Source of the DNA: an uncultured Hyphomicrobiales bacterium
Lineage (GTDB): Bacteria; Pseudomonadota; Alphaproteobacteria; Rhizobiales; Beijerinckiaceae
Direction: 5' to 3'
Assembly: GCA_903851305.1 (NCBI GenBank)
Contig: CAINNX010000179.1
Span: 1 to 43,990 of the forward strand
Length of the DNA: 43,990 nt
This document shows positions 1 to 43,990 of this stretch, piece by piece. The notes beneath the pieces are model-generated. The model ran no database searches. It saw only the letters and a program-made list of their open reading frames with translations, and was not told the DNA's origin. Numbering within the stretch: position 1 is the first letter of the stretch; each line of letters opens with the position of its first letter. A program made the position numbers and the translations under genes.

Positions 1-2
1 AC

Positions 3-125
3 GATCCAATCGCCAACCTGTTTCACTTTCCTCGCAACGCCCACAACGCAACCGACTATCGCACGCTGCGTGCAGCGGCGATGGTTGCATGGCACGAAAT
101 TTCTTGTGTTATGCTCGCCGCATGA
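3..125 (+). CDS. C-terminal tail of an unidentified protein (partial at window edge)
   Basis: An open frame enters from the left edge and ends at a TGA at 123-125, giving about 40 residues with an ordinary protein composition (…FPRNAHNATDYRTLRAAA… then …CVMLAA). The other two forward frames through this stretch read as low-complexity, Arg/Thr-rich nonsense, which is why this one is preferred. I do not recognise the family. It is followed directly by a truncated Bug receptor gene, so this end of the window looks like a deletion or rearrangement scar. Confidence 0.35.
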   Translation, partial: DPIANLFHFPRNAHNATDYRTLRAAAMVAWHEISCVMLAA

Positions 126-170
126 CCAGCTGGGTCTGACAAGACACCTTCATGCCTCAGTCCCGTTAAT

Positions 171-614
171 GTGACAGTGCCGACACAAGGGCGATGTGGC
201 ATGACGTGGTCCGCACTTAAGTCAACGTTGCCGGATTGGGTCCGCGAGAAAAAAGTTTATATCGCTCTTCAATTTGCGATCGAAAAGCACCCCGAATTGA
301 ATGACGTCCCGCTTGTTACTGAGCTCGCCCGCAGTGAAGAAGAAAAGCGCGCCTTGGAGCTTATCCTGGCTGGGCAGGCAATGGGCCGGCCCTTTGCTGC
401 GCCGCCGAAAGTCCCTTCTGAAAGAATTGCAGCTTTGCGCGCTGCATTTGATGCAACAATGCAGGACAAAAATTTTCTGGAAGAAGCAGATAAATTAGGT
501 CTTGAAATTCAGCCTGTAGCAGGTGTGCGCCTACAGGGATTGGTTGAGAATATGTTTGCCCAGCCAAAGCCCGTTATTCAAGCAGCCCGTCATGCTATCG
601 AAAGTAAACGCTAG
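171..614 (+). pseudogene. Bug/TctC receptor, C-terminal fragment
   Basis: Homology to tripartite tricarboxylate transporter receptors starts abruptly at about base 204 (TWSALKSTLPDWVREKK) and runs to the natural C-terminus. This is roughly the last 135 residues of a protein that normally has 320-350. It matches the equivalent part of the intact receptor at 32006-33022 (DWTTLTTSRPDWLKDKK, then the …RPF…PP segment). The signal peptide and whole N-terminal lobe are missing. The GTG at 171 has no convincing ribosome binding site, and the first ~11 residues are unrelated. It is a decayed remnant, truncated at its 5' side by the rearrangement that joined it to the unrelated sequence before base 170. 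Confidence 0.8.
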
Positions 615-838
615 GTCCGAGCGAAATCAGTGGCATTGACCGAGAGTGATTTTGCACGCGCCCTCATCAATAGTATCGTCATATTCTCGCGCTCACGCTT
701 TGCACTAAAAAGCCCCCCGCGCCGTCCGCTTTGACGGGCACCAGTTGGGCAATGGCTAATGCGATGCTTATGAAGAGGAGTTTGTCCCATTTCACGTTTT
801 TACTTGGTTATTGGTGCCGTTATCCGCACTTGATGCCA

Positions 839-1135
839 GCCAGTCCATCGAAGGATGGCTATTGCGAGATCTTCAACTCGAAAATTCTTAATGAACTTCT
901 GAATGGCGAGCTCTTCTACGCGCTGAAGGAGGCAAAGATCGTGATTGAGGGTTGCCGGCGACACTACAATACGATCAGCCCGCACTAATCACTGCAATAT
1001 CAGACGCCTTCACCAGAGGTTCTACGATGGCCGGCTGCGCAACCCGACCTTTATTCGCCGGCCCCACCAAGGCTAGCTACAAACCCAATAGTCAACTAAG
1101 ATAATGACAGGATAACTTCTTGGGGTCTGCCCATA
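839..1135 (+). mobile_element. IS3-family insertion sequence remnant (transposase C-terminus plus right end)
   Basis: The reading frame contains the characteristic end of an IS3-family OrfB integrase: GYCEIFNSK, ELLNGELFYALKEAK and RRHYNT. An in-frame TAA at 986-988 breaks it, after which the same frame continues with a proline-rich tail and LATNPIVN up to a TAA at 1097-1099. Bases 1100-1135 resemble the element's right end, ending near GGGGTCTGCCCA. The same tail and end recur in reverse at 25093-25240 and forward at 43838-43905. The 5' part of the transposase is absent, so the copy is inactive. Bases 615-838 between the Bug fragment and this remnant contain nothing I can identify. Confidence 0.8.
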
Positions 1136-1186
1136 AAGTATACCGCCTCCCAAATGAATTCGTGAGCTCGTCAAGAGGAAAAGGTC

Positions 1187-2356
1187 ATGACCAAGGTTCT
1201 CATCATCACCGGTGACGGCTCTGGCCCGGATCTTGACTACGCAGTGTTTCGCCTTCGTGAAGAAGGTATCGCGATCACGATTGCGGCGCCCACAAAAAAG
1301 CGGCTTCTTTCTGTATTTCATCAATTAGAGCCCGGTTGGGATCATGGCGTTGAGCACGCTTGGTATCCGACAACACCAGATGCAACTTTTGAGGATATCA
1401 ATCCAGCCGACTATGATGGCTTGTTGCTGCCTGGGGGAAGGGCGCCAGTTTATCTACGAAACTTTCCATCATGCCTCAAACTCATTGGACATTTTATTGA
1501 ATCAAATAAACCAATTGCTGCGATTTGTCGTGGCGCGATATTGTTGCCAAGTGCAGGCGCCAAAGGTAGGAACCTGACTGGGGACCCTCTTATTCGGCCT
1601 CGCATTGAAATAGGTGGATGTAATTTTATTGAGAGTCGTGAAGAGCCTGTCATCGATGGCAATATTACAAGCGTCAGCGGGCGACCATTCTATCACATCT
1701 GGATACGGGCTTTTCTAAAAGCCGTAGGTCACCCTCAGGTTCCTCAGCTCCATGCCAAGAAAGCGCGTATTCTTTTCGCGCTCGCTGAATCTACAAGTTC
1801 CGGGATACATGATTATGCATGGTTTAGAATGTTGGAAGAAGGCCATGATGTCACGATTGGGGCACAAGTCCGGAAACCAACACGAACTGTTGTTATTGCT
1901 GCGGGTGGGGTGGGCGGTGGCGTCGATACATTCGAGCAGCGTCCGGGCCTGATGGTGGACGTCGACGTCTCGTTTGATGATCTGGACCCGCGGCAATATG
2001 ACGGTCTTGTGATTCCCGGCGGGCCGGGTCCGGAGTTTTTACGTGCAAATCGACGATGTGTAGAACTCGCCTCGCATTTTATTCGTGAAGAAAAGCCTAT
2101 TACAGGAATTTGTCATGGTCCTAACGTTATCCTCGAGGCCTTGCATCAATGTGGCGTCAAAGGAAAACGAATAAGTGCTAATGTTGTCTTAGAAGCCGAT
2201 GTAATTGCGGCTGGTTGCGAATGGGTTCATCAACCGGGTCATGCGGTAATAGATGGAAGTATTGTGACTGCGTGGCGCCGTCCAGACTATGATGTCTGGA
2301 TGCAAGCATTTACGCAGGTTCTTCGGTCGCGTGGATATGATGGTCGGAAGGATTAG
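1187..2356 (+). CDS. Tandem DJ-1/PfpI-domain protein
   Basis: A 389-residue protein made of two complete DJ-1/PfpI (class I glutamine amidotransferase-like) domains, about 1-185 and 190-385. Each has the LPGG / IPGG loop and a nucleophile-elbow cysteine: Cys114 in AAICRG and Cys309 in TGICHG. The family includes intracellular proteases, glyoxalases, amidases and isocyanide hydratase-like enzymes, and most members are single-domain and oligomeric. The domains have diverged clearly from each other: only the second keeps the Cys-His pair, the first having Cys-Arg. There is no signal peptide, so it should be cytoplasmic. The ATG at 1187 follows AGAGGAAAAGG. The next gene, a Bug receptor, starts 7 bases after the stop, so the two are probably co-transcribed and act on the same compound. 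The actual reaction is unknown. Confidence 0.88.
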   Translation: MTKVLIITGDGSGPDLDYAVFRLREEGIAITIAAPTKKRLLSVFHQLEPGWDHGVEHAWYPTTPDATFEDINPADYDGLLLPGGRAPVYLRNFPSCLKLIGHFIESNKPIAAICRGAILLPSAGAKGRNLTGDPLIRPRIEIGGCNFIESREEPVIDGNITSVSGRPFYHIWIRAFLKAVGHPQVPQLHAKKARILFALAESTSSGIHDYAWFRMLEEGHDVTIGAQVRKPTRTVVIAAGGVGGGVDTFEQRPGLMVDVDVSFDDLDPRQYDGLVIPGGPGPEFLRANRRCVELASHFIREEKPITGICHGPNVILEALHQCGVKGKRISANVVLEADVIAAGCEWVHQPGHAVIDGSIVTAWRRPDYDVWMQAFTQVLRSRGYDGRKD

Positions 2357-2363
2357 CGTCGTG

Positions 2364-3407
2364 ATGCCTGCATCAAGATTTTTTTGCCTTATTTCATCTT
2401 TCTTTGTGTTGAGTTTAGTCGATCCTTGCGCACAAGCCGATTCGGTTTCCGATTTTTATCGCGGAAAGACGATCACCATCCAAGTCGGCTACGGTCCCGG
2501 CGGCGGTTACGATCTAACTGCGAGGCTAATATCGCAGTTCTATGGAAGCCATATACCTGGAAAACCAAACATTATTGTTCAAAATGTTCCCGGTGCGGGA
2601 AGTATGAAGCTTGCAAATTCAATTTATAATAATACCGCAAATGATGGATTGACGCTTGGTGTCTTTGCTTTCGACGTTGCTCTTGAACCATACTATGGTG
2701 AAAAAAGAGCAATGTTCGATCCTGCGAAATTGGATTGGATAGGCAGTATGGATACAGACACGCAGTTCTGCGCAGTCTGGAAAGGTGCCGGTGTCGGGAT
2801 TAAGACACTTCCTGATCTGTTGACTTCCAAAAAGGTACTAACTTTTGGATCAAGCGCACCAGGGGCGGTGCCGAGCGTATATCCGTTGTTTTTCAAGAAC
2901 GCGCTTGGTGCATCTTTGCGTGTTGTGAACGGGTATACAGGCACCAAAGATATCATTCTTGCTATGCAGCGGGGAGAAATGGATGCGTCTTGTGGATTAT
3001 TTGAATCGCTTCTTCAAGCATCATATATGGATCTAATTCAAGCTGGTGATTTGGATATCTTTGTTCAAACGTCTTTAGATAAGCGCTCGACAGTGTTTCC
3101 GGAAGCCACACCTATTCTCGATGTGATTAAGACAGATGATCAGCGCCAATTGGCTCAATTGGTTTTTGGCCCGGCAGGCATTACGCGCCCACTTGTTGCG
3201 CCGCCGGGAACCCATCCCGACCGTCTTAGCGCTTTACGGAAAGCTCTTTTTGCTACGATCGCTGATCCTGTAACAAAGGAAGTTGCTTCTAAAATGAAGA
3301 TGGACCTCCGCCCGAAATCCGTTGAGGAAATCACTTCTGTTTTGGAAGTATTTCAGCAGGCGTCACCAATTAGCTTGAGTAAGGCTTATGCAGTGACGCA
3401 TGAATGA
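2364..3407 (+). CDS. Bug/TctC-family periplasmic solute-binding receptor
   Basis: A receptor of the tripartite tricarboxylate transporter (TTT) family, about 347 residues. It has a Sec signal peptide ending near PCAQA and then the family's first strand and glycine loop (VGYGPGGGYD), the NVPGAGS segment and the …RPLVAPPGT… motif near the C-terminus. Such proteins capture carboxylates or other small acids in the periplasm and hand them to TctA/TctB permeases, none of which are encoded in this window. The start chosen is ATG 2364, with GGAAGG 12 bases upstream; GTG 2361 and ATG 2340 are alternatives. It overlaps or abuts the DJ-1/PfpI gene, implying one transcript. It is convergent with the LysR gene across an A+T-rich gap (3408-3477). 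Confidence 0.9.
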   Translation: MPASRFFCLISSFFVLSLVDPCAQADSVSDFYRGKTITIQVGYGPGGGYDLTARLISQFYGSHIPGKPNIIVQNVPGAGSMKLANSIYNNTANDGLTLGVFAFDVALEPYYGEKRAMFDPAKLDWIGSMDTDTQFCAVWKGAGVGIKTLPDLLTSKKVLTFGSSAPGAVPSVYPLFFKNALGASLRVVNGYTGTKDIILAMQRGEMDASCGLFESLLQASYMDLIQAGDLDIFVQTSLDKRSTVFPEATPILDVIKTDDQRQLAQLVFGPAGITRPLVAPPGTHPDRLSALRKALFATIADPVTKEVASKMKMDLRPKSVEEITSVLEVFQQASPISLSKAYAVTHE

Positions 3408-3477
3408 GATTTTCGATATTTAATTTTTTAAATTTTTTTTCTCAATAAATCTTGGTTTTGACTTTGAAATATTTTCG

Positions 3478-4413
3478 TTACTTCTTTTTTGGCCAGCTCA
3501 GTCGGAGGTCTTTATTGATCTTTGTCTGAAGCTGATTGCAGCGGCTCATGATGATTTCTGACAGCCGTTGCTCAGATTTTGTTAATTGGCGGGAATTATT
3601 TTTCAACATAACTATGCGTCGAGAGGCTCCGGAAATGGGCCGCGCTACTAACTCTCCGCGAAAGTCGACATCTTCAGCTGTCGCTGGAATAATTGTTATA
3701 CCTTGTCCGACTCGCACAAGGCCGATAGCGCTCGAAAATTGCGCTACCTCGTGTTTCAGCAACATAAGTAAGCCTTGTTTTTGGAACAAATATTCAACGG
3801 TATGGCGAAGGCTAGACGTCGAATTCGTCAAAATAAGTGGAAACGCTGCTATGTCCTGAAGTGTAATGACCTCTTTTTTTGCTAACGAATGCCGTTTTTG
3901 GAGCACAACTAACAGTGGATCAGTGACCAGCTTTGTCGTCAGAAAAGCTGCATTGTCCTGATCTGTTGCACCGATTCCAAATGCAACTTCACTTGCACGA
4001 ACAGACGATTGTACATCGCGCCAACTCAGGTCCCGGACGGTTACCTCGACTTCAGTTGCCGAGGATTGAAATTCGTTTATGATGTCGGGCACAAGTGTCC
4101 CGGCTAAAGATGGAATACATGCTATTGTAATTCGTTCTTGGGCGACCGATGCGAGGGCGCGGGCTTGAGTAACGAGGCGATCAAATTCCGTTAGCGCAAC
4201 TTTAAATCCCATCGCGCTTCCCCGGCCGATCTGGGTGAGCATGACTTTCCTTGTGGTCCTCTCGAAAAGCGGGCCCCCGAGAATATTTTCAAGCTCACGT
4301 ATCTGCATGGTGAGCGCAGGCTGCGAAACGTGCAATCTTTGGGCTGCGCGCGTGAAGCTGCTCGTTTCGGCGACGGCTAAAAAGGCGCGAATATGTTTCA
4401 GGGTCACATTCAT
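3478..4413 (-). CDS. LysR-family transcriptional regulator
   Basis: A 311-residue LysR-type regulator. The N-terminal winged helix-turn-helix spans about residues 2-62 (FLAVAETSSFTRAAQRLHVS, then QPALTMQIRELE), followed by a linker helix and a LysR substrate-binding domain. ATG 4413 is preferred over GTG 4416 because AAGG lies 7 bases before it, while the GTG overlaps the purine tract. It is transcribed divergently from the Bug / isomerase / SDR / flavoprotein operon starting at 4520. By the usual LysR logic it should control that operon and itself from the shared 106-base region, in response to a pathway metabolite. The C-terminal tail is Lys-rich. Confidence 0.93.
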   Translation of the reverse strand: MNVTLKHIRAFLAVAETSSFTRAAQRLHVSQPALTMQIRELENILGGPLFERTTRKVMLTQIGRGSAMGFKVALTEFDRLVTQARALASVAQERITIACIPSLAGTLVPDIINEFQSSATEVEVTVRDLSWRDVQSSVRASEVAFGIGATDQDNAAFLTTKLVTDPLLVVLQKRHSLAKKEVITLQDIAAFPLILTNSTSSLRHTVEYLFQKQGLLMLLKHEVAQFSSAIGLVRVGQGITIIPATAEDVDFRGELVARPISGASRRIVMLKNNSRQLTKSEQRLSEIIMSRCNQLQTKINKDLRLSWPKKK

Positions 4414-4519
4414 CACCTTTCCTTATATATATAGTTCTAATAATTTCAATTGTTAATTCAATGGGAAGGTGGGCTCATAAGCTTAGGGGCCCTAGAGCCC
4501 CGCTCTGGGGAGAGCAGCC
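4414..4519. promoter_or_regulatory. Divergent LysR/Bug control region with candidate operator and leader hairpins
   Basis: This 106-base spacer separates divergent genes. Bases 4442-4458 form an imperfect palindrome, AATTTCAATTGTTAATT, centred on CAATTG, which is a reasonable candidate operator for the adjacent LysR protein. Closer to the Bug gene, GGGGC (4486-4490) can pair with GCCCC (4497-4501). GCTCT (4502-4506) can pair with AGAGC (4511-4515), leaving the GGGG of the ribosome binding site in the loop. The middle CCCC could alternatively pair with that GGGG. No strong -35/-10 pair was assigned by eye. Confidence 0.45.
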
Positions 4520-5578
4520 ATGACCAACGAAAATGCTCGATTGATACTATTAAGGGCCATCTTCTTCGCTGCCATCTTCTCTTCGGCCAGCGGGTTGCCG
4601 TGCAGCGAAGCCGGAGCGCAAAGCCCCGAGCAGTTTTACAGGAACAAGAATATTGATTTGGTCATCGGCTATACTCCAGGCGGTGGCTATGATGCGTATG
4701 GTCGAACAGTTGCTCGACATATGGGAAAGCACATCCGGGGCAGCCCGAATGTTGTTCCGCGAAACATGCCGGGCGGCGGTAGCCGGACCGCAGCGGCACA
4801 CGTCTATTCTGTGGCTGCTAAAGATGGCCTGACCATCGGTCTCGTAGACCAATCGCTGGTATTGCAGCAAGCAGTCGATGATCCAACCATTCGCTTCGAT
4901 CTTAAGCGGTTCAATTATATTGGCAATGCTGCATCCGATTCGAACATGGTTGCTCTCTGGCACACAACCGGGATCAAGACTGTCGAGGATGCAAAGAAAA
5001 AAGAATCCATTATCGGATCCACGGGACCAAATACGACATCTATCATCCCCCTCACGATGAACCGCGTATTGGGAACCAAGTTCAAAATTATTTTTGGTTA
5101 TCCAGGTGCCAATGAAATGAACATGGCACAAGAAGCCGGAGAAATAGAAGGTCAGGCGAGCAAACCTTGGGGCTCTTGGAAGGCCACACGTCCCAACTTG
5201 ATCAAGGAAGGGAAGATAAATTTTATCGTGCAAGTCGCGCTCAAGAAAGCTTCTGATTTGCCGGATGTGCCTTTGCTCATTGAATTTGCGACGAATGAAA
5301 ATGACCGAAATCTTTTGAAACTTCTTTCCGCCCCATCCACAGTCGGGCGGCCATTCTTCACCACACCCGACACCCTGAAGGGCCGCGTAGAGGCCTTGCG
5401 CCTTGGTTTTGATGCCACAATGAAGGACCCAGACTTCCTCGAAGAAGCAAAGCGACAGGGTTTGGATATTGAACCCTCTTCGGGCGCCGATCTTGAAAAA
5501 GTCGTGAACGACATTCTATCGACGCCTAAAGCAGTTTCGAACCGCCTCGCGGACATCATTAACAGCCTACCAAAGTGA
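4520..5578 (+). CDS. Bug/TctC-family periplasmic solute-binding receptor
   Basis: 352 residues. An N-terminal hydrophobic signal segment (LLRAIFFAAIFSS…) ends near the Ala-rich SEAGA site, followed by the receptor fold: IGYTPGGGYDAYGR, RNMPGGGS, then the C-terminal …GRPFFTTPDT… segment. It probably binds a carboxylic acid in the periplasm. GGGGAGAG lies 5 bases before the ATG. It is the first gene of a tight operon (spacing +7, -4, +6 bases) with a TIM-barrel isomerase, an SDR and a KstD-like flavoprotein. The operon therefore pairs a capture protein with three cytoplasmic enzymes for the same substrate. No permease subunits are present. Confidence 0.92.
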   Translation: MTNENARLILLRAIFFAAIFSSASGLPCSEAGAQSPEQFYRNKNIDLVIGYTPGGGYDAYGRTVARHMGKHIRGSPNVVPRNMPGGGSRTAAAHVYSVAAKDGLTIGLVDQSLVLQQAVDDPTIRFDLKRFNYIGNAASDSNMVALWHTTGIKTVEDAKKKESIIGSTGPNTTSIIPLTMNRVLGTKFKIIFGYPGANEMNMAQEAGEIEGQASKPWGSWKATRPNLIKEGKINFIVQVALKKASDLPDVPLLIEFATNENDRNLLKLLSAPSTVGRPFFTTPDTLKGRVEALRLGFDATMKDPDFLEEAKRQGLDIEPSSGADLEKVVNDILSTPKAVSNRLADIINSLPK

Positions 5579-5585
5579 ATTTCAG

Positions 5586-6419
5586 ATGAACCATCCTTTG
5601 ATTCTCGGGCATCTTACTGTGCTTGATCAGCCGCCCCCAGCAGCAATACGCATCGCCCACGAAGTGGGTTTCAAGAAAGTCGGGCTGAGGCTACAAGCCT
5701 CGCGTCCCGAGGCGACGGGTTACTCATTGCAAACAAATCCGACTTTGTTTGAGGACACAGTAAAAACCCTAAGAGACACGGGTATCGAGGTATTCGATGT
5801 TGATGTTTGTAAAATTGGGCCCACGACAGAAATCAAAAGTTTCGAACCATTTTTAGCAACAGCGGCAAAACTTGGTGCAAAAAGCGCCTTGGTGACCTGT
5901 GGCGACAGCGAGCGCGCGCGGTTCGAAGACCAGCTCGGGGCATATTGTGATCTTGCCGCCAAATACGGAATTACGGCAGATCTTGAATTCATGCTCTTTA
6001 CGCCAGTTGTCCCTACTTTGTCTGTTGCTCTTGATGTCATCGCCTCCGTCAATCGAGCAAACCTTGGCGTGATGGTCGACACCATCCATTTCAACCGAAC
6101 CGGCGAGTCACTTGATGACCTGCGCACTGTTCCTCGCAATAGGCTCAATTACATCCATTTCACAGATGCCCGCCGCGACAAGCCTGACACGATGGAAGGT
6201 TTAATAGAAGATTCGCGGGCCCATCGGATGATGCCCGGTGATGGCGGATTGGATCTTCCTGCAATTGTACAGGCTCTACCAGACGGGCTGCCATTGTGCG
6301 TCGAAATATCAAATAGCGTCCTCGACCGGACAATGCCCGCACTAGAGCGAGCACGTCTAGCTTTTCATAAAACACAAGCCGTCCTTGATGCGGCACAAAA
6401 AAAAGGAATTAAAAAATGA
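5586..6419 (+). CDS. Sugar-phosphate isomerase/epimerase-like TIM barrel protein
   Basis: 277 residues with the AP-endonuclease-2 / xylose-isomerase-like TIM barrel fold. The metal-site pattern of the family is visible: Glu134 (DLEF), Asp165 (MVDTIHFNR) with His168, His191 (YIHFTD) and Glu240 (CVEIS), enough to hold one or two divalent metals. Members isomerise or epimerise sugars, inosose, hydroxypyruvate and related compounds, and some act as dehydratases or ring-fission enzymes, so the substrate is not readable. There is no signal peptide. It starts 7 bases after the Bug gene, and its stop overlaps the next ATG (ATGA), indicating translational coupling with the SDR. Confidence 0.87.
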   Translation: MNHPLILGHLTVLDQPPPAAIRIAHEVGFKKVGLRLQASRPEATGYSLQTNPTLFEDTVKTLRDTGIEVFDVDVCKIGPTTEIKSFEPFLATAAKLGAKSALVTCGDSERARFEDQLGAYCDLAAKYGITADLEFMLFTPVVPTLSVALDVIASVNRANLGVMVDTIHFNRTGESLDDLRTVPRNRLNYIHFTDARRDKPDTMEGLIEDSRAHRMMPGDGGLDLPAIVQALPDGLPLCVEISNSVLDRTMPALERARLAFHKTQAVLDAAQKKGIKK

Positions 6420-7189
6420 GTGGAAGGTTTTCCGGAAAATCGGCAATTATAACTGGTGGAGCGAAGGGAATTGGACGCGCAACTGTCTCGCGGTTCATGC
6501 GCGAAGGCGGCCATGCAACGGTTATCGAGGCGGAAAATCCGGACAGTGAATGGGCGCAGAGCCTCGCACAAGAAGCCAAGAATCTGGGTGCTGAGCTTCT
6601 CTATATTCACGCTGACGTCACTAACGAAGATAGTGTAAAAAAAGCCGTCACAAAAGCGGAAGAAAAATTCGGCCCAACCGACATTCTGATCAACAATGTT
6701 GGTTTCAGTATTAACGCGACGCCCCTCGACGAGCACAGTCTTGAGAAATGGGAACATTCATTTCGTGTGAATGTCACCAGTACATTCCTGATGACCCGAT
6801 CGGTTTTACCAAGCATGCGTAAAAAGGGTGGCGCGATCGTGAATATGTCTTCGATTGCAGGAACCCAGATTTCCGAGAATGCACATCTCGAGTATCATGC
6901 TGCTAAAGCTGCCATAGTCGGCTTTACACACAAACTTGCTTTTGAAGAGGGAAAGTATGGAATACGGGTGAACGCTGTCGCACCGGGCACGACCCTTACC
7001 GAGCGTGTTGCCCCCCGGTACACAGGGCTCACACCAGAAGTTTATACCCGCAAAATGGCACTCATCCCCCTTGGTCGCCCTGCTCAACCTCACGAGATGG
7101 CTTCAGTTATCTTGTTCTTGGCGTCCGATGATGCCTCCTACGTCAGCGGCATCACCATTAATGCAAATGGTGGCCGGTATATGACTTGA
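6416..7189 (+). CDS. Short-chain dehydrogenase/reductase (SDR)
   Basis: A 257-residue classical SDR. The cofactor motif TGGAKGIG is at residues 13-20, NNVG at 93-96, the catalytic serine region SSIAG at 145-149, and Tyr160/Lys164 form the YxxxK pair. Near the C-terminus is the usual SGITINANGG. Acidic residues after the second strand (VIEAE) suggest NAD(H) rather than NADP(H). It should oxidise or reduce an alcohol/ketone in the cytoplasm. The start overlaps the preceding stop by 4 bases, and the flavoprotein follows after 6 bases. With the isomerase and flavoprotein this looks like a short oxidation sequence on a hydroxylated acid. Confidence 0.93.
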   Translation: MSGRFSGKSAIITGGAKGIGRATVSRFMREGGHATVIEAENPDSEWAQSLAQEAKNLGAELLYIHADVTNEDSVKKAVTKAEEKFGPTDILINNVGFSINATPLDEHSLEKWEHSFRVNVTSTFLMTRSVLPSMRKKGGAIVNMSSIAGTQISENAHLEYHAAKAAIVGFTHKLAFEEGKYGIRVNAVAPGTTLTERVAPRYTGLTPEVYTRKMALIPLGRPAQPHEMASVILFLASDDASYVSGITINANGGRYMT

Positions 7190-7195
7190 GGCTCC

Positions 7196-8872
7196 ATGCG
7201 CGATACCTATGACCTGATTGTTTTTGGCAGCGGTGCCGGAGGCCTTGTTACGGCGCTTGTCGCTGCACGTAACGGGTTAGACGTTTGCCTTTGCGAGGCA
7301 ACCGATCAACTAGGTGGAACAACTGCTACATCCGGGGGAACAATATGGGTTCCTGGAAATGAACTAGGTCAGAAAGCGCCTTATCCAGACACGCTGGACG
7401 AGGCGCGCCGCTATATGATTGGTGAAATCGGCGACCTGGATATAGATAAGCGCGAAGCATTTTTCGAGGCAGTGCCAAAGGCATTAGATTTTCTAAAAAA
7501 TCATTCTCCATTGCAATTGACAATGAACCATCCCTATCCGGATTATCATTCCGAGGAAGAGGGCGCTGCTATCTCAGGTCGTGCATTGACTCCTATCCAA
7601 TACGATGGACGCCGGCTCGGCGCATTCTTCAAGCATATCCGTCCGCCTATCCGTGAATATATGATTTTAGGTGGTATGATGGTGGGCCGGAGCGAGATCC
7701 CATCCCTCGTCAAACCCTGGTCTTCGCTATCAGCGATGATGACGAGTTTTCGACTAGTCGCTCGTTATGTTCGAGACAGGTTATCTTTTCCGCGCGGGAC
7801 GCGACTCTACCTTGGAAATGCTTTGGTAGCAGCGCTCACCGAAGGCCTTCTAAAAGCGCATGTCGAGATCCGTTTCGACACCCGGTTGTCAAAGATTCAA
7901 TTAAATGGTGATCGCGTAGTCGGTGCAGAGATCTCAAAAGGTGCCGAGACATCAAATATTAAAGCCCGTAAAGCCATAGTGCTTGCGACTGGTGGATTCA
8001 GCTCGAATCCAGAGGCATTTCTGAAATGGACAGGAACCGCAGCGCCTTGGTCGGCAACATTTTCTAAAAACGTCGGCGATGGCATCAAAGCTGCTCTCGC
8101 GATAGGTGCGCAGCTTGATCGCGATCATGCTAGCGGGGCGTTTTGGATGCCATCTTCCCGCCTTCAGCGCGAGGATGGTAGTGTTACTATTTATCCGCAT
8201 ATACGTGATCGTCCAAAACCGGGTCTGATTTGCGTGGCACAGGATGGTCGACGCTTTGTCAACGAATCAGCCTCGTATCATGATGTAAGTCAGGCAATGC
8301 TGGATCGGCTACACCTGCATACAGATTCGCGTTTTTATCTTGTTTGTGACCGACACTTTCTTAGCAAATACGGATTGGGGATGATCAATCCCGTATGGCA
8401 AAACCTCAGTTATTATCAGGCCCGTGAATATCTAATCGTCGGCGACACGCCGGCTGATCTTGCCCGCCGGCTTAATATCGCATCCGCACAGTTTTGTCAG
8501 ACAATTGAGAAACACAATGGGTTTGCAAACTCAGGTACAGATCCTGATTTTGGGAAAGGGAGCACTCGCTACAACCGTTTCAATGGAGATAGTGCACATA
8601 AACCCAATCCATGTCTTGGTCCAATCAATGAGGGCCCATTTTATGCTGTTGAGGTCCGTCCCGCCCCTATCGGAACAAGCCTTGGTCTCGTCACGGATGG
8701 TGACGGGCGGATTCTTCGCGCCGATAGCACACCGATTCCGGGTCTCTATGCAGCAGGAAATGACATGAGCTCAATAATGCGCGGTCGTTATCCAGGACCG
8801 GGCATAACGCTTGGTCCCCACATTGTTTTTGCTTGGCGGGCAGCAATGAGTATAGCCAAGTTGAATGGGTGA
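7196..8872 (+). CDS. KstD-like FAD-dependent oxidoreductase (fumarate reductase/3-ketosteroid dehydrogenase superfamily)
   Basis: 558 residues. The N-terminal Rossmann motif (IVFGSGAGG, residues about 8-16) and GGTTATSGGTIWVP match the FAD-binding start of 3-ketosteroid-delta1-dehydrogenases. The C-terminal PIPGLYAAGND and RYPGPGITLGPHIVFAW match the second FAD-contact region and the conserved Tyr-Pro-Gly-x-Gly segment. Family members introduce or reduce a C=C bond next to a carbonyl. There is no signal peptide, so it is cytoplasmic. It ends the LysR-divergent operon and is convergent with the next Bug gene over 66 bases with no obvious terminator. The SDR next door could supply the ketone. 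No other steroid-catabolism genes are present, so a non-steroid cyclic ketone is equally likely. Confidence 0.88.
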   Translation: MRDTYDLIVFGSGAGGLVTALVAARNGLDVCLCEATDQLGGTTATSGGTIWVPGNELGQKAPYPDTLDEARRYMIGEIGDLDIDKREAFFEAVPKALDFLKNHSPLQLTMNHPYPDYHSEEEGAAISGRALTPIQYDGRRLGAFFKHIRPPIREYMILGGMMVGRSEIPSLVKPWSSLSAMMTSFRLVARYVRDRLSFPRGTRLYLGNALVAALTEGLLKAHVEIRFDTRLSKIQLNGDRVVGAEISKGAETSNIKARKAIVLATGGFSSNPEAFLKWTGTAAPWSATFSKNVGDGIKAALAIGAQLDRDHASGAFWMPSSRLQREDGSVTIYPHIRDRPKPGLICVAQDGRRFVNESASYHDVSQAMLDRLHLHTDSRFYLVCDRHFLSKYGLGMINPVWQNLSYYQAREYLIVGDTPADLARRLNIASAQFCQTIEKHNGFANSGTDPDFGKGSTRYNRFNGDSAHKPNPCLGPINEGPFYAVEVRPAPIGTSLGLVTDGDGRILRADSTPIPGLYAAGNDMSSIMRGRYPGPGITLGPHIVFAWRAAMSIAKLNG

Positions 8873-8938
8873 AATATAAAATGGGCTCTGCCAGCAGCAA
8901 AAAAATCATCCAATTTTATTTTTTCGGGAATGAAAAAT

Positions 8939-9946
8939 TTATTTAAATAACCTCGCTACGATTTTTTTTATTTCCGGGTCTGATCCTATTGCTCCTTTGA
9001 TCATTTTTTCTACGTCTGCCCCACTCATGGGACTTAGATCAAGCCGAAGTTTTGATGCTTCTTCTATCAAATTTGGATCACGCGAAGCCTGTTCAAAAGC
9101 GAGGCGGAGAATAGCTACCCGGTCTTCCGGCGTTCCCGGCGGCGCCGCAAAGGGCCGCGCGATAGCAAGACACTCGGACACAAGCTGAGCGACCATAGTT
9201 TTTTCGTTTTCATCTTTAACAAGTTCGGTCAGGAGTGGAACATCGGACAATTCTTGTTCACGGCGTAATCCGATTTGCACAAGTACATTTAAACGGGAAC
9301 GTGCATCCGGAAACGAGGCTTTATAGCTGGACCATGTATTGGTTGCGCGCCCCTCCATTTCCCCTCGTTCCATCGCAAGAGTTTGTTGGGCCCCACTCTC
9401 GTAACCCATGATGGCGCGAAATTTTGTACCCAATAAGTTATTGTATAGTTCTGCAATCTGAGCTGATGTAGAGCCTGCTCCTGATGCAGCGAGAGGAACT
9501 TCGCGCAATTTTGCATCTGAAATTGTTTTGATTGATGACGTGTGCCAGGTGACTGTTACGTTGTTTTCTTGTGTAAAATTTCCAATCCAATTAAAATTTC
9601 CTAAAGATGCATCTAGGCCCGGAGCACCGATTACTTCTTGAAGAAGCAGCCCTTGGCTGACCGCTGTGATGAGTGTTCCGTCTTTGGGTCCGCGAGCAGC
9701 TTGATTAAATGCAAGCATTCCTCCAGCGCCCGGCCGGTTCTGAACTATAAAATTTGGATTGCCTGGAATATATGCGCCCATATGTCGAGCAAGTAATCTT
9801 GAATAAAGATCGTAACTGCCCCCAACTCCAAGACCTACGGTAATAGTGACAGCCTTTTGCTCGAAAAAGCTTTCTGCAAGTACCGGCGTGGCCATAGAAA
9901 ATATAGTCATGCCAAAGAAAGCAAAAATTATTTTTATTTTTGTCAT
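8939..9946 (-). CDS. Bug/TctC-family periplasmic solute-binding receptor
   Basis: 335 residues with a clear signal peptide ending near PVLA. The mature receptor shows VGLGVGGSYDLYSR, NRPGAGGM and RPFAAPPGTPEDR. It is probably a periplasmic carboxylate-binding protein. Its ATG overlaps the stop of the upstream TcuA-like flavoprotein by 4 bases, so both come from one leftward transcript. That pairing mirrors tricarballylate or citrate uptake systems, in which a flavoprotein dehydrogenase acts on the imported acid. Composition is A+T-rich like its partner. Confidence 0.92.
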   Translation of the reverse strand: MTKIKIIFAFFGMTIFSMATPVLAESFFEQKAVTITVGLGVGGSYDLYSRLLARHMGAYIPGNPNFIVQNRPGAGGMLAFNQAARGPKDGTLITAVSQGLLLQEVIGAPGLDASLGNFNWIGNFTQENNVTVTWHTSSIKTISDAKLREVPLAASGAGSTSAQIAELYNNLLGTKFRAIMGYESGAQQTLAMERGEMEGRATNTWSSYKASFPDARSRLNVLVQIGLRREQELSDVPLLTELVKDENEKTMVAQLVSECLAIARPFAAPPGTPEDRVAILRLAFEQASRDPNLIEEASKLRLDLSPMSGADVEKMIKGAIGSDPEIKKIVARLFK

Positions 9947-11421
9947 TGCTTAGACGCTCCCGTTCCCGCGATTTTGCCGAAAACAGCTCCTGACATTAGG
10001 CCGGTTCCGCCAGGGTAATTGAAGTAAAAAATCCCTCCGACCATTTCGCCTGCTGCGAAGAGGCCCGGTATTTCAACCGCGTCCATGTCAAGAACGGCAC
10101 CGGTTTCTGGGTTTATGCGCAGCCCGCCAAAGGTAAAAGTAATTCCGCATCCGACTTGATAAGCCTCAAAAGGGGGTTCGTTTATTGTATTTGCCCAATT
10201 TGATTTTGGTATTGTTAGGCCGGTGGTCGTTCGACCATCGCGTATCCCGGGATTGAACGGGGCGTTATCCGCTACGGCTCTATTATAAACCTCAACTTCC
10301 TTCAAAAAGGCCTCAGCGTCGACACCTTCGAGTTTGCCGGCTAATTCTTCGAGGCTAGATGCAGATACTTTTGTAATTTTTCGAATTCGATATTCCGGCC
10401 TCAATAGATTGATGGCTTTGTTATCAAAAATTTGCCAAGCAAATTGTCCAGGTTGTTCTAATACAACCTTCCCGTATTTGGCGTAAGTAAATTGCCTGAG
10501 GTCGGCGCCCTCGTCTACAAAGCGAAGGCCATTTGCGTTAATCATTATTCCAATTGGATAAGAGTGCTTTTGAAAAAGAGCACCAACTTCAAGGTCACCA
10601 AACTCTGGTGCATTTGCATCCCAACCAACAGAGTGGCATCCGCTCCAGTGACCATAAGGCGAGGCACCAATCTCTAGTGCCATCCTAAGTCCATCTCCGG
10701 AGTTAAATCTACTGCCGCGAACTTTAACCAGATCCCATCCAGGCCCGAGGTAGCGAGACCTCCATTCAGGGTTTGCTTCAAAACCGCCGCATGCAAGGAC
10801 CACAGACTTTGCACGGACTTCACAAATAGCCCCGTTTAAACGAACGCGAACTCCGCTTACTTTAAACCCGTCGAATAAAAGCGTGGTAACCCGAGCCTCA
10901 TAAAGAATGGTCCCGCCATTTGAAACAAACAGCTCACCTTGCTTTTTGATAAGGCCATCTCCGCCGCCGGCGGCCTCGACAACTACACCACCTGTAAAGC
11001 GAATCTTTTCACCATCCTTGTAACTTTGAGATAGTTTTGGCAGAAACCGGATCCCTTTTTCTGCGAGCCATCTCACAGTATCTAGTGAACGATTGACAAG
11101 AATTTCACAAAGCTCTGAATTGGTTCGATAGTTTGTAGCTCGGAACATATCATCAAAATATTCATCGGAATTGTAGGTTCCAAAATCAAACGTTTCGGTT
11201 TCGTTTTCACCTAAGTCTTGAATTATAGGGATCAGATCTGAGAGTCCATTGAAAGCAAACCTCATGGAGCCAGAGGTGAATCGGGTATTTCCTCCTGATT
11301 CTTCCAAGGGAGCGCGCTCAAGGACAATAACTTTTGCACCATTTTCTTGTGCGGCAAGAGCCGCGCAAAAAGCAGCATTGCCGCCGCCAACAATCACCAC
11401 ATCGGTTTCAAGTGCGGTCAT
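9943..11421 (-). CDS. TcuA-like FAD-dependent (tricarballylate-type) dehydrogenase
   Basis: 492 residues of the FAD-dependent fumarate reductase/succinate dehydrogenase flavoprotein superfamily. The dinucleotide motif VIVGGGNAAFCAALAA is near the N-terminus, with ESGGNTRFTSG after it, and PGLFAAGEMVGG plus YPGGTGLMSGAVFG near the C-terminus. The GGGNAA form is typical of TcuA, which oxidises tricarballylate to cis-aconitate. TcuA normally hands electrons to the membrane Fe-S/heme protein TcuB, which is not present here. It is cytoplasmic, with no signal peptide. The Bug gene follows with a 4-base overlap. The substrate is most safely described as a polycarboxylate or unsaturated acid. Confidence 0.82.
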   Translation of the reverse strand: MTALETDVVIVGGGNAAFCAALAAQENGAKVIVLERAPLEESGGNTRFTSGSMRFAFNGLSDLIPIIQDLGENETETFDFGTYNSDEYFDDMFRATNYRTNSELCEILVNRSLDTVRWLAEKGIRFLPKLSQSYKDGEKIRFTGGVVVEAAGGGDGLIKKQGELFVSNGGTILYEARVTTLLFDGFKVSGVRVRLNGAICEVRAKSVVLACGGFEANPEWRSRYLGPGWDLVKVRGSRFNSGDGLRMALEIGASPYGHWSGCHSVGWDANAPEFGDLEVGALFQKHSYPIGIMINANGLRFVDEGADLRQFTYAKYGKVVLEQPGQFAWQIFDNKAINLLRPEYRIRKITKVSASSLEELAGKLEGVDAEAFLKEVEVYNRAVADNAPFNPGIRDGRTTTGLTIPKSNWANTINEPPFEAYQVGCGITFTFGGLRINPETGAVLDMDAVEIPGLFAAGEMVGGIFYFNYPGGTGLMSGAVFGKIAGTGASKQ

Positions 11422-11814
11422 CTTATATCGGTCCTCAAGGCCTCATATCATTGTAGATTGTAGAGATAATCTGTTTAAAAATCATATGACAATACTACTT
11501 AGGCGATCACAAGCTTGATTTTTAAGAAATCCTTTGCCGCAAATTTAAATCCCTGTGAGAGTTTGATTTCAGAATTGTAGTACTGATCCATAGTCTGCAA
11601 AGCGCGCAAAATCAGATCATATTTTGAATTGGTTGCATTTAAAATATTTTACGGATTACCGATAAACTACCGCAGGGTCAGGATTGTTGGCTCAAGTCCG
11701 ATGAATTCATCTTCCGGGAACGTTTTTTTTATCGGGGTCTGAAGGTCTTATAGAGCCTAGAATAAATGAAGAGTAACTATATTAAGGTACCCGGCTCCTG
11801 AAAGGAGCACCGAA
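11422..11814. other. Intergenic region between the TcuA-like operon and a small secreted protein gene
   Basis: About 390 A+T-rich bases between divergent genes. It must contain the leftward promoter for the flavoprotein/Bug pair and the rightward promoter for the small gene at 11815. I found no IS end, RNA gene or plausible ORF. It may also contain one boundary of the 12-18 kb island, but no direct repeat was identified by eye. Confidence 0.4.
11794..11808 (+). promoter_or_regulatory. Hairpin sequestering the ribosome binding site of the small Cys-rich protein gene
   Basis: GCTCCT (11794-11799) and AGGAGC (11803-11808) form a perfect 6-bp stem with a GAA loop. The second arm is the Shine-Dalgarno sequence of the ATG at 11815. 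Translation should be hindered unless the stem opens. A 3-base loop is tight, so the outermost 5 pairs are the more realistic stem. Confidence 0.45.
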
Positions 11815-12126
11815 ATGAAACGATTTGTTCCCTTGGCGGCGCTTATAGGTTCATTCGGGTTGGTTAACCTTCGCCCGTTGGCAGCAATAGCAAATAGCGA
11901 GCCTTCGAAGACGGAAGCGCCCGCTGTACCAGCTAAGAAACAAGTCCCGCCAGGCCTGACCGGAAATAAAATTCCTCAGTGTCCTGTAGGCGAGTATGTG
12001 GCGGGCTTGATCTGTAAAATTGCAGCGCCCGGCTATTACCTTGACCTTGGCATGAAATACCCGGCACCATGCCCACTCGGCACCACATCCCCTGCAGGGG
12101 CACGATCAATCCGTTATTGTGAGTAG
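11815..12126 (+). CDS. Small exported Cys-rich protein of unknown function
   Basis: 103 residues. A basic start and hydrophobic segment make a likely signal peptide (cleavage near residues 23-27), followed by a Pro/Ala/Lys-rich linker of about 25 residues. The C-terminal half has four cysteines in the pattern CPVGEY…C…APGYY…CPLGTTSPAGA…YC. This spacing recalls the small disulfide-bonded GCC2/GCC3 or ephrin-receptor-like repeats of eukaryotic extracellular proteins, an impression rather than a family assignment. Two disulfides are expected in the periplasm or outside the cell. AGGAG lies 7 bases before the ATG, inside a hairpin. It stands alone, convergent with the DUF5681 gene. Confidence 0.7.
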   Translation: MKRFVPLAALIGSFGLVNLRPLAAIANSEPSKTEAPAVPAKKQVPPGLTGNKIPQCPVGEYVAGLICKIAAPGYYLDLGMKYPAPCPLGTTSPAGARSIRYCE

Positions 12127-12175
12127 GCTTAGTGCGGCCCGGGATACAACCGGATAAACCTCAACTAGCTATCGT

Positions 12176-12892
12176 CTAGTCGGGTATCCTTGCCGAAATA
12201 ATCGCAATAATCCGCTTTTCGGATGCAATTTCGTCTTCGATAATTTTCTTGTATTTTTTATTTTTCGGATGCTTCAGTTCCGCCTCGAAAATTTTGATGG
12301 CTTCGTGTGCGGCCTCCCTCCTTTTGTTGCGCTTTTCCCACATCAGCTTCTCTTCTTTTGTGAATGGGCCTGTTATCCGCACTTGTCCAGTTGCGAGATC
12401 GATTTGGATATGATCGGGGTGAGGGACGGGCTCTGGTGGCCTAATGCCCATCAGCTTATGACGGTCGATTTCATCTTCCCATTTCAGTTTGTAATCGATC
12501 ATCGTTTGTAGAAATTCATCGTACTGTTTTTTGTCTTTAGCTTCTTTTTTGCTGACCAAGTCTGTGAATGTTTTTTGAGCCCGGTGGTCTCCACGCAAGG
12601 CATTAATCGACATTGAACGAACAATCGCTTGTGCCGTTGGAATACGAATCTCCTTGTTGCCATCCTTTACTTTTATCGGGCGGTAGGCCTCCTGCATGAT
12701 AATATCACCCAGCCGCTCTTCATTCATCGCAGGCATCTGGTTCTTGGATCCTTTTGGGCGTCCGTTCGGATTGCCCGACCTGCCCTTCGTGAAGCGGGTC
12801 GCAGCAGGTGGCTTGCCATAGCCGACCTCATAGGATCGGTCGGGCATCTTGTTCTTTAGCGCTTTGATTTTTTTGGTGAGGTCGTCGTTCAT
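12176..12892 (-). CDS. DUF5681-domain protein
   Basis: 238 residues. The N-terminal segment (YEVGYGKPP, TRFTKGRSGNPNGRPKGSKN, about residues 20-48) is the DUF5681 signature, a basic and probably nucleic-acid-contacting motif found beside ParB-like methyltransferases in alphaproteobacterial islands and prophages. The rest is highly charged and helical (EEKLMWEKRNKRREAAHEA), with no recognisable catalytic motif. The ATG overlaps the stop of the methyltransferase gene (ATGA), so the two are translationally coupled. No function has been established for the domain. Confidence 0.85.
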   Translation of the reverse strand: MNDDLTKKIKALKNKMPDRSYEVGYGKPPAATRFTKGRSGNPNGRPKGSKNQMPAMNEERLGDIIMQEAYRPIKVKDGNKEIRIPTAQAIVRSMSINALRGDHRAQKTFTDLVSKKEAKDKKQYDEFLQTMIDYKLKWEDEIDRHKLMGIRPPEPVPHPDHIQIDLATGQVRITGPFTKEEKLMWEKRNKRREAAHEAIKIFEAELKHPKNKKYKKIIEDEIASEKRIIAIISARIPD

Positions 12893-14271
12893 TTCCGGCC
12901 CTCCTCGTTATCGGAGGGGCCAGAGATGTTTTTCACGAATTCCGCATCTTCGTGCGCAAAGGCCTCGAAGCGGGCGATGATCTTGTCGCAATAGAGGGGA
13001 TCGTATTCGCACAAATATGCGCGCCGCCCGGTCTTGTGGGCAGCAATCAGGGTCGAGCCGGAACCGCCAAAAAGGTCGAGGACGATATCACCGCGTGCCG
13101 ATACATCCTTGATGGCATCCGCCAGCATCTGGACGGGTTTCACAGTCGGGTGGAGTGCTAGTTCTTCGAGGCGGTTCGCTTTGAAGGATGTAGCGCCCGC
13201 ATATTCCCAGACATTGGTGCGGTAACGCCCATGCTGTCCAAGCTCGAAATTGTTGATGTGGGGCGCGGTGCCATTCTTGAAGACAAAGATCAGCTCGTGC
13301 CTGGACCGGTAGAAGGTTCCCATGCCGCCATTGTCTTTGACCCAGACATTGAGGTTCTTGAGCTCGCTAAAGACCCCGGAGGCTGCTTCTTCGACCTCGC
13401 CCATGTGGCGCCAGTCCATGAAGATGTAATGGATCGAGCCATCCTTGCTGAATGTGACCAGATTGGTGAAGGAGGCTTTCAGAAAGGCAATGAACTCAGC
13501 CTTTGTCATCTCGCCTGACGCCATGGCAAACTCGCCATGTTTGATTTTGCCCGATCCGCCGACATTCCCCTGGATTTTGACGTTATAGGGAGGGTCTGTG
13601 ATCACCATGGTAGCAAGCTCGCCATCCATGAGAGCTGCCACGATGGCCTTGTCGCGCGCGTCCCCGCAGATCAGCTTGTGGGGGCCGACCCGATAAGTAT
13701 CGCCGGGACGGCAGCGGCGCAGTGTCAGTGCCGCGTCAGGCAATTGGTCGTCGTGCGGGTTGTCAGGCTCTTCCGGCTTTCGTGCTGCGATCACTTGGTC
13801 GATTTCAGGTAAGGAAAAGCCGGTGACCGTCAGGTCAAAGCCCGGCTCAAGGCCCATGAGCGCCTCCAATTCTTCGGCGAGCAGGTCTTCATCCCAGCCG
13901 GCATTCAAGGCCAGCTTATTGTCGGCGATAATATAGGCCCGCTTTTGTGCCTCGCTCATATGGCTGATTCGGACGCAGGGGATGCTTGCAAGCCATAAAA
14001 GCTTTGCAGCTTCCAGCCGCCCATGGCCCGCCAGGACCCGGTTACCCTCATCAATGAGAACAGGGACCGTAAACCCGAATTCCTGCATGCTCCGGGCAAG
14101 TTCGCGGACCTGCTTTTTGGAATGGGTCCGCGGGTTTTTGGGCGAGGGTTTGAGGTCCTTGACCGGCACGAACTCGAGCAGGGGGATCAGTTCAGTCTGC
14201 GCAGGGGCAAACTGGGCATGCAGATTGTTTGGGTCTTGGAATTTATGCGCAGTCTTACGGTTCCGGGGCAT
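12889..14271 (-). CDS. ParB-like domain fused to a DNA N6-adenine/N4-cytosine methyltransferase
   Basis: About 460 residues. Residues ~30-120 are a ParB/Srx-type domain (LKPSPKNPRTHSKKQVRELA, then VLAGHGRLEAAK). The second half is a methyltransferase with the catalytic DPPY at 226-229 and the SAM-binding DLFGGSGST motif near the C-terminus, the order of beta-class enzymes (as in CcrM-like proteins). HPTVKPVQM precedes the SAM site as usual. It should methylate adenine or cytosine in a specific DNA sequence. No restriction endonuclease lies nearby, so it looks like an orphan or island-protecting methylase. GGAGG sits 5 bases before ATG 14271, favouring it over the in-frame TTG at 14283. The DUF5681 gene is coupled downstream. 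Confidence 0.9.
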   Translation of the reverse strand: MPRNRKTAHKFQDPNNLHAQFAPAQTELIPLLEFVPVKDLKPSPKNPRTHSKKQVRELARSMQEFGFTVPVLIDEGNRVLAGHGRLEAAKLLWLASIPCVRISHMSEAQKRAYIIADNKLALNAGWDEDLLAEELEALMGLEPGFDLTVTGFSLPEIDQVIAARKPEEPDNPHDDQLPDAALTLRRCRPGDTYRVGPHKLICGDARDKAIVAALMDGELATMVITDPPYNVKIQGNVGGSGKIKHGEFAMASGEMTKAEFIAFLKASFTNLVTFSKDGSIHYIFMDWRHMGEVEEAASGVFSELKNLNVWVKDNGGMGTFYRSRHELIFVFKNGTAPHINNFELGQHGRYRTNVWEYAGATSFKANRLEELALHPTVKPVQMLADAIKDVSARGDIVLDLFGGSGSTLIAAHKTGRRAYLCEYDPLYCDKIIARFEAFAHEDAEFVKNISGPSDNEEGRK

Positions 14272-15061
14272 GGGAGCCTCCAAGCTTGGACCTTCGTGCA
14301 GAGCGCACGTCGGTTCAGGTTTCGGATGCTGCCCAAGCCCACACCGGGGGGCTGGCCGCTAGGTTTACTTACTCTCACGATGCAGATTGCTTCGTAAGGA
14401 GGACGCCGGGCCTCTCAAGCTTTCGACATGACGGAAACTATACTGCCGTGCCTGATCGTCAAGAGTTTTTTTAAGTGTCAAATTGTCATAAATGACTGGG
14501 GCAGTGGGGAAAATCAACCAATGCTTGATTTCAACTGCATGCCTTTGGATGCCGGTTTTTCTTTGTATCGAAGCCTGAATTATTCCGGCAGTTTCCCTGT
14601 TCGACCGAATTGAATTCCCTGTTCTGAAATCAGGCCTGCTTCGCAGATGTGGCCGGTTTCATCGGGAAAGTCACGAAAACAGCCTGAATCCTCGGGCCAC
14701 GGTCTCTTGTATTTCCCTGTAAATTCCCTGTATTTGCGCAAGGGAAGGCGAGACTGGTTCGGGCGGACTGCGTCATCCGCCAGTCTTTCATCTCTGAACC
14801 CCAGTCCGGCTTTGGCCTTGCCGCGCAAGACTTGTGCGGGTGGTTTCAGTGGCTTGCGAGCGGCGCTTCTTTTGCCCTCCCTGCAGAGACGCTCCTAGGC
14901 CTGTTTTCAGGTCAATTTGGTCCCTGTTTCTCAGTTGTTGTTTTCGGCAGTACGGAAGTCTCTGCCTGCCCGCTAGGCAGTCGCGACTTTTCGTGAGTTT
15001 TTTACAGTTCAGTTACGGCACGAGCGCGCAAGCTTAAGCGCACAAATCTGACTTGATGGGT
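14272..15061. other. 790-base non-coding region between methyltransferase and recombinase genes
   Basis: No reading frame here shows a recognisable motif, ribosome binding site or codon pattern. The segment holds the start region of the methyltransferase gene and a cluster of nine-base repeats (see 14592-14746). A long non-coding spacer at this place in such islands may serve as a recombination site, replication region or control region, which is inference only. Confidence 0.5.
14592..14746 (+). repeat. Iteron-like direct repeats [A/T]TTCCCTGT
   Basis: Four exact copies of the nonamer W-TTCCCTGT occur at 14592-14600, 14614-14622, 14712-14720 and 14723-14731. An inverted half copy AAGGGAA lies at 14740-14746. 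Start-to-start distances are 22, 98 and 11 bases, so the close pairs sit one or two helical turns apart, as expected for cooperatively bound protein sites. The most obvious candidate binders are the neighbouring recombinase, ParB-like or DUF proteins. Confidence 0.6.
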
Positions 15062-16795
15062 TCAGGCCGGCGCAAATCCGAGCGCGATGCGCTGCTCATG
15101 CCAGCCAAGTGGATAGCGAGTATCCTTCACCAGCTTGTTGGCTGAGAGCTCGGCGGGTTGCCGCCCGTCAAAGATGTCGCTGACTATATCGGGCGCCAGA
15201 TAATTGAGACGCATCAGCCGCGTCGCATAAGAGGGCGTCATATTTTGTGATGACGCGATTTCTTCAATCGAAGCGCTTCCAGATTTTTTGATGGCAGATT
15301 GGAGGGCGTGCGCGCGTTGCAGCAGTCGGATCAGAGATTGGTCGGGCGTTGCTTGATCTGCCGCACCGGGGATGACGAACCTCAATTCCTTGCCCGTCCG
15401 TTTTAACGTTGCGCTGATGGTAAGCGTAAATTCATCGTCTTCTGCATCATCGTCATCACTTGCCGAGGCAGCTTTATTGCCGAAGATGGCCTCAGCAAAT
15501 GAATGGCTGTTCAATTGCATCTCGATGCGGTCACGATGGATCTGGACACGCGTCAGGAAATTCAGGATCACATCGCTCCAGCATGTCGTTATGTTTTGTT
15601 CCAGTTTGATAAGTAGCTCTTCCGAGCTCTCATCCAAATGCAATTGGAAAGCAGCGCTTTGATATGCTTTGGGTAGGTCATGGGACAGACCCTTCGGGTC
15701 TTTCAAAAAATTTTTGATGCGTTTTATTACCAAGTCTTCGAGCAGGATTGCTGGAATGCGCTGCGCTTCAGGGTGCTCGTCTTTGCAATTCTTGGTCAGT
15801 GATTTCGAGATGTAATAGCGATAGCGGATCCCCTTCTTACTTGCATGTGATGGGGTCATGGCCTCGCCCGACGCATCAAAGACGATACCGGTCAGTCTTT
15901 TTGAGGCATTCGTTTCAAGGGCGCGCCGACCGACCCGATTGGAATCCAGAAGCTCTTGGGTCTTGTCCCAGAGATCTTGATCGAGAATAGCCGGATGCTC
16001 TCCTGGATAGGCCTCGCCCCGATGTTTTGTCAGGCCGATGTAAATTTCGTTTTGCAAGAGCTGGTAGAGAGCGCCTCGCGAGAACGGCTTTCTTCCGTAG
16101 CTGGTGCCGTCTGCGGCTATCCTCGCTTTGCTGACGATTTTGCCGATTTCCAGCTCTCTCTGGAGTTCGCGGACCGATCCGAGGGCGCAATAGCGCCCGA
16201 ATATGTGGCGGACGGTTTCGGCCTCCTTTTCATTCACGACGAGCTTCCGCTCCTGAACATCAAAGCCCAGAGGCGGCAGGCCGCCCATCCACATTCCTTT
16301 TTTCTTGGAAGCCGCAATCTTGTCGCGGATACGCTCGCCCGTGACCTCCCTTTCGAATTGAGCAAAAGAGAGCAGCACATTGAGCGTCAACCGCCCCATG
16401 CTGGTCGTCGTATTGAAAGCCTGGGTGACCGAGACGAATGAGACCCCTTGCCCATCGAAGGCCTCAACGATCTTGGCAAAGTCGGCCAGGGCGCGGGTCA
16501 GGCGATCGACCTTGTAGACGACGACCGTGTCGATGAGGCCTGCATCTATATCGGTGAGGAGCCGTTTCAGGGCAGGGCGATCCATATTGCCGCCGGAATA
16601 GGCCGGATCGTCATAAAGGGTCGGAATGACAATCCACCCCTCATGCTTCTGGCTCTTGATATAGGCCTCACAGGCTTCCCGCTGGGCGTCCAGGGAATTG
16701 AACTCCTGTTCCAGCCCCTCTTCGGAGGATTTGCGGGTGTAGATCGCGCAGCGGATTTTTCGGCGGGGAGCAGACGACGACATGACGGTTTTCAT
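15062..16795 (-). CDS. Large serine recombinase (resolvase/invertase family)
   Basis: About 577 residues. The N-terminal resolvase catalytic domain (about 13-165) has the active-site motif YTRKSS with the nucleophile at Ser23, followed by SLDAQREA and DRLTR. Next is a Recombinase domain (about 180-280, including the ALYQLLQNEIYIG region). The zinc-ribbon region has few cysteines and the C-terminal half is long and charged, with an Asp-rich stretch (SDDDDAEDD) and a helix-turn-helix-like region near SQNMTPSYATRLMRL. Such enzymes integrate or excise phages and islands at short att sites. ATG 16795 overlaps the stop of the DUF2924 gene (ATGA), and an upstream TTG at 16837 is less likely. It probably mobilises, or once mobilised, the 12-18 kb block. 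Confidence 0.92.
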   Translation of the reverse strand: MKTVMSSSAPRRKIRCAIYTRKSSEEGLEQEFNSLDAQREACEAYIKSQKHEGWIVIPTLYDDPAYSGGNMDRPALKRLLTDIDAGLIDTVVVYKVDRLTRALADFAKIVEAFDGQGVSFVSVTQAFNTTTSMGRLTLNVLLSFAQFEREVTGERIRDKIAASKKKGMWMGGLPPLGFDVQERKLVVNEKEAETVRHIFGRYCALGSVRELQRELEIGKIVSKARIAADGTSYGRKPFSRGALYQLLQNEIYIGLTKHRGEAYPGEHPAILDQDLWDKTQELLDSNRVGRRALETNASKRLTGIVFDASGEAMTPSHASKKGIRYRYYISKSLTKNCKDEHPEAQRIPAILLEDLVIKRIKNFLKDPKGLSHDLPKAYQSAAFQLHLDESSEELLIKLEQNITTCWSDVILNFLTRVQIHRDRIEMQLNSHSFAEAIFGNKAASASDDDDAEDDEFTLTISATLKRTGKELRFVIPGAADQATPDQSLIRLLQRAHALQSAIKKSGSASIEEIASSQNMTPSYATRLMRLNYLAPDIVSDIFDGRQPAELSANKLVKDTRYPLGWHEQRIALGFAPA

Positions 16796-17307
16796 CTCCG
16801 TTTCTTGATCAGGCCGAAGAATCGGGGACCCGACCAATGCGAGCCCGTGATGTGGCGGGCGATCTCTGACAGCGATCGGTAGACCTTGCCTTCGAACAGG
16901 AAGCCTTGCCTCAAGACCTCGACGCTATGTGTGCGGCCATGCCACTCGCGAACTAGACGGGCGCCGGCAGAAAGATCGCGTCGGGTAGGTTCGTCTGCGG
17001 GCATAACTTCCCCAAGCTCTCCAATTGAGGCCCCAAGCTTTTTGATGGTGCTGGGTGGTAGCTCTCCGAAAGCCTGCATCTGCAGGGCATGGGCGACCGC
17101 CCGCAGCATCAGGTCGCGACTGAGGCGCGGTGGCTCGGAGCCTTTCAGTTTGCGCCATTCTTCACGCAGCGTGATCAGGCCCATCGATTGCAGCGCTTCA
17201 AGCCGTTCTGCAATTTGGGGGGATTGATTGTGTTTCTGCGGAAGCCCCGAATATCGGGCAGTAGCTGCATGCCCGATTTCTTTGCATGCTGGCATCAAAC
17301 GAGCCAT
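16792..17307 (-). CDS. DUF2924-domain protein
   Basis: About 171 residues. The C-terminal pattern GARLVREWHGRTHSVEVL, then RSLSEIARHITGSHWSGPRFFGL is the hallmark of DUF2924. These proteins sit almost invariably directly upstream of this type of serine recombinase in alphaproteobacteria, suggesting a recombination-directionality or DNA-binding helper role, although that is unproven. The central part (ERLEALQSMGLITLREEWRKL) is the usual N-terminal helix pair. ATG 17307 is taken as the start because it follows the DUF3489 stop, but its ribosome site is weak and ATG 17295 is possible. The stop overlaps the recombinase start, so they are coupled. Confidence 0.82.
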   Translation of the reverse strand: MARLMPACKEIGHAATARYSGLPQKHNQSPQIAERLEALQSMGLITLREEWRKLKGSEPPRLSRDLMLRAVAHALQMQAFGELPPSTIKKLGASIGELGEVMPADEPTRRDLSAGARLVREWHGRTHSVEVLRQGFLFEGKVYRSLSEIARHITGSHWSGPRFFGLIKKRR

Positions 17308-17311
17308 GGCC

Positions 17312-17848
17312 TTAAGCCGCCATACTCGTCCCGGGCGATGGTTCAATCCTGTAAGACGAACCGCGCTCGCCTTCACGAGTCAGCCGGATGATCCGGATGC
17401 CCCGCTTGCGCAAGCCTGTTAAAGTCGCGCGTGTCGTATGTGGCAGCCAGCCCATCGCTTTGGAAACTTCCTTAATCGTGCTGCCTCCTTCTTGCGAGAG
17501 CATCAGCATCACCTGCGAGAGTTTGGAGAATTCCCGGGGCGGGGTCGATGTGGAATTGGCGCGCACATTTGTAGATGACTGGATTACATCTGCTTTGCTC
17601 AAACCAATCTTGATTCCTGATGCGGTTAGTTTCAGGCTGTAATTGCGATCCCCATCCTTGTCATGGCGCCAAACCGGCATGCCGTCTTTTGCGCGAATTT
17701 CTCGTGCAAGCCCCGCTTCAATCAATTTGGTTGCAATCGCGCGGGCAGCTGATCCTCTTAAATCTGGAGAGGATTCTATGCAGCGATCTTCTCGTTGCGC
17801 AGCAACACAAAGCATGTTGCGCTGCGTGGTTGTGAGTTTGAAATTCAT
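17312..17848 (-). CDS. DUF3489-domain, winged-helix-like protein
   Basis: About 178 residues. The C-terminal 70 residues (EGGSTIKEVSKAMGWLPHTTRATLTGL, KRGIRI…SYRIEP) match DUF3489, a small winged-helix-like domain. The N-terminal part is a second putative winged helix (TTTQRNMLCVAAQRED…LIEAGLAREI). It is therefore a likely DNA-binding protein, possibly the regulator of the island. ATG 17848 has AGGAGA 6 bases upstream and is preferred over the longer frame from 17887. It is the first gene of the leftward DUF3489-DUF2924-recombinase operon, and its promoter must lie within 17849-18020. Confidence 0.82.
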   Translation of the reverse strand: MNFKLTTTQRNMLCVAAQREDRCIESSPDLRGSAARAIATKLIEAGLAREIRAKDGMPVWRHDKDGDRNYSLKLTASGIKIGLSKADVIQSSTNVRANSTSTPPREFSKLSQVMLMLSQEGGSTIKEVSKAMGWLPHTTRATLTGLRKRGIRIIRLTREGERGSSYRIEPSPGTSMAA

Positions 17849-18020
17849 AGCGATCTCCTGTCTCAAAGGAGGCGCAATTCTTAGCACCTCACTGAGACAA
17901 GCCCCGGATCAGGGGCATTCAAAACCGTGCGCCCCTTCAAAGGGCTACAATAACTAGACACATGCGTGGTTATAAGAGGAAGTCCAGCCAGAAAAATAAG
18001 AATGTTCTTAAATATTCATT

Positions 18021-18107
18021 TGGTAGCGCCTCCCCGCAACCATATCCTACAAATACAAACACCACATCAAAACGCCCCGATGCAGAAATGCTCGGGGCGT
18101 TTTTTTT
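18021..18107 (+). repeat. Structured intergenic repeat, copy A (3' part only)
   Basis: This stretch begins with TGGTAGCGCCTCCCCGCAAC and ends in a terminator hairpin. It matches the 3' part of copy B (25400-25479) with few differences, and copy C (33292-33367) more weakly. The 5' ~110 bases present in copies B and C are missing here, replaced by the upstream region of the DUF3489 gene. The segment CCCCGCAACCA is also the standard 3' end of an initiator tRNA, so it could be a degenerate attachment site marking the right border of the 12-18 kb island. Confidence 0.6.
18069..18107. terminator. Bidirectional rho-independent terminator
   Basis: AAAACGCCCCGA pairs with TCGGGGCGTTTT around a short loop. 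It is followed by eight T on the + strand and by TTTT on the - strand. It lies one base beyond the stop of the substrate-binding protein gene at 18109 and should end the long leftward ABC/BKACE operon, while blocking rightward transcription from the island. Confidence 0.85.
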
Positions 18108-18108
18108 G

Positions 18109-19101
18109 TTATTTAGCTTCCGCTAGATAGCTCTCATCCATATAGCGGGACGCATCTGTTAGGGCCTTTTTGGGCTCTGCATATTCCGAGCGCAGCCGCA
18201 TAACCATTTTCAGACCTTCGTCGCTGATCTTGAGATCACGATAAATGCCGCTCTTGGCATCTGTGAGCACGGTATAGGCCTTTTCTGCTGCTGGACGTTC
18301 CATTCCCTTCATGCGTGCGAGGAAGATGGAAAGTGCTTCTTCCTTATTGGCGGGATTGGCGAGCCAGCCCACCGATTCCTTGAAGCCTTTGATGAAAGCG
18401 ACAATCTGTGCGCGGTTCTTTTCGGCATTGTCACGCTTGGCGGCACCGACGATCCCTTGATAGGCGCCCAGCTCATCGGTTGCGCGGATGAGGCGTTTGA
18501 AACCCTTGGCTTCGGCTGCCAGATCAAGCGGTGCATTGAGGAGTGTGGCATCCTGTTCGCCTTTCAGCAAAGCTTCGAGGCGTTGTGCGCCGCCACCCAC
18601 GCGCACCCATTTCACATCGGCGTCTATCATGCCGTTTTTCTTCAGCATTTCGCGCTGCACGAAAGCAAAGCCGGTGGTCATGGCATCAACTGAGAATGTC
18701 TTGCCTTTGAGATCTTTGATCGAGGCGACATCGGGCTTGGCCATGACGCTCAACATACCGTTGTCGACACCAAAAAGCGCAACAAAGCCTGCATTGGCAG
18801 GCACATCCGTTGTCTCGCCCTGGCCCTCATTATACGCAATGATATTGTCGATGGCCGTTAAGGCCAGATCATATTTACCATTGTAGAGGTTCTTCGCCAT
18901 TTCGACGGAATTGGGTGTGATGTCGAGAACAGGCTCGACATTATTTTTTTTGAAGAAGCCTTTTTCCTGACCGATCCAGAACGGCCAATTTGATGCGCCG
19001 GCAAAGGCGACGACTTTGAATTCGGCGGCGCATGCCGAAATACAGGTGGAGAGCGCGAAGCCCGCCACCAGTGCTGAACGCAGAAGTTTCATGCTCACCA
19101 T
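18109..19101 (-). CDS. NitT/TauT-type ABC transporter substrate-binding protein (second of two)
   Basis: About 330 residues with a signal peptide (KLLRSALVAGFALSTCISACAA). The NMT1/THI5-like periplasmic fold follows: VVAFAGASNWPFWIGQEKGFFKKNNVE near the N-terminus, then DLALTAIDNIIAYNEGQG and IKDLKGKTFSVDAMTTGFAF. The cysteine before the cleavage site (SACAAEF) leaves a lipoprotein possible but not convincing. Such receptors bind sulfonates, pyrimidines, aromatic acids and similar small organics. GGAGGAG lies 6 bases before ATG 19101, and the ATG at 19107 directly abuts it. It is the last gene of the leftward operon, right behind the permease, whereas another receptor precedes the ATPase. Confidence 0.9.
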   Translation of the reverse strand: MVSMKLLRSALVAGFALSTCISACAAEFKVVAFAGASNWPFWIGQEKGFFKKNNVEPVLDITPNSVEMAKNLYNGKYDLALTAIDNIIAYNEGQGETTDVPANAGFVALFGVDNGMLSVMAKPDVASIKDLKGKTFSVDAMTTGFAFVQREMLKKNGMIDADVKWVRVGGGAQRLEALLKGEQDATLLNAPLDLAAEAKGFKRLIRATDELGAYQGIVGAAKRDNAEKNRAQIVAFIKGFKESVGWLANPANKEEALSIFLARMKGMERPAAEKAYTVLTDAKSGIYRDLKISDEGLKMVMRLRSEYAEPKKALTDASRYMDESYLAEAK

Positions 19102-19157
19102 GTTCATCTCCTCCGAAGGTGATAGCTCTTTTGAGCTCGTTTTTTATGATTGATCTT

Positions 19158-20039
19158 TCAGCCGCGCTGCATGCCCCACCGCCGCACGGTCTTGGCTTCG
19201 ATGAGGCGGAAGATCACAGCTTCAATGATGAGGCCGACCGCCATGACGGTGAGCAGACCTGCAAAGACCGATGCCGTATCGAGCGTATTGCGCTTTTCAA
19301 AAATGTACCAGCCAAGACCGCCTTGGCCTGATGAAACGCCGAAGACGAGTTCGGCTGCGATCAATGTTCGCCAGGCAAAGGCCCAGCCGATTTTAAGACC
19401 CGCCAGAATGGCAGGGAATGCAGCCGGAATCAGAATACCAAACACAAAGCGTAAGCCCTTTAGCCCGAAGGTACGCCCCGCCATGCGCAAAGTTTCGGAG
19501 ACCGAGAGAAAACCCGAATGCATGTTCAGCGCCACCGCCCAGAGCACGGAATGGACGATGACGAAAACAAGTGACGGCCGCCCCAAGCCAAACCACAACA
19601 GTGCCAGCGGCAGAAGCGCAATGGCGGGCAGCGGATTGAACATGGCGGTAAATGTCGAGAGTAGATCGGTGCCAATGCGGCTCGTGACTGCAACTGTGGT
19701 GAGAACAGCTGCAATGGTGAGGCCGATGAAATAGCCGACCACCAAAGTCTGCAATGTCACCGAGAGACGCGCGGGGATCACGCCCGAGGCAAAGCCGTCA
19801 CGCAGCGCTTCCAGCGTGTCGAGGAATGTTGGGAAGGACAGCGGGCTATTGATGAAGCGCGCATAAAATTCCCAGACCAGCGCCACCGCAATGAGAATCA
19901 CTCCGCGTCTGACCGCACCATTGGCAGCAAGCTTTTCAAAGAAGGAGAGTGGCTTGGCCACATCGCCGAGTTCTTTCGGCGCAGTGACGTCAAATTCCAC
20001 TTCGCTGCGATGGGGGAGGGGAAAGCGCGGATGGCTCAT
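19158..20039 (-). CDS. ABC transporter permease (SsuC/TauC family)
   Basis: About 293 residues. A charged cytoplasmic N-terminus (…FDVTAPKELGDVAKPLSF) is followed by roughly six hydrophobic membrane segments. The EAA-type loop that contacts the ATPase is at AGRTFGLKGLRFVFGILIPAA. It forms the membrane channel for the binding protein(s) in this operon. ATG 20039 has GAGGGG 7 bases upstream and follows the ATPase stop by 10 bases. One permease gene is normal for this family, which works as a homodimer. Confidence 0.93.
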   Translation of the reverse strand: MSHPRFPLPHRSEVEFDVTAPKELGDVAKPLSFFEKLAANGAVRRGVILIAVALVWEFYARFINSPLSFPTFLDTLEALRDGFASGVIPARLSVTLQTLVVGYFIGLTIAAVLTTVAVTSRIGTDLLSTFTAMFNPLPAIALLPLALLWFGLGRPSLVFVIVHSVLWAVALNMHSGFLSVSETLRMAGRTFGLKGLRFVFGILIPAAFPAILAGLKIGWAFAWRTLIAAELVFGVSSGQGGLGWYIFEKRNTLDTASVFAGLLTVMAVGLIIEAVIFRLIEAKTVRRWGMQRG

Positions 20040-20049
20040 TTCAGGCCCC

Positions 20050-20859
20050 TCAATGTGCAATATCTTGGCCGTCGAAGAGCATGTGCGAAATGCGCCCCGT
20101 CAGCTGTGCAAATTCAGGACTGGTGCGCTCATCAAGACCCAGATGATCGCAATTGATTTCAGCGCGCACTTGGCCCGGATGGGGCGAGAGAACGACAATG
20201 CGCGAGCCGATGACGACCGCTTCATCAATCGAATGGGTGACGAAGACCAATGTGAAACCAATATCGTCCCACAATTGCAAAAGCTCTTCCTGCATCTTGC
20301 GGCGTGTGAGTGCGTCGAGCGCCGCATAGGGCTCATCCATCAGCAGCACATCGGGCTTCATGGCCATGGCGCGCGCAATGGCAACGCGCTGTTTCATGCC
20401 GCCTGAAAGCATATGCGGATAAGCATCGGCGAATTTGGAGAGGTTCACTTTCCCCAAAGCATCGAGCGCGCGCTGTTTGGCGTCCGTGGCGCTGACACCA
20501 TTGACCTGCATGGGATAGGTCACATTATGCAGTACCGTTTTCCACGGGAGCAATTGATCGAATTCTTGAAAGACCATCATGCGATCAGGGCCGGGGCCTT
20601 CAATCACACGATCTTTGAGAGTCATTTTGCCTTCGACGGGATGAAGAAATCCGGCCATGGCTTTGAGAAGGGTCGACTTGCCGCAGCCTGATGGCCCGAG
20701 CAGGACCAGGCGTTCGTGGGCGTGGATGTCAAAGCTGACGCGATAGGTCGCCGTCACCAGATGATCAGGCGTTTTATATTGCAGCGTTACGCCATCAACG
20801 CGCAACAAGGGCGCGTCCGTATGGGCCTGCGTTGAAACTTGATCCAACACGTCAACCAT
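20050..20859 (-). CDS. ABC transporter ATP-binding protein (SsuB/TauB family)
   Basis: About 269 residues. Walker A is GPSGCGKST, the Q-loop lies in VFQEFDQLLPW, the signature is LSGGMKQR, Walker B is VLLMDEP followed by the D-loop YAALDA, and the switch His is in VFVTHSIDEA. All catalytic elements are intact. It energises uptake with the permease at 19158. The start at ATG 20859 has only a weak GGATG upstream, and the longer frame to 20961 overlaps the preceding gene and is unlikely. The C-terminal tail is typical for importers of this class. Confidence 0.94.
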   Translation of the reverse strand: MVDVLDQVSTQAHTDAPLLRVDGVTLQYKTPDHLVTATYRVSFDIHAHERLVLLGPSGCGKSTLLKAMAGFLHPVEGKMTLKDRVIEGPGPDRMMVFQEFDQLLPWKTVLHNVTYPMQVNGVSATDAKQRALDALGKVNLSKFADAYPHMLSGGMKQRVAIARAMAMKPDVLLMDEPYAALDALTRRKMQEELLQLWDDIGFTLVFVTHSIDEAVVIGSRIVVLSPHPGQVRAEINCDHLGLDERTSPEFAQLTGRISHMLFDGQDIAH

Positions 20860-20912
20860 ATCACATCCATTCAGAAGAGGCCGGCCCGGAGCGGGCCGGC
20901 CTTCCGGAGTGT

Positions 20913-21917
20913 TTAGTTGCTCGCCGTATTGGCGAGATCTGGCACAACCACATCCTGCCATTTGGCGGGAATGTTTTTCAGGCCGCCGGTGCGGCCCATG
21001 AAATCGGCCAGCGTCTGCACGCCATGCAGCGCAGTGCCAAAATCATCTGGCATGGCTTTCAGCATGGCGGTGACTTTGGCTTCATCCAGCAGTTTGGAGG
21101 GCTCGACCTTCAGATAGATGGCTGCGGCCTTGGCGGGGTCTTTGCGGATCATGTCATTGGCTTCTTCCAAAGCCTTGATCAGGACGCCCGCCATTTTCGG
21201 ATTGGCATCGATCCATTTTTTCGTTGCGCCGGCTGCCAAGAAGGTGGAGCGGCCGCCAAAAGCTTCCTCGGACGAAGTGAGCACCTTGGCCTTGCCGCTA
21301 TCGAGCACAAGCTGTGTGAAGGGCGGGGTGGCGAAATAGGCTTTCACTTCTGTGCCGCCGGTTAGCATTGCATTGAGCGACTCGGGATGCGGCAGAGCCA
21401 CAACTTGCGGCTTCATCTTGTCCTGATTGCCTTTGCCAAAGTGCTTTTCAGCGATCATCTGCAAAGCATACATTTGCGGCGAGACGAGAGCCGGCATAGC
21501 GATCTTGTCTGTCGCGCCTAAATCTTCAATCGACTTGGCATCGAGCTTGTTTGACACCAGCACGAGTGGCGAGGAATTGACGCCGGCAATCCCAAAAATC
21601 TGCTGCGGAGAATTGCGCGCCTTGTCCCAAGCAATCAGCATGGCGGCAACGCCATAGACCCCAACATCTACCGAGCCTGAGAGTACCGCGTCTTGCATCG
21701 CGGCTGAGCCCGAGAAGCGCTGGTAGGTCGCTTTGGTCTCAATGCCTGCGGCTTTGGCATGTTTTTCGATGAGCTTCATGTCATCGACGATGAACATTGG
21801 CAGAAAGCCAATGCCAAAGCCTATGCCGATCTTGGTTTCACTTTGTGCGCGCGCACCTTGCGGGGTAGCGAGCAGGGCGGCCGCGAGGCCGAGTGCTGTA
21901 GCGATTTTACGCATCAT
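20913..21917 (-). CDS. NitT/TauT-type ABC transporter substrate-binding protein (first of two)
   Basis: About 334 residues. The signal peptide is MMRKIATALGLAAALLATPQGARA. The mature part has the NMT1-like start (KIGIGFGIGFLPMFIVDDMKLIEKHAKAAG region), QDAVLSGSVDVGVYG and HPESLNAMLTGGTEVKAYFA. It differs clearly from the second receptor at 18109. GGGGAAG precedes ATG 21917. Its position directly upstream of ATPase and permease suggests it is the founder receptor of the transporter, and the second one may broaden the substrate range or have been acquired later. Confidence 0.9.
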   Translation of the reverse strand: MMRKIATALGLAAALLATPQGARAQSETKIGIGFGIGFLPMFIVDDMKLIEKHAKAAGIETKATYQRFSGSAAMQDAVLSGSVDVGVYGVAAMLIAWDKARNSPQQIFGIAGVNSSPLVLVSNKLDAKSIEDLGATDKIAMPALVSPQMYALQMIAEKHFGKGNQDKMKPQVVALPHPESLNAMLTGGTEVKAYFATPPFTQLVLDSGKAKVLTSSEEAFGGRSTFLAAGATKKWIDANPKMAGVLIKALEEANDMIRKDPAKAAAIYLKVEPSKLLDEAKVTAMLKAMPDDFGTALHGVQTLADFMGRTGGLKNIPAKWQDVVVPDLANTASN

Positions 21918-21951
21918 GACGTTTCTTCCCCTTGTGACGTTTCGTTTCTGC

Positions 21952-22302
21952 TCAAGCCGCCTTGGCTGGCTCCAAGGCCATGGCGAGCACAACCATGACC
22001 GGTCTGTTGGTTTTGTTCTTCAGCGTGCGCGATTCGCCGGGCGCAATCCGGCAGGAATCATGCGGTTGCAGGGCCACCTCGCCTTCCGGCGTTTCAATCG
22101 TGAGTTCACCCTCCACGACAAAATAGATTTTCTCCATGGGCGAGGCATCAGGGTCCGTGTGCCCGCCGGGCAGAATTTGTGACATGCCAAGCCACATTTG
22201 CGAAGACGGGCCAGCCTCGCGCCCCTGCAAGCGCAGGCAGCGCATGTCGTAATGGGCAGGCGGATAATAAGCCGGAGCTTCCGAAAAACGCGTCACATGC
22301 AT
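21952..22302 (-). CDS. Small single-domain cupin protein
   Basis: 116 residues that form one cupin barrel. The first motif region is GGHTDPDASPMEKIYFVVEGEL, quoted here as overlapping halves GGHTDPDASPMEK and EKIYFVVEGEL, with His and Glu as possible metal ligands. The second is PHDSCRIAPGESRTLKN, in which the usual second-motif His is not obvious. Metal binding may thus be partial, or the protein may be a binding or folding domain rather than an enzyme. It lies between the quinone-oxidoreductase gene and the transporter genes in one operon. Small cupins in catabolic operons act as isomerases, dioxygenases or sensors, and which applies here cannot be told. Confidence 0.82.
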   Translation of the reverse strand: MHVTRFSEAPAYYPPAHYDMRCLRLQGREAGPSSQMWLGMSQILPGGHTDPDASPMEKIYFVVEGELTIETPEGEVALQPHDSCRIAPGESRTLKNKTNRPVMVVLAMALEPAKAA

Positions 22303-22314
22303 GTGAATGTCTCC

Positions 22315-23328
22315 TCAGCGTTTCGGATCGAAAAGGACGCGGTCACGCGCCGAGCCCATGACGGCAACATAAGCTTTTGCCGCATCTTTCAGCGCATAGA
22401 TGGCACGCTCTTCAATTGGGAAAGGCTTCAGCTTGCCAGCCGCAAAGCCGGGCCCTAACTCGCGCAAGACTGCGCCTGTGGCAACGGAGTTCAAGGCGAG
22501 CGAGTCGATGCCCACATACGTGTGGCGGCCGCGATAGAATTCGAAAATGTTAAATTGAACAATCTTATCGATGGCTGCAATCAGGATCTGGCGGCCCAGA
22601 ATGGCCAGCGCCTTATGCGCGTCCTGAAAATAGGGGTCGCCGACTGTGTTGTAGACAATGTCAGCACCCTTGCCGCCGGTCATGTCGCGCACTTGCGTGG
22701 CAACGTCTCCCTTGGATTTGTCGACGATCTCCACGGGCGCTGACGAGAAGCCCGCATAAGGTTCGCTTTTACGCACTGCGCCGATCACCCGTGCGCCTTG
22801 CCAAGCTGCAATTTGCGCGGCGGCTTGGCCAACTTTGCCATTGACGCCCATGACAAGAACGGTTTCACCGGCCTTCGGCATGCCTGCGCGACGAAAGCCT
22901 TCAATGGCGGTGACGAAGGGTACGCCGATGCCGGCTGCTTCATAGATGGAAATATTGTCGGGCTTTATCACCAGCGCGTCTTTTTCAACAACAAGGTGGC
23001 TTGCATGTGTGCCATCGCGGCGAATACCGAGATCGCCTGATGAGCCAAAAACATGTTTGCCGATTAGGTCGGCGGGACCATCGACAACAGTGCCTGCATA
23101 ATCGCGGCCTGGCGTGCGCGGGAAGATCGCATAGGGCATCATGCCGATAGCGGCTTTGACATCAGACGGATTCACAGCCGCGGCTTGTAATTCGACGATG
23201 ACGTCATCCGCTTTTGTGCGTTGCAAGCGATGCTTCTCAATCGTCGGCGCGACATGGTCGGCATCAACCGCCTTTTCATGCAGGCGCAGGCAGGTGCTTT
23301 CGACTTCGCCGAGAATTTTATCGGACAT
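22315..23328 (-). CDS. Zinc-free MDR-family quinone oxidoreductase-like protein
   Basis: About 337 residues of the medium-chain dehydrogenase/reductase superfamily. The GroES-like N-terminal domain includes AAAVNPSDVKAAIG and PGRDYAGTVVDG. The Rossmann domain has VMGVNGKVGQAAAQIA for NAD(P)H binding, then GGKGADIVYNTVG. The structural-zinc cysteine cluster is absent, as in QOR and enoyl reductases. It probably reduces a conjugated C=C or quinone, in the cytoplasm. ATG 23328 is 26 bases after the BKACE stop. It fits a pathway that saturates an intermediate before or after the BKACE step. Confidence 0.88.
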   Translation of the reverse strand: MSDKILGEVESTCLRLHEKAVDADHVAPTIEKHRLQRTKADDVIVELQAAAVNPSDVKAAIGMMPYAIFPRTPGRDYAGTVVDGPADLIGKHVFGSSGDLGIRRDGTHASHLVVEKDALVIKPDNISIYEAAGIGVPFVTAIEGFRRAGMPKAGETVLVMGVNGKVGQAAAQIAAWQGARVIGAVRKSEPYAGFSSAPVEIVDKSKGDVATQVRDMTGGKGADIVYNTVGDPYFQDAHKALAILGRQILIAAIDKIVQFNIFEFYRGRHTYVGIDSLALNSVATGAVLRELGPGFAAGKLKPFPIEERAIYALKDAAKAYVAVMGSARDRVLFDPKR

Positions 23329-23354
23329 TCTTTTAGCTCTCCCATTTATTCTGT

Positions 23355-24239
23355 TCAGGCAAAGCCCAGCATCACGCGCGTCTCGCGCGCGGAGGCAATC
23401 TGGCCGCCAAGATCTTCCACCATGCAACGTGCTTTTTCAACGAGAGCCGCATTGGATTCTGCGAGCACGCCCTTAGACAGGTAAACACCATCCTCAAGGC
23501 CTACACGCACATGCCCACCGGCGAGATATGATTGCGCCACGCAGGTGAAGGCATGACGGCCAATGCCGATAGCGGTGAAATGCGCATCATTTGGCAAAAG
23601 CGAGCGTGCATAAAGAACAGTCTCAGGGCTAGGCTGGAACCCGTAGGAAACACCCATCACGAAAGATGTGAGGGTGGGGCCTTTCAGCGTGCCGTCTTTG
23701 ATCAGATCATGCATCAACGCAATATCGCCTGAATCGAACAATTCGATCTCAGGCTTTACGCCAGCCTCATTGATGACTTTCGCCATGCGGCGCACATTTT
23801 TGGGCGTATTGATGACAACCTGTCCACCCGAATTCATCGTGTTGAGATCGAGTGTACAAATTTCGGGTTTCAATAAAGCAATATGTTCAACGCGCTTTTC
23901 GGGTGCGAGCAGGGTTGTGCCGGGGCCTGCCACTTTCGGGTCTTCGTCGGAGGGCACAAAGCGCCCACCCGGCCCCGTGGTGATGTTGAGGATCACATCT
24001 TTGTTGCGTGCGCGGATGCGCTCGACCACATCTTGGTAATAAGCAATTTCCATCGATGGCTTGCCGGATCCCGGCTCGCGCACGTGCAGATGCACAATGG
24101 CCGCGCCCGCCTCAGCGGCGCCCAAAGCTGAATTGGCAATCTCTTCGGGCGTGATCGGCAGATAGGGCGTTTGCTCCGGCAGAGTGAGATTTCCGGTGAT
24201 GGCGCAAGTGATGAAGACTTTGTCGAGCGGGCGGCGCAT
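23355..24239 (-). CDS. BKACE: beta-keto acid cleavage enzyme (3-keto-5-aminohexanoate cleavage-like)
   Basis: About 294 residues. The signature IVHLHVREP places the Zn ligands at His50 and His52, and the C-terminal VRVGLEDG supplies the third, Glu249. NITTGPGG (about 85-92) and TLDLNTMNSGG are also typical. BKACEs (DUF849) cleave a beta-keto acid with acetyl-CoA to give acetoacetate plus a new CoA ester. Members act on 3-keto-5-aminohexanoate, dehydrocarnitine, beta-ketoadipate and other beta-keto acids. AAGGAAAA precedes ATG 24239, 11 bases after the SDR stop. The SDR upstream could make the beta-keto acid by oxidising a beta-hydroxy acid, and the ABC importer would bring in the precursor. 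The specific substrate is unknown. Confidence 0.92.
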   Translation of the reverse strand: MRRPLDKVFITCAITGNLTLPEQTPYLPITPEEIANSALGAAEAGAAIVHLHVREPGSGKPSMEIAYYQDVVERIRARNKDVILNITTGPGGRFVPSDEDPKVAGPGTTLLAPEKRVEHIALLKPEICTLDLNTMNSGGQVVINTPKNVRRMAKVINEAGVKPEIELFDSGDIALMHDLIKDGTLKGPTLTSFVMGVSYGFQPSPETVLYARSLLPNDAHFTAIGIGRHAFTCVAQSYLAGGHVRVGLEDGVYLSKGVLAESNAALVEKARCMVEDLGGQIASARETRVMLGFA

Positions 24240-24250
24240 GTTGTTTTCCT

Positions 24251-25015
24251 TCAAAGCGCGCGGCCGCCATCGACGGTGATCGTCGTGCCGGTCGAATAAG
24301 AGAGGTGCGTTGCGCAAGCCAGAACGGCTGCAGCAACATCATCGGCTGTTGCCACACGCTTGAGCGGTGTTGAAGCGGCGGTCTTGGCATTGAATTCCGC
24401 GCCGCGTCCGGCGACAAAGCCCGTGTCCACCACGCCGGGCGAAACATTCATTGCGCGAATTTCAGGTGCGAGCGCGCGGGCCAACGATTTGGTCATGGCT
24501 TCAATGCCAGCCTTCACGGCACCATAGGCAATGTTGGAGCCATTGCCATTATTGGCAGCAATAGAGGAGATCGACACGACGAGCCCGTCGCCCGATGCTT
24601 TCAGCATGGGCGCGAAAGTGCGCACGGTGGCAAATTGGCCGCGCCAATTGATGCTAAACATGTCGTCAATGAGCGCATCATTGAGCGCATCCAGATCAGC
24701 ATGCTGGATCGGCTTGGTGAAGCCAGCCGAATTGACCAGAACGTGCAGCTGATCGCCATATTTCGCCTGCATCGCGTCACGCAATTTCAGCAGACTTGCT
24801 GTGTCGCCAATGTCTGCTGCAAAAGCGGCATGGTTGGTGCCGGGCAGGCTTTTCACAAAAGCCTGCGCTTCAGCTGCCTTGGCGGCATCATCACGATATG
24901 TGATGGCGACATGCGCGCCGCTATCGGCAAACAGCCGCGCAGTGGCTTTGCCGACACCCCCCGCGCCACCCATGATGAGAACAATGCGTCCGTTCTGCGG
25001 AATGGGATAGGTCAT
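24251..25015 (-). CDS. Short-chain dehydrogenase/reductase (SDR)
   Basis: A 254-residue classical SDR. The cofactor motif GGAGGVGK is at 16-23, NSAG at 95-98, the serine region SISS at 148-151, and Tyr164/Lys168 form YxxxK. It ends in TGTTITVDGGRAL. A basic residue after the second strand (TYRDD) suggests NADP(H). It is the first substantial gene of the leftward BKACE/ABC operon. Beta-hydroxy acid oxidation to the beta-keto acid cleaved by BKACE is the natural role to propose, though this is inference from neighbourhood. Confidence 0.93.
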   Translation of the reverse strand: MTYPIPQNGRIVLIMGGAGGVGKATARLFADSGAHVAITYRDDAAKAAEAQAFVKSLPGTNHAAFAADIGDTASLLKLRDAMQAKYGDQLHVLVNSAGFTKPIQHADLDALNDALIDDMFSINWRGQFATVRTFAPMLKASGDGLVVSISSIAANNGNGSNIAYGAVKAGIEAMTKSLARALAPEIRAMNVSPGVVDTGFVAGRGAEFNAKTAASTPLKRVATADDVAAAVLACATHLSYSTGTTITVDGGRAL

Positions 25016-25030
25016 GTTTCGTGTGCTCTC

Positions 25031-25087
25031 TTACTTGATCGGCGGATGGGGCAATTTCCCCACGCCCTTTTCGTCGTCGATGATCAT
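25031..25087 (-). CDS. Very short ORF / possible leader peptide ahead of the SDR
   Basis: An 18-codon frame (MIIDDEKGVGKLPHPPIK) has a strong GGGGAGG six bases before its ATG and ends 15 bases before the SDR start. The ribosome site is better than that of most genes in the window. It could be a leader peptide coupling translation into the operon, or the head of a gene truncated when the IS3-type sequence inserted a few bases upstream. No RNA hairpin pair typical of an attenuator was recognised. Confidence 0.35.
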   Translation of the reverse strand: MIIDDEKGVGKLPHPPIK

Positions 25088-25092
25088 ATGTG

Positions 25093-25273
25093 CCTCCCCG
25101 GTGGCTAGCCCCCACGAGGTAATCCGCTGATTATGTTAGTTGACGATTGTGTTTGTAGCTAGCGCTGGTGTGGCCGGCGAAGCCGGTCCGGGATGGACAG
25201 CTGGCCGCTGAAGGACCTCTGCCGCAAGGGGTGGCCAGACCCCATCAGGTGATCCGGCTTTTATGTTAGTTGG
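25093..25273 (-). mobile_element. IS3-family remnants: two right ends in reverse orientation
   Basis: On the - strand, bases 25240 to about 25110 encode the transposase tail (PPLAAEVLQRPAV…, ending LATNTIVN then TAA) followed by the element's right end. This matches 1016-1135 and 43838-43905. A second right end of the same type lies at about 25273-25230 and runs directly into it, so two partial copies are joined or nested. No catalytic part of a transposase remains. The region sits upstream of the SDR/BKACE operon, whose promoter may therefore lie within IS-derived DNA. Confidence 0.75.
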
Positions 25274-25286
25274 AGATTTGCTTGAA

Positions 25287-25479
25287 GCGCTTGGGTTTGG
25301 TGGCGCTAGGCCGACCGGGGTTTCCAGGGTCCATGAAGCGGCTTGGCTGAAGGTGCGTGTGGGATTTTCTCTCGGAACCCAAATAGGGTTCGGCAGGGGT
25401 GGTTCCGCTTCCCCGCAACCAAATCATACAAATACACAAATCAAAACGCCCCGTGACAGAAATGCACGGGGCGTTTTTT
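25287..25479 (+). repeat. Structured intergenic repeat, copy B (full length)
   Basis: About 190 bases are shared with copy C (33180-33367). They start with GCGCTTGGGTTTGGTGGCGC, and the 3' third is shared with copy A. Internal hairpins include GAACCC/GGGTTC (near 25375-25392), GGGG/CCCC (near 25396-25414) and TGGTTCCG/CGCAACCA. It ends in a strong terminator. B and C differ at paired positions of the GGGG/CCCC stem (GAGG/CCTC in C), which hints that the RNA fold is conserved. No protein-coding frame is convincing. It directly follows an IS3-family end. Confidence 0.65.
25443..25479. terminator. Bidirectional rho-independent terminator
   Basis: AAAACGCCCCGTG pairs with CACGGGGCGTTTT. A run of six T follows on the + strand, and TTTT follows on the - strand. 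It probably terminates the leftward GMC oxidoreductase transcript and any rightward transcript through repeat copy B. It is nearly identical to the terminator at 18069-18107. Confidence 0.82.
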
Positions 25480-25669
25480 CGACGTTATCCGCTCGATATT
25501 AATGCACTGAATATTTGTATTATTCGTTTTGGCTGCTTTGCGGGCTAAATAGTGTGCGACGCGCTGTTTGGTGGCTGTTGCTTTGTCTTGCAGAGTGGCT
25601 TCTGCGGGTGAAAGGCCCGCAAAAGTGAGTGCGATGATGGCACGGGTGAGGCCATCATGGTGGGATCTC
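25480..25669. other. Spacer downstream of the GMC oxidoreductase gene
   Basis: 190 bases between the terminator and the GMC stop codon. On the - strand a frame continuing from inside the GMC gene (…TRAIIALTFAGLSPAEATLQ…) has coding-like codons but no start codon or ribosome site of its own. I do not annotate it as a gene. Confidence 0.4.
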
Positions 25670-27394
25670 TCACACCAAAGGACCCGGCGCCTGCCGATAG
25701 CGTTTGATGATGGCATCGGCGACGAAATAGGCTTGGGCTTCAATCGTCAACGTTGAATTATATCCGCTCATGGTCGGGAATGTGGAGCTGCCCACGACGA
25801 AGAGATTCGAAATATCCCATGACTGGCAATATTTATTGACGACAGAATTATCTGGTCGTGTGCCCATGCGGGTTCCACCTGTGTGATGTCCGCCGGGTGC
25901 ACCAGGTTGTGCGCGGTCTCCCATCCAGACATATTTTGCATTCATGGCTTTGCCGATTTCCTCAATCTTTTTGGTGAGAAAAGCCACGCTCTTCAATTCA
26001 TTTGGTCTACGCCAATCATATGTGATGCGTGGCGCTGGCAATCCCCATGCATCACGCACATCAGGGTCAAGATCAATGGTCTGGTTCCGGTATGGTAGGT
26101 CTTCAATTTGAAGGCCAATCGACATGTGGCTTGCAAAATATTTGGCATACCAATCGCGATAGGCTGCGCCATAGCGGGGAATGCCGGGTGGGGGCACCAT
26201 ATTAATGGCAGCACCCATGGGGCCGCCTTGTTGACCCGCGGTGCCAATAGAAATTTGGCCGCCCCGGATGAAGCCGAGATCTTTGTGGTTAAAATTGTCG
26301 GCATTGTAATCATCGATGGAGTGGCGTTGAGCATTCGGCCCCATATAAATATTCATCTTCTTGTCGTCGAAGGCGACAAAGACCGAGGGACGAATATGGG
26401 TCATCAGACCCTTGCCCAAAAGGCCGCTGCTATTTGATAAGCCATTTTGGTGCAAGGATGTTTTGGAAAGCATCAGCAGACGAACATTGTCATAGACAAA
26501 GGGAGCAAGGATCACGAGATCTGCTTCCACCTGATTATCAGATCCGTCAGGACCATAGAAAGAAACGCCTGTTGCTTTTCCTGCACTATCCGTATTCACG
26601 CGATGACACATGGCCCCAGTGATCACGGTGAAGTTTTTGGTCTCTTCCGCTTCAGGAATTTTATTCACGAGCGTGCTGGATTTGGCACCCACGTGGCAAC
26701 CAAAAGTCTGGCAGAAGCCGCAATAGGTGCAGCCTGGACGGTCTTTGTAAGGTTCAGAGAGAATGGCGCGTGGTGATATGAAAGGGTGGAGGCCCAGATT
26801 TTTTGTTGCTTTGTCGAATGTGTCAGAGGCAACATCTGTGCGCAGCGGTGGCATGGGATATTCGCGTTTGCGCGGCGCCTCAAACACATTGCCGCCCGCA
26901 ATTTTCTGTCCGTTGATATTGCCGGCGCGTCCGGAGACACCAAGATCATATTCAGCTTTGTCATAAAAAGGCTCAAGATCAGCATAGCTGATGGGCCAGT
27001 CTGTGACATCTGATCCTTCAGGCAAAAACGTCTCGCCATAACGTTCGACTGTGGCAGAGCGAACGCGGAAATCGTCCTCATGATTGCGCCATGAAAGCGC
27101 ACCATAATGCACTGTGCCGCCGCCGACCTGATTGCCATAGCTCATGGAATTGAGCGGTTGGGATTTCATGTTGGTATTGAAGCGCCAGGTGACGACGCTT
27201 TTTTTTGGATCGGGTCGCGTATCTTGACGCTGGAAGAAGCGCAATTCGTCATGGGGATTGAAGTCAATTGTTTTGAGTTTTGGGCCGCGCTCCAGAGCGA
27301 CGACTTTCATCCCCACTTTGCAAAGTTCTGCCGCAAGAATAGCGCCTGCAGCGCCAGCGCCGACAATAACGACTTCTGTCTTGATCTTCGCCAT
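25670..27394 (-). CDS. GMC-family FAD oxidoreductase (gluconate/sugar-alcohol dehydrogenase large subunit type)
   Basis: 574 residues. The FAD motif VIVGAGAAGAILAAEL is at 9-24, with SYGNQVGGGTVHYGALSWR as the second GMC signature region. The C-terminal block GGHHTGGTRMGT contains the catalytic His region, followed by NLFVVGSSTFPT. A cysteine cluster CTYCGFCQTFGC near residue 240 resembles the Cys set that holds an Fe-S cluster in membrane-associated FAD-dependent glucose/gluconate dehydrogenases. It has no signal peptide but is paired (4 bases) with a Tat-exported small subunit, so it is expected to be carried to the periplasm as a complex. Substrates of the family are polyols, aldoses and sugar acids. 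The cytochrome c subunit is not adjacent. Confidence 0.9.
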   Translation of the reverse strand: MAKIKTEVVIVGAGAAGAILAAELCKVGMKVVALERGPKLKTIDFNPHDELRFFQRQDTRPDPKKSVVTWRFNTNMKSQPLNSMSYGNQVGGGTVHYGALSWRNHEDDFRVRSATVERYGETFLPEGSDVTDWPISYADLEPFYDKAEYDLGVSGRAGNINGQKIAGGNVFEAPRKREYPMPPLRTDVASDTFDKATKNLGLHPFISPRAILSEPYKDRPGCTYCGFCQTFGCHVGAKSSTLVNKIPEAEETKNFTVITGAMCHRVNTDSAGKATGVSFYGPDGSDNQVEADLVILAPFVYDNVRLLMLSKTSLHQNGLSNSSGLLGKGLMTHIRPSVFVAFDDKKMNIYMGPNAQRHSIDDYNADNFNHKDLGFIRGGQISIGTAGQQGGPMGAAINMVPPPGIPRYGAAYRDWYAKYFASHMSIGLQIEDLPYRNQTIDLDPDVRDAWGLPAPRITYDWRRPNELKSVAFLTKKIEEIGKAMNAKYVWMGDRAQPGAPGGHHTGGTRMGTRPDNSVVNKYCQSWDISNLFVVGSSTFPTMSGYNSTLTIEAQAYFVADAIIKRYRQAPGPLV

Positions 27395-27397
27395 TGT

Positions 27398-28105
27398 TCA
27401 GCCCTTTCTTGTGCGTGCTTGCGACTGTTGCATGCCGATGATCGGTTCGCGCGTGAAAGGCTTGCCGCTTTTCATGTCTTCTTCAGTGAAAAAAGGCTGC
27501 GCCCCTGGGAAGCCAACCAGTTTCCAACCAGCAAAATCCTTGTTGCCGCCATAGACAGGATCTGAAAACAGACCTTCAATCGTATGCAGGCGGAGTTTTT
27601 CAAAGAAAGCTTTGGCTGTGGGCCATGTGAAGCCGGCGGCTTTATTTTCATCCATTGCCGCAAGAACGGCGTCTTGCTGCGCAACCGTCAGAAACATGAA
27701 AGATTTTTTATATTGCGCCTGACAATGTTTCTCGAGAGCTTCGAGCCCTTGGCGATAGAAATATTGCTGATCTGTATAGGCACCTGACAAAGCCAAATCG
27801 ATATAATTGGCGACATTAGCATCTTTGGCGCCGGGCTTTCCTGATGCGCCTGGCATCAAACGTTCTGTGAAGGCGATGATGGTGGCGTAGTCATCATCAT
27901 TGAGAAAGGCGCCCTGGCGCTGGTGGGTGTGCGACTGCGATGTGCCGTGGGCATGTTGAGGATGACTCGCATGTGACTTTGTCGCGGCATCAGCCGTTGT
28001 CATCGCTCCAACACTGGTTGCCGCACCCAGCGCGCTGCCAATGAGGAGAGAGCGTCTGTCCAAGGCAGGCGTCTCTGTTGTGGGAGATGGGGTCTTTTCT
28101 TTCAT
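27398..28105 (-). CDS. Gluconate 2-dehydrogenase subunit 3-family protein, Tat-exported
   Basis: About 235 residues. The N-terminus carries a twin-arginine signal (DRRSLLIGSALGAATSVGA), then a His-rich linker (SHASHPQHAHGTSQSHTHQ) and the small-subunit domain with LNDDDYATIIAFTERLMPG and GLFSDPVYGGN. In this family the small subunit chaperones the flavoprotein through the Tat system and is needed for activity. GAGGAGG precedes ATG 28105, making it the first gene of the leftward pair. The His-rich linker could bind metal, an unusual addition. Confidence 0.9.
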   Translation of the reverse strand: MKEKTPSPTTETPALDRRSLLIGSALGAATSVGAMTTADAATKSHASHPQHAHGTSQSHTHQRQGAFLNDDDYATIIAFTERLMPGASGKPGAKDANVANYIDLALSGAYTDQQYFYRQGLEALEKHCQAQYKKSFMFLTVAQQDAVLAAMDENKAAGFTWPTAKAFFEKLRLHTIEGLFSDPVYGGNKDFAGWKLVGFPGAQPFFTEEDMKSGKPFTREPIIGMQQSQARTRKG

Positions 28106-28525
28106 CGTTTCCTCCTCAGCAAAAATGTATTTTCTGGTGTGATACAAACGCGCAAAAGGTCGTTGAGAGGTGTCAAAACGCCTCTATCGATATATGTACG
28201 CCTTGATTTGGGATGTTTTTAAGAGGGAGACGCATGTCTCTCGTGCCAGAGATAAAGCGCCCGAGCCGCTGCACGGCCATGGACGCGCGCAAGTTTCTTC
28301 AGACATTCGTGATCCCCCCAGAGCACGCTTATGGCTTGAATTAAATGCGCGCTCCGCGGCTTTGGCAAGCCGATCAGAAAGCTTCTCTATGTGATTAAAG
28401 ATGGAGAGGCGGGGCCTTGCGTGACGCAGTGCAGCATGAATTTGCAGGTGGCATGACACTTTCGGATAATTGTTTTTGATCCGGTTCCCTCCCTCTATTG
28501 GCTAATAAGTAAAAAGATCAGGGGG
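28106..28525. promoter_or_regulatory. Divergent promoter region (GMC pair leftward, hydrolase operon rightward)
   Basis: 420 bases between divergent operons, which must contain both promoters. Short frames on both strands (for example around 28184-28459) lack ribosome sites and recognisable motifs, so I do not call a gene. No operator palindrome or RNA structure stood out. No regulator gene lies nearby. Confidence 0.45.
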
Positions 28526-29740
28526 ATGGGGATGCCTTCATCAGCAGGAGCTGCGGCGCAGTTTATGCGCCGACTTTCTTTGTTCTGTGGCAAGCTGCTG
28601 CGCGGCGCAAATCGATTGTCTTTTTCTTTGTCCGCTCTTCTTTGTCTGAGTAGCGGGGCTTGGGCGCAAGGTGTCGGGCCCATTACCATTGCCAAGCAAG
28701 GCTATTTCTTTGTTGGTGGCAAATATGTCGAAAAGGCAGGCGAGCAAGTACTCGCTGGTCACGCCTATATCGAATATCAAATCCCGCAAAATCGTACGCA
28801 ACCCTATCCGATTGTGATGATCCACGGCTGTTGCTCGGCAGGATCGAGCTGGAATGGCACACCGGATGGACGTGATGGTTGGGTACAATATTTCCTCTCC
28901 AAAGGTTATGCGGTTTACGTCATGGATCAGGTCGGGCGTGGCCGCGCTGCCTATGTCGATAGCGTTTATGGCCAGAACAATCCGAAAGCTCCGAAATTTG
29001 TTGAACGCGAATTCATCGCCTATGAGCGTTACAATCTCTTCCCGCAGGCCAAGTTGCATACGCAATGGCCGGGTGAGGGCGTGGTGGGTGATCCCCTGTT
29101 CGACCAATTCCAGGCGATGATGGAGCCTGATTTCAAAGATCGCACTTTGCGCGAAGTTTTTAATCGTCAAGCCGGTGTGGCCCTGCTGGATAAAATCGGC
29201 CCTGCTATTTTGATGGTCCATTCACAGGCGGGTATTTATTCATGGGGCATTGCCAATGATCGCCCGCAATTGGTCAAAGGAATGATCATGATTGAAGCGG
29301 CGGGTTCCGCTTTTCATGAAGTGGCTTTGAAGGGGCCGCCTGACTGGTTCAAAGACGAAGGGCTCAGCAAGCCTTGGGGATTTACGCGTACCCCCGTCGA
29401 TTTCGATCCGCCTCTCGCAAAAGATCAATATCCGGATATAGAGCAGCAGGCGAAGGCCGATGCGCCCGATCTCGCGCTATGCTGGCGACAAAAAGAACCG
29501 GCGCGCAAGTTGTCGAGGCTGACTGGAATTCCAATCATGCTCGTACATGGCGAAGGCTCTTTTGCCATGCCGACGGCGCATTGCGGATCTGCTTTTCTGA
29601 CCCAAGCAGGCGTTCCGAATGATTTTGTAAAACTTGCTGATCTCGGAATTCGTGGCAATGGCCATTTTATGATGCTTGAGAAAAACAATCTCGAGGTCGC
29701 GGCTGTCATTGCCGATTGGCTGTCCAAAAAGGTCAAGTAA
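28526..29740 (+). CDS. Exported alpha/beta-hydrolase
   Basis: Up to 404 residues. A signal peptide probably ends at SSGAWA (about residue 47). The alpha/beta-hydrolase core shows the oxyanion region MIHGCCSAGSSW (98-109), the nucleophile elbow VHSQAG with Ser233, and a C-terminal GNGHFMM with the catalytic His; the acid residue is not certain. Expected substrates are esters or lactones in the periplasm. The start is either ATG 28526 or 28532 (G-rich ribosome site GGGGG), and ATG 28565 would give a more usual signal length. It heads a rightward operon: hydrolase, amidohydrolase (54 bases on), racemase-superfamily protein, Bug. It is divergent from the GMC dehydrogenase. Confidence 0.87.
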   Translation: MGMPSSAGAAAQFMRRLSLFCGKLLRGANRLSFSLSALLCLSSGAWAQGVGPITIAKQGYFFVGGKYVEKAGEQVLAGHAYIEYQIPQNRTQPYPIVMIHGCCSAGSSWNGTPDGRDGWVQYFLSKGYAVYVMDQVGRGRAAYVDSVYGQNNPKAPKFVEREFIAYERYNLFPQAKLHTQWPGEGVVGDPLFDQFQAMMEPDFKDRTLREVFNRQAGVALLDKIGPAILMVHSQAGIYSWGIANDRPQLVKGMIMIEAAGSAFHEVALKGPPDWFKDEGLSKPWGFTRTPVDFDPPLAKDQYPDIEQQAKADAPDLALCWRQKEPARKLSRLTGIPIMLVHGEGSFAMPTAHCGSAFLTQAGVPNDFVKLADLGIRGNGHFMMLEKNNLEVAAVIADWLSKKVK

Positions 29741-29794
29741 TCACTCTAAGACAAGCTGAAAAATCAAAATCAAACGCACGCGAGGGGTGTGATC

Positions 29795-31246
29795 ATGGCT
29801 AACAAGGATGATAGGGCATTTCATGAGCCGCGTGATCCTGATCGCCGCAATCTTCTGCTGGCATCCCTATTAGCCGGTGCGGCTGGATTATCCGTAGCGC
29901 CCGCACAAGCAGCCGTTGCGCCGACAGATGTCAAAAAGCTTCAAAAATCCAAACGCTATATTGTGAAAAATGCAATTATTCTAACGGTAGATTCTGCCGT
30001 CGGGGATTTTGAAAAAGCCGACATGTTGGTCGAGAATGGCAAGATCAAGGCGATTGCGCCGTCTTTGTCGGTTAGCCCAGAAACATTGGTCATCGATGGA
30101 ACCAATAGGATTCTTATTCCCGGTTTTGTGGATACGCATAGCCATTCTTACCAGGGTTTGCTGCGTGGATTGCTGCCCAATGGTGTGGTCTTGCCCGATT
30201 ATGATCGGGACATTCAAAAGAACATCACGCCTCACTACACTGCCAATGACGCTTATCAGGGTGTTTTAATCACTGCACTCGGATTTTTGGATTTGGGCAC
30301 AACGAGCATGATTGATATTTCGCAAGTGTCGCATTCACGTGCACATGTCGAAGCCAATATTCAAGCACTCAAAGATTCTGGCATGCGCTCGGTTTTTGCC
30401 ATGTCACGCGGTATAGGCGCGGACTCGCAATATCCCGATGGCATGAATAGTCTTCTGCCGGCATATTTCTCTTCACAAGATCAGCTCCTCACGCCCGCAT
30501 TGGCGGTTTCCGTTGAAAAAGATACGTTTTTATCGGCTCGCCAATATGGGCTCAAAGCTGTTTTGCATATTCGCGTTAATTCAGCACCGCTAATCGCTCT
30601 GTCGCAGGCAGGTGTTCTGCGAGACGGTGATTTGTTTGTCCATTGCGCGCATTTGAATAAGGACGCTTGGAAAATCATCCATGATACAGGCGGGCGCACA
30701 TCTCATTCGCCAGTGGTCGAAATGGCAATGGGGCATGGCTATCCGGCCATTCAGGACGCGCTAGATGCAGGCGCGCGTCCAAGCCTGAGCTGCGATCATG
30801 CAGCCACAGTTGGTATGGATATGTTTGGCATGATGCGCGCAGTCTTTGACATTCAGCGGCTCGCGATCCAGCAACGCCAACGCAATGGTGAGAAAGAGAC
30901 GCAAAAGCTCCTCACCTGCAGGGAAGTCTTGCAATTTGCCACACTCAATGGCGCGCGTGCGGCTGGCCTTGATCACAAGATTGGATCGCTGACGCCGGGC
31001 AAAGATGCAGATTTTCTCATGTTGCGGGCCGATGATCTGAGCATCTGGCCCTTGAACAATGCCTATTCTGCAGCCGTCAATCTCATGTCGGCTGGACACA
31101 TTGAGGGTGTCTTTGTCGCGGGCAAAGTGAAGAAGTGGCAAGGACGGCTTATTGATGTCGATAAGGCAAAAGTTCTCCGTGAGGTCGCGCAATCACGCGA
31201 CAATGTTTTACAGAAAGCAAAATTTGCGATTGGCCTGACGGCCTGA
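29795..31246 (+). CDS. Tat-exported amidohydrolase-superfamily protein (SAH/guanine deaminase-AtzA type)
   Basis: 483 residues. A twin-arginine signal (PDRRNLLLASLLAGAAGL) comes first, then a composite metallo-hydrolase fold. The metal ligands His115/His117 (DTHSHS), His258 (LHIRVN), His283 or His286 (FVHCAHL) and Asp334 (SCDHAA) are in place. The Glu usually three residues after the third His (HxxE) is Val261 here. That Glu is the acid/base in deaminases and TrzN-type hydrolases, so the reaction may differ. Family members remove amino, chloro or thio groups from heterocycles. Tat export of this class is unusual. GAGGGG lies before ATG 29795; the GTG at 29789 is less likely. The next gene starts 16 bases after the stop. 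Confidence 0.87.
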   Translation: MANKDDRAFHEPRDPDRRNLLLASLLAGAAGLSVAPAQAAVAPTDVKKLQKSKRYIVKNAIILTVDSAVGDFEKADMLVENGKIKAIAPSLSVSPETLVIDGTNRILIPGFVDTHSHSYQGLLRGLLPNGVVLPDYDRDIQKNITPHYTANDAYQGVLITALGFLDLGTTSMIDISQVSHSRAHVEANIQALKDSGMRSVFAMSRGIGADSQYPDGMNSLLPAYFSSQDQLLTPALAVSVEKDTFLSARQYGLKAVLHIRVNSAPLIALSQAGVLRDGDLFVHCAHLNKDAWKIIHDTGGRTSHSPVVEMAMGHGYPAIQDALDAGARPSLSCDHAATVGMDMFGMMRAVFDIQRLAIQQRQRNGEKETQKLLTCREVLQFATLNGARAAGLDHKIGSLTPGKDADFLMLRADDLSIWPLNNAYSAAVNLMSAGHIEGVFVAGKVKKWQGRLIDVDKAKVLREVAQSRDNVLQKAKFAIGLTA

Positions 31247-31262
31247 CCCAGAAGGAAAAAAC

Positions 31263-31997
31263 ATGCATTATACAATGTGGCGCGGTGTTGTTGGCCTTGT
31301 GAAGCCCACCCGCCGTCCCGGCTCTTTGGAAGAACTTATCCGCATGCTGCCGCAAGGCATTGGTATTGTTCCTCTGCTTTTGAATGTGCGCGAAGGCAGC
31401 CATGACGAGTTTTCTTCGGCCATTCCTTTTTATGAAAAATATGTCGCTGAATTGGCTGAACAAGGAATGGATATGATCCATCCTGGGGGCACACCGGCAT
31501 TTATGATGTTGGGCTATGATCAAGAGCGTCGAACCACGGATGCTTGGTCAGAAAAATATAAGACACCCGTTTTTACAGCCGGTCAAAACCACGTCTGCGC
31601 TTTGCGCTCGATGCACATTAAATCTTTCATTGGTGCGAGCTATTCAAAACTTCAAAACCAGATTGTTACAAAATATATGACGGAGGCTGGGTTTCATGTG
31701 AAATCAATGGAGCCGATTGACGTTCCTTTCAATAAGGCTGGGCAGATTTCGCCAGAAGAATGTTATGCCCACGTCAAAAAGCTTTTTAAGGAAGCGGGCG
31801 GTGCAGATGGTATTTACATTCAAGGTGGTGCTTGGCGTACCGAAGGTATTGTCGAAACTTTGGAAAAGGATCTGCAAGTACCAGTCATCCACGCCAATGT
31901 GGCACAGGCCTGGGAGATTATGAAGCGGTTGAGTGTGCATGAGCCTAAGTCTGGATTGGGAACTCTTTTGCGTGAGCTTCCTCCAATGGTTGAATAG
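31263..31997 (+). CDS. Asp/Glu racemase-superfamily protein (maleate isomerase/arylmalonate decarboxylase-like) lacking both Cys
   Basis: 244 residues with the two-domain racemase fold typical of maleate cis-trans isomerase and arylmalonate decarboxylase. The first active-site loop reads HPGGTPAF (73-80) where a G-C-T/S motif is expected. The second reads IQGGAW (186-191) where the other catalytic Cys would sit, so neither nucleophile is present. The remaining fold elements (TEGIVETLEKDLQVPVIHAN) are well kept, so this is not simple decay. There is no signal peptide. It lies between the amidohydrolase and a Bug receptor (8 bases on) in one operon. A Cys-less lyase/decarboxylase or binding role is possible. 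It resembles the protein at 37607 most in its second loop. Confidence 0.83.
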   Translation: MHYTMWRGVVGLVKPTRRPGSLEELIRMLPQGIGIVPLLLNVREGSHDEFSSAIPFYEKYVAELAEQGMDMIHPGGTPAFMMLGYDQERRTTDAWSEKYKTPVFTAGQNHVCALRSMHIKSFIGASYSKLQNQIVTKYMTEAGFHVKSMEPIDVPFNKAGQISPEECYAHVKKLFKEAGGADGIYIQGGAWRTEGIVETLEKDLQVPVIHANVAQAWEIMKRLSVHEPKSGLGTLLRELPPMVE

Positions 31998-32005
31998 GTT
32001 CACTC

Positions 32006-33022
32006 ATGATGCGCTCGTTTATCGTCTTCTTAATTTTGGCCTGCACACATGTCGTGTGTTTCGCACAGGAAACGCAGATCAAGACCATCAATCTCTATGT
32101 TGGGACGACGAGTGGTGGCGGCTATGATGTTTATGCGCGTGTCATGGCCCGCTATTGGGGTCGCTATTTGACAGGTCATCCCGCATTCGTCGTGAAAAAC
32201 ATGCCGGGAACGGGTGGTCTGACAATGGCCAACTATATTTATAATCAAGCGCCGCGTGATGGTTCGGAAATTGCTACCATGCAAAGCGGCGTTATTTTTG
32301 AAAAGCTTTATCACACGCTTTCGCCGGGCGGCGCTAATGCGCGTTTTGAGGCTGAGAAATTTGGCTGGATCGGCAGCGCTCTGCGCTCAACCTATGTGAC
32401 GATCACATGGCACGATTCTCCGGTCAAAAATCTGGAGGATGCTAAATATAAGGATGCAGTCCTTGGTGCATCGACGACCAGTTCGGACAATTTTCTGCTG
32501 GCAGTTCTCGGCAATAAATTACTTGGCACGAAATTTCGTATAGTGCACGGTTATCAAGGCTCAACCTCCACAGATCTCGCCATTGAGCGAGGTGAAATCA
32601 ATGGGGCGGCTGGCAAAGACTGGACCACATTGACGACATCACGCCCCGATTGGTTGAAGGATAAGAAGGTCAATATCATTGTTCAAATGGGGATGCAGAA
32701 ACATCCCTCCATTCCAAATGTGCCGTCTGCTCTTGAATTGGCAGCCAATGATGAAGATCGCGCAATGATGGAATTGGTATTTGCCAAGTTTAATTTATCT
32801 CGACCGTTTTTTGGTCCGCCTAATATGAGTTCAAAAGTCATGCAAGATTTTCGTGCGAGTTTTGCTGCGCTTGTAAAAGATAAGGAATTTTTACAGGAGG
32901 CAGAGAAGACTGGAATGGAAATTGATCCAGTTTATGGCGATGAAGCTGAGAAGCTAGTGGCACGTCTTCTTCGGACTCCAGAAACGCAGGCTCAAAAAAT
33001 GCGAGAGCTTTTGAAGTTCTGA
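32006..33022 (+). CDS. Bug/TctC-family periplasmic solute-binding receptor
   Basis: 338 residues. The signal peptide ends at about HVVCFA. The mature receptor shows VGTTSGGGYDVYAR, KNMPGTGG and RPFFGPPNM. It is the last gene of the hydrolase-amidohydrolase-racemase-Bug operon, suggesting that the product of the two periplasmic hydrolases is the ligand, delivered for cytoplasmic conversion by the racemase-superfamily protein. The decayed receptor at 171-614 is a close relative in its C-terminal half. The ribosome site is weak, so it may rely on coupling to the preceding gene. Confidence 0.92.
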   Translation: MMRSFIVFLILACTHVVCFAQETQIKTINLYVGTTSGGGYDVYARVMARYWGRYLTGHPAFVVKNMPGTGGLTMANYIYNQAPRDGSEIATMQSGVIFEKLYHTLSPGGANARFEAEKFGWIGSALRSTYVTITWHDSPVKNLEDAKYKDAVLGASTTSSDNFLLAVLGNKLLGTKFRIVHGYQGSTSTDLAIERGEINGAAGKDWTTLTTSRPDWLKDKKVNIIVQMGMQKHPSIPNVPSALELAANDEDRAMMELVFAKFNLSRPFFGPPNMSSKVMQDFRASFAALVKDKEFLQEAEKTGMEIDPVYGDEAEKLVARLLRTPETQAQKMRELLKF

Positions 33023-33128
33023 TTTTATGACGACCAAAATTGTTGCGTAAGTTTTTGTGTATGGATGACGTAAAGAATTTGTAACTTCTCATAACATATT
33101 CAGCTTTTTCTGTTTCAAGCATAATGGC

Positions 33129-33173
33129 TTGCCCACAGAAACGTGGTCCTCGCTGATATATGGCTTACGCGCC
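33129..33173 (+). mobile_element. IS3-family left-end remnant
   Basis: TGCCCACAGAAACGTGGTCC followed by TCGCTGATATATGGCTTA matches the left end of the element starting at 43919, with about 80% identity by eye. No transposase follows. The similarity fades into repeat copy C at about 33175. It is a solo end left by deletion. Bases 33023-33128, before it, hold nothing recognisable. Confidence 0.65.
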
Positions 33174-33179
33174 TTTGAG

Positions 33180-33367
33180 GCGCTTGGGTTTGGTGGCGCT
33201 AGGCCGGCCGGGGTTTTCAGGGTCCATGAACTGGCTTGGCTGAAAGTGCATATGGGGTTTTCTCTCGGAACCCAAAAAGGTTCGGTAGAGGTGGTTGCGC
33301 GTCCTCGCAAAAAATATTGCTAATGACAAAAAACCGCTTCAACGAAGAAATGCGCGTGGCGTTTTGG
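33180..33367 (+). repeat. Structured intergenic repeat, copy C
   Basis: It matches copy B (25287-25479) along its length. The first ~120 bases are highly similar (for example TGGTGGCGCTAGGCC and TTTTCTCTCGGAACCCAA), and the 3' part is more degenerate (GGTTGCGCGTCCTCGCAA, then a weakened terminator-like stem near 33331-33367). As in copy B, an IS3-family end sits directly beside it. Bases 33368-33520, between it and the cytochrome gene, hold the latter's promoter region, and I see no gene there. Confidence 0.62.
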
Positions 33368-33520
33368 CTTTTGCGAGCCTATTTACGGCCTCAATTTCCA
33401 TCACCGCCGGCATGAAATGGGATTGCATAAGCATAGACGAAAGATGAATACCCTTGAACCTCACGGTCCGATGAAATGGCTCCAAGGAAGAGAACATATT
33501 TTTCCAAAGGGAGGGGGCTT

Positions 33521-34108
33521 GTGCGGGATTGGCGCACCAAAGCGGTCATTCGCACTTTTTGCCTCGCAATGCTTGCTATGACTTTTACGCACGCTTGGGC
33601 TGATAGCGCGCTCGAAAGTGATTTGGCGCAATGTTGGTCATGTCACGGAAAAGAAGGTCGCTCAAGTGATCGCACCATGCCCGTCATCTGGGGTCAGGGC
33701 GCTGATTACATTATGAAGCAATTGACCGACTATCGGGATGGCGGGCGCGAGAACCAGATTATGTCCTCAATGGCTGAATCCATTCCGCGCGCAAAATTAG
33801 GCGAAGCTTCGAAAATCATTTCATTGAAGCCTTGGCCCGCTTCAGCAGTGCCAACCATCAAGGAAGGTTTGCCCGATCTCGCGCAAGCTTGCGCAGCCTG
33901 TCACGGTGCAGATTTGACGGGCGCACAAACGGATGCGGGCCCCGCTCCGCGGCTTGCTGGGCAAAATGAGCTTTATCTCGCAGAGCAAATGCACGCTTTT
34001 GCAACAGGTTTGCGTGCCAATCACGCAGTTATGACGTCGATCATGCGCAATCTGGATGGGGCACAAAGGGAGGATCTTGCGCGGCAGCTCGCACATTTGG
34101 AGCCATAA
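33521..34108 (+). CDS. Periplasmic diheme cytochrome c (c4-like)
   Basis: About 195 residues. The signal peptide is MRDWRTKAVIRTFCLAMLAM…HAWA. Two heme c attachment sites follow: CWSCH at 38-42 and CAACH at 124-128, each followed by Gly. Axial Met candidates lie in PVIWGQG…MSSMAES and VMTSIMRN. The two-domain layout is that of cytochrome c4 and of the small cytochromes that accept electrons from quinoprotein or flavoprotein dehydrogenases. AAAGGGAGGGGG precedes GTG 33521, and the longer frame from ATG 33476 lacks such a site. It sits upstream of two quinoprotein-type genes and may also serve the GMC dehydrogenase at 25670, which lacks its own cytochrome. Confidence 0.88.
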   Translation: MRDWRTKAVIRTFCLAMLAMTFTHAWADSALESDLAQCWSCHGKEGRSSDRTMPVIWGQGADYIMKQLTDYRDGGRENQIMSSMAESIPRAKLGEASKIISLKPWPASAVPTIKEGLPDLAQACAACHGADLTGAQTDAGPAPRLAGQNELYLAEQMHAFATGLRANHAVMTSIMRNLDGAQREDLARQLAHLEP

Positions 34109-34168
34109 ATTTTTTGAAGATCATATCTCGTAATGGTGAGTTTCAGCGAAAACACAATGGGGAGAAAA

Positions 34169-35521
34169 ATGGACAAAAAGATTTTTTTCATGAGCGTCGC
34201 GGCGGCGGCATTTTACGCGCCTTCATTAATGGCGGCCGAAATGCTCACTGGCAGCACCGCTTTTGGTGATTGGCGAACGGATGCGCCGGGCGTAACGCGC
34301 AAGATTACGGCAACAGATGTTGCTGCGCCGCTCGCGACGCCATCCACGGCCAATCGGTCTAAAGTGGTGCCGCAGCCTGAAGGCGCCAAGCTCTTAACAA
34401 TGGAGGGTTTTTCAGTTGCACCTTTTGCAACAGATCTTCCGGGCGCGCGTGTGCTTCGCCTTGCACCTAATGGCGATATTTTCCTATCGCAGTCGCGACC
34501 AGACGGTAAGCTCTCGGTTCTGCGTCCCTCGAAAGACGGTTCCAAAGCTGAGCAGACATCCGTCTTTGCGGATGGCTTGAAGGACCCCTATGGAATTGCC
34601 TTCTATCCGCCCGGCCCCAACCCAACATGGGTTTATGTGGCGATGCAGGGCAAGGTTGTTCGCTATCCTTATAAGGCGGGAGATTTAAAAGCGACGGGAC
34701 CAGCGCAGACGATAGTTGATGATCTCATTGTTGGCCCCTCGCATTGGACACGCGATGTCGTTTTCTCTGAAGACGGAAAAACAATGTATGTCGCGGTTGG
34801 TTCGGGCAGCAATGTTGCAACAGAAACATTGGGGCCGCGACCTGCTGACATGGCTGCATTCGAAGCCAGCCACGCGGTCGGTGCAACATGGGGAAAAGAA
34901 GAATGGCGCGCTAATGTTCTGACCTACACACCGGAAGGAAAAGAGAAGAAGATTTTTGCGACCGGTATTCGCAATTGTTCAGGCATGGCTGTCCAGCCAG
35001 GAACCGGAACTTTATTCTGCGCGACCAACGAACGTGATTTGCTCGGCGATAATACTCCGCCCGATTATGTGACCAGCGTCAAGAAAGGTGGCTTCTACGG
35101 CTGGCCTTGGTTCTATATCGGCGCGCACCAGGATGATCGTCCCGAGAGCGGTCCTCGTCCGGATTTGAAGGACAAAGTGATTGTTCCTGACGTGTTGATG
35201 CAGCCACATTCTGCACCGCTGGGTTTGGCGTTCAATACGGGCTCCATGTTTCCAGCATCCATGCGCGGTGATGCTTTTGTGGCACTCCATGGTTCTTGGA
35301 ACCGGTCTTTGCACACAGGCTATAAGATTGTGCGGATGACATTCAAAAACAATGTCCCGACCGGAGAATATCAGGATTTCGTGACGGGTTTCACGGCGGG
35401 AGACGAAAATGTCTGGGGTCGTCCTGTCAGCGTTACATTCACAAAAGACGGTTCCATGCTCTTTTCCGAGGATGGAAATGGCACCGTTTATCGGGTGAGC
35501 GCAAAGACAGCATCAAAATAA
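34169..35521 (+). CDS. Periplasmic sorbosone dehydrogenase-like (PQQ-type six-blade propeller) protein
   Basis: About 450 residues. The signal peptide ends near APSLMAAE. The beta-propeller follows the L-sorbosone dehydrogenase / soluble glucose dehydrogenase family: LLTMEGFSVAPFATDLPGAR, GLKDPYGIAFYPPG, IFATGIRNCSGMAVQPGTG, GFYGWPWFYIG and ALHGSWNRS. The equivalent His and Arg residues in the family contact PQQ and the substrate aldehyde. It should oxidise an aldehyde or aldose in the periplasm. GGGGAGAAAA precedes ATG 34169. It lies 60 bases after the cytochrome gene, and a terminator follows. Confidence 0.88.
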   Translation: MDKKIFFMSVAAAAFYAPSLMAAEMLTGSTAFGDWRTDAPGVTRKITATDVAAPLATPSTANRSKVVPQPEGAKLLTMEGFSVAPFATDLPGARVLRLAPNGDIFLSQSRPDGKLSVLRPSKDGSKAEQTSVFADGLKDPYGIAFYPPGPNPTWVYVAMQGKVVRYPYKAGDLKATGPAQTIVDDLIVGPSHWTRDVVFSEDGKTMYVAVGSGSNVATETLGPRPADMAAFEASHAVGATWGKEEWRANVLTYTPEGKEKKIFATGIRNCSGMAVQPGTGTLFCATNERDLLGDNTPPDYVTSVKKGGFYGWPWFYIGAHQDDRPESGPRPDLKDKVIVPDVLMQPHSAPLGLAFNTGSMFPASMRGDAFVALHGSWNRSLHTGYKIVRMTFKNNVPTGEYQDFVTGFTAGDENVWGRPVSVTFTKDGSMLFSEDGNGTVYRVSAKTASK

Positions 35522-35540
35522 AGCAATCCAAGCTTTTGGG

Positions 35541-35570
35541 CGGGTCATACTGACCCGCTTTTTGTTTTGA
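35541..35570 (+). terminator. Rho-independent terminator after the sorbosone dehydrogenase-like gene
   Basis: GCGGGTCA pairs with TGACCCGC around a 3-base loop and is followed by TTTTTGTTTT. It lies 20 bases beyond the stop codon and separates the cytochrome/sorbosone-type genes from the PQQ dehydrogenase gene, which must then have its own promoter or depend on read-through. Confidence 0.88.
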
Positions 35571-35634
35571 AAAGTGGGTCGATATATTTCAGGCATCCTC
35601 CGTGGGTGCGTTATCAAATATGGGGAAGATGATC

Positions 35635-37410
35635 ATGAAGAAAAAGCTGCTCAGTCTCGCGGCTGTTTTTCTGGGTGCGGTGTCGATGAGCGCTGTACAA
35701 GCGCAGGAGTTCCGTTCTGTCACCGATGCCATGCTTAAAAAGCCCGACAATGCCGATTGGCTGATGCTCAATCGCACTTATGACGAGCAGCGGTTTAGTC
35801 CGCTTAATCAAATCAACACCAAAAATGTTAAGCAAATGCAACTCGCCTTTGTGCGAGGCCTGCCAGCCGGCACAAATGAATCAACGCCCATCGTGCATGA
35901 TGGGGTGATGTATGTCATTGCACCGGGTGCCTCTATTCAAGCCATTGACGCTACCAATGGCGATCTCATTTGGGAGTATTTTCGAGATTATCCGAAGGAG
36001 ATGGCCGAATTTATTGGAGCTCCTGCATTTTCTCGAAGCAAGAGTCTTGCCATCTATCAGGACATGGTCTATTTCACAGCGCCGGATGGTTTTGTGGTGG
36101 CAATCGATGCCAAGACAGGAAAATTGCGTTGGGAAACGAAAGTTCAAGATTATAAAGATAAGACCCAACACACAGGTGGTTTGATTGTTGCGGATGGCAA
36201 GGTGATTTCAAACCGCACCTGTGAGGCGCGTGTTGGATGTTTCATTTCTGCACTCGATGCCGCAACGGGCAAGGAAGCCTGGAAATTTTACAATACAGCA
36301 GCCGCAGGTGAGCCGGGCGGTGACACATGGGGTGATGTCGCGACAGACAAGCGTGTGGCGAGTTCGTGGGGCTTGCCAGGATCATATGATCCTGTCCGCA
36401 AGGCGCTATTCTGGGCCATCGCCAATCCCAAACCCTATACGCGCTTGAAACGTCATGGATCCTCAGCCGGCGTCTCTGACAAAGCGCCCGCAGATCTGTA
36501 CAGCAATTCGACCGTCTCCATTGACGTGGAGACCGGTAAATTGAAGTGGTATTATCAACACCTGCCGGGCGATGATTGGGACACTGATCACATCCATGAG
36601 CGAACACTTGTGCGTACGCGCATTGCTCCCGATCCGAAGTTTGTGAAGTGGATCAACCCCAAGATCAAAAAGGGAGAGGAGCGTAACGCTGTTTTTGCCG
36701 TTTCCGAGGGCGGTGGTATTTGGGCACTTGATCAAACAACGGGTGAGTTTTTGTGGGCGACCCCCTGGCCGTTGGATGTACCGAATTTCCAGATCTCAAA
36801 GATCGATGTTGAAACCGGTCGTACCTATATCAATTATGATGCTGTGTTTAAAAAAGACGGTGACAAAACGCTGACCTGTTTTTTTAACATACGCAGCTAC
36901 TGGTCGACAGCCTATTCTCCTCTGACCAATTCACTTTATATCCCCTATAATGATGCCTGTATGGAAGGGACCGCGCTGACTGAGAACGCCATTGGCTTCA
37001 GCAAGCGTAATGGTGTCATGCGGCCGGGTATTGACCCGAACACTTTCCTTGGCATTTCCAAGGTCAATTTGAGCACGGGTGAAATCAAGCGTATCTATTC
37101 ACAAGCAGCACCGGGCAATGGTTCGGCCCTGGTCACCGGCGGAGGGGTTCTTTTCTGGGGCGATATGAATCGGCGCTTTCATGCATTCGATGCCAATGAT
37201 GGCAAAGTGCTATGGGAGGTGCCGTTGGGTGGCATGATTGAAACCAGCACAATCACTTATGCCGTCAAAGGTCGGCAATATGTTGCTGTCATGACGGGTG
37301 ATGGCCAGTCTGGTTCAGCTGGCCCCCTTGGTATGGCGAAGACCTTCAAGCCGCCACGGGGGCAGAATGCCATTTACGTCTTTGCGTTACCTCAGACAAA
37401 GACTAACTAA
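35635..37410 (+). CDS. PQQ-dependent alcohol dehydrogenase (quinoprotein, methanol/ethanol family), lanthanide-type active site
   Basis: About 591 residues with a signal peptide ending at VQAQ. It is an eight-blade propeller with repeated tryptophan-docking motifs (DATNGDLIWEY, DAKTGKLRWET, DAATGKEAWKF, DVETGKLKWYY). Likely active-site residues are Glu198 (CEARVG), Asn264 (ANPKPY) and Asp316 in DDWDTD. Asp318, two residues after the catalytic Asp, is the extra ligand seen in lanthanide-dependent XoxF/ExaF/PedH enzymes and absent from calcium enzymes. The vicinal Cys-Cys that stacks on PQQ in classical members is missing (EFIGAPAFSR instead). There is no heme domain, so electrons should go to the cytochrome at 33521. 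GGGGAAG precedes ATG 35635. No pqq biosynthesis genes lie in the window. Confidence 0.88.
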   Translation: MKKKLLSLAAVFLGAVSMSAVQAQEFRSVTDAMLKKPDNADWLMLNRTYDEQRFSPLNQINTKNVKQMQLAFVRGLPAGTNESTPIVHDGVMYVIAPGASIQAIDATNGDLIWEYFRDYPKEMAEFIGAPAFSRSKSLAIYQDMVYFTAPDGFVVAIDAKTGKLRWETKVQDYKDKTQHTGGLIVADGKVISNRTCEARVGCFISALDAATGKEAWKFYNTAAAGEPGGDTWGDVATDKRVASSWGLPGSYDPVRKALFWAIANPKPYTRLKRHGSSAGVSDKAPADLYSNSTVSIDVETGKLKWYYQHLPGDDWDTDHIHERTLVRTRIAPDPKFVKWINPKIKKGEERNAVFAVSEGGGIWALDQTTGEFLWATPWPLDVPNFQISKIDVETGRTYINYDAVFKKDGDKTLTCFFNIRSYWSTAYSPLTNSLYIPYNDACMEGTALTENAIGFSKRNGVMRPGIDPNTFLGISKVNLSTGEIKRIYSQAAPGNGSALVTGGGVLFWGDMNRRFHAFDANDGKVLWEVPLGGMIETSTITYAVKGRQYVAVMTGDGQSGSAGPLGMAKTFKPPRGQNAIYVFALPQTKTN

Positions 37411-37437
37411 CAATTCGCGATCTGTGCTGAAAAACAG

Positions 37438-37481
37438 AAGGGTTGCTAGACCTGATAAGCTTTGCAACCCTTTCTCTCTTT
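37438..37481 (+). terminator. Probable terminator downstream of the PQQ dehydrogenase gene
   Basis: AAGGGTTGC (37438-37446) pairs with GCAACCCTT (37464-37472) across a 17-base loop that can itself form a small stem. It is followed by the T-rich TCTCTCTTTA. It lies 28 bases past the stop. The following 37482-37606 is A+T-rich with no gene. Confidence 0.65.
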
Positions 37482-37606
37482 ATTGGGCAAAATAGTTTTA
37501 AATTACTTGCATTAAATCAGGCTCAAAGAGTTTGAGGCTCATGACATGGGCGCTTTCATTTTTGATGGAGTATCTGTTGCACTTTATCTTTAGTAGTTTT
37601 GATCTC

Positions 37607-38347
37607 TCAGGGGAGCGCAAGCAAACGACTATGGCCGGTTTGCGGGGTCCACGCATTGAGCATCTGTAGAGCTGTTCGGATGACAGCAGCTTGATTGCAA
37701 ATCACGGGTTTTCCGAATTCTTTCTCAAGTTGCACCGCGACTGGTTCCGCAATCCAAGATCCACCACCGATATAAACCGCATCACAATCCGGATTTTGGA
37801 GAAATGCTTTTTTGCCGAGTTCGTAGGCAAGATGCATGTGATCGGACGACTTAATCTTATGAAAGTCGACCGGCGCAAGTTCATTGACGGCCTTGCCGAC
37901 AATATGTGATCCGCCGCGCGCGAAAAACTGATCGAGGCATGCATTCATCTCGTCCGTCCATTTATTTGCGACGGCAATCTTCTTTGCCCCGAGATCTTTT
38001 GCTGATTTTACGACAGAGATAACGGTTGAGGTCACGGGAAGGCCCGACAAAGTGCGAATGTGGTCGAGTAAGCGATCATGAGCATCAATGCCAATCAGGA
38101 TAGGCAATGGCACGCCATTCTGGATGATCATGTCGACGTCGCGGTCCAACAGCATCTGGACATATTTATCGACCGGAGAGAAGACGCGCTCGACATCGTT
38201 TTTCGAGAATTCTTTCAAGCCGACGCCGACCATCACTTCCATGACGCCTTTTGGCGCTAAACGATAAAATTCATAGGCGTGATTATCAACGATTTGCCCG
38301 GGAACGAGGCAACCGAGTTTATATTTTGGCGCAAAATCTTCGAACAT
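37607..38347 (-). CDS. Asp/Glu racemase-superfamily protein (arylmalonate decarboxylase-like) lacking both Cys
   Basis: About 246 residues with the two-lobed racemase fold. The first loop reads QNGVPLP (76-82) and the second YIGGGSW (192-198), so both positions normally held by Cys are Gly-rich and Cys-free. The second loop's GG-small-Trp pattern (GGSW) is shared with GGAW of the protein at 31263, suggesting a distinct subfamily rather than independent decay. Downstream elements (AVQLEKEFGKPVICNQAAV) are normal for the fold. GGGAG lies 6 bases before ATG 38347. It is second in a leftward pair with another racemase-superfamily gene and divergent from a Bug/hydrolase operon. Function unknown. 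Confidence 0.83.
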   Translation of the reverse strand: MFEDFAPKYKLGCLVPGQIVDNHAYEFYRLAPKGVMEVMVGVGLKEFSKNDVERVFSPVDKYVQMLLDRDVDMIIQNGVPLPILIGIDAHDRLLDHIRTLSGLPVTSTVISVVKSAKDLGAKKIAVANKWTDEMNACLDQFFARGGSHIVGKAVNELAPVDFHKIKSSDHMHLAYELGKKAFLQNPDCDAVYIGGGSWIAEPVAVQLEKEFGKPVICNQAAVIRTALQMLNAWTPQTGHSRLLALP

Positions 38348-38387
38348 ATCGTCTCCCGTTTTCGTTTCTCGCAAACAGCCCGATGGT

Positions 38388-39161
38388 TTATTTGAAGCCT
38401 TCATTGAAATCTGCGCTTTTCAATTTCGCGCGCGGATAGGTGAGGTTACTTTGCGTCATTCCGAAGCGGACGCACATTTCAGCCATGGCAATGGAGCAGG
38501 CCTTGGTGTTGAGAACCTGCACGCCTGTTTCGCGCGCGAGATCGTCAGGATCGACAACATAAGGAATGAGCGCTCCGCCAAGTGGCAGGATGATCTCTGC
38601 GCCGCGATCGACCATAGATCTGATCAGTGTCGCTGTTTTGTCGAATATCTCATCCTTGCGTTGCTGGACGCCGCGATAGATGTCGATGGGGACTATATCA
38701 GTCACAAATCTTTCGAGGCCATAGGCGCGCAGAATGCGTCGTGTATAGGGCACATGTGTCTTGAGGGGCACTGTGACACCAACGCGATCTGCAAGGGTAA
38801 GTGCAACATGCATTGTTGCCCGAAGGGGGCCTATAACTGGGATATTGACCGCAAGACGTGCACCATCGACGCCTGGATCGAATGTATTGCTCGATACAAC
38901 CGCGTCATAACCGTTTTCTGATGCCCAGAAGATTTTGGCAATGATCGAGGGTGCCTCAAGAATATGATGCAATCCGTTCAGCGCATCTTGTGAGCCGATG
39001 ACGTCCTTGACGGAGGCGCCAGCGAAATTGTCGGGAAAGCCGAGTTCGATGGTCGTTCCCGGAGAAGCATAGGAATTCAGCTGACGCGTGATTTTTTCGA
39101 TATCGTAATTCGGCTTCGACTTGGCAGTCAGAGGAGCTTGGTTGATGACCATAATTTTCAT
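38388..39161 (-). CDS. Hydantoin racemase-like protein lacking both Cys
   Basis: 257 residues. The layout is that of hydantoin/Asp-Glu racemases: an N-terminal nucleotide-fold-like lobe (IMVINQAP), then VVSSNTFDPGVDGARLAV (88-105), where hydantoin racemases have Cys in an ACFxDPG context, then VIGPLRATMHVALTLADRVGVTV. The second active loop is IILPLGGALIP (190-200), where Cys is expected after a Gly. Neither Cys is present. It therefore cannot use the normal two-base racemisation mechanism. GGGGAGGACACA precedes the ATG. It is the first gene of the leftward pair, divergent from the Bug gene at 39423. No signal peptide is seen. Confidence 0.82.
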   Translation of the reverse strand: MKIMVINQAPLTAKSKPNYDIEKITRQLNSYASPGTTIELGFPDNFAGASVKDVIGSQDALNGLHHILEAPSIIAKIFWASENGYDAVVSSNTFDPGVDGARLAVNIPVIGPLRATMHVALTLADRVGVTVPLKTHVPYTRRILRAYGLERFVTDIVPIDIYRGVQQRKDEIFDKTATLIRSMVDRGAEIILPLGGALIPYVVDPDDLARETGVQVLNTKACSIAMAEMCVRFGMTQSNLTYPRAKLKSADFNEGFK

Positions 39162-39422
39162 TGTGTCCTCCCCGACGAATCGGCACGTCTTGCTGGCGGG
39201 TTTGCTTCAAGATCATTGAACGCGCATGCCATGAGCGCAAGTCGGCTTTTGCCGAGCTATCGCCAGAAATATTTTGCAAGTGCGAACTGAAGGATTAGGA
39301 AAAAGTCATAATACTGTCGCTGCAACGGGTACTTTCCACCTGCCGAACTGGCTGATAGCCTCAAGCCAAGACAATCGCGCGCATTATGCCAAGACGTATT
39401 GTCTCAAACTCTGGGGGGACCG

Positions 39423-40451
39423 ATGGCAAGGCTCGGCATGGCGCTTTTGCGTGTTCTTTCGATGGCCGTTGCCTGTAGTCCGGCAAGCCTTCAGGCTGAA
39501 GAATCCTTTTTTGAAAACCGGACCATCAACATGATCGTCAGTGGCGGCGGGGCCTATGATGCCTATGCGCGCCTGACTGCTCGTTTCATGCCGCATCATA
39601 TCAAGGGCTCGCCCAAATTCGTTGTTCAGAACTTCCCCGGCGGCGGCGGAGTTCGGGCTGCCAGCTATCTTTATAAAATAGCACCGAAAGATGGATCGAC
39701 CATTGCAGCCGTCCACGGTTCGGTTATCACAGCGCCCGTGCTGTTGCCCGATCTCGTCGATTTCGAGACCGAAAAATTCGGCTGGATCGGCAATATTACC
39801 CGCGATGTTTATATCGGCTATGTAAAAAACGAGAGCACTATTCGTAGCCTTGAAGATCTCAAGACGAAGGAGATGATTGCTGGAGCCACCGTGCTGGGCA
39901 CGGCAGGCGTCGATATGGCCGTCCTCGCGCGCGAAGTCTTTGGGCTCAAAGTGAAGCTGATTGCGGGCTACAAGAATAGCCAGGATATTAAACTTGCCAT
40001 GGATCGCGGCGAAGTGCAGGGCACGATGTCGAGTGGGTGGTTCAGCCTCAAACGCTCAAGCCTTTGGGATGATCGCAAAGTCCGCATTCTCTACCAATGG
40101 GGAAACGAGAAGAACAAGGATCTGCAAGATGTGCCCTTGTTTATGGATCTGGCGAAAGACGACAACCAGCGAGCCATGCTTCGCCTGATGGCAGTACGCG
40201 AAGAAATCTCCAAACCCTACATGACTCCTCCCGGCGTGCCGCGTGATCGCTTGCAGATTTATCGTGAAGCATTTCGCGCCATGGTGGCCGATCCTGACTT
40301 TATCAATGAAGCACGCCGACAGGCGCTCGATGTCGAAGAGCCAATGCCTGGTGAAGACTTGCAAGACCTGATCCAGCAGATTCAAGCAACGCCCAAAAGC
40401 GTCAGCTCATCACTGGTCAATCTCTTCAATGACTACAATCGGAAAAATTAG
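39423..40451 (+). CDS. Bug/TctC-family periplasmic solute-binding receptor
   Basis: About 342 residues. The signal peptide is MARLGMALLRVLSMAVACSP…LQAEE. The receptor body shows VSGGGAYDAYAR, where a stretch usually read as GxxPGGGYD is shortened, then QNFPGGGG and KPYMTPPGVPRDR. It probably binds a carboxylate. GGGGGG lies 4 bases before ATG 39423. It is followed after 34 bases by an exported alpha/beta-hydrolase and is divergent from two racemase-superfamily genes, repeating the hydrolase/racemase/Bug combination seen at 28.5-33 kb. Confidence 0.9.
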   Translation: MARLGMALLRVLSMAVACSPASLQAEESFFENRTINMIVSGGGAYDAYARLTARFMPHHIKGSPKFVVQNFPGGGGVRAASYLYKIAPKDGSTIAAVHGSVITAPVLLPDLVDFETEKFGWIGNITRDVYIGYVKNESTIRSLEDLKTKEMIAGATVLGTAGVDMAVLAREVFGLKVKLIAGYKNSQDIKLAMDRGEVQGTMSSGWFSLKRSSLWDDRKVRILYQWGNEKNKDLQDVPLFMDLAKDDNQRAMLRLMAVREEISKPYMTPPGVPRDRLQIYREAFRAMVADPDFINEARRQALDVEEPMPGEDLQDLIQQIQATPKSVSSSLVNLFNDYNRKN

Positions 40452-40485
40452 TGCGTCACAAGATACGCTAGGGATGGGAGGGAAT

Positions 40486-41349
40486 ATGAACAGATTTCTC
40501 GCTTGGTTTTGCAGCGCGATAGCAGCTTGCTTGGCCCTTCTCGCCGTTTTCATGGTGCCCGCCTCTGCCGAAGTTTCGGGCGGTCGCTTCATCGATCTTC
40601 CGGGTGTGAAGCTTTGGGTCATTGATACGGGTGGCGGTGGTGAGCCGATTATCTTGCTGCATCCGCGGACAGGACATTCCGCGATATGGGAAAAACAGAT
40701 CGCTGGTTTTGCAGCGGCAGGGTTTCGCGTGATCGCGCCTGACAAGCCGGGTGCTGGCAAGAGCATGATGCTTCCAGAGGTCAAGCCCTTTGCCTATACC
40801 GAAACATTGGATGCTCTTGTCGATCGACTGAAAATAGAGCGGTTTATCCTTCTTGGCGTTGCTGAGGGTGGCTATTTTGCTTTTGATTATGCCGCGTGGA
40901 AGCCGGACAAAGTGCGCAAACTTGTGCTTGGTGCGACCGGGCTTGGTGTTCAGGTTGATGAAGAGGGAAGTGCCTTTCGCCGCAATTCAGCCATTCCCGG
41001 TTTTTCGAAATTGCCAGCTGATGTGCGCGAACTCAGTCCGACCTATCGTGGTTTCAATCCGGAAGGTGTCCGCAGATGGCTCGAAATCGAGCATCAGGCC
41101 GCACAGATCGACGTACCACGGCATTTGCTGCGGACACCAAATACAGTCGAGAAATTAGCTACTTTGAAAATGCCGGTTCTTGTCGTGGCAGGTGATGTTG
41201 ATTTGACAACACCCTCAGGCGCCATCCGGCTTTGGGCAAAACATTTGCCGCAGCATGAATTCAAGCTCATCACCGAGGCTGGACATGCTGTTATGTGGGA
41301 GCAGCCTGAGGCTTTCAATGCAGCTGTGCTGGATTTTATCCAGCGATAA
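40486..41349 (+). CDS. Exported alpha/beta-hydrolase-fold protein with Ala at the nucleophile position
   Basis: About 287 residues. The hydrophobic N-terminus (FCSAIAACLALLAVFMVPASA) is a signal peptide. The fold is a standard alpha/beta-hydrolase: ILLHPRTGHSAIW for the oxyanion region, the elbow LLGVAEGG, then VVAGDVDLTTPS with the acid Asp and EAGHAVMWEQP with the His. The nucleophile elbow G-x-S-x-G is GVAEG (124-128), with Ala126 in place of Ser, Asp or Cys. The Asp and His are retained, so a simple pseudogene is unlikely. It may be a binding protein or use another mechanism. GGGAGGGAAT precedes ATG 40486. It is convergent with the LVIVD gene with a 20-base gap. Confidence 0.85.
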   Translation: MNRFLAWFCSAIAACLALLAVFMVPASAEVSGGRFIDLPGVKLWVIDTGGGGEPIILLHPRTGHSAIWEKQIAGFAAAGFRVIAPDKPGAGKSMMLPEVKPFAYTETLDALVDRLKIERFILLGVAEGGYFAFDYAAWKPDKVRKLVLGATGLGVQVDEEGSAFRRNSAIPGFSKLPADVRELSPTYRGFNPEGVRRWLEIEHQAAQIDVPRHLLRTPNTVEKLATLKMPVLVVAGDVDLTTPSGAIRLWAKHLPQHEFKLITEAGHAVMWEQPEAFNAAVLDFIQR

Positions 41350-41369
41350 TAAGTTCTCCAGGCTTTTTG

Positions 41370-42878
41370 CTATTTGATCATCTGTCCCATGATGTTACGG
41401 GCTGGACCGGTCACGCGAAGGATGAACAGTCCTGAATTTGCGCGGTCAACGGCATAAACAAATCCTCGCTCGTCAACTTCAACATTATTGATTTGAACGA
41501 CGGGTACACAACCCCGGCGGAGTTTTTCATCGTCACATCTCGTGTCCGTGTTCATATTGCGCGCTGGTATGAAATAGCCGACCTCTTTTGGGGCATAGGG
41601 ATCCTGGACATCCAGCATGCGAACGCCGGCGTTGAACCACGAGAAAAACATGAGTTTGCCATAAAAGGGTTCGGCGAGGCTTTCATTGCTGGCATGCGCC
41701 CCAAACCGCCCGCCGCGATCACAGAATTTTCCAGCTCGTTCGTCAGGCTCATAAGCCGCGATGCCCATTGGATGCTTTTCATCGGTCACATCAACAAAAT
41801 AAGCCATTTGGCGCGCTTCGCCGCAGGCCGTTGTATTGTTTTCGTTCACCACCACGATGAAGTTACGGGATTGTTCGACCTTGTCCTTGGAAAAACGAGT
41901 AGGTTTCATGCCATAGAGCGGAAAGGTTGTGTGCGCCCCCATGAAGGAGGGCAAGGTCAGTCGACCGATTTCCATTTCTTGTAAGGATTCACCGGTCGGT
42001 AGTGCGGCATTGGCCAGCACCTTCTGCTTGTCAAGGATAACTGCAGCGCCATCCTTGTTGGTTCCATAACCGAAGAACACGCGATCCAAGCCATTGCGGC
42101 CGAGAATTGGCCCATGCAAAGCAGCAGGCCCAGCTTGTTCCGCGCCTTTCAAATGTTCCGGCAGACTGATCTCTCTTATTTTGCGGGGCTGTTCCGGATT
42201 GGACAGATCATACACATGTGTGACGCGCTGGATTTTCCAAATGTCACTCGTTCCCGTATGCACGAGCAAAGCAAGGCCGCTCTTACAGTCCCAATCATTT
42301 TTATGTGTGCTTTGCAGTCCGTCGATGCGCCAGACAAGTTTTGGCCTTTCAGGTGTGGTGACATCCCAGATTTGTTGGCCGGTCTCCCCGAACGTTCGTA
42401 ACAGATAAAACTTGGACGGGTCTGCGTGGGGCAATTCGCCGCCGCCACAAATGCGGGTCATTTGCGCACCACCGGTTTCGCGGCCCGGCGCTTCTTTGCC
42501 TTTGTCACCTGGAATATGAAACAACAATTTTGGTTTGCGCACGTCGGTAATATCCAGAATGGATGTTCCATTCTCTTCCTGGGTCCCGTTCAGCGGATTG
42601 GTCGCCCGCCCGCCATGATGACCGATGTAAATAATCCAGCGCTGGCCCTGTTTTTTGATGCTGGGTTGATAAGCGCTTCGGGCGGCGAGATCGTGCCATC
42701 CGATTTGCTCAAGATTTTTGGCTTCCGTTTTTTTGGAATCATAGGCATTGGCTGCGCGTTTTGCAGTTGCTGGCCCATCCGGATCAAAGTCTGGTGCATT
42801 AACACTTTTGATTTGGGCAAAAGCGGCGCTGGCGGCACATATCCATAAAGCCGCAAAGGTCAGGCGAAGAATATGCAT
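41370..42878 (-). CDS. Exported LVIVD-repeat beta-propeller protein
   Basis: 502 residues with a signal peptide (RLTFAALWICAASAAFA). It contains at least five copies of the LVIVD-type motif: LDITDVRKPKLL, WDVTTPERPKLV, YDLSNPEQPRKI, VDVTDEKHPMGI and LDVQDPYAPKEV. These form blades of a propeller. Several cysteines (CGGGE, DCKSG, ACGEA, CDRGG, RCDDEKLRRGC) suggest disulfides, consistent with a periplasmic or secreted location. The family has no established activity. GGGGACC precedes the ATG. It is downstream of, and 22 bases from, an exported isochorismatase-like gene, so the two are co-transcribed. Confidence 0.88.
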   Translation of the reverse strand: MHILRLTFAALWICAASAAFAQIKSVNAPDFDPDGPATAKRAANAYDSKKTEAKNLEQIGWHDLAARSAYQPSIKKQGQRWIIYIGHHGGRATNPLNGTQEENGTSILDITDVRKPKLLFHIPGDKGKEAPGRETGGAQMTRICGGGELPHADPSKFYLLRTFGETGQQIWDVTTPERPKLVWRIDGLQSTHKNDWDCKSGLALLVHTGTSDIWKIQRVTHVYDLSNPEQPRKIREISLPEHLKGAEQAGPAALHGPILGRNGLDRVFFGYGTNKDGAAVILDKQKVLANAALPTGESLQEMEIGRLTLPSFMGAHTTFPLYGMKPTRFSKDKVEQSRNFIVVVNENNTTACGEARQMAYFVDVTDEKHPMGIAAYEPDERAGKFCDRGGRFGAHASNESLAEPFYGKLMFFSWFNAGVRMLDVQDPYAPKEVGYFIPARNMNTDTRCDDEKLRRGCVPVVQINNVEVDERGFVYAVDRANSGLFILRVTGPARNIMGQMIK

Positions 42879-42900
42879 GGCGGTCCCCTTGCGGTGTCTA

Positions 42901-43536
42901 TCAGAAGGTAATTCTATCTAACGTTGTGAGTGTCGAGACTTCGCGGATCGTCGGGCCATTCGCGATTTCCCAGATCGAAAATTGTTCTTGATAGGCAGTG
43001 TCTGCTGGCATGGCATCAACGGGGACCACAACTTTGAAGCCGCGCCGCGATGCACCGATGGCCGTAAATAGAACCGCCCCATTTGCCGATGTACCGACCG
43101 TAATGATGGTGTTAATGCCTTTGCTTTTGAGGGTCTCGCTGAGATCATTTCTATCAAATTTATCACCGCGCACCTGAACCACGCGCTCTGTCGGGAGAGG
43201 CTTTACATTCAAAACAATGTCGCTTTCTTCCATGTTCGGCGTGTAGCTATGAACGATGGTCAAGTTGGCTGACCTAGCACGCTTCAAAAATTTTTCTACG
43301 TTGGGCATGATCGCTGCGCATCTGTTCCGCAATTCCGGCTTACAATTTTTGCTATTGAAATCCATCATAAACAAAGCTGTGGTTTTCGGATTCAATATGA
43401 CATTGTGTAGGGGCGGTGGAGGCGGCGCTTTCACGCTGTTCCATTCATCAAGCACGCCCTGTGCATGAGTTGCGGATGTAAGAGCGAGCAACAGCGTCGC
43501 AAATAGCAAACCTCTTCCTGGGTTTGGTCTCAACAT
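42901..43536 (-). CDS. Exported isochorismatase-fold (cysteine hydrolase-like) protein lacking the catalytic Cys
   Basis: 211 residues. The signal peptide is GRGLLFATLLLALTSATHAQ. The isochorismatase/nicotinamidase fold follows, with Asp59 (LFMMDF) and Lys126 (RGDKFD) of the Asp-Lys-Cys triad. The Cys loop reads TSANGAVLFTA, placing Ala154 where Cys is expected, based on alignment of the following AIGASRRGFKVVVPVDA with the family pattern. Related sequences with an ANGAV-type loop seem to form a group, so the change is probably old and functional. Periplasmic location is unusual for this normally cytoplasmic fold. It is the first gene of the leftward pair with the LVIVD protein. Confidence 0.85.
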   Translation of the reverse strand: MLRPNPGRGLLFATLLLALTSATHAQGVLDEWNSVKAPPPPPLHNVILNPKTTALFMMDFNSKNCKPELRNRCAAIMPNVEKFLKRARSANLTIVHSYTPNMEESDIVLNVKPLPTERVVQVRGDKFDRNDLSETLKSKGINTIITVGTSANGAVLFTAIGASRRGFKVVVPVDAMPADTAYQEQFSIWEIANGPTIREVSTLTTLDRITF

Positions 43537-43837
43537 AGTGCTTGGCCCCTCCCGAGCGATGGTTTTTTTAGATAGAAGCGTTTGCCAAAGCTTATAGGCT
43601 TTGCAATGATCGTCTCTTCTACAAAAGTTTAGCTTTTGATTTTTTCTTATGAGACATCATGTCAAATCACCTGTGGTGAGGCAGGCTCAAGAGCGCATCA
43701 TTTGGCATCAAGTGAAGACATCAACCTTTGTCTAGCGCGTTGGATTTGCGTCGTGGAAACTGACCTGTCACCATTGCACAAGGATTGAAGCAGAGAATCG
43801 AAATGAGAGATGTAGCTACAGAATTAGAGCGGATTGC
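43537..43837. other. Intergenic region upstream of the isochorismatase-like gene
   Basis: 300 bases that should contain the leftward promoter of the isochorismatase-like/LVIVD pair. A small hairpin CAAAGC/GCTTTG lies at 43586-43603. I see no gene or RNA feature. Confidence 0.4.
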
Positions 43838-43905
43838 ATCAGCGCTAGCTACAAGCCAATTCGTCAACTAACATAAAGACTAGATCACCTCATGGGGTTT
43901 GGCCA
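43838..43905 (+). mobile_element. IS3-family right-end remnant
   Basis: The frame GCGCTAGCTACAAGCCAATT reads ALATSQFVN followed by TAA, the same transposase tail found at 1016-1099 and, reversed, at 25093-25240. The right end then follows (ATCACCTCATGGGGTTTGGC). Only the last ~70 bases of the element are left. It lies 13 bases before the left end of the next IS copy. Confidence 0.7.
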
Positions 43906-43918
43906 AGGGCGATTGGTC

Positions 43919-43990
43919 TGCCCCCTGAAAAGTGGTCCTCCCTGATGTATGGCTTATAAGCCTTGAGGAGGAATACGCATGGGTAGGAAA
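43919..43990 (+). mobile_element. Left end of an IS3-family element, with start of its orfA at 43979
   Basis: TGCCCCCTGAAAAGTGGTCC is the left terminal sequence; the same end is found degenerate at 33129. GAGGAGG lies 7 bases before an ATG at 43979, and the window ends after four codons (MGRK), a typical start for an IS3-family OrfA helix-turn-helix protein. Whether the rest of the element is intact lies beyond the window. Confidence 0.75.

Follow-up and report, generated by a model that had tools for sequence, protein, structure and literature searches.

The segment of the window running from 28.5 to 43.5 kb (the window being the whole stretch of DNA analysed, 43,990 nucleotides) raises the question of whether its enzyme-type, probably exported and uptake-related proteins, several of which lack a residue on which catalysis in their family depends, constitute one pathway or a set of modules with separate histories. 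The gene order, the strands and the family types were verified by reading ORFs, Pfam matches and BLAST matches, and the features are the following:

25670..27394, minus strand: GMC oxidoreductase, a neighbour outside the cassettes as defined here
27398..28147, minus strand: GLD3, Gluconate_2-dh3 small subunit with an RR leader, adjoining the GMC gene
28526..29740, plus strand: ABH1 (cassette A), alpha/beta-hydrolase of the EST713 (1QLW) family, HSQAG elbow, export probable
29789..31246, plus strand: AMH (cassette A), amidohydrolase with an RR (Tat-type) leader
31263..31997, plus strand: AMD1 (cassette A), leaderless protein of the Amdase fold, with Gly188 where AMDase has Cys188, and Trp191
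32006..33022, plus strand: Bug4 (cassette A), TctC-like orphan receptor that Pfam does not detect
33476..34108, plus strand: CytC, a cytochrome c carrying two CxxCH motifs
34133..35521, plus strand: GSDH, glucose/sorbosone-dehydrogenase-like protein with a leader
35602..37410, plus strand: PQQ, alcohol/sorbose-type PQQ dehydrogenase with a leader
37607..38404, minus strand: AMD2 (cassette B), second protein of the Amdase fold, with Gly214 in the position of Cys188, and Trp217
38388..39161, minus strand: RAC3 (cassette B), hydantoin/allantoin-racemase-type protein, Asn92 and Leu194 at the Cys sites
39399..40451, plus strand: Bug5 (cassette B), TctC/Bug receptor
40429..41349, plus strand: ABH2 (cassette B), alpha/beta-hydrolase-fold protein with a leader, Ala145 replacing the nucleophile, Asp258 and His286 kept
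41370..42878, minus strand: LVIVD, a leader-bearing protein without Pfam match, named as in the sequence-only reading
42901..43536, minus strand: ISOC, isochorismatase-fold protein with a leader, Asp59 and Lys126 kept, Ala154 for Cys

The family assignments of the sequence-only reading were borne out for the two alpha/beta-hydrolases, the amidohydrolase, the two-CxxCH cytochrome c, GSDH, the PQQ dehydrogenase, the isochorismatase-fold protein and the GMC/Gluconate_2-dh3 pair, as well as for the three racemase-fold proteins (two of the Amdase type and one of the Asp/Glu-racemase type). The two proposed Bug receptors are placed by different evidence: Bug5 is a TctC homologue (Pfam E 8e-6, one bit below the cut-off) having 73–78% orthologues in four genomes, while Bug4, which gave no TctC match in a Pfam profile search even at E 1, is joined by BLAST to other Bug-like ORFs at about 30–40% and is called a Bug receptor because these relatives and synteny place it there. 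At least eight exported proteins had been predicted. Hydrophobic N-termini are present in ten (ABH1, AMH, Bug4, CytC, GSDH, PQQ, Bug5, ABH2, LVIVD and ISOC) and AMH and GLD3 bear leaders of the RR type; since the leaders were judged by a hydrophobicity heuristic rather than SignalP, and Rossmann-type N-termini (GMC, SDR2) also score high, export of the leader-bearing proteins is likely, not proven. In ABH2, the internal Met20 (at 40486) suits the leader better as a start.

The suggestion that the 15 kb encode one undescribed pathway did not survive comparison with genome G027, where a homologue search located cassette A, cassette B and the LVIVD-ISOC pair on three contigs amid other genes, with different neighbours, and where no GSDH was found at E 1e-60. 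The block is thus not kept there as one unit, adjacency in the short contigs of the comparison genomes being readable only up to contig ends. The CytC-GSDH pair recurs at 12/15 other loci in the genus, and a PQQ gene lies beside GSDH at 0/15 of them (flanks of up to 1.5 kb). The region is therefore a patchwork, whose modules are conserved separately from one another. We hold with moderate confidence that its catabolic modules are independent of one another, in a Hyphomicrobiales genome rich in Bugs, and that two of them are small uptake-and-conversion cassettes for organic acids.

These two cassettes are where the expectation of non-random neighbours holds in the closest genomes. Cassette A (ABH1-AMH-AMD1-Bug4) is complete and in the same order in G027, at 90, 88, 95 and 83% identity, respectively; AMH-AMD1-Bug4 recur in G008 and, without ABH1, in G014, and since ABH1 is not beside AMH in the latter, it is not a fixed member. 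A Xanthobacteraceae MAG carries relatives of Bug4, AMD1 and AMH (52, 74 and 54% identity) in a changed order. In cassette B, AMD2 and RAC3, whose genes overlap by 17 nt, are divergent from Bug5 and ABH2; the cassette is complete in G027 and G025, is also found in G008 with ABH2 cut by the contig end, and keeps its order and orientation in all three, whereas in G014 it is apparently split over two contigs. In G008, a FAD ring hydroxylase adjoins AMD2, and G004, G006, G035, G036 and G064 carry AMD2-type genes in tandem pairs.

It had been proposed that the enzymes of the region largely lack canonical catalytic residues, which is an overstatement. ABH1 shares with 1qlw, an EST713 esterase with a catalytic Ser-Glu-His triad, the HSQxG elbow and an aligned Ser and His; a Glu follows the next strand, and the triad of ABH1 (Ser233, Glu257, His380) is intact in 5/5 sequences; it differs from 1qlw in adjoining an amidohydrolase, AMD1 and Bug4. 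The metal ligands of the amidohydrolase superfamily (HxH, His, His, Asp) are all present in AMH, where His117, His119, His260, His285, His288 and Asp336 are retained in 5/5 distinct sequences (of the six rows aligned, one repeats the gene of the window). Alignment of the PQQ enzyme to solved sorbose/alcohol dehydrogenases extends through its WD and Cys...GC motifs. Six altered proteins had been counted, without being named; five were found, namely ABH2 (Ser to Ala145), AMD1 (Cys188 to Gly188), AMD2 (Cys188 to Gly214), RAC3 (both Cys) and ISOC (Cys to Ala154).

The affiliation of AMD1 to the Amdase fold is supported by a Pfam Amdase match above cut-off and by a predicted model matching 3dtv (Foldseek E 5e-12, TM 0.71/0.75), 4ix1, AMDase and maleate isomerase folds. 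In AMDase, Cys188, embedded in ILLSCGGL, is described as the proton donor in the available part of PMC4996985. At this site (AMD1 positions based on alignments to 4ix1, 2dgd and AMD2), AMD1 has Gly in 57/57 rows of at least 36% identity, and AMD2 in 29/29 rows of at least 49% identity; outside the 43-row alignment described next, Gly occurs in 16/18 rows having AMD1 as best match (16/16 at 39–53% identity). Remoter rows have Cys or Ser, the exceptions to Gly all lying at or below 33% identity. The 43-row alignment of AMD1 gives Gly188 in 41, Trp191 in 38, His210 in 39 and Tyr127 in 41, with Tyr127, His210, Trp217 and Glu218 nearly always retained, and the 39-row alignment of AMD2 gives Gly214 in 28 and Trp217 in 39. 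The dioxyanion hole of AMDase comprises Thr75, Ser76, Tyr126 and Gly189; in AMD1 and AMD2, the Ser76 position is Pro throughout (43/43 and 39/39), that of Tyr126 is Tyr in AMD1 (41/43) and mostly Trp in AMD2 (28/39), and Gly189 is retained in part. AMD1 and AMD2 are thus like arylmalonate decarboxylases in fold, Pfam family and Bug-gene neighbours (PMC4996985, in the part available), but carry Gly and Pro in place of Cys188 and Ser76. Their nearest solved structure by sequence, and that of AMD1 by fold, is OPAG_01669 of Rhodococcus opacus (PDB 4ix1), an uncharacterised protein with the same Gly, 27–28% identical to AMD1, for which a literature search turned up no paper.

A comparable loss affects RAC3, which has the fold and family of the allantoin/hydantoin racemases (3qvk, 5lfd) but neither of their two Cys (79 and 184 in KpAllR): in clade members that are at least 65% identical, the first site is Asn92 in 20/20 and the second Leu194 in 18/18. 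Isochorismatase-fold amidases use an Asp-Lys-Cys triad, of which the ISOC alignment keeps Asp and Lys in 22/22 rows and Cys in 1/22, the remainder being Ala (15), Thr (3), Ser (2) and Val (1).

In ABH2, the Ser, Cys or Asp nucleophile of alpha/beta-hydrolases is missing from the elbow in 45/45 clade members scored (41 Ala, 4 Gly), comprising all 38/38 matches of at least 135 bits in one homologue search (35 Ala, 3 Gly) and 7/7 from other searches (6 Ala, 1 Gly). This clade includes named Agrobacterium and Bosea plasmid relatives; an intradiol dioxygenase gene adjoins the Agrobacterium one, and enolase-superfamily genes lie near the relatives in G027 and Bosea. Twelve weaker relatives sampled have Ser (11) or Cys (1), and Ser- or Cys-bearing relatives occur within the genus. 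Asp258 is found in 44/44 and His286 in 43/43 readable rows, both being among the 31 invariant columns across 23 rows, and a low-confidence model places residue 145 between strand 139–144 and helix 146–157. The altered sites are thus conserved rather than variable among orthologues of ABH2, AMD1, AMD2 (within its own clade) and RAC3, and more loosely in ISOC. A catalytic residue lost in common by close relatives suggests that these proteins may carry out chemistry so far not assayed.

The lost nucleophiles might just as well indicate that these proteins are not enzymes. Those lacking Cys or Ser would then be pseudoenzymes, folds without catalysis that serve in binding or sensing or as subunits alongside active paralogues, as might be suggested by five proteins without their nucleophile site in one region, by the tandem pairs of AMD2-type genes, which hetero-oligomers would give, and by the Ser- or Cys-bearing relatives of ABH2 in the genus. 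The invariant columns in the putative active site of ABH2, including Asp258 and His286, and the nearly invariant Tyr127, His210, Trp217 and Glu218 of AMD1 make this explanation rather doubtful.

ABH2 and its relatives might instead resemble HOD and AqdC in function, as oxygenases of the alpha/beta fold that need no cofactor or as enzymes that cleave C-C bonds, in an aromatic-ring pathway. According to the available portion of PMC10548524, AqdC naturally carries Ala in the elbow position and the base of HOD consists of His-Asp alone, so that fold, elbow and base resemble those of ABH2; the ring hydroxylase, dioxygenase and enolase-superfamily genes mentioned above hint at aromatic compounds, and two C-C hydrolases, BphD and MhpC, rank with the nearest solved proteins by sequence and by fold, the fold model being poor. 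However, HOD has its acid at residue 126, which is 25 positions beyond the elbow (PMC10548524, same portion), whereas in ABH2 the distance from Ala145 to Asp258 is 113 and Asp258 follows strand 7; directly behind strand 6, sequence and model show no acid. A HOD/AqdC-type acid placement was therefore rejected. Moreover, ABH2 has a leader, and HOD and AqdC are absent among the best 60 of 396 PDB matches, with no close sequence kinship seen, and this alternative appears unlikely.

The AMDase–Bug linkage, like the Ala-elbow alpha/beta dioxygenases, is known already: amd genes adjoin tctC/Bug genes, orphan in Betaproteobacteria, and MR/MLE genes lie near 61% of amd (Maimanakos et al. 2016, PMC4996985, in the part available). 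In our comparison, AMD1-type genes were within 300 b of a Bug gene at 15/19 loci versus 2/19 ISOC controls (p 2e-5 by Fisher's test; TctC density predicts about 6% per locus), ABH2 was linked to a Bug at 7/19 (p 0.06 versus control) and AMD2 within 300 b at 3/19, the loci being best matches in related genomes and not independent samples. The repeated combination of hydrolase, racemase-fold protein and Bug is true of the window, but its two hydrolases belong to different families and only ABH2 is altered; given the ABH2 and AMD2 counts, the triplet is no general rule, and beyond the closest genomes the association with a hydrolase is weak. What stands as a recurrent pairing is Bug uptake with a Cys-less racemase-fold protein. 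On another view, the catabolic genes here are an ordinary assortment without mutual relation, within a genome rich in Bugs, and are paired by shared mobility and not function. This view agrees with recombining modules, a recombinase-bearing element at 12–18 kb and, where the window ends on the right, an IS-like terminus, but is improbable in view of the order and orientation kept by cassette B in G027, G025 and G008 and by cassette A in G027, and of an AMD1-Bug adjacency far above control.

The genome has 64 TctC versus 5 TctA matches; no TctA lies in the Bug4 and Bug5 operons, and 0/5 are on this contig. Similarly, Rhodoplanes sp. Z2-YC6860 (PMC5994714) and Bordetella (PMC5812351) have over-represented TTT solute-binding proteins, that is, many orphan receptors and few TctA/TctB membrane units, as far as the available parts of these sources go; the present genome differs in its number of TctC matches, and the part of PMC5994714 available mentions no racemase-fold partners. 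Most orphan Bug receptors, of which there are many, have no assigned function (PMC11452294, abstract).

If the two cassettes are indeed uptake-and-conversion modules, the exported EST713-type esterase and the Tat-exported amidohydrolase of cassette A would free an acid in the periplasm, which Bug4 would capture and cytoplasmic AMD1 convert; in cassette B, ABH2, once exported, would work on the substrate ahead of uptake, Bug5 would then bind the acid, and the conversion after uptake would fall to AMD2 and RAC3, a sequence of steps that, in both cassettes, we infer. The orphan Bug4 and Bug5 might share one of the five TctA-type membrane units. In ABH2, the usual acyl-enzyme would be impossible, and the Asp258-His286 pair might serve as general base; in AMD1, AMD2 and RAC3, the thiol acid/base chemistry of the family would likewise be impossible, and a remnant anion site may hold the carboxylate while other groups (in AMD1, possibly Tyr127 and His210) move protons. 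More speculatively, and with little probability in our opinion, one alphaproteobacterial genus might have evolved a nucleophile-free catabolic kit, i.e., a Ser-less alpha/beta-hydrolase family with a His-Asp general base together with three distinct racemase-fold families lacking Cys, tied to orphan Bugs and expanded by duplication, forming a cofactor-free, thiol-free organic-acid route new to description.

The conserved pairing of a receptor gene with a putative enzyme gene gives each of the two a testable partner, and the ABH2 clade, without nucleophile but with its Asp and His kept, together with the Cys-less Amdase and racemase-fold clades, would be natural cases of two well-studied folds shifting their chemistry.

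The gene content and gene order of the region between about 28.5 and 43.5 kb are those given by the sequence-only reading. The region contains a first cassette (cassette A) formed by ABH1 (an alpha/beta-hydrolase), AMH (an amidohydrolase), AMD1 (an Amdase-fold protein) and Bug4 (probably an orphan TctC-like receptor), and a second one (cassette B) in which AMD2 (Amdase fold) and RAC3 (hydantoin/allantoin-racemase type) are divergent from Bug5 (a receptor) and ABH2 (alpha/beta-hydrolase fold); CytC, GSDH (glucose/sorbosone-dehydrogenase-like), PQQ (a putative PQQ dehydrogenase), LVIVD and ISOC (isochorismatase fold) complete the picture. At least eight of the encoded proteins possess hydrophobic or RR-type N-termini, export having been judged from hydrophobicity alone, a heuristic that yields some false positives. 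The same reading counted six altered proteins; the alignments lead instead to five, i.e., ABH2, AMD1, AMD2, RAC3 and ISOC, ABH1 and AMH keeping their catalytic or metal residues. Indeed, ABH1 groups with EST713 (1qlw, E 2e-38), and its family retains the Ser of the HSQxG motif, a Glu and the His (5/5), whereas in AMH residues His117, His119, His260, His285, His288 and Asp336 are retained in all five distinct sequences. For the PQQ enzyme, an alignment covering the full length was obtained with sorbose and alcohol dehydrogenases of solved structure. Of two models that it matches, PQQ-ADH scores higher than "acido-empty quinoprotein", and neither match reaches its cut-off. The retained residues (ABH1, AMH) and the dehydrogenase alignment (PQQ) rule out these three as altered enzymes.

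The family profiles of AMD1 and AMD2 both match 4ix1, AMDase and maleate isomerase, and the best fold match of the AMD1 model is 4ix1, followed by AMDase. In the alignment to 2vlb, Cys188 of AMDase corresponds to Gly214 of AMD2, with which Gly188 of AMD1 is aligned; position 188 in the AMD1 alignments is Cys in 2dgd, from Sulfolobus, and Gly in 4ix1. Family counts rest on a threshold of E ≤ 1e-15, combined with filters for bit score, length and duplicates; the other row sets were taken at E ≤ 1e-8 or E ≤ 1e-5. For AMD1, 43 rows and 20 chosen regions, a part of the matches listed, were scored: Gly188 is present in 41/43 rows and in 16 of the 18 regions having AMD1 as best match, the other two (24–26% identity) carrying Cys and Ser, respectively; the remaining two regions, with AMD2 as best match, carry Gly (51%) and Cys (34%, again the gene of locus L051). 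Hence, Gly188 occurs in all 57 rows with at least 36% identity, and the four remoter rows (24–27%) have Cys or Ser. Likewise, Gly214 is found in 28/39 AMD2 rows plus one further row, that is, in all 29 rows with at least 49% identity, and of the 11 rows at or below 33%, 10 carry Cys and one carries Ser. The site of AMDase Ser76 is Pro in every scored row of both sets (43 and 39). A Trp located three residues past the lost Cys (AMD1 38/43, AMD2 39/39) probably predates the loss, since the AMD2 outgroup, which bears the Cys, has it too.

AMD1 matches, remote ones included, were retrieved at E 1e-10 from 45 of the 51 genomes of the genus sample (own genome included), and at E 1e-45 from 1/398 phylum-sample genomes, i.e., the own genome. 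The family nonetheless extends beyond the genus, because relatives at 74% and 51% turned up in the scan of genome contigs, the former in a Xanthobacteraceae MAG and the latter in a record under the label Deltaproteobacteria. In other loci, AMD2-type genes form tandem pairs, as if encoding two different subunits (L115, L119, L120, L121, L122), or two copies with another ORF between them (L116–L118). In other genomes of this genus, Bug and Amdase-type genes occur several at a time in mixed arrays (L082, L083, L051, L052), which suggests repeated duplication.

RAC3 matches occur in 18/51 genus genomes at E 1e-20. The RAC3 clade comprises 20 rows with 65% identity or more; Asn92 occupies the first Cys site in 20/20 and Leu194 the second in 18/18 (two rows being partial), and two rows of the clade have a Cys two places before the first site. 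The accessible text of the OpaE paper describes the cysteines as conserved across the superfamily and mentions no member that lacks them. Four divergent rows (30–36%) fall outside the 20, and the three covering the first site have Gly. A Bug-like ORF lies inside the flank of 12/19 RAC3 loci. The ISOC family (n = 22) maintains Asp59 and Lys126 in all sequences, and its Cys site is occupied by Ala (15), Thr (3), Ser (2), Val (1) or Cys (1). Two other cysteines of ISOC (42901–43536), Cys65 (22/22) and Cys73 (21/22), are conserved and might form a disulphide in an exported protein.

In ABH2, the elbow reads GVAEGG, with Ala145 at the position where Ser, Cys or Asp is expected; in the predicted model, which is poor (mean pLDDT 58.8), this residue lies between strand and helix. 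Among the matches listed, 38 (window included) score at least 135 bits and the next ones at most 84, the sole exception being a piece in G008:C112 that ends before the elbow and was left unscored. The clade was bounded at this gap and not by identity, because weaker relatives at 30–32% identity have Ser or Cys. The elbow residue is Ala in 35 and Gly in 3 of these 38 matches, and Ala in 6 and Gly in 1 of seven additional members from other searches; Asp258 (44/44) and His286 (43/43) are invariant where read. By contrast, 12 weaker relatives (23–32% identity), sampled from well over 100 among the matches listed, have Ser (11) or Cys (1). Clade-specific invariants include E201, P204, Y206, R207 and W290-E291 (23 rows), and named plasmid relatives read GVAAGG (Agrobacterium pTi_Tun176) and GTAAGG (Bosea pB32-1). 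The family is rare outside the genus, since its profile at E 1e-45 matched 3/398 phylum-sample and 3/297 order-sample genomes, the own genome being counted in each. The scan of viral contigs gave two relatives, at 26%. Alpha/beta enzymes with an Ala elbow are already known: in the accessible part of PMC10548524, AqdC has a natural Ala elbow and the Ser of HOD is dispensable, and the accessible part of PMC8961568 holds nothing on the elbow. ABH2 resembles AqdC in this Ala, but its acid is located elsewhere than in HOD and AqdC, and for this reason membership in that group was ruled out.

Both cassettes recur in close genomes. Cassette A is complete in G027:C56 (genome:contig); in G014:C136, AMH, AMD1 and Bug4 have a 2Fe-2S reductase upstream in place of ABH1, and G008:C320 begins just ahead of AMH, so that the ABH1 position falls outside the contig. 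A Xanthobacteraceae MAG harbors relatives of Bug4, AMD1 and AMH in a different order. Cassette B is complete in G027:C48 and G025:C72 (RAC3 at 90%), has its ABH2 truncated by the contig end in G008:C112, and is apparently divided between C190 and C635 in G014. The LVIVD–ISOC pair is also present in G027:C71, and CytC and GSDH are paired in 12/15 other genus loci, where, within flanks of up to 1.5 kb, a Bug-like ORF is found in 5/15 and PQQ in 0/15. In L148 and L153, the genes flanking the CytC–GSDH pair include both a Bug-like ORF and a remote AMD2-type gene (22–24% identity). The 15-kb block, for which the sequence-only reading had suggested one pathway, is not kept. In G027, the gene following Bug4 is other than CytC, housekeeping genes come after ABH2 (neighbours on the AMD2 side, close to the contig end, being uncounted), and GSDH was not found at E 1e-60; since, in addition, PQQ never flanks GSDH in the 15 loci, the arrangement is not a conserved unit, and the differing neighbours of the cassettes and of CytC–GSDH rule out a single one.

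At a distance of up to 300 b, a Bug gene accompanies 15/19 AMD1-type, 7/19 ABH2-type and 3/19 AMD2-type genes, compared with 2/19 for the ISOC control and about 6% per locus expected from TctC density. These counts concern best-match loci, the window's own being left out, and the Bug profile was made from 106 Bug-like ORFs, some of them from the tested loci themselves. The Fisher p-values against ISOC (AMD1 2e-5; ABH2 0.06) are indicative only, because the set of loci consists of best matches from related genomes. The own genome gives 64 TctC-type and 5 TctA matches, and thus resembles the orphan-receptor situation reported, in the accessible parts of the sources, for Bordetella (PMC5812351) and Rhodoplanes Z2-YC6860 (PMC5994714).

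The own assembly (2.76 Mb in 186 contigs, the window being one entire contig) is therefore probably a metagenome bin; some close matches are labelled Rhizobiales, Hyphomicrobiales or Xanthobacteraceae. Megablast of 25.6–44.0 kb gave just 10 short matches to plasmids, all at the right edge, and none to phages. At that edge (43910–43990), stretches of about 41–70 b match 10 alphaproteobacterial plasmid records. The edge looks like the left terminus of a presumably IS3-type element, transposase start included. Positions 12176–17887 (DUF5681, ParB-domain/N6-N4 methylase, large serine recombinase, DUF2924, DUF3489) hold a recombinase-bearing and probably mobile element within a catabolic contig. 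A second Bug-rich catabolic part (1187–11421) holds a DJ-1/PfpI-type protein, three Bug genes, LysR, a TIM-barrel isomerase-like protein, an SDR and two FAD enzymes, one of which is above the cut-off of one NCBIfam TcuA (tricarballylate dehydrogenase) model (PRK08274) and below that of the other.

The linkage between AMDase and Bug/TTT genes was published in 2016 (PMC4996985, accessible part), and 4ix1 is a deposited AMDase-fold structure with Gly for Cys, as in AMD1 and AMD2; no paper naming it was found in the open-licence literature. A search directed at hydrolases without Ser, racemase-fold enzymes without Cys, and Bug/racemase clusters gave, among the results listed, no precedents beyond those cited. 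In this open-licence literature, neither the conserved association between orphan Bugs and Cys-less clades of racemase fold nor the Ser-less ABH2 clade next to them was found described.

The residue losses, their conservation and the gene pairing are established here. Judging from their sequences, AMD1, AMD2 and RAC3 would be unable to use the thiol chemistry defining their families; either another acid/base may serve in them or catalysis may have been lost, and the altered proteins may be pseudoenzymes; a chemistry like that of NicD/NicF/NicE on nicotinate is another candidate. By analogy with AqdC and HOD, catalysis by ABH2 would be non-covalent, with a His-Asp pair serving as general base. 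The neighbouring genes hint at aromatic or dicarboxylate substrates: there is a ring hydroxylase beside AMD2 (G008), an MR/MLE gene beside cassette A (G027) and the 2Fe-2S reductase of G014, and the plasmid relatives of ABH2 have enolase-type and intradiol dioxygenase genes nearby.
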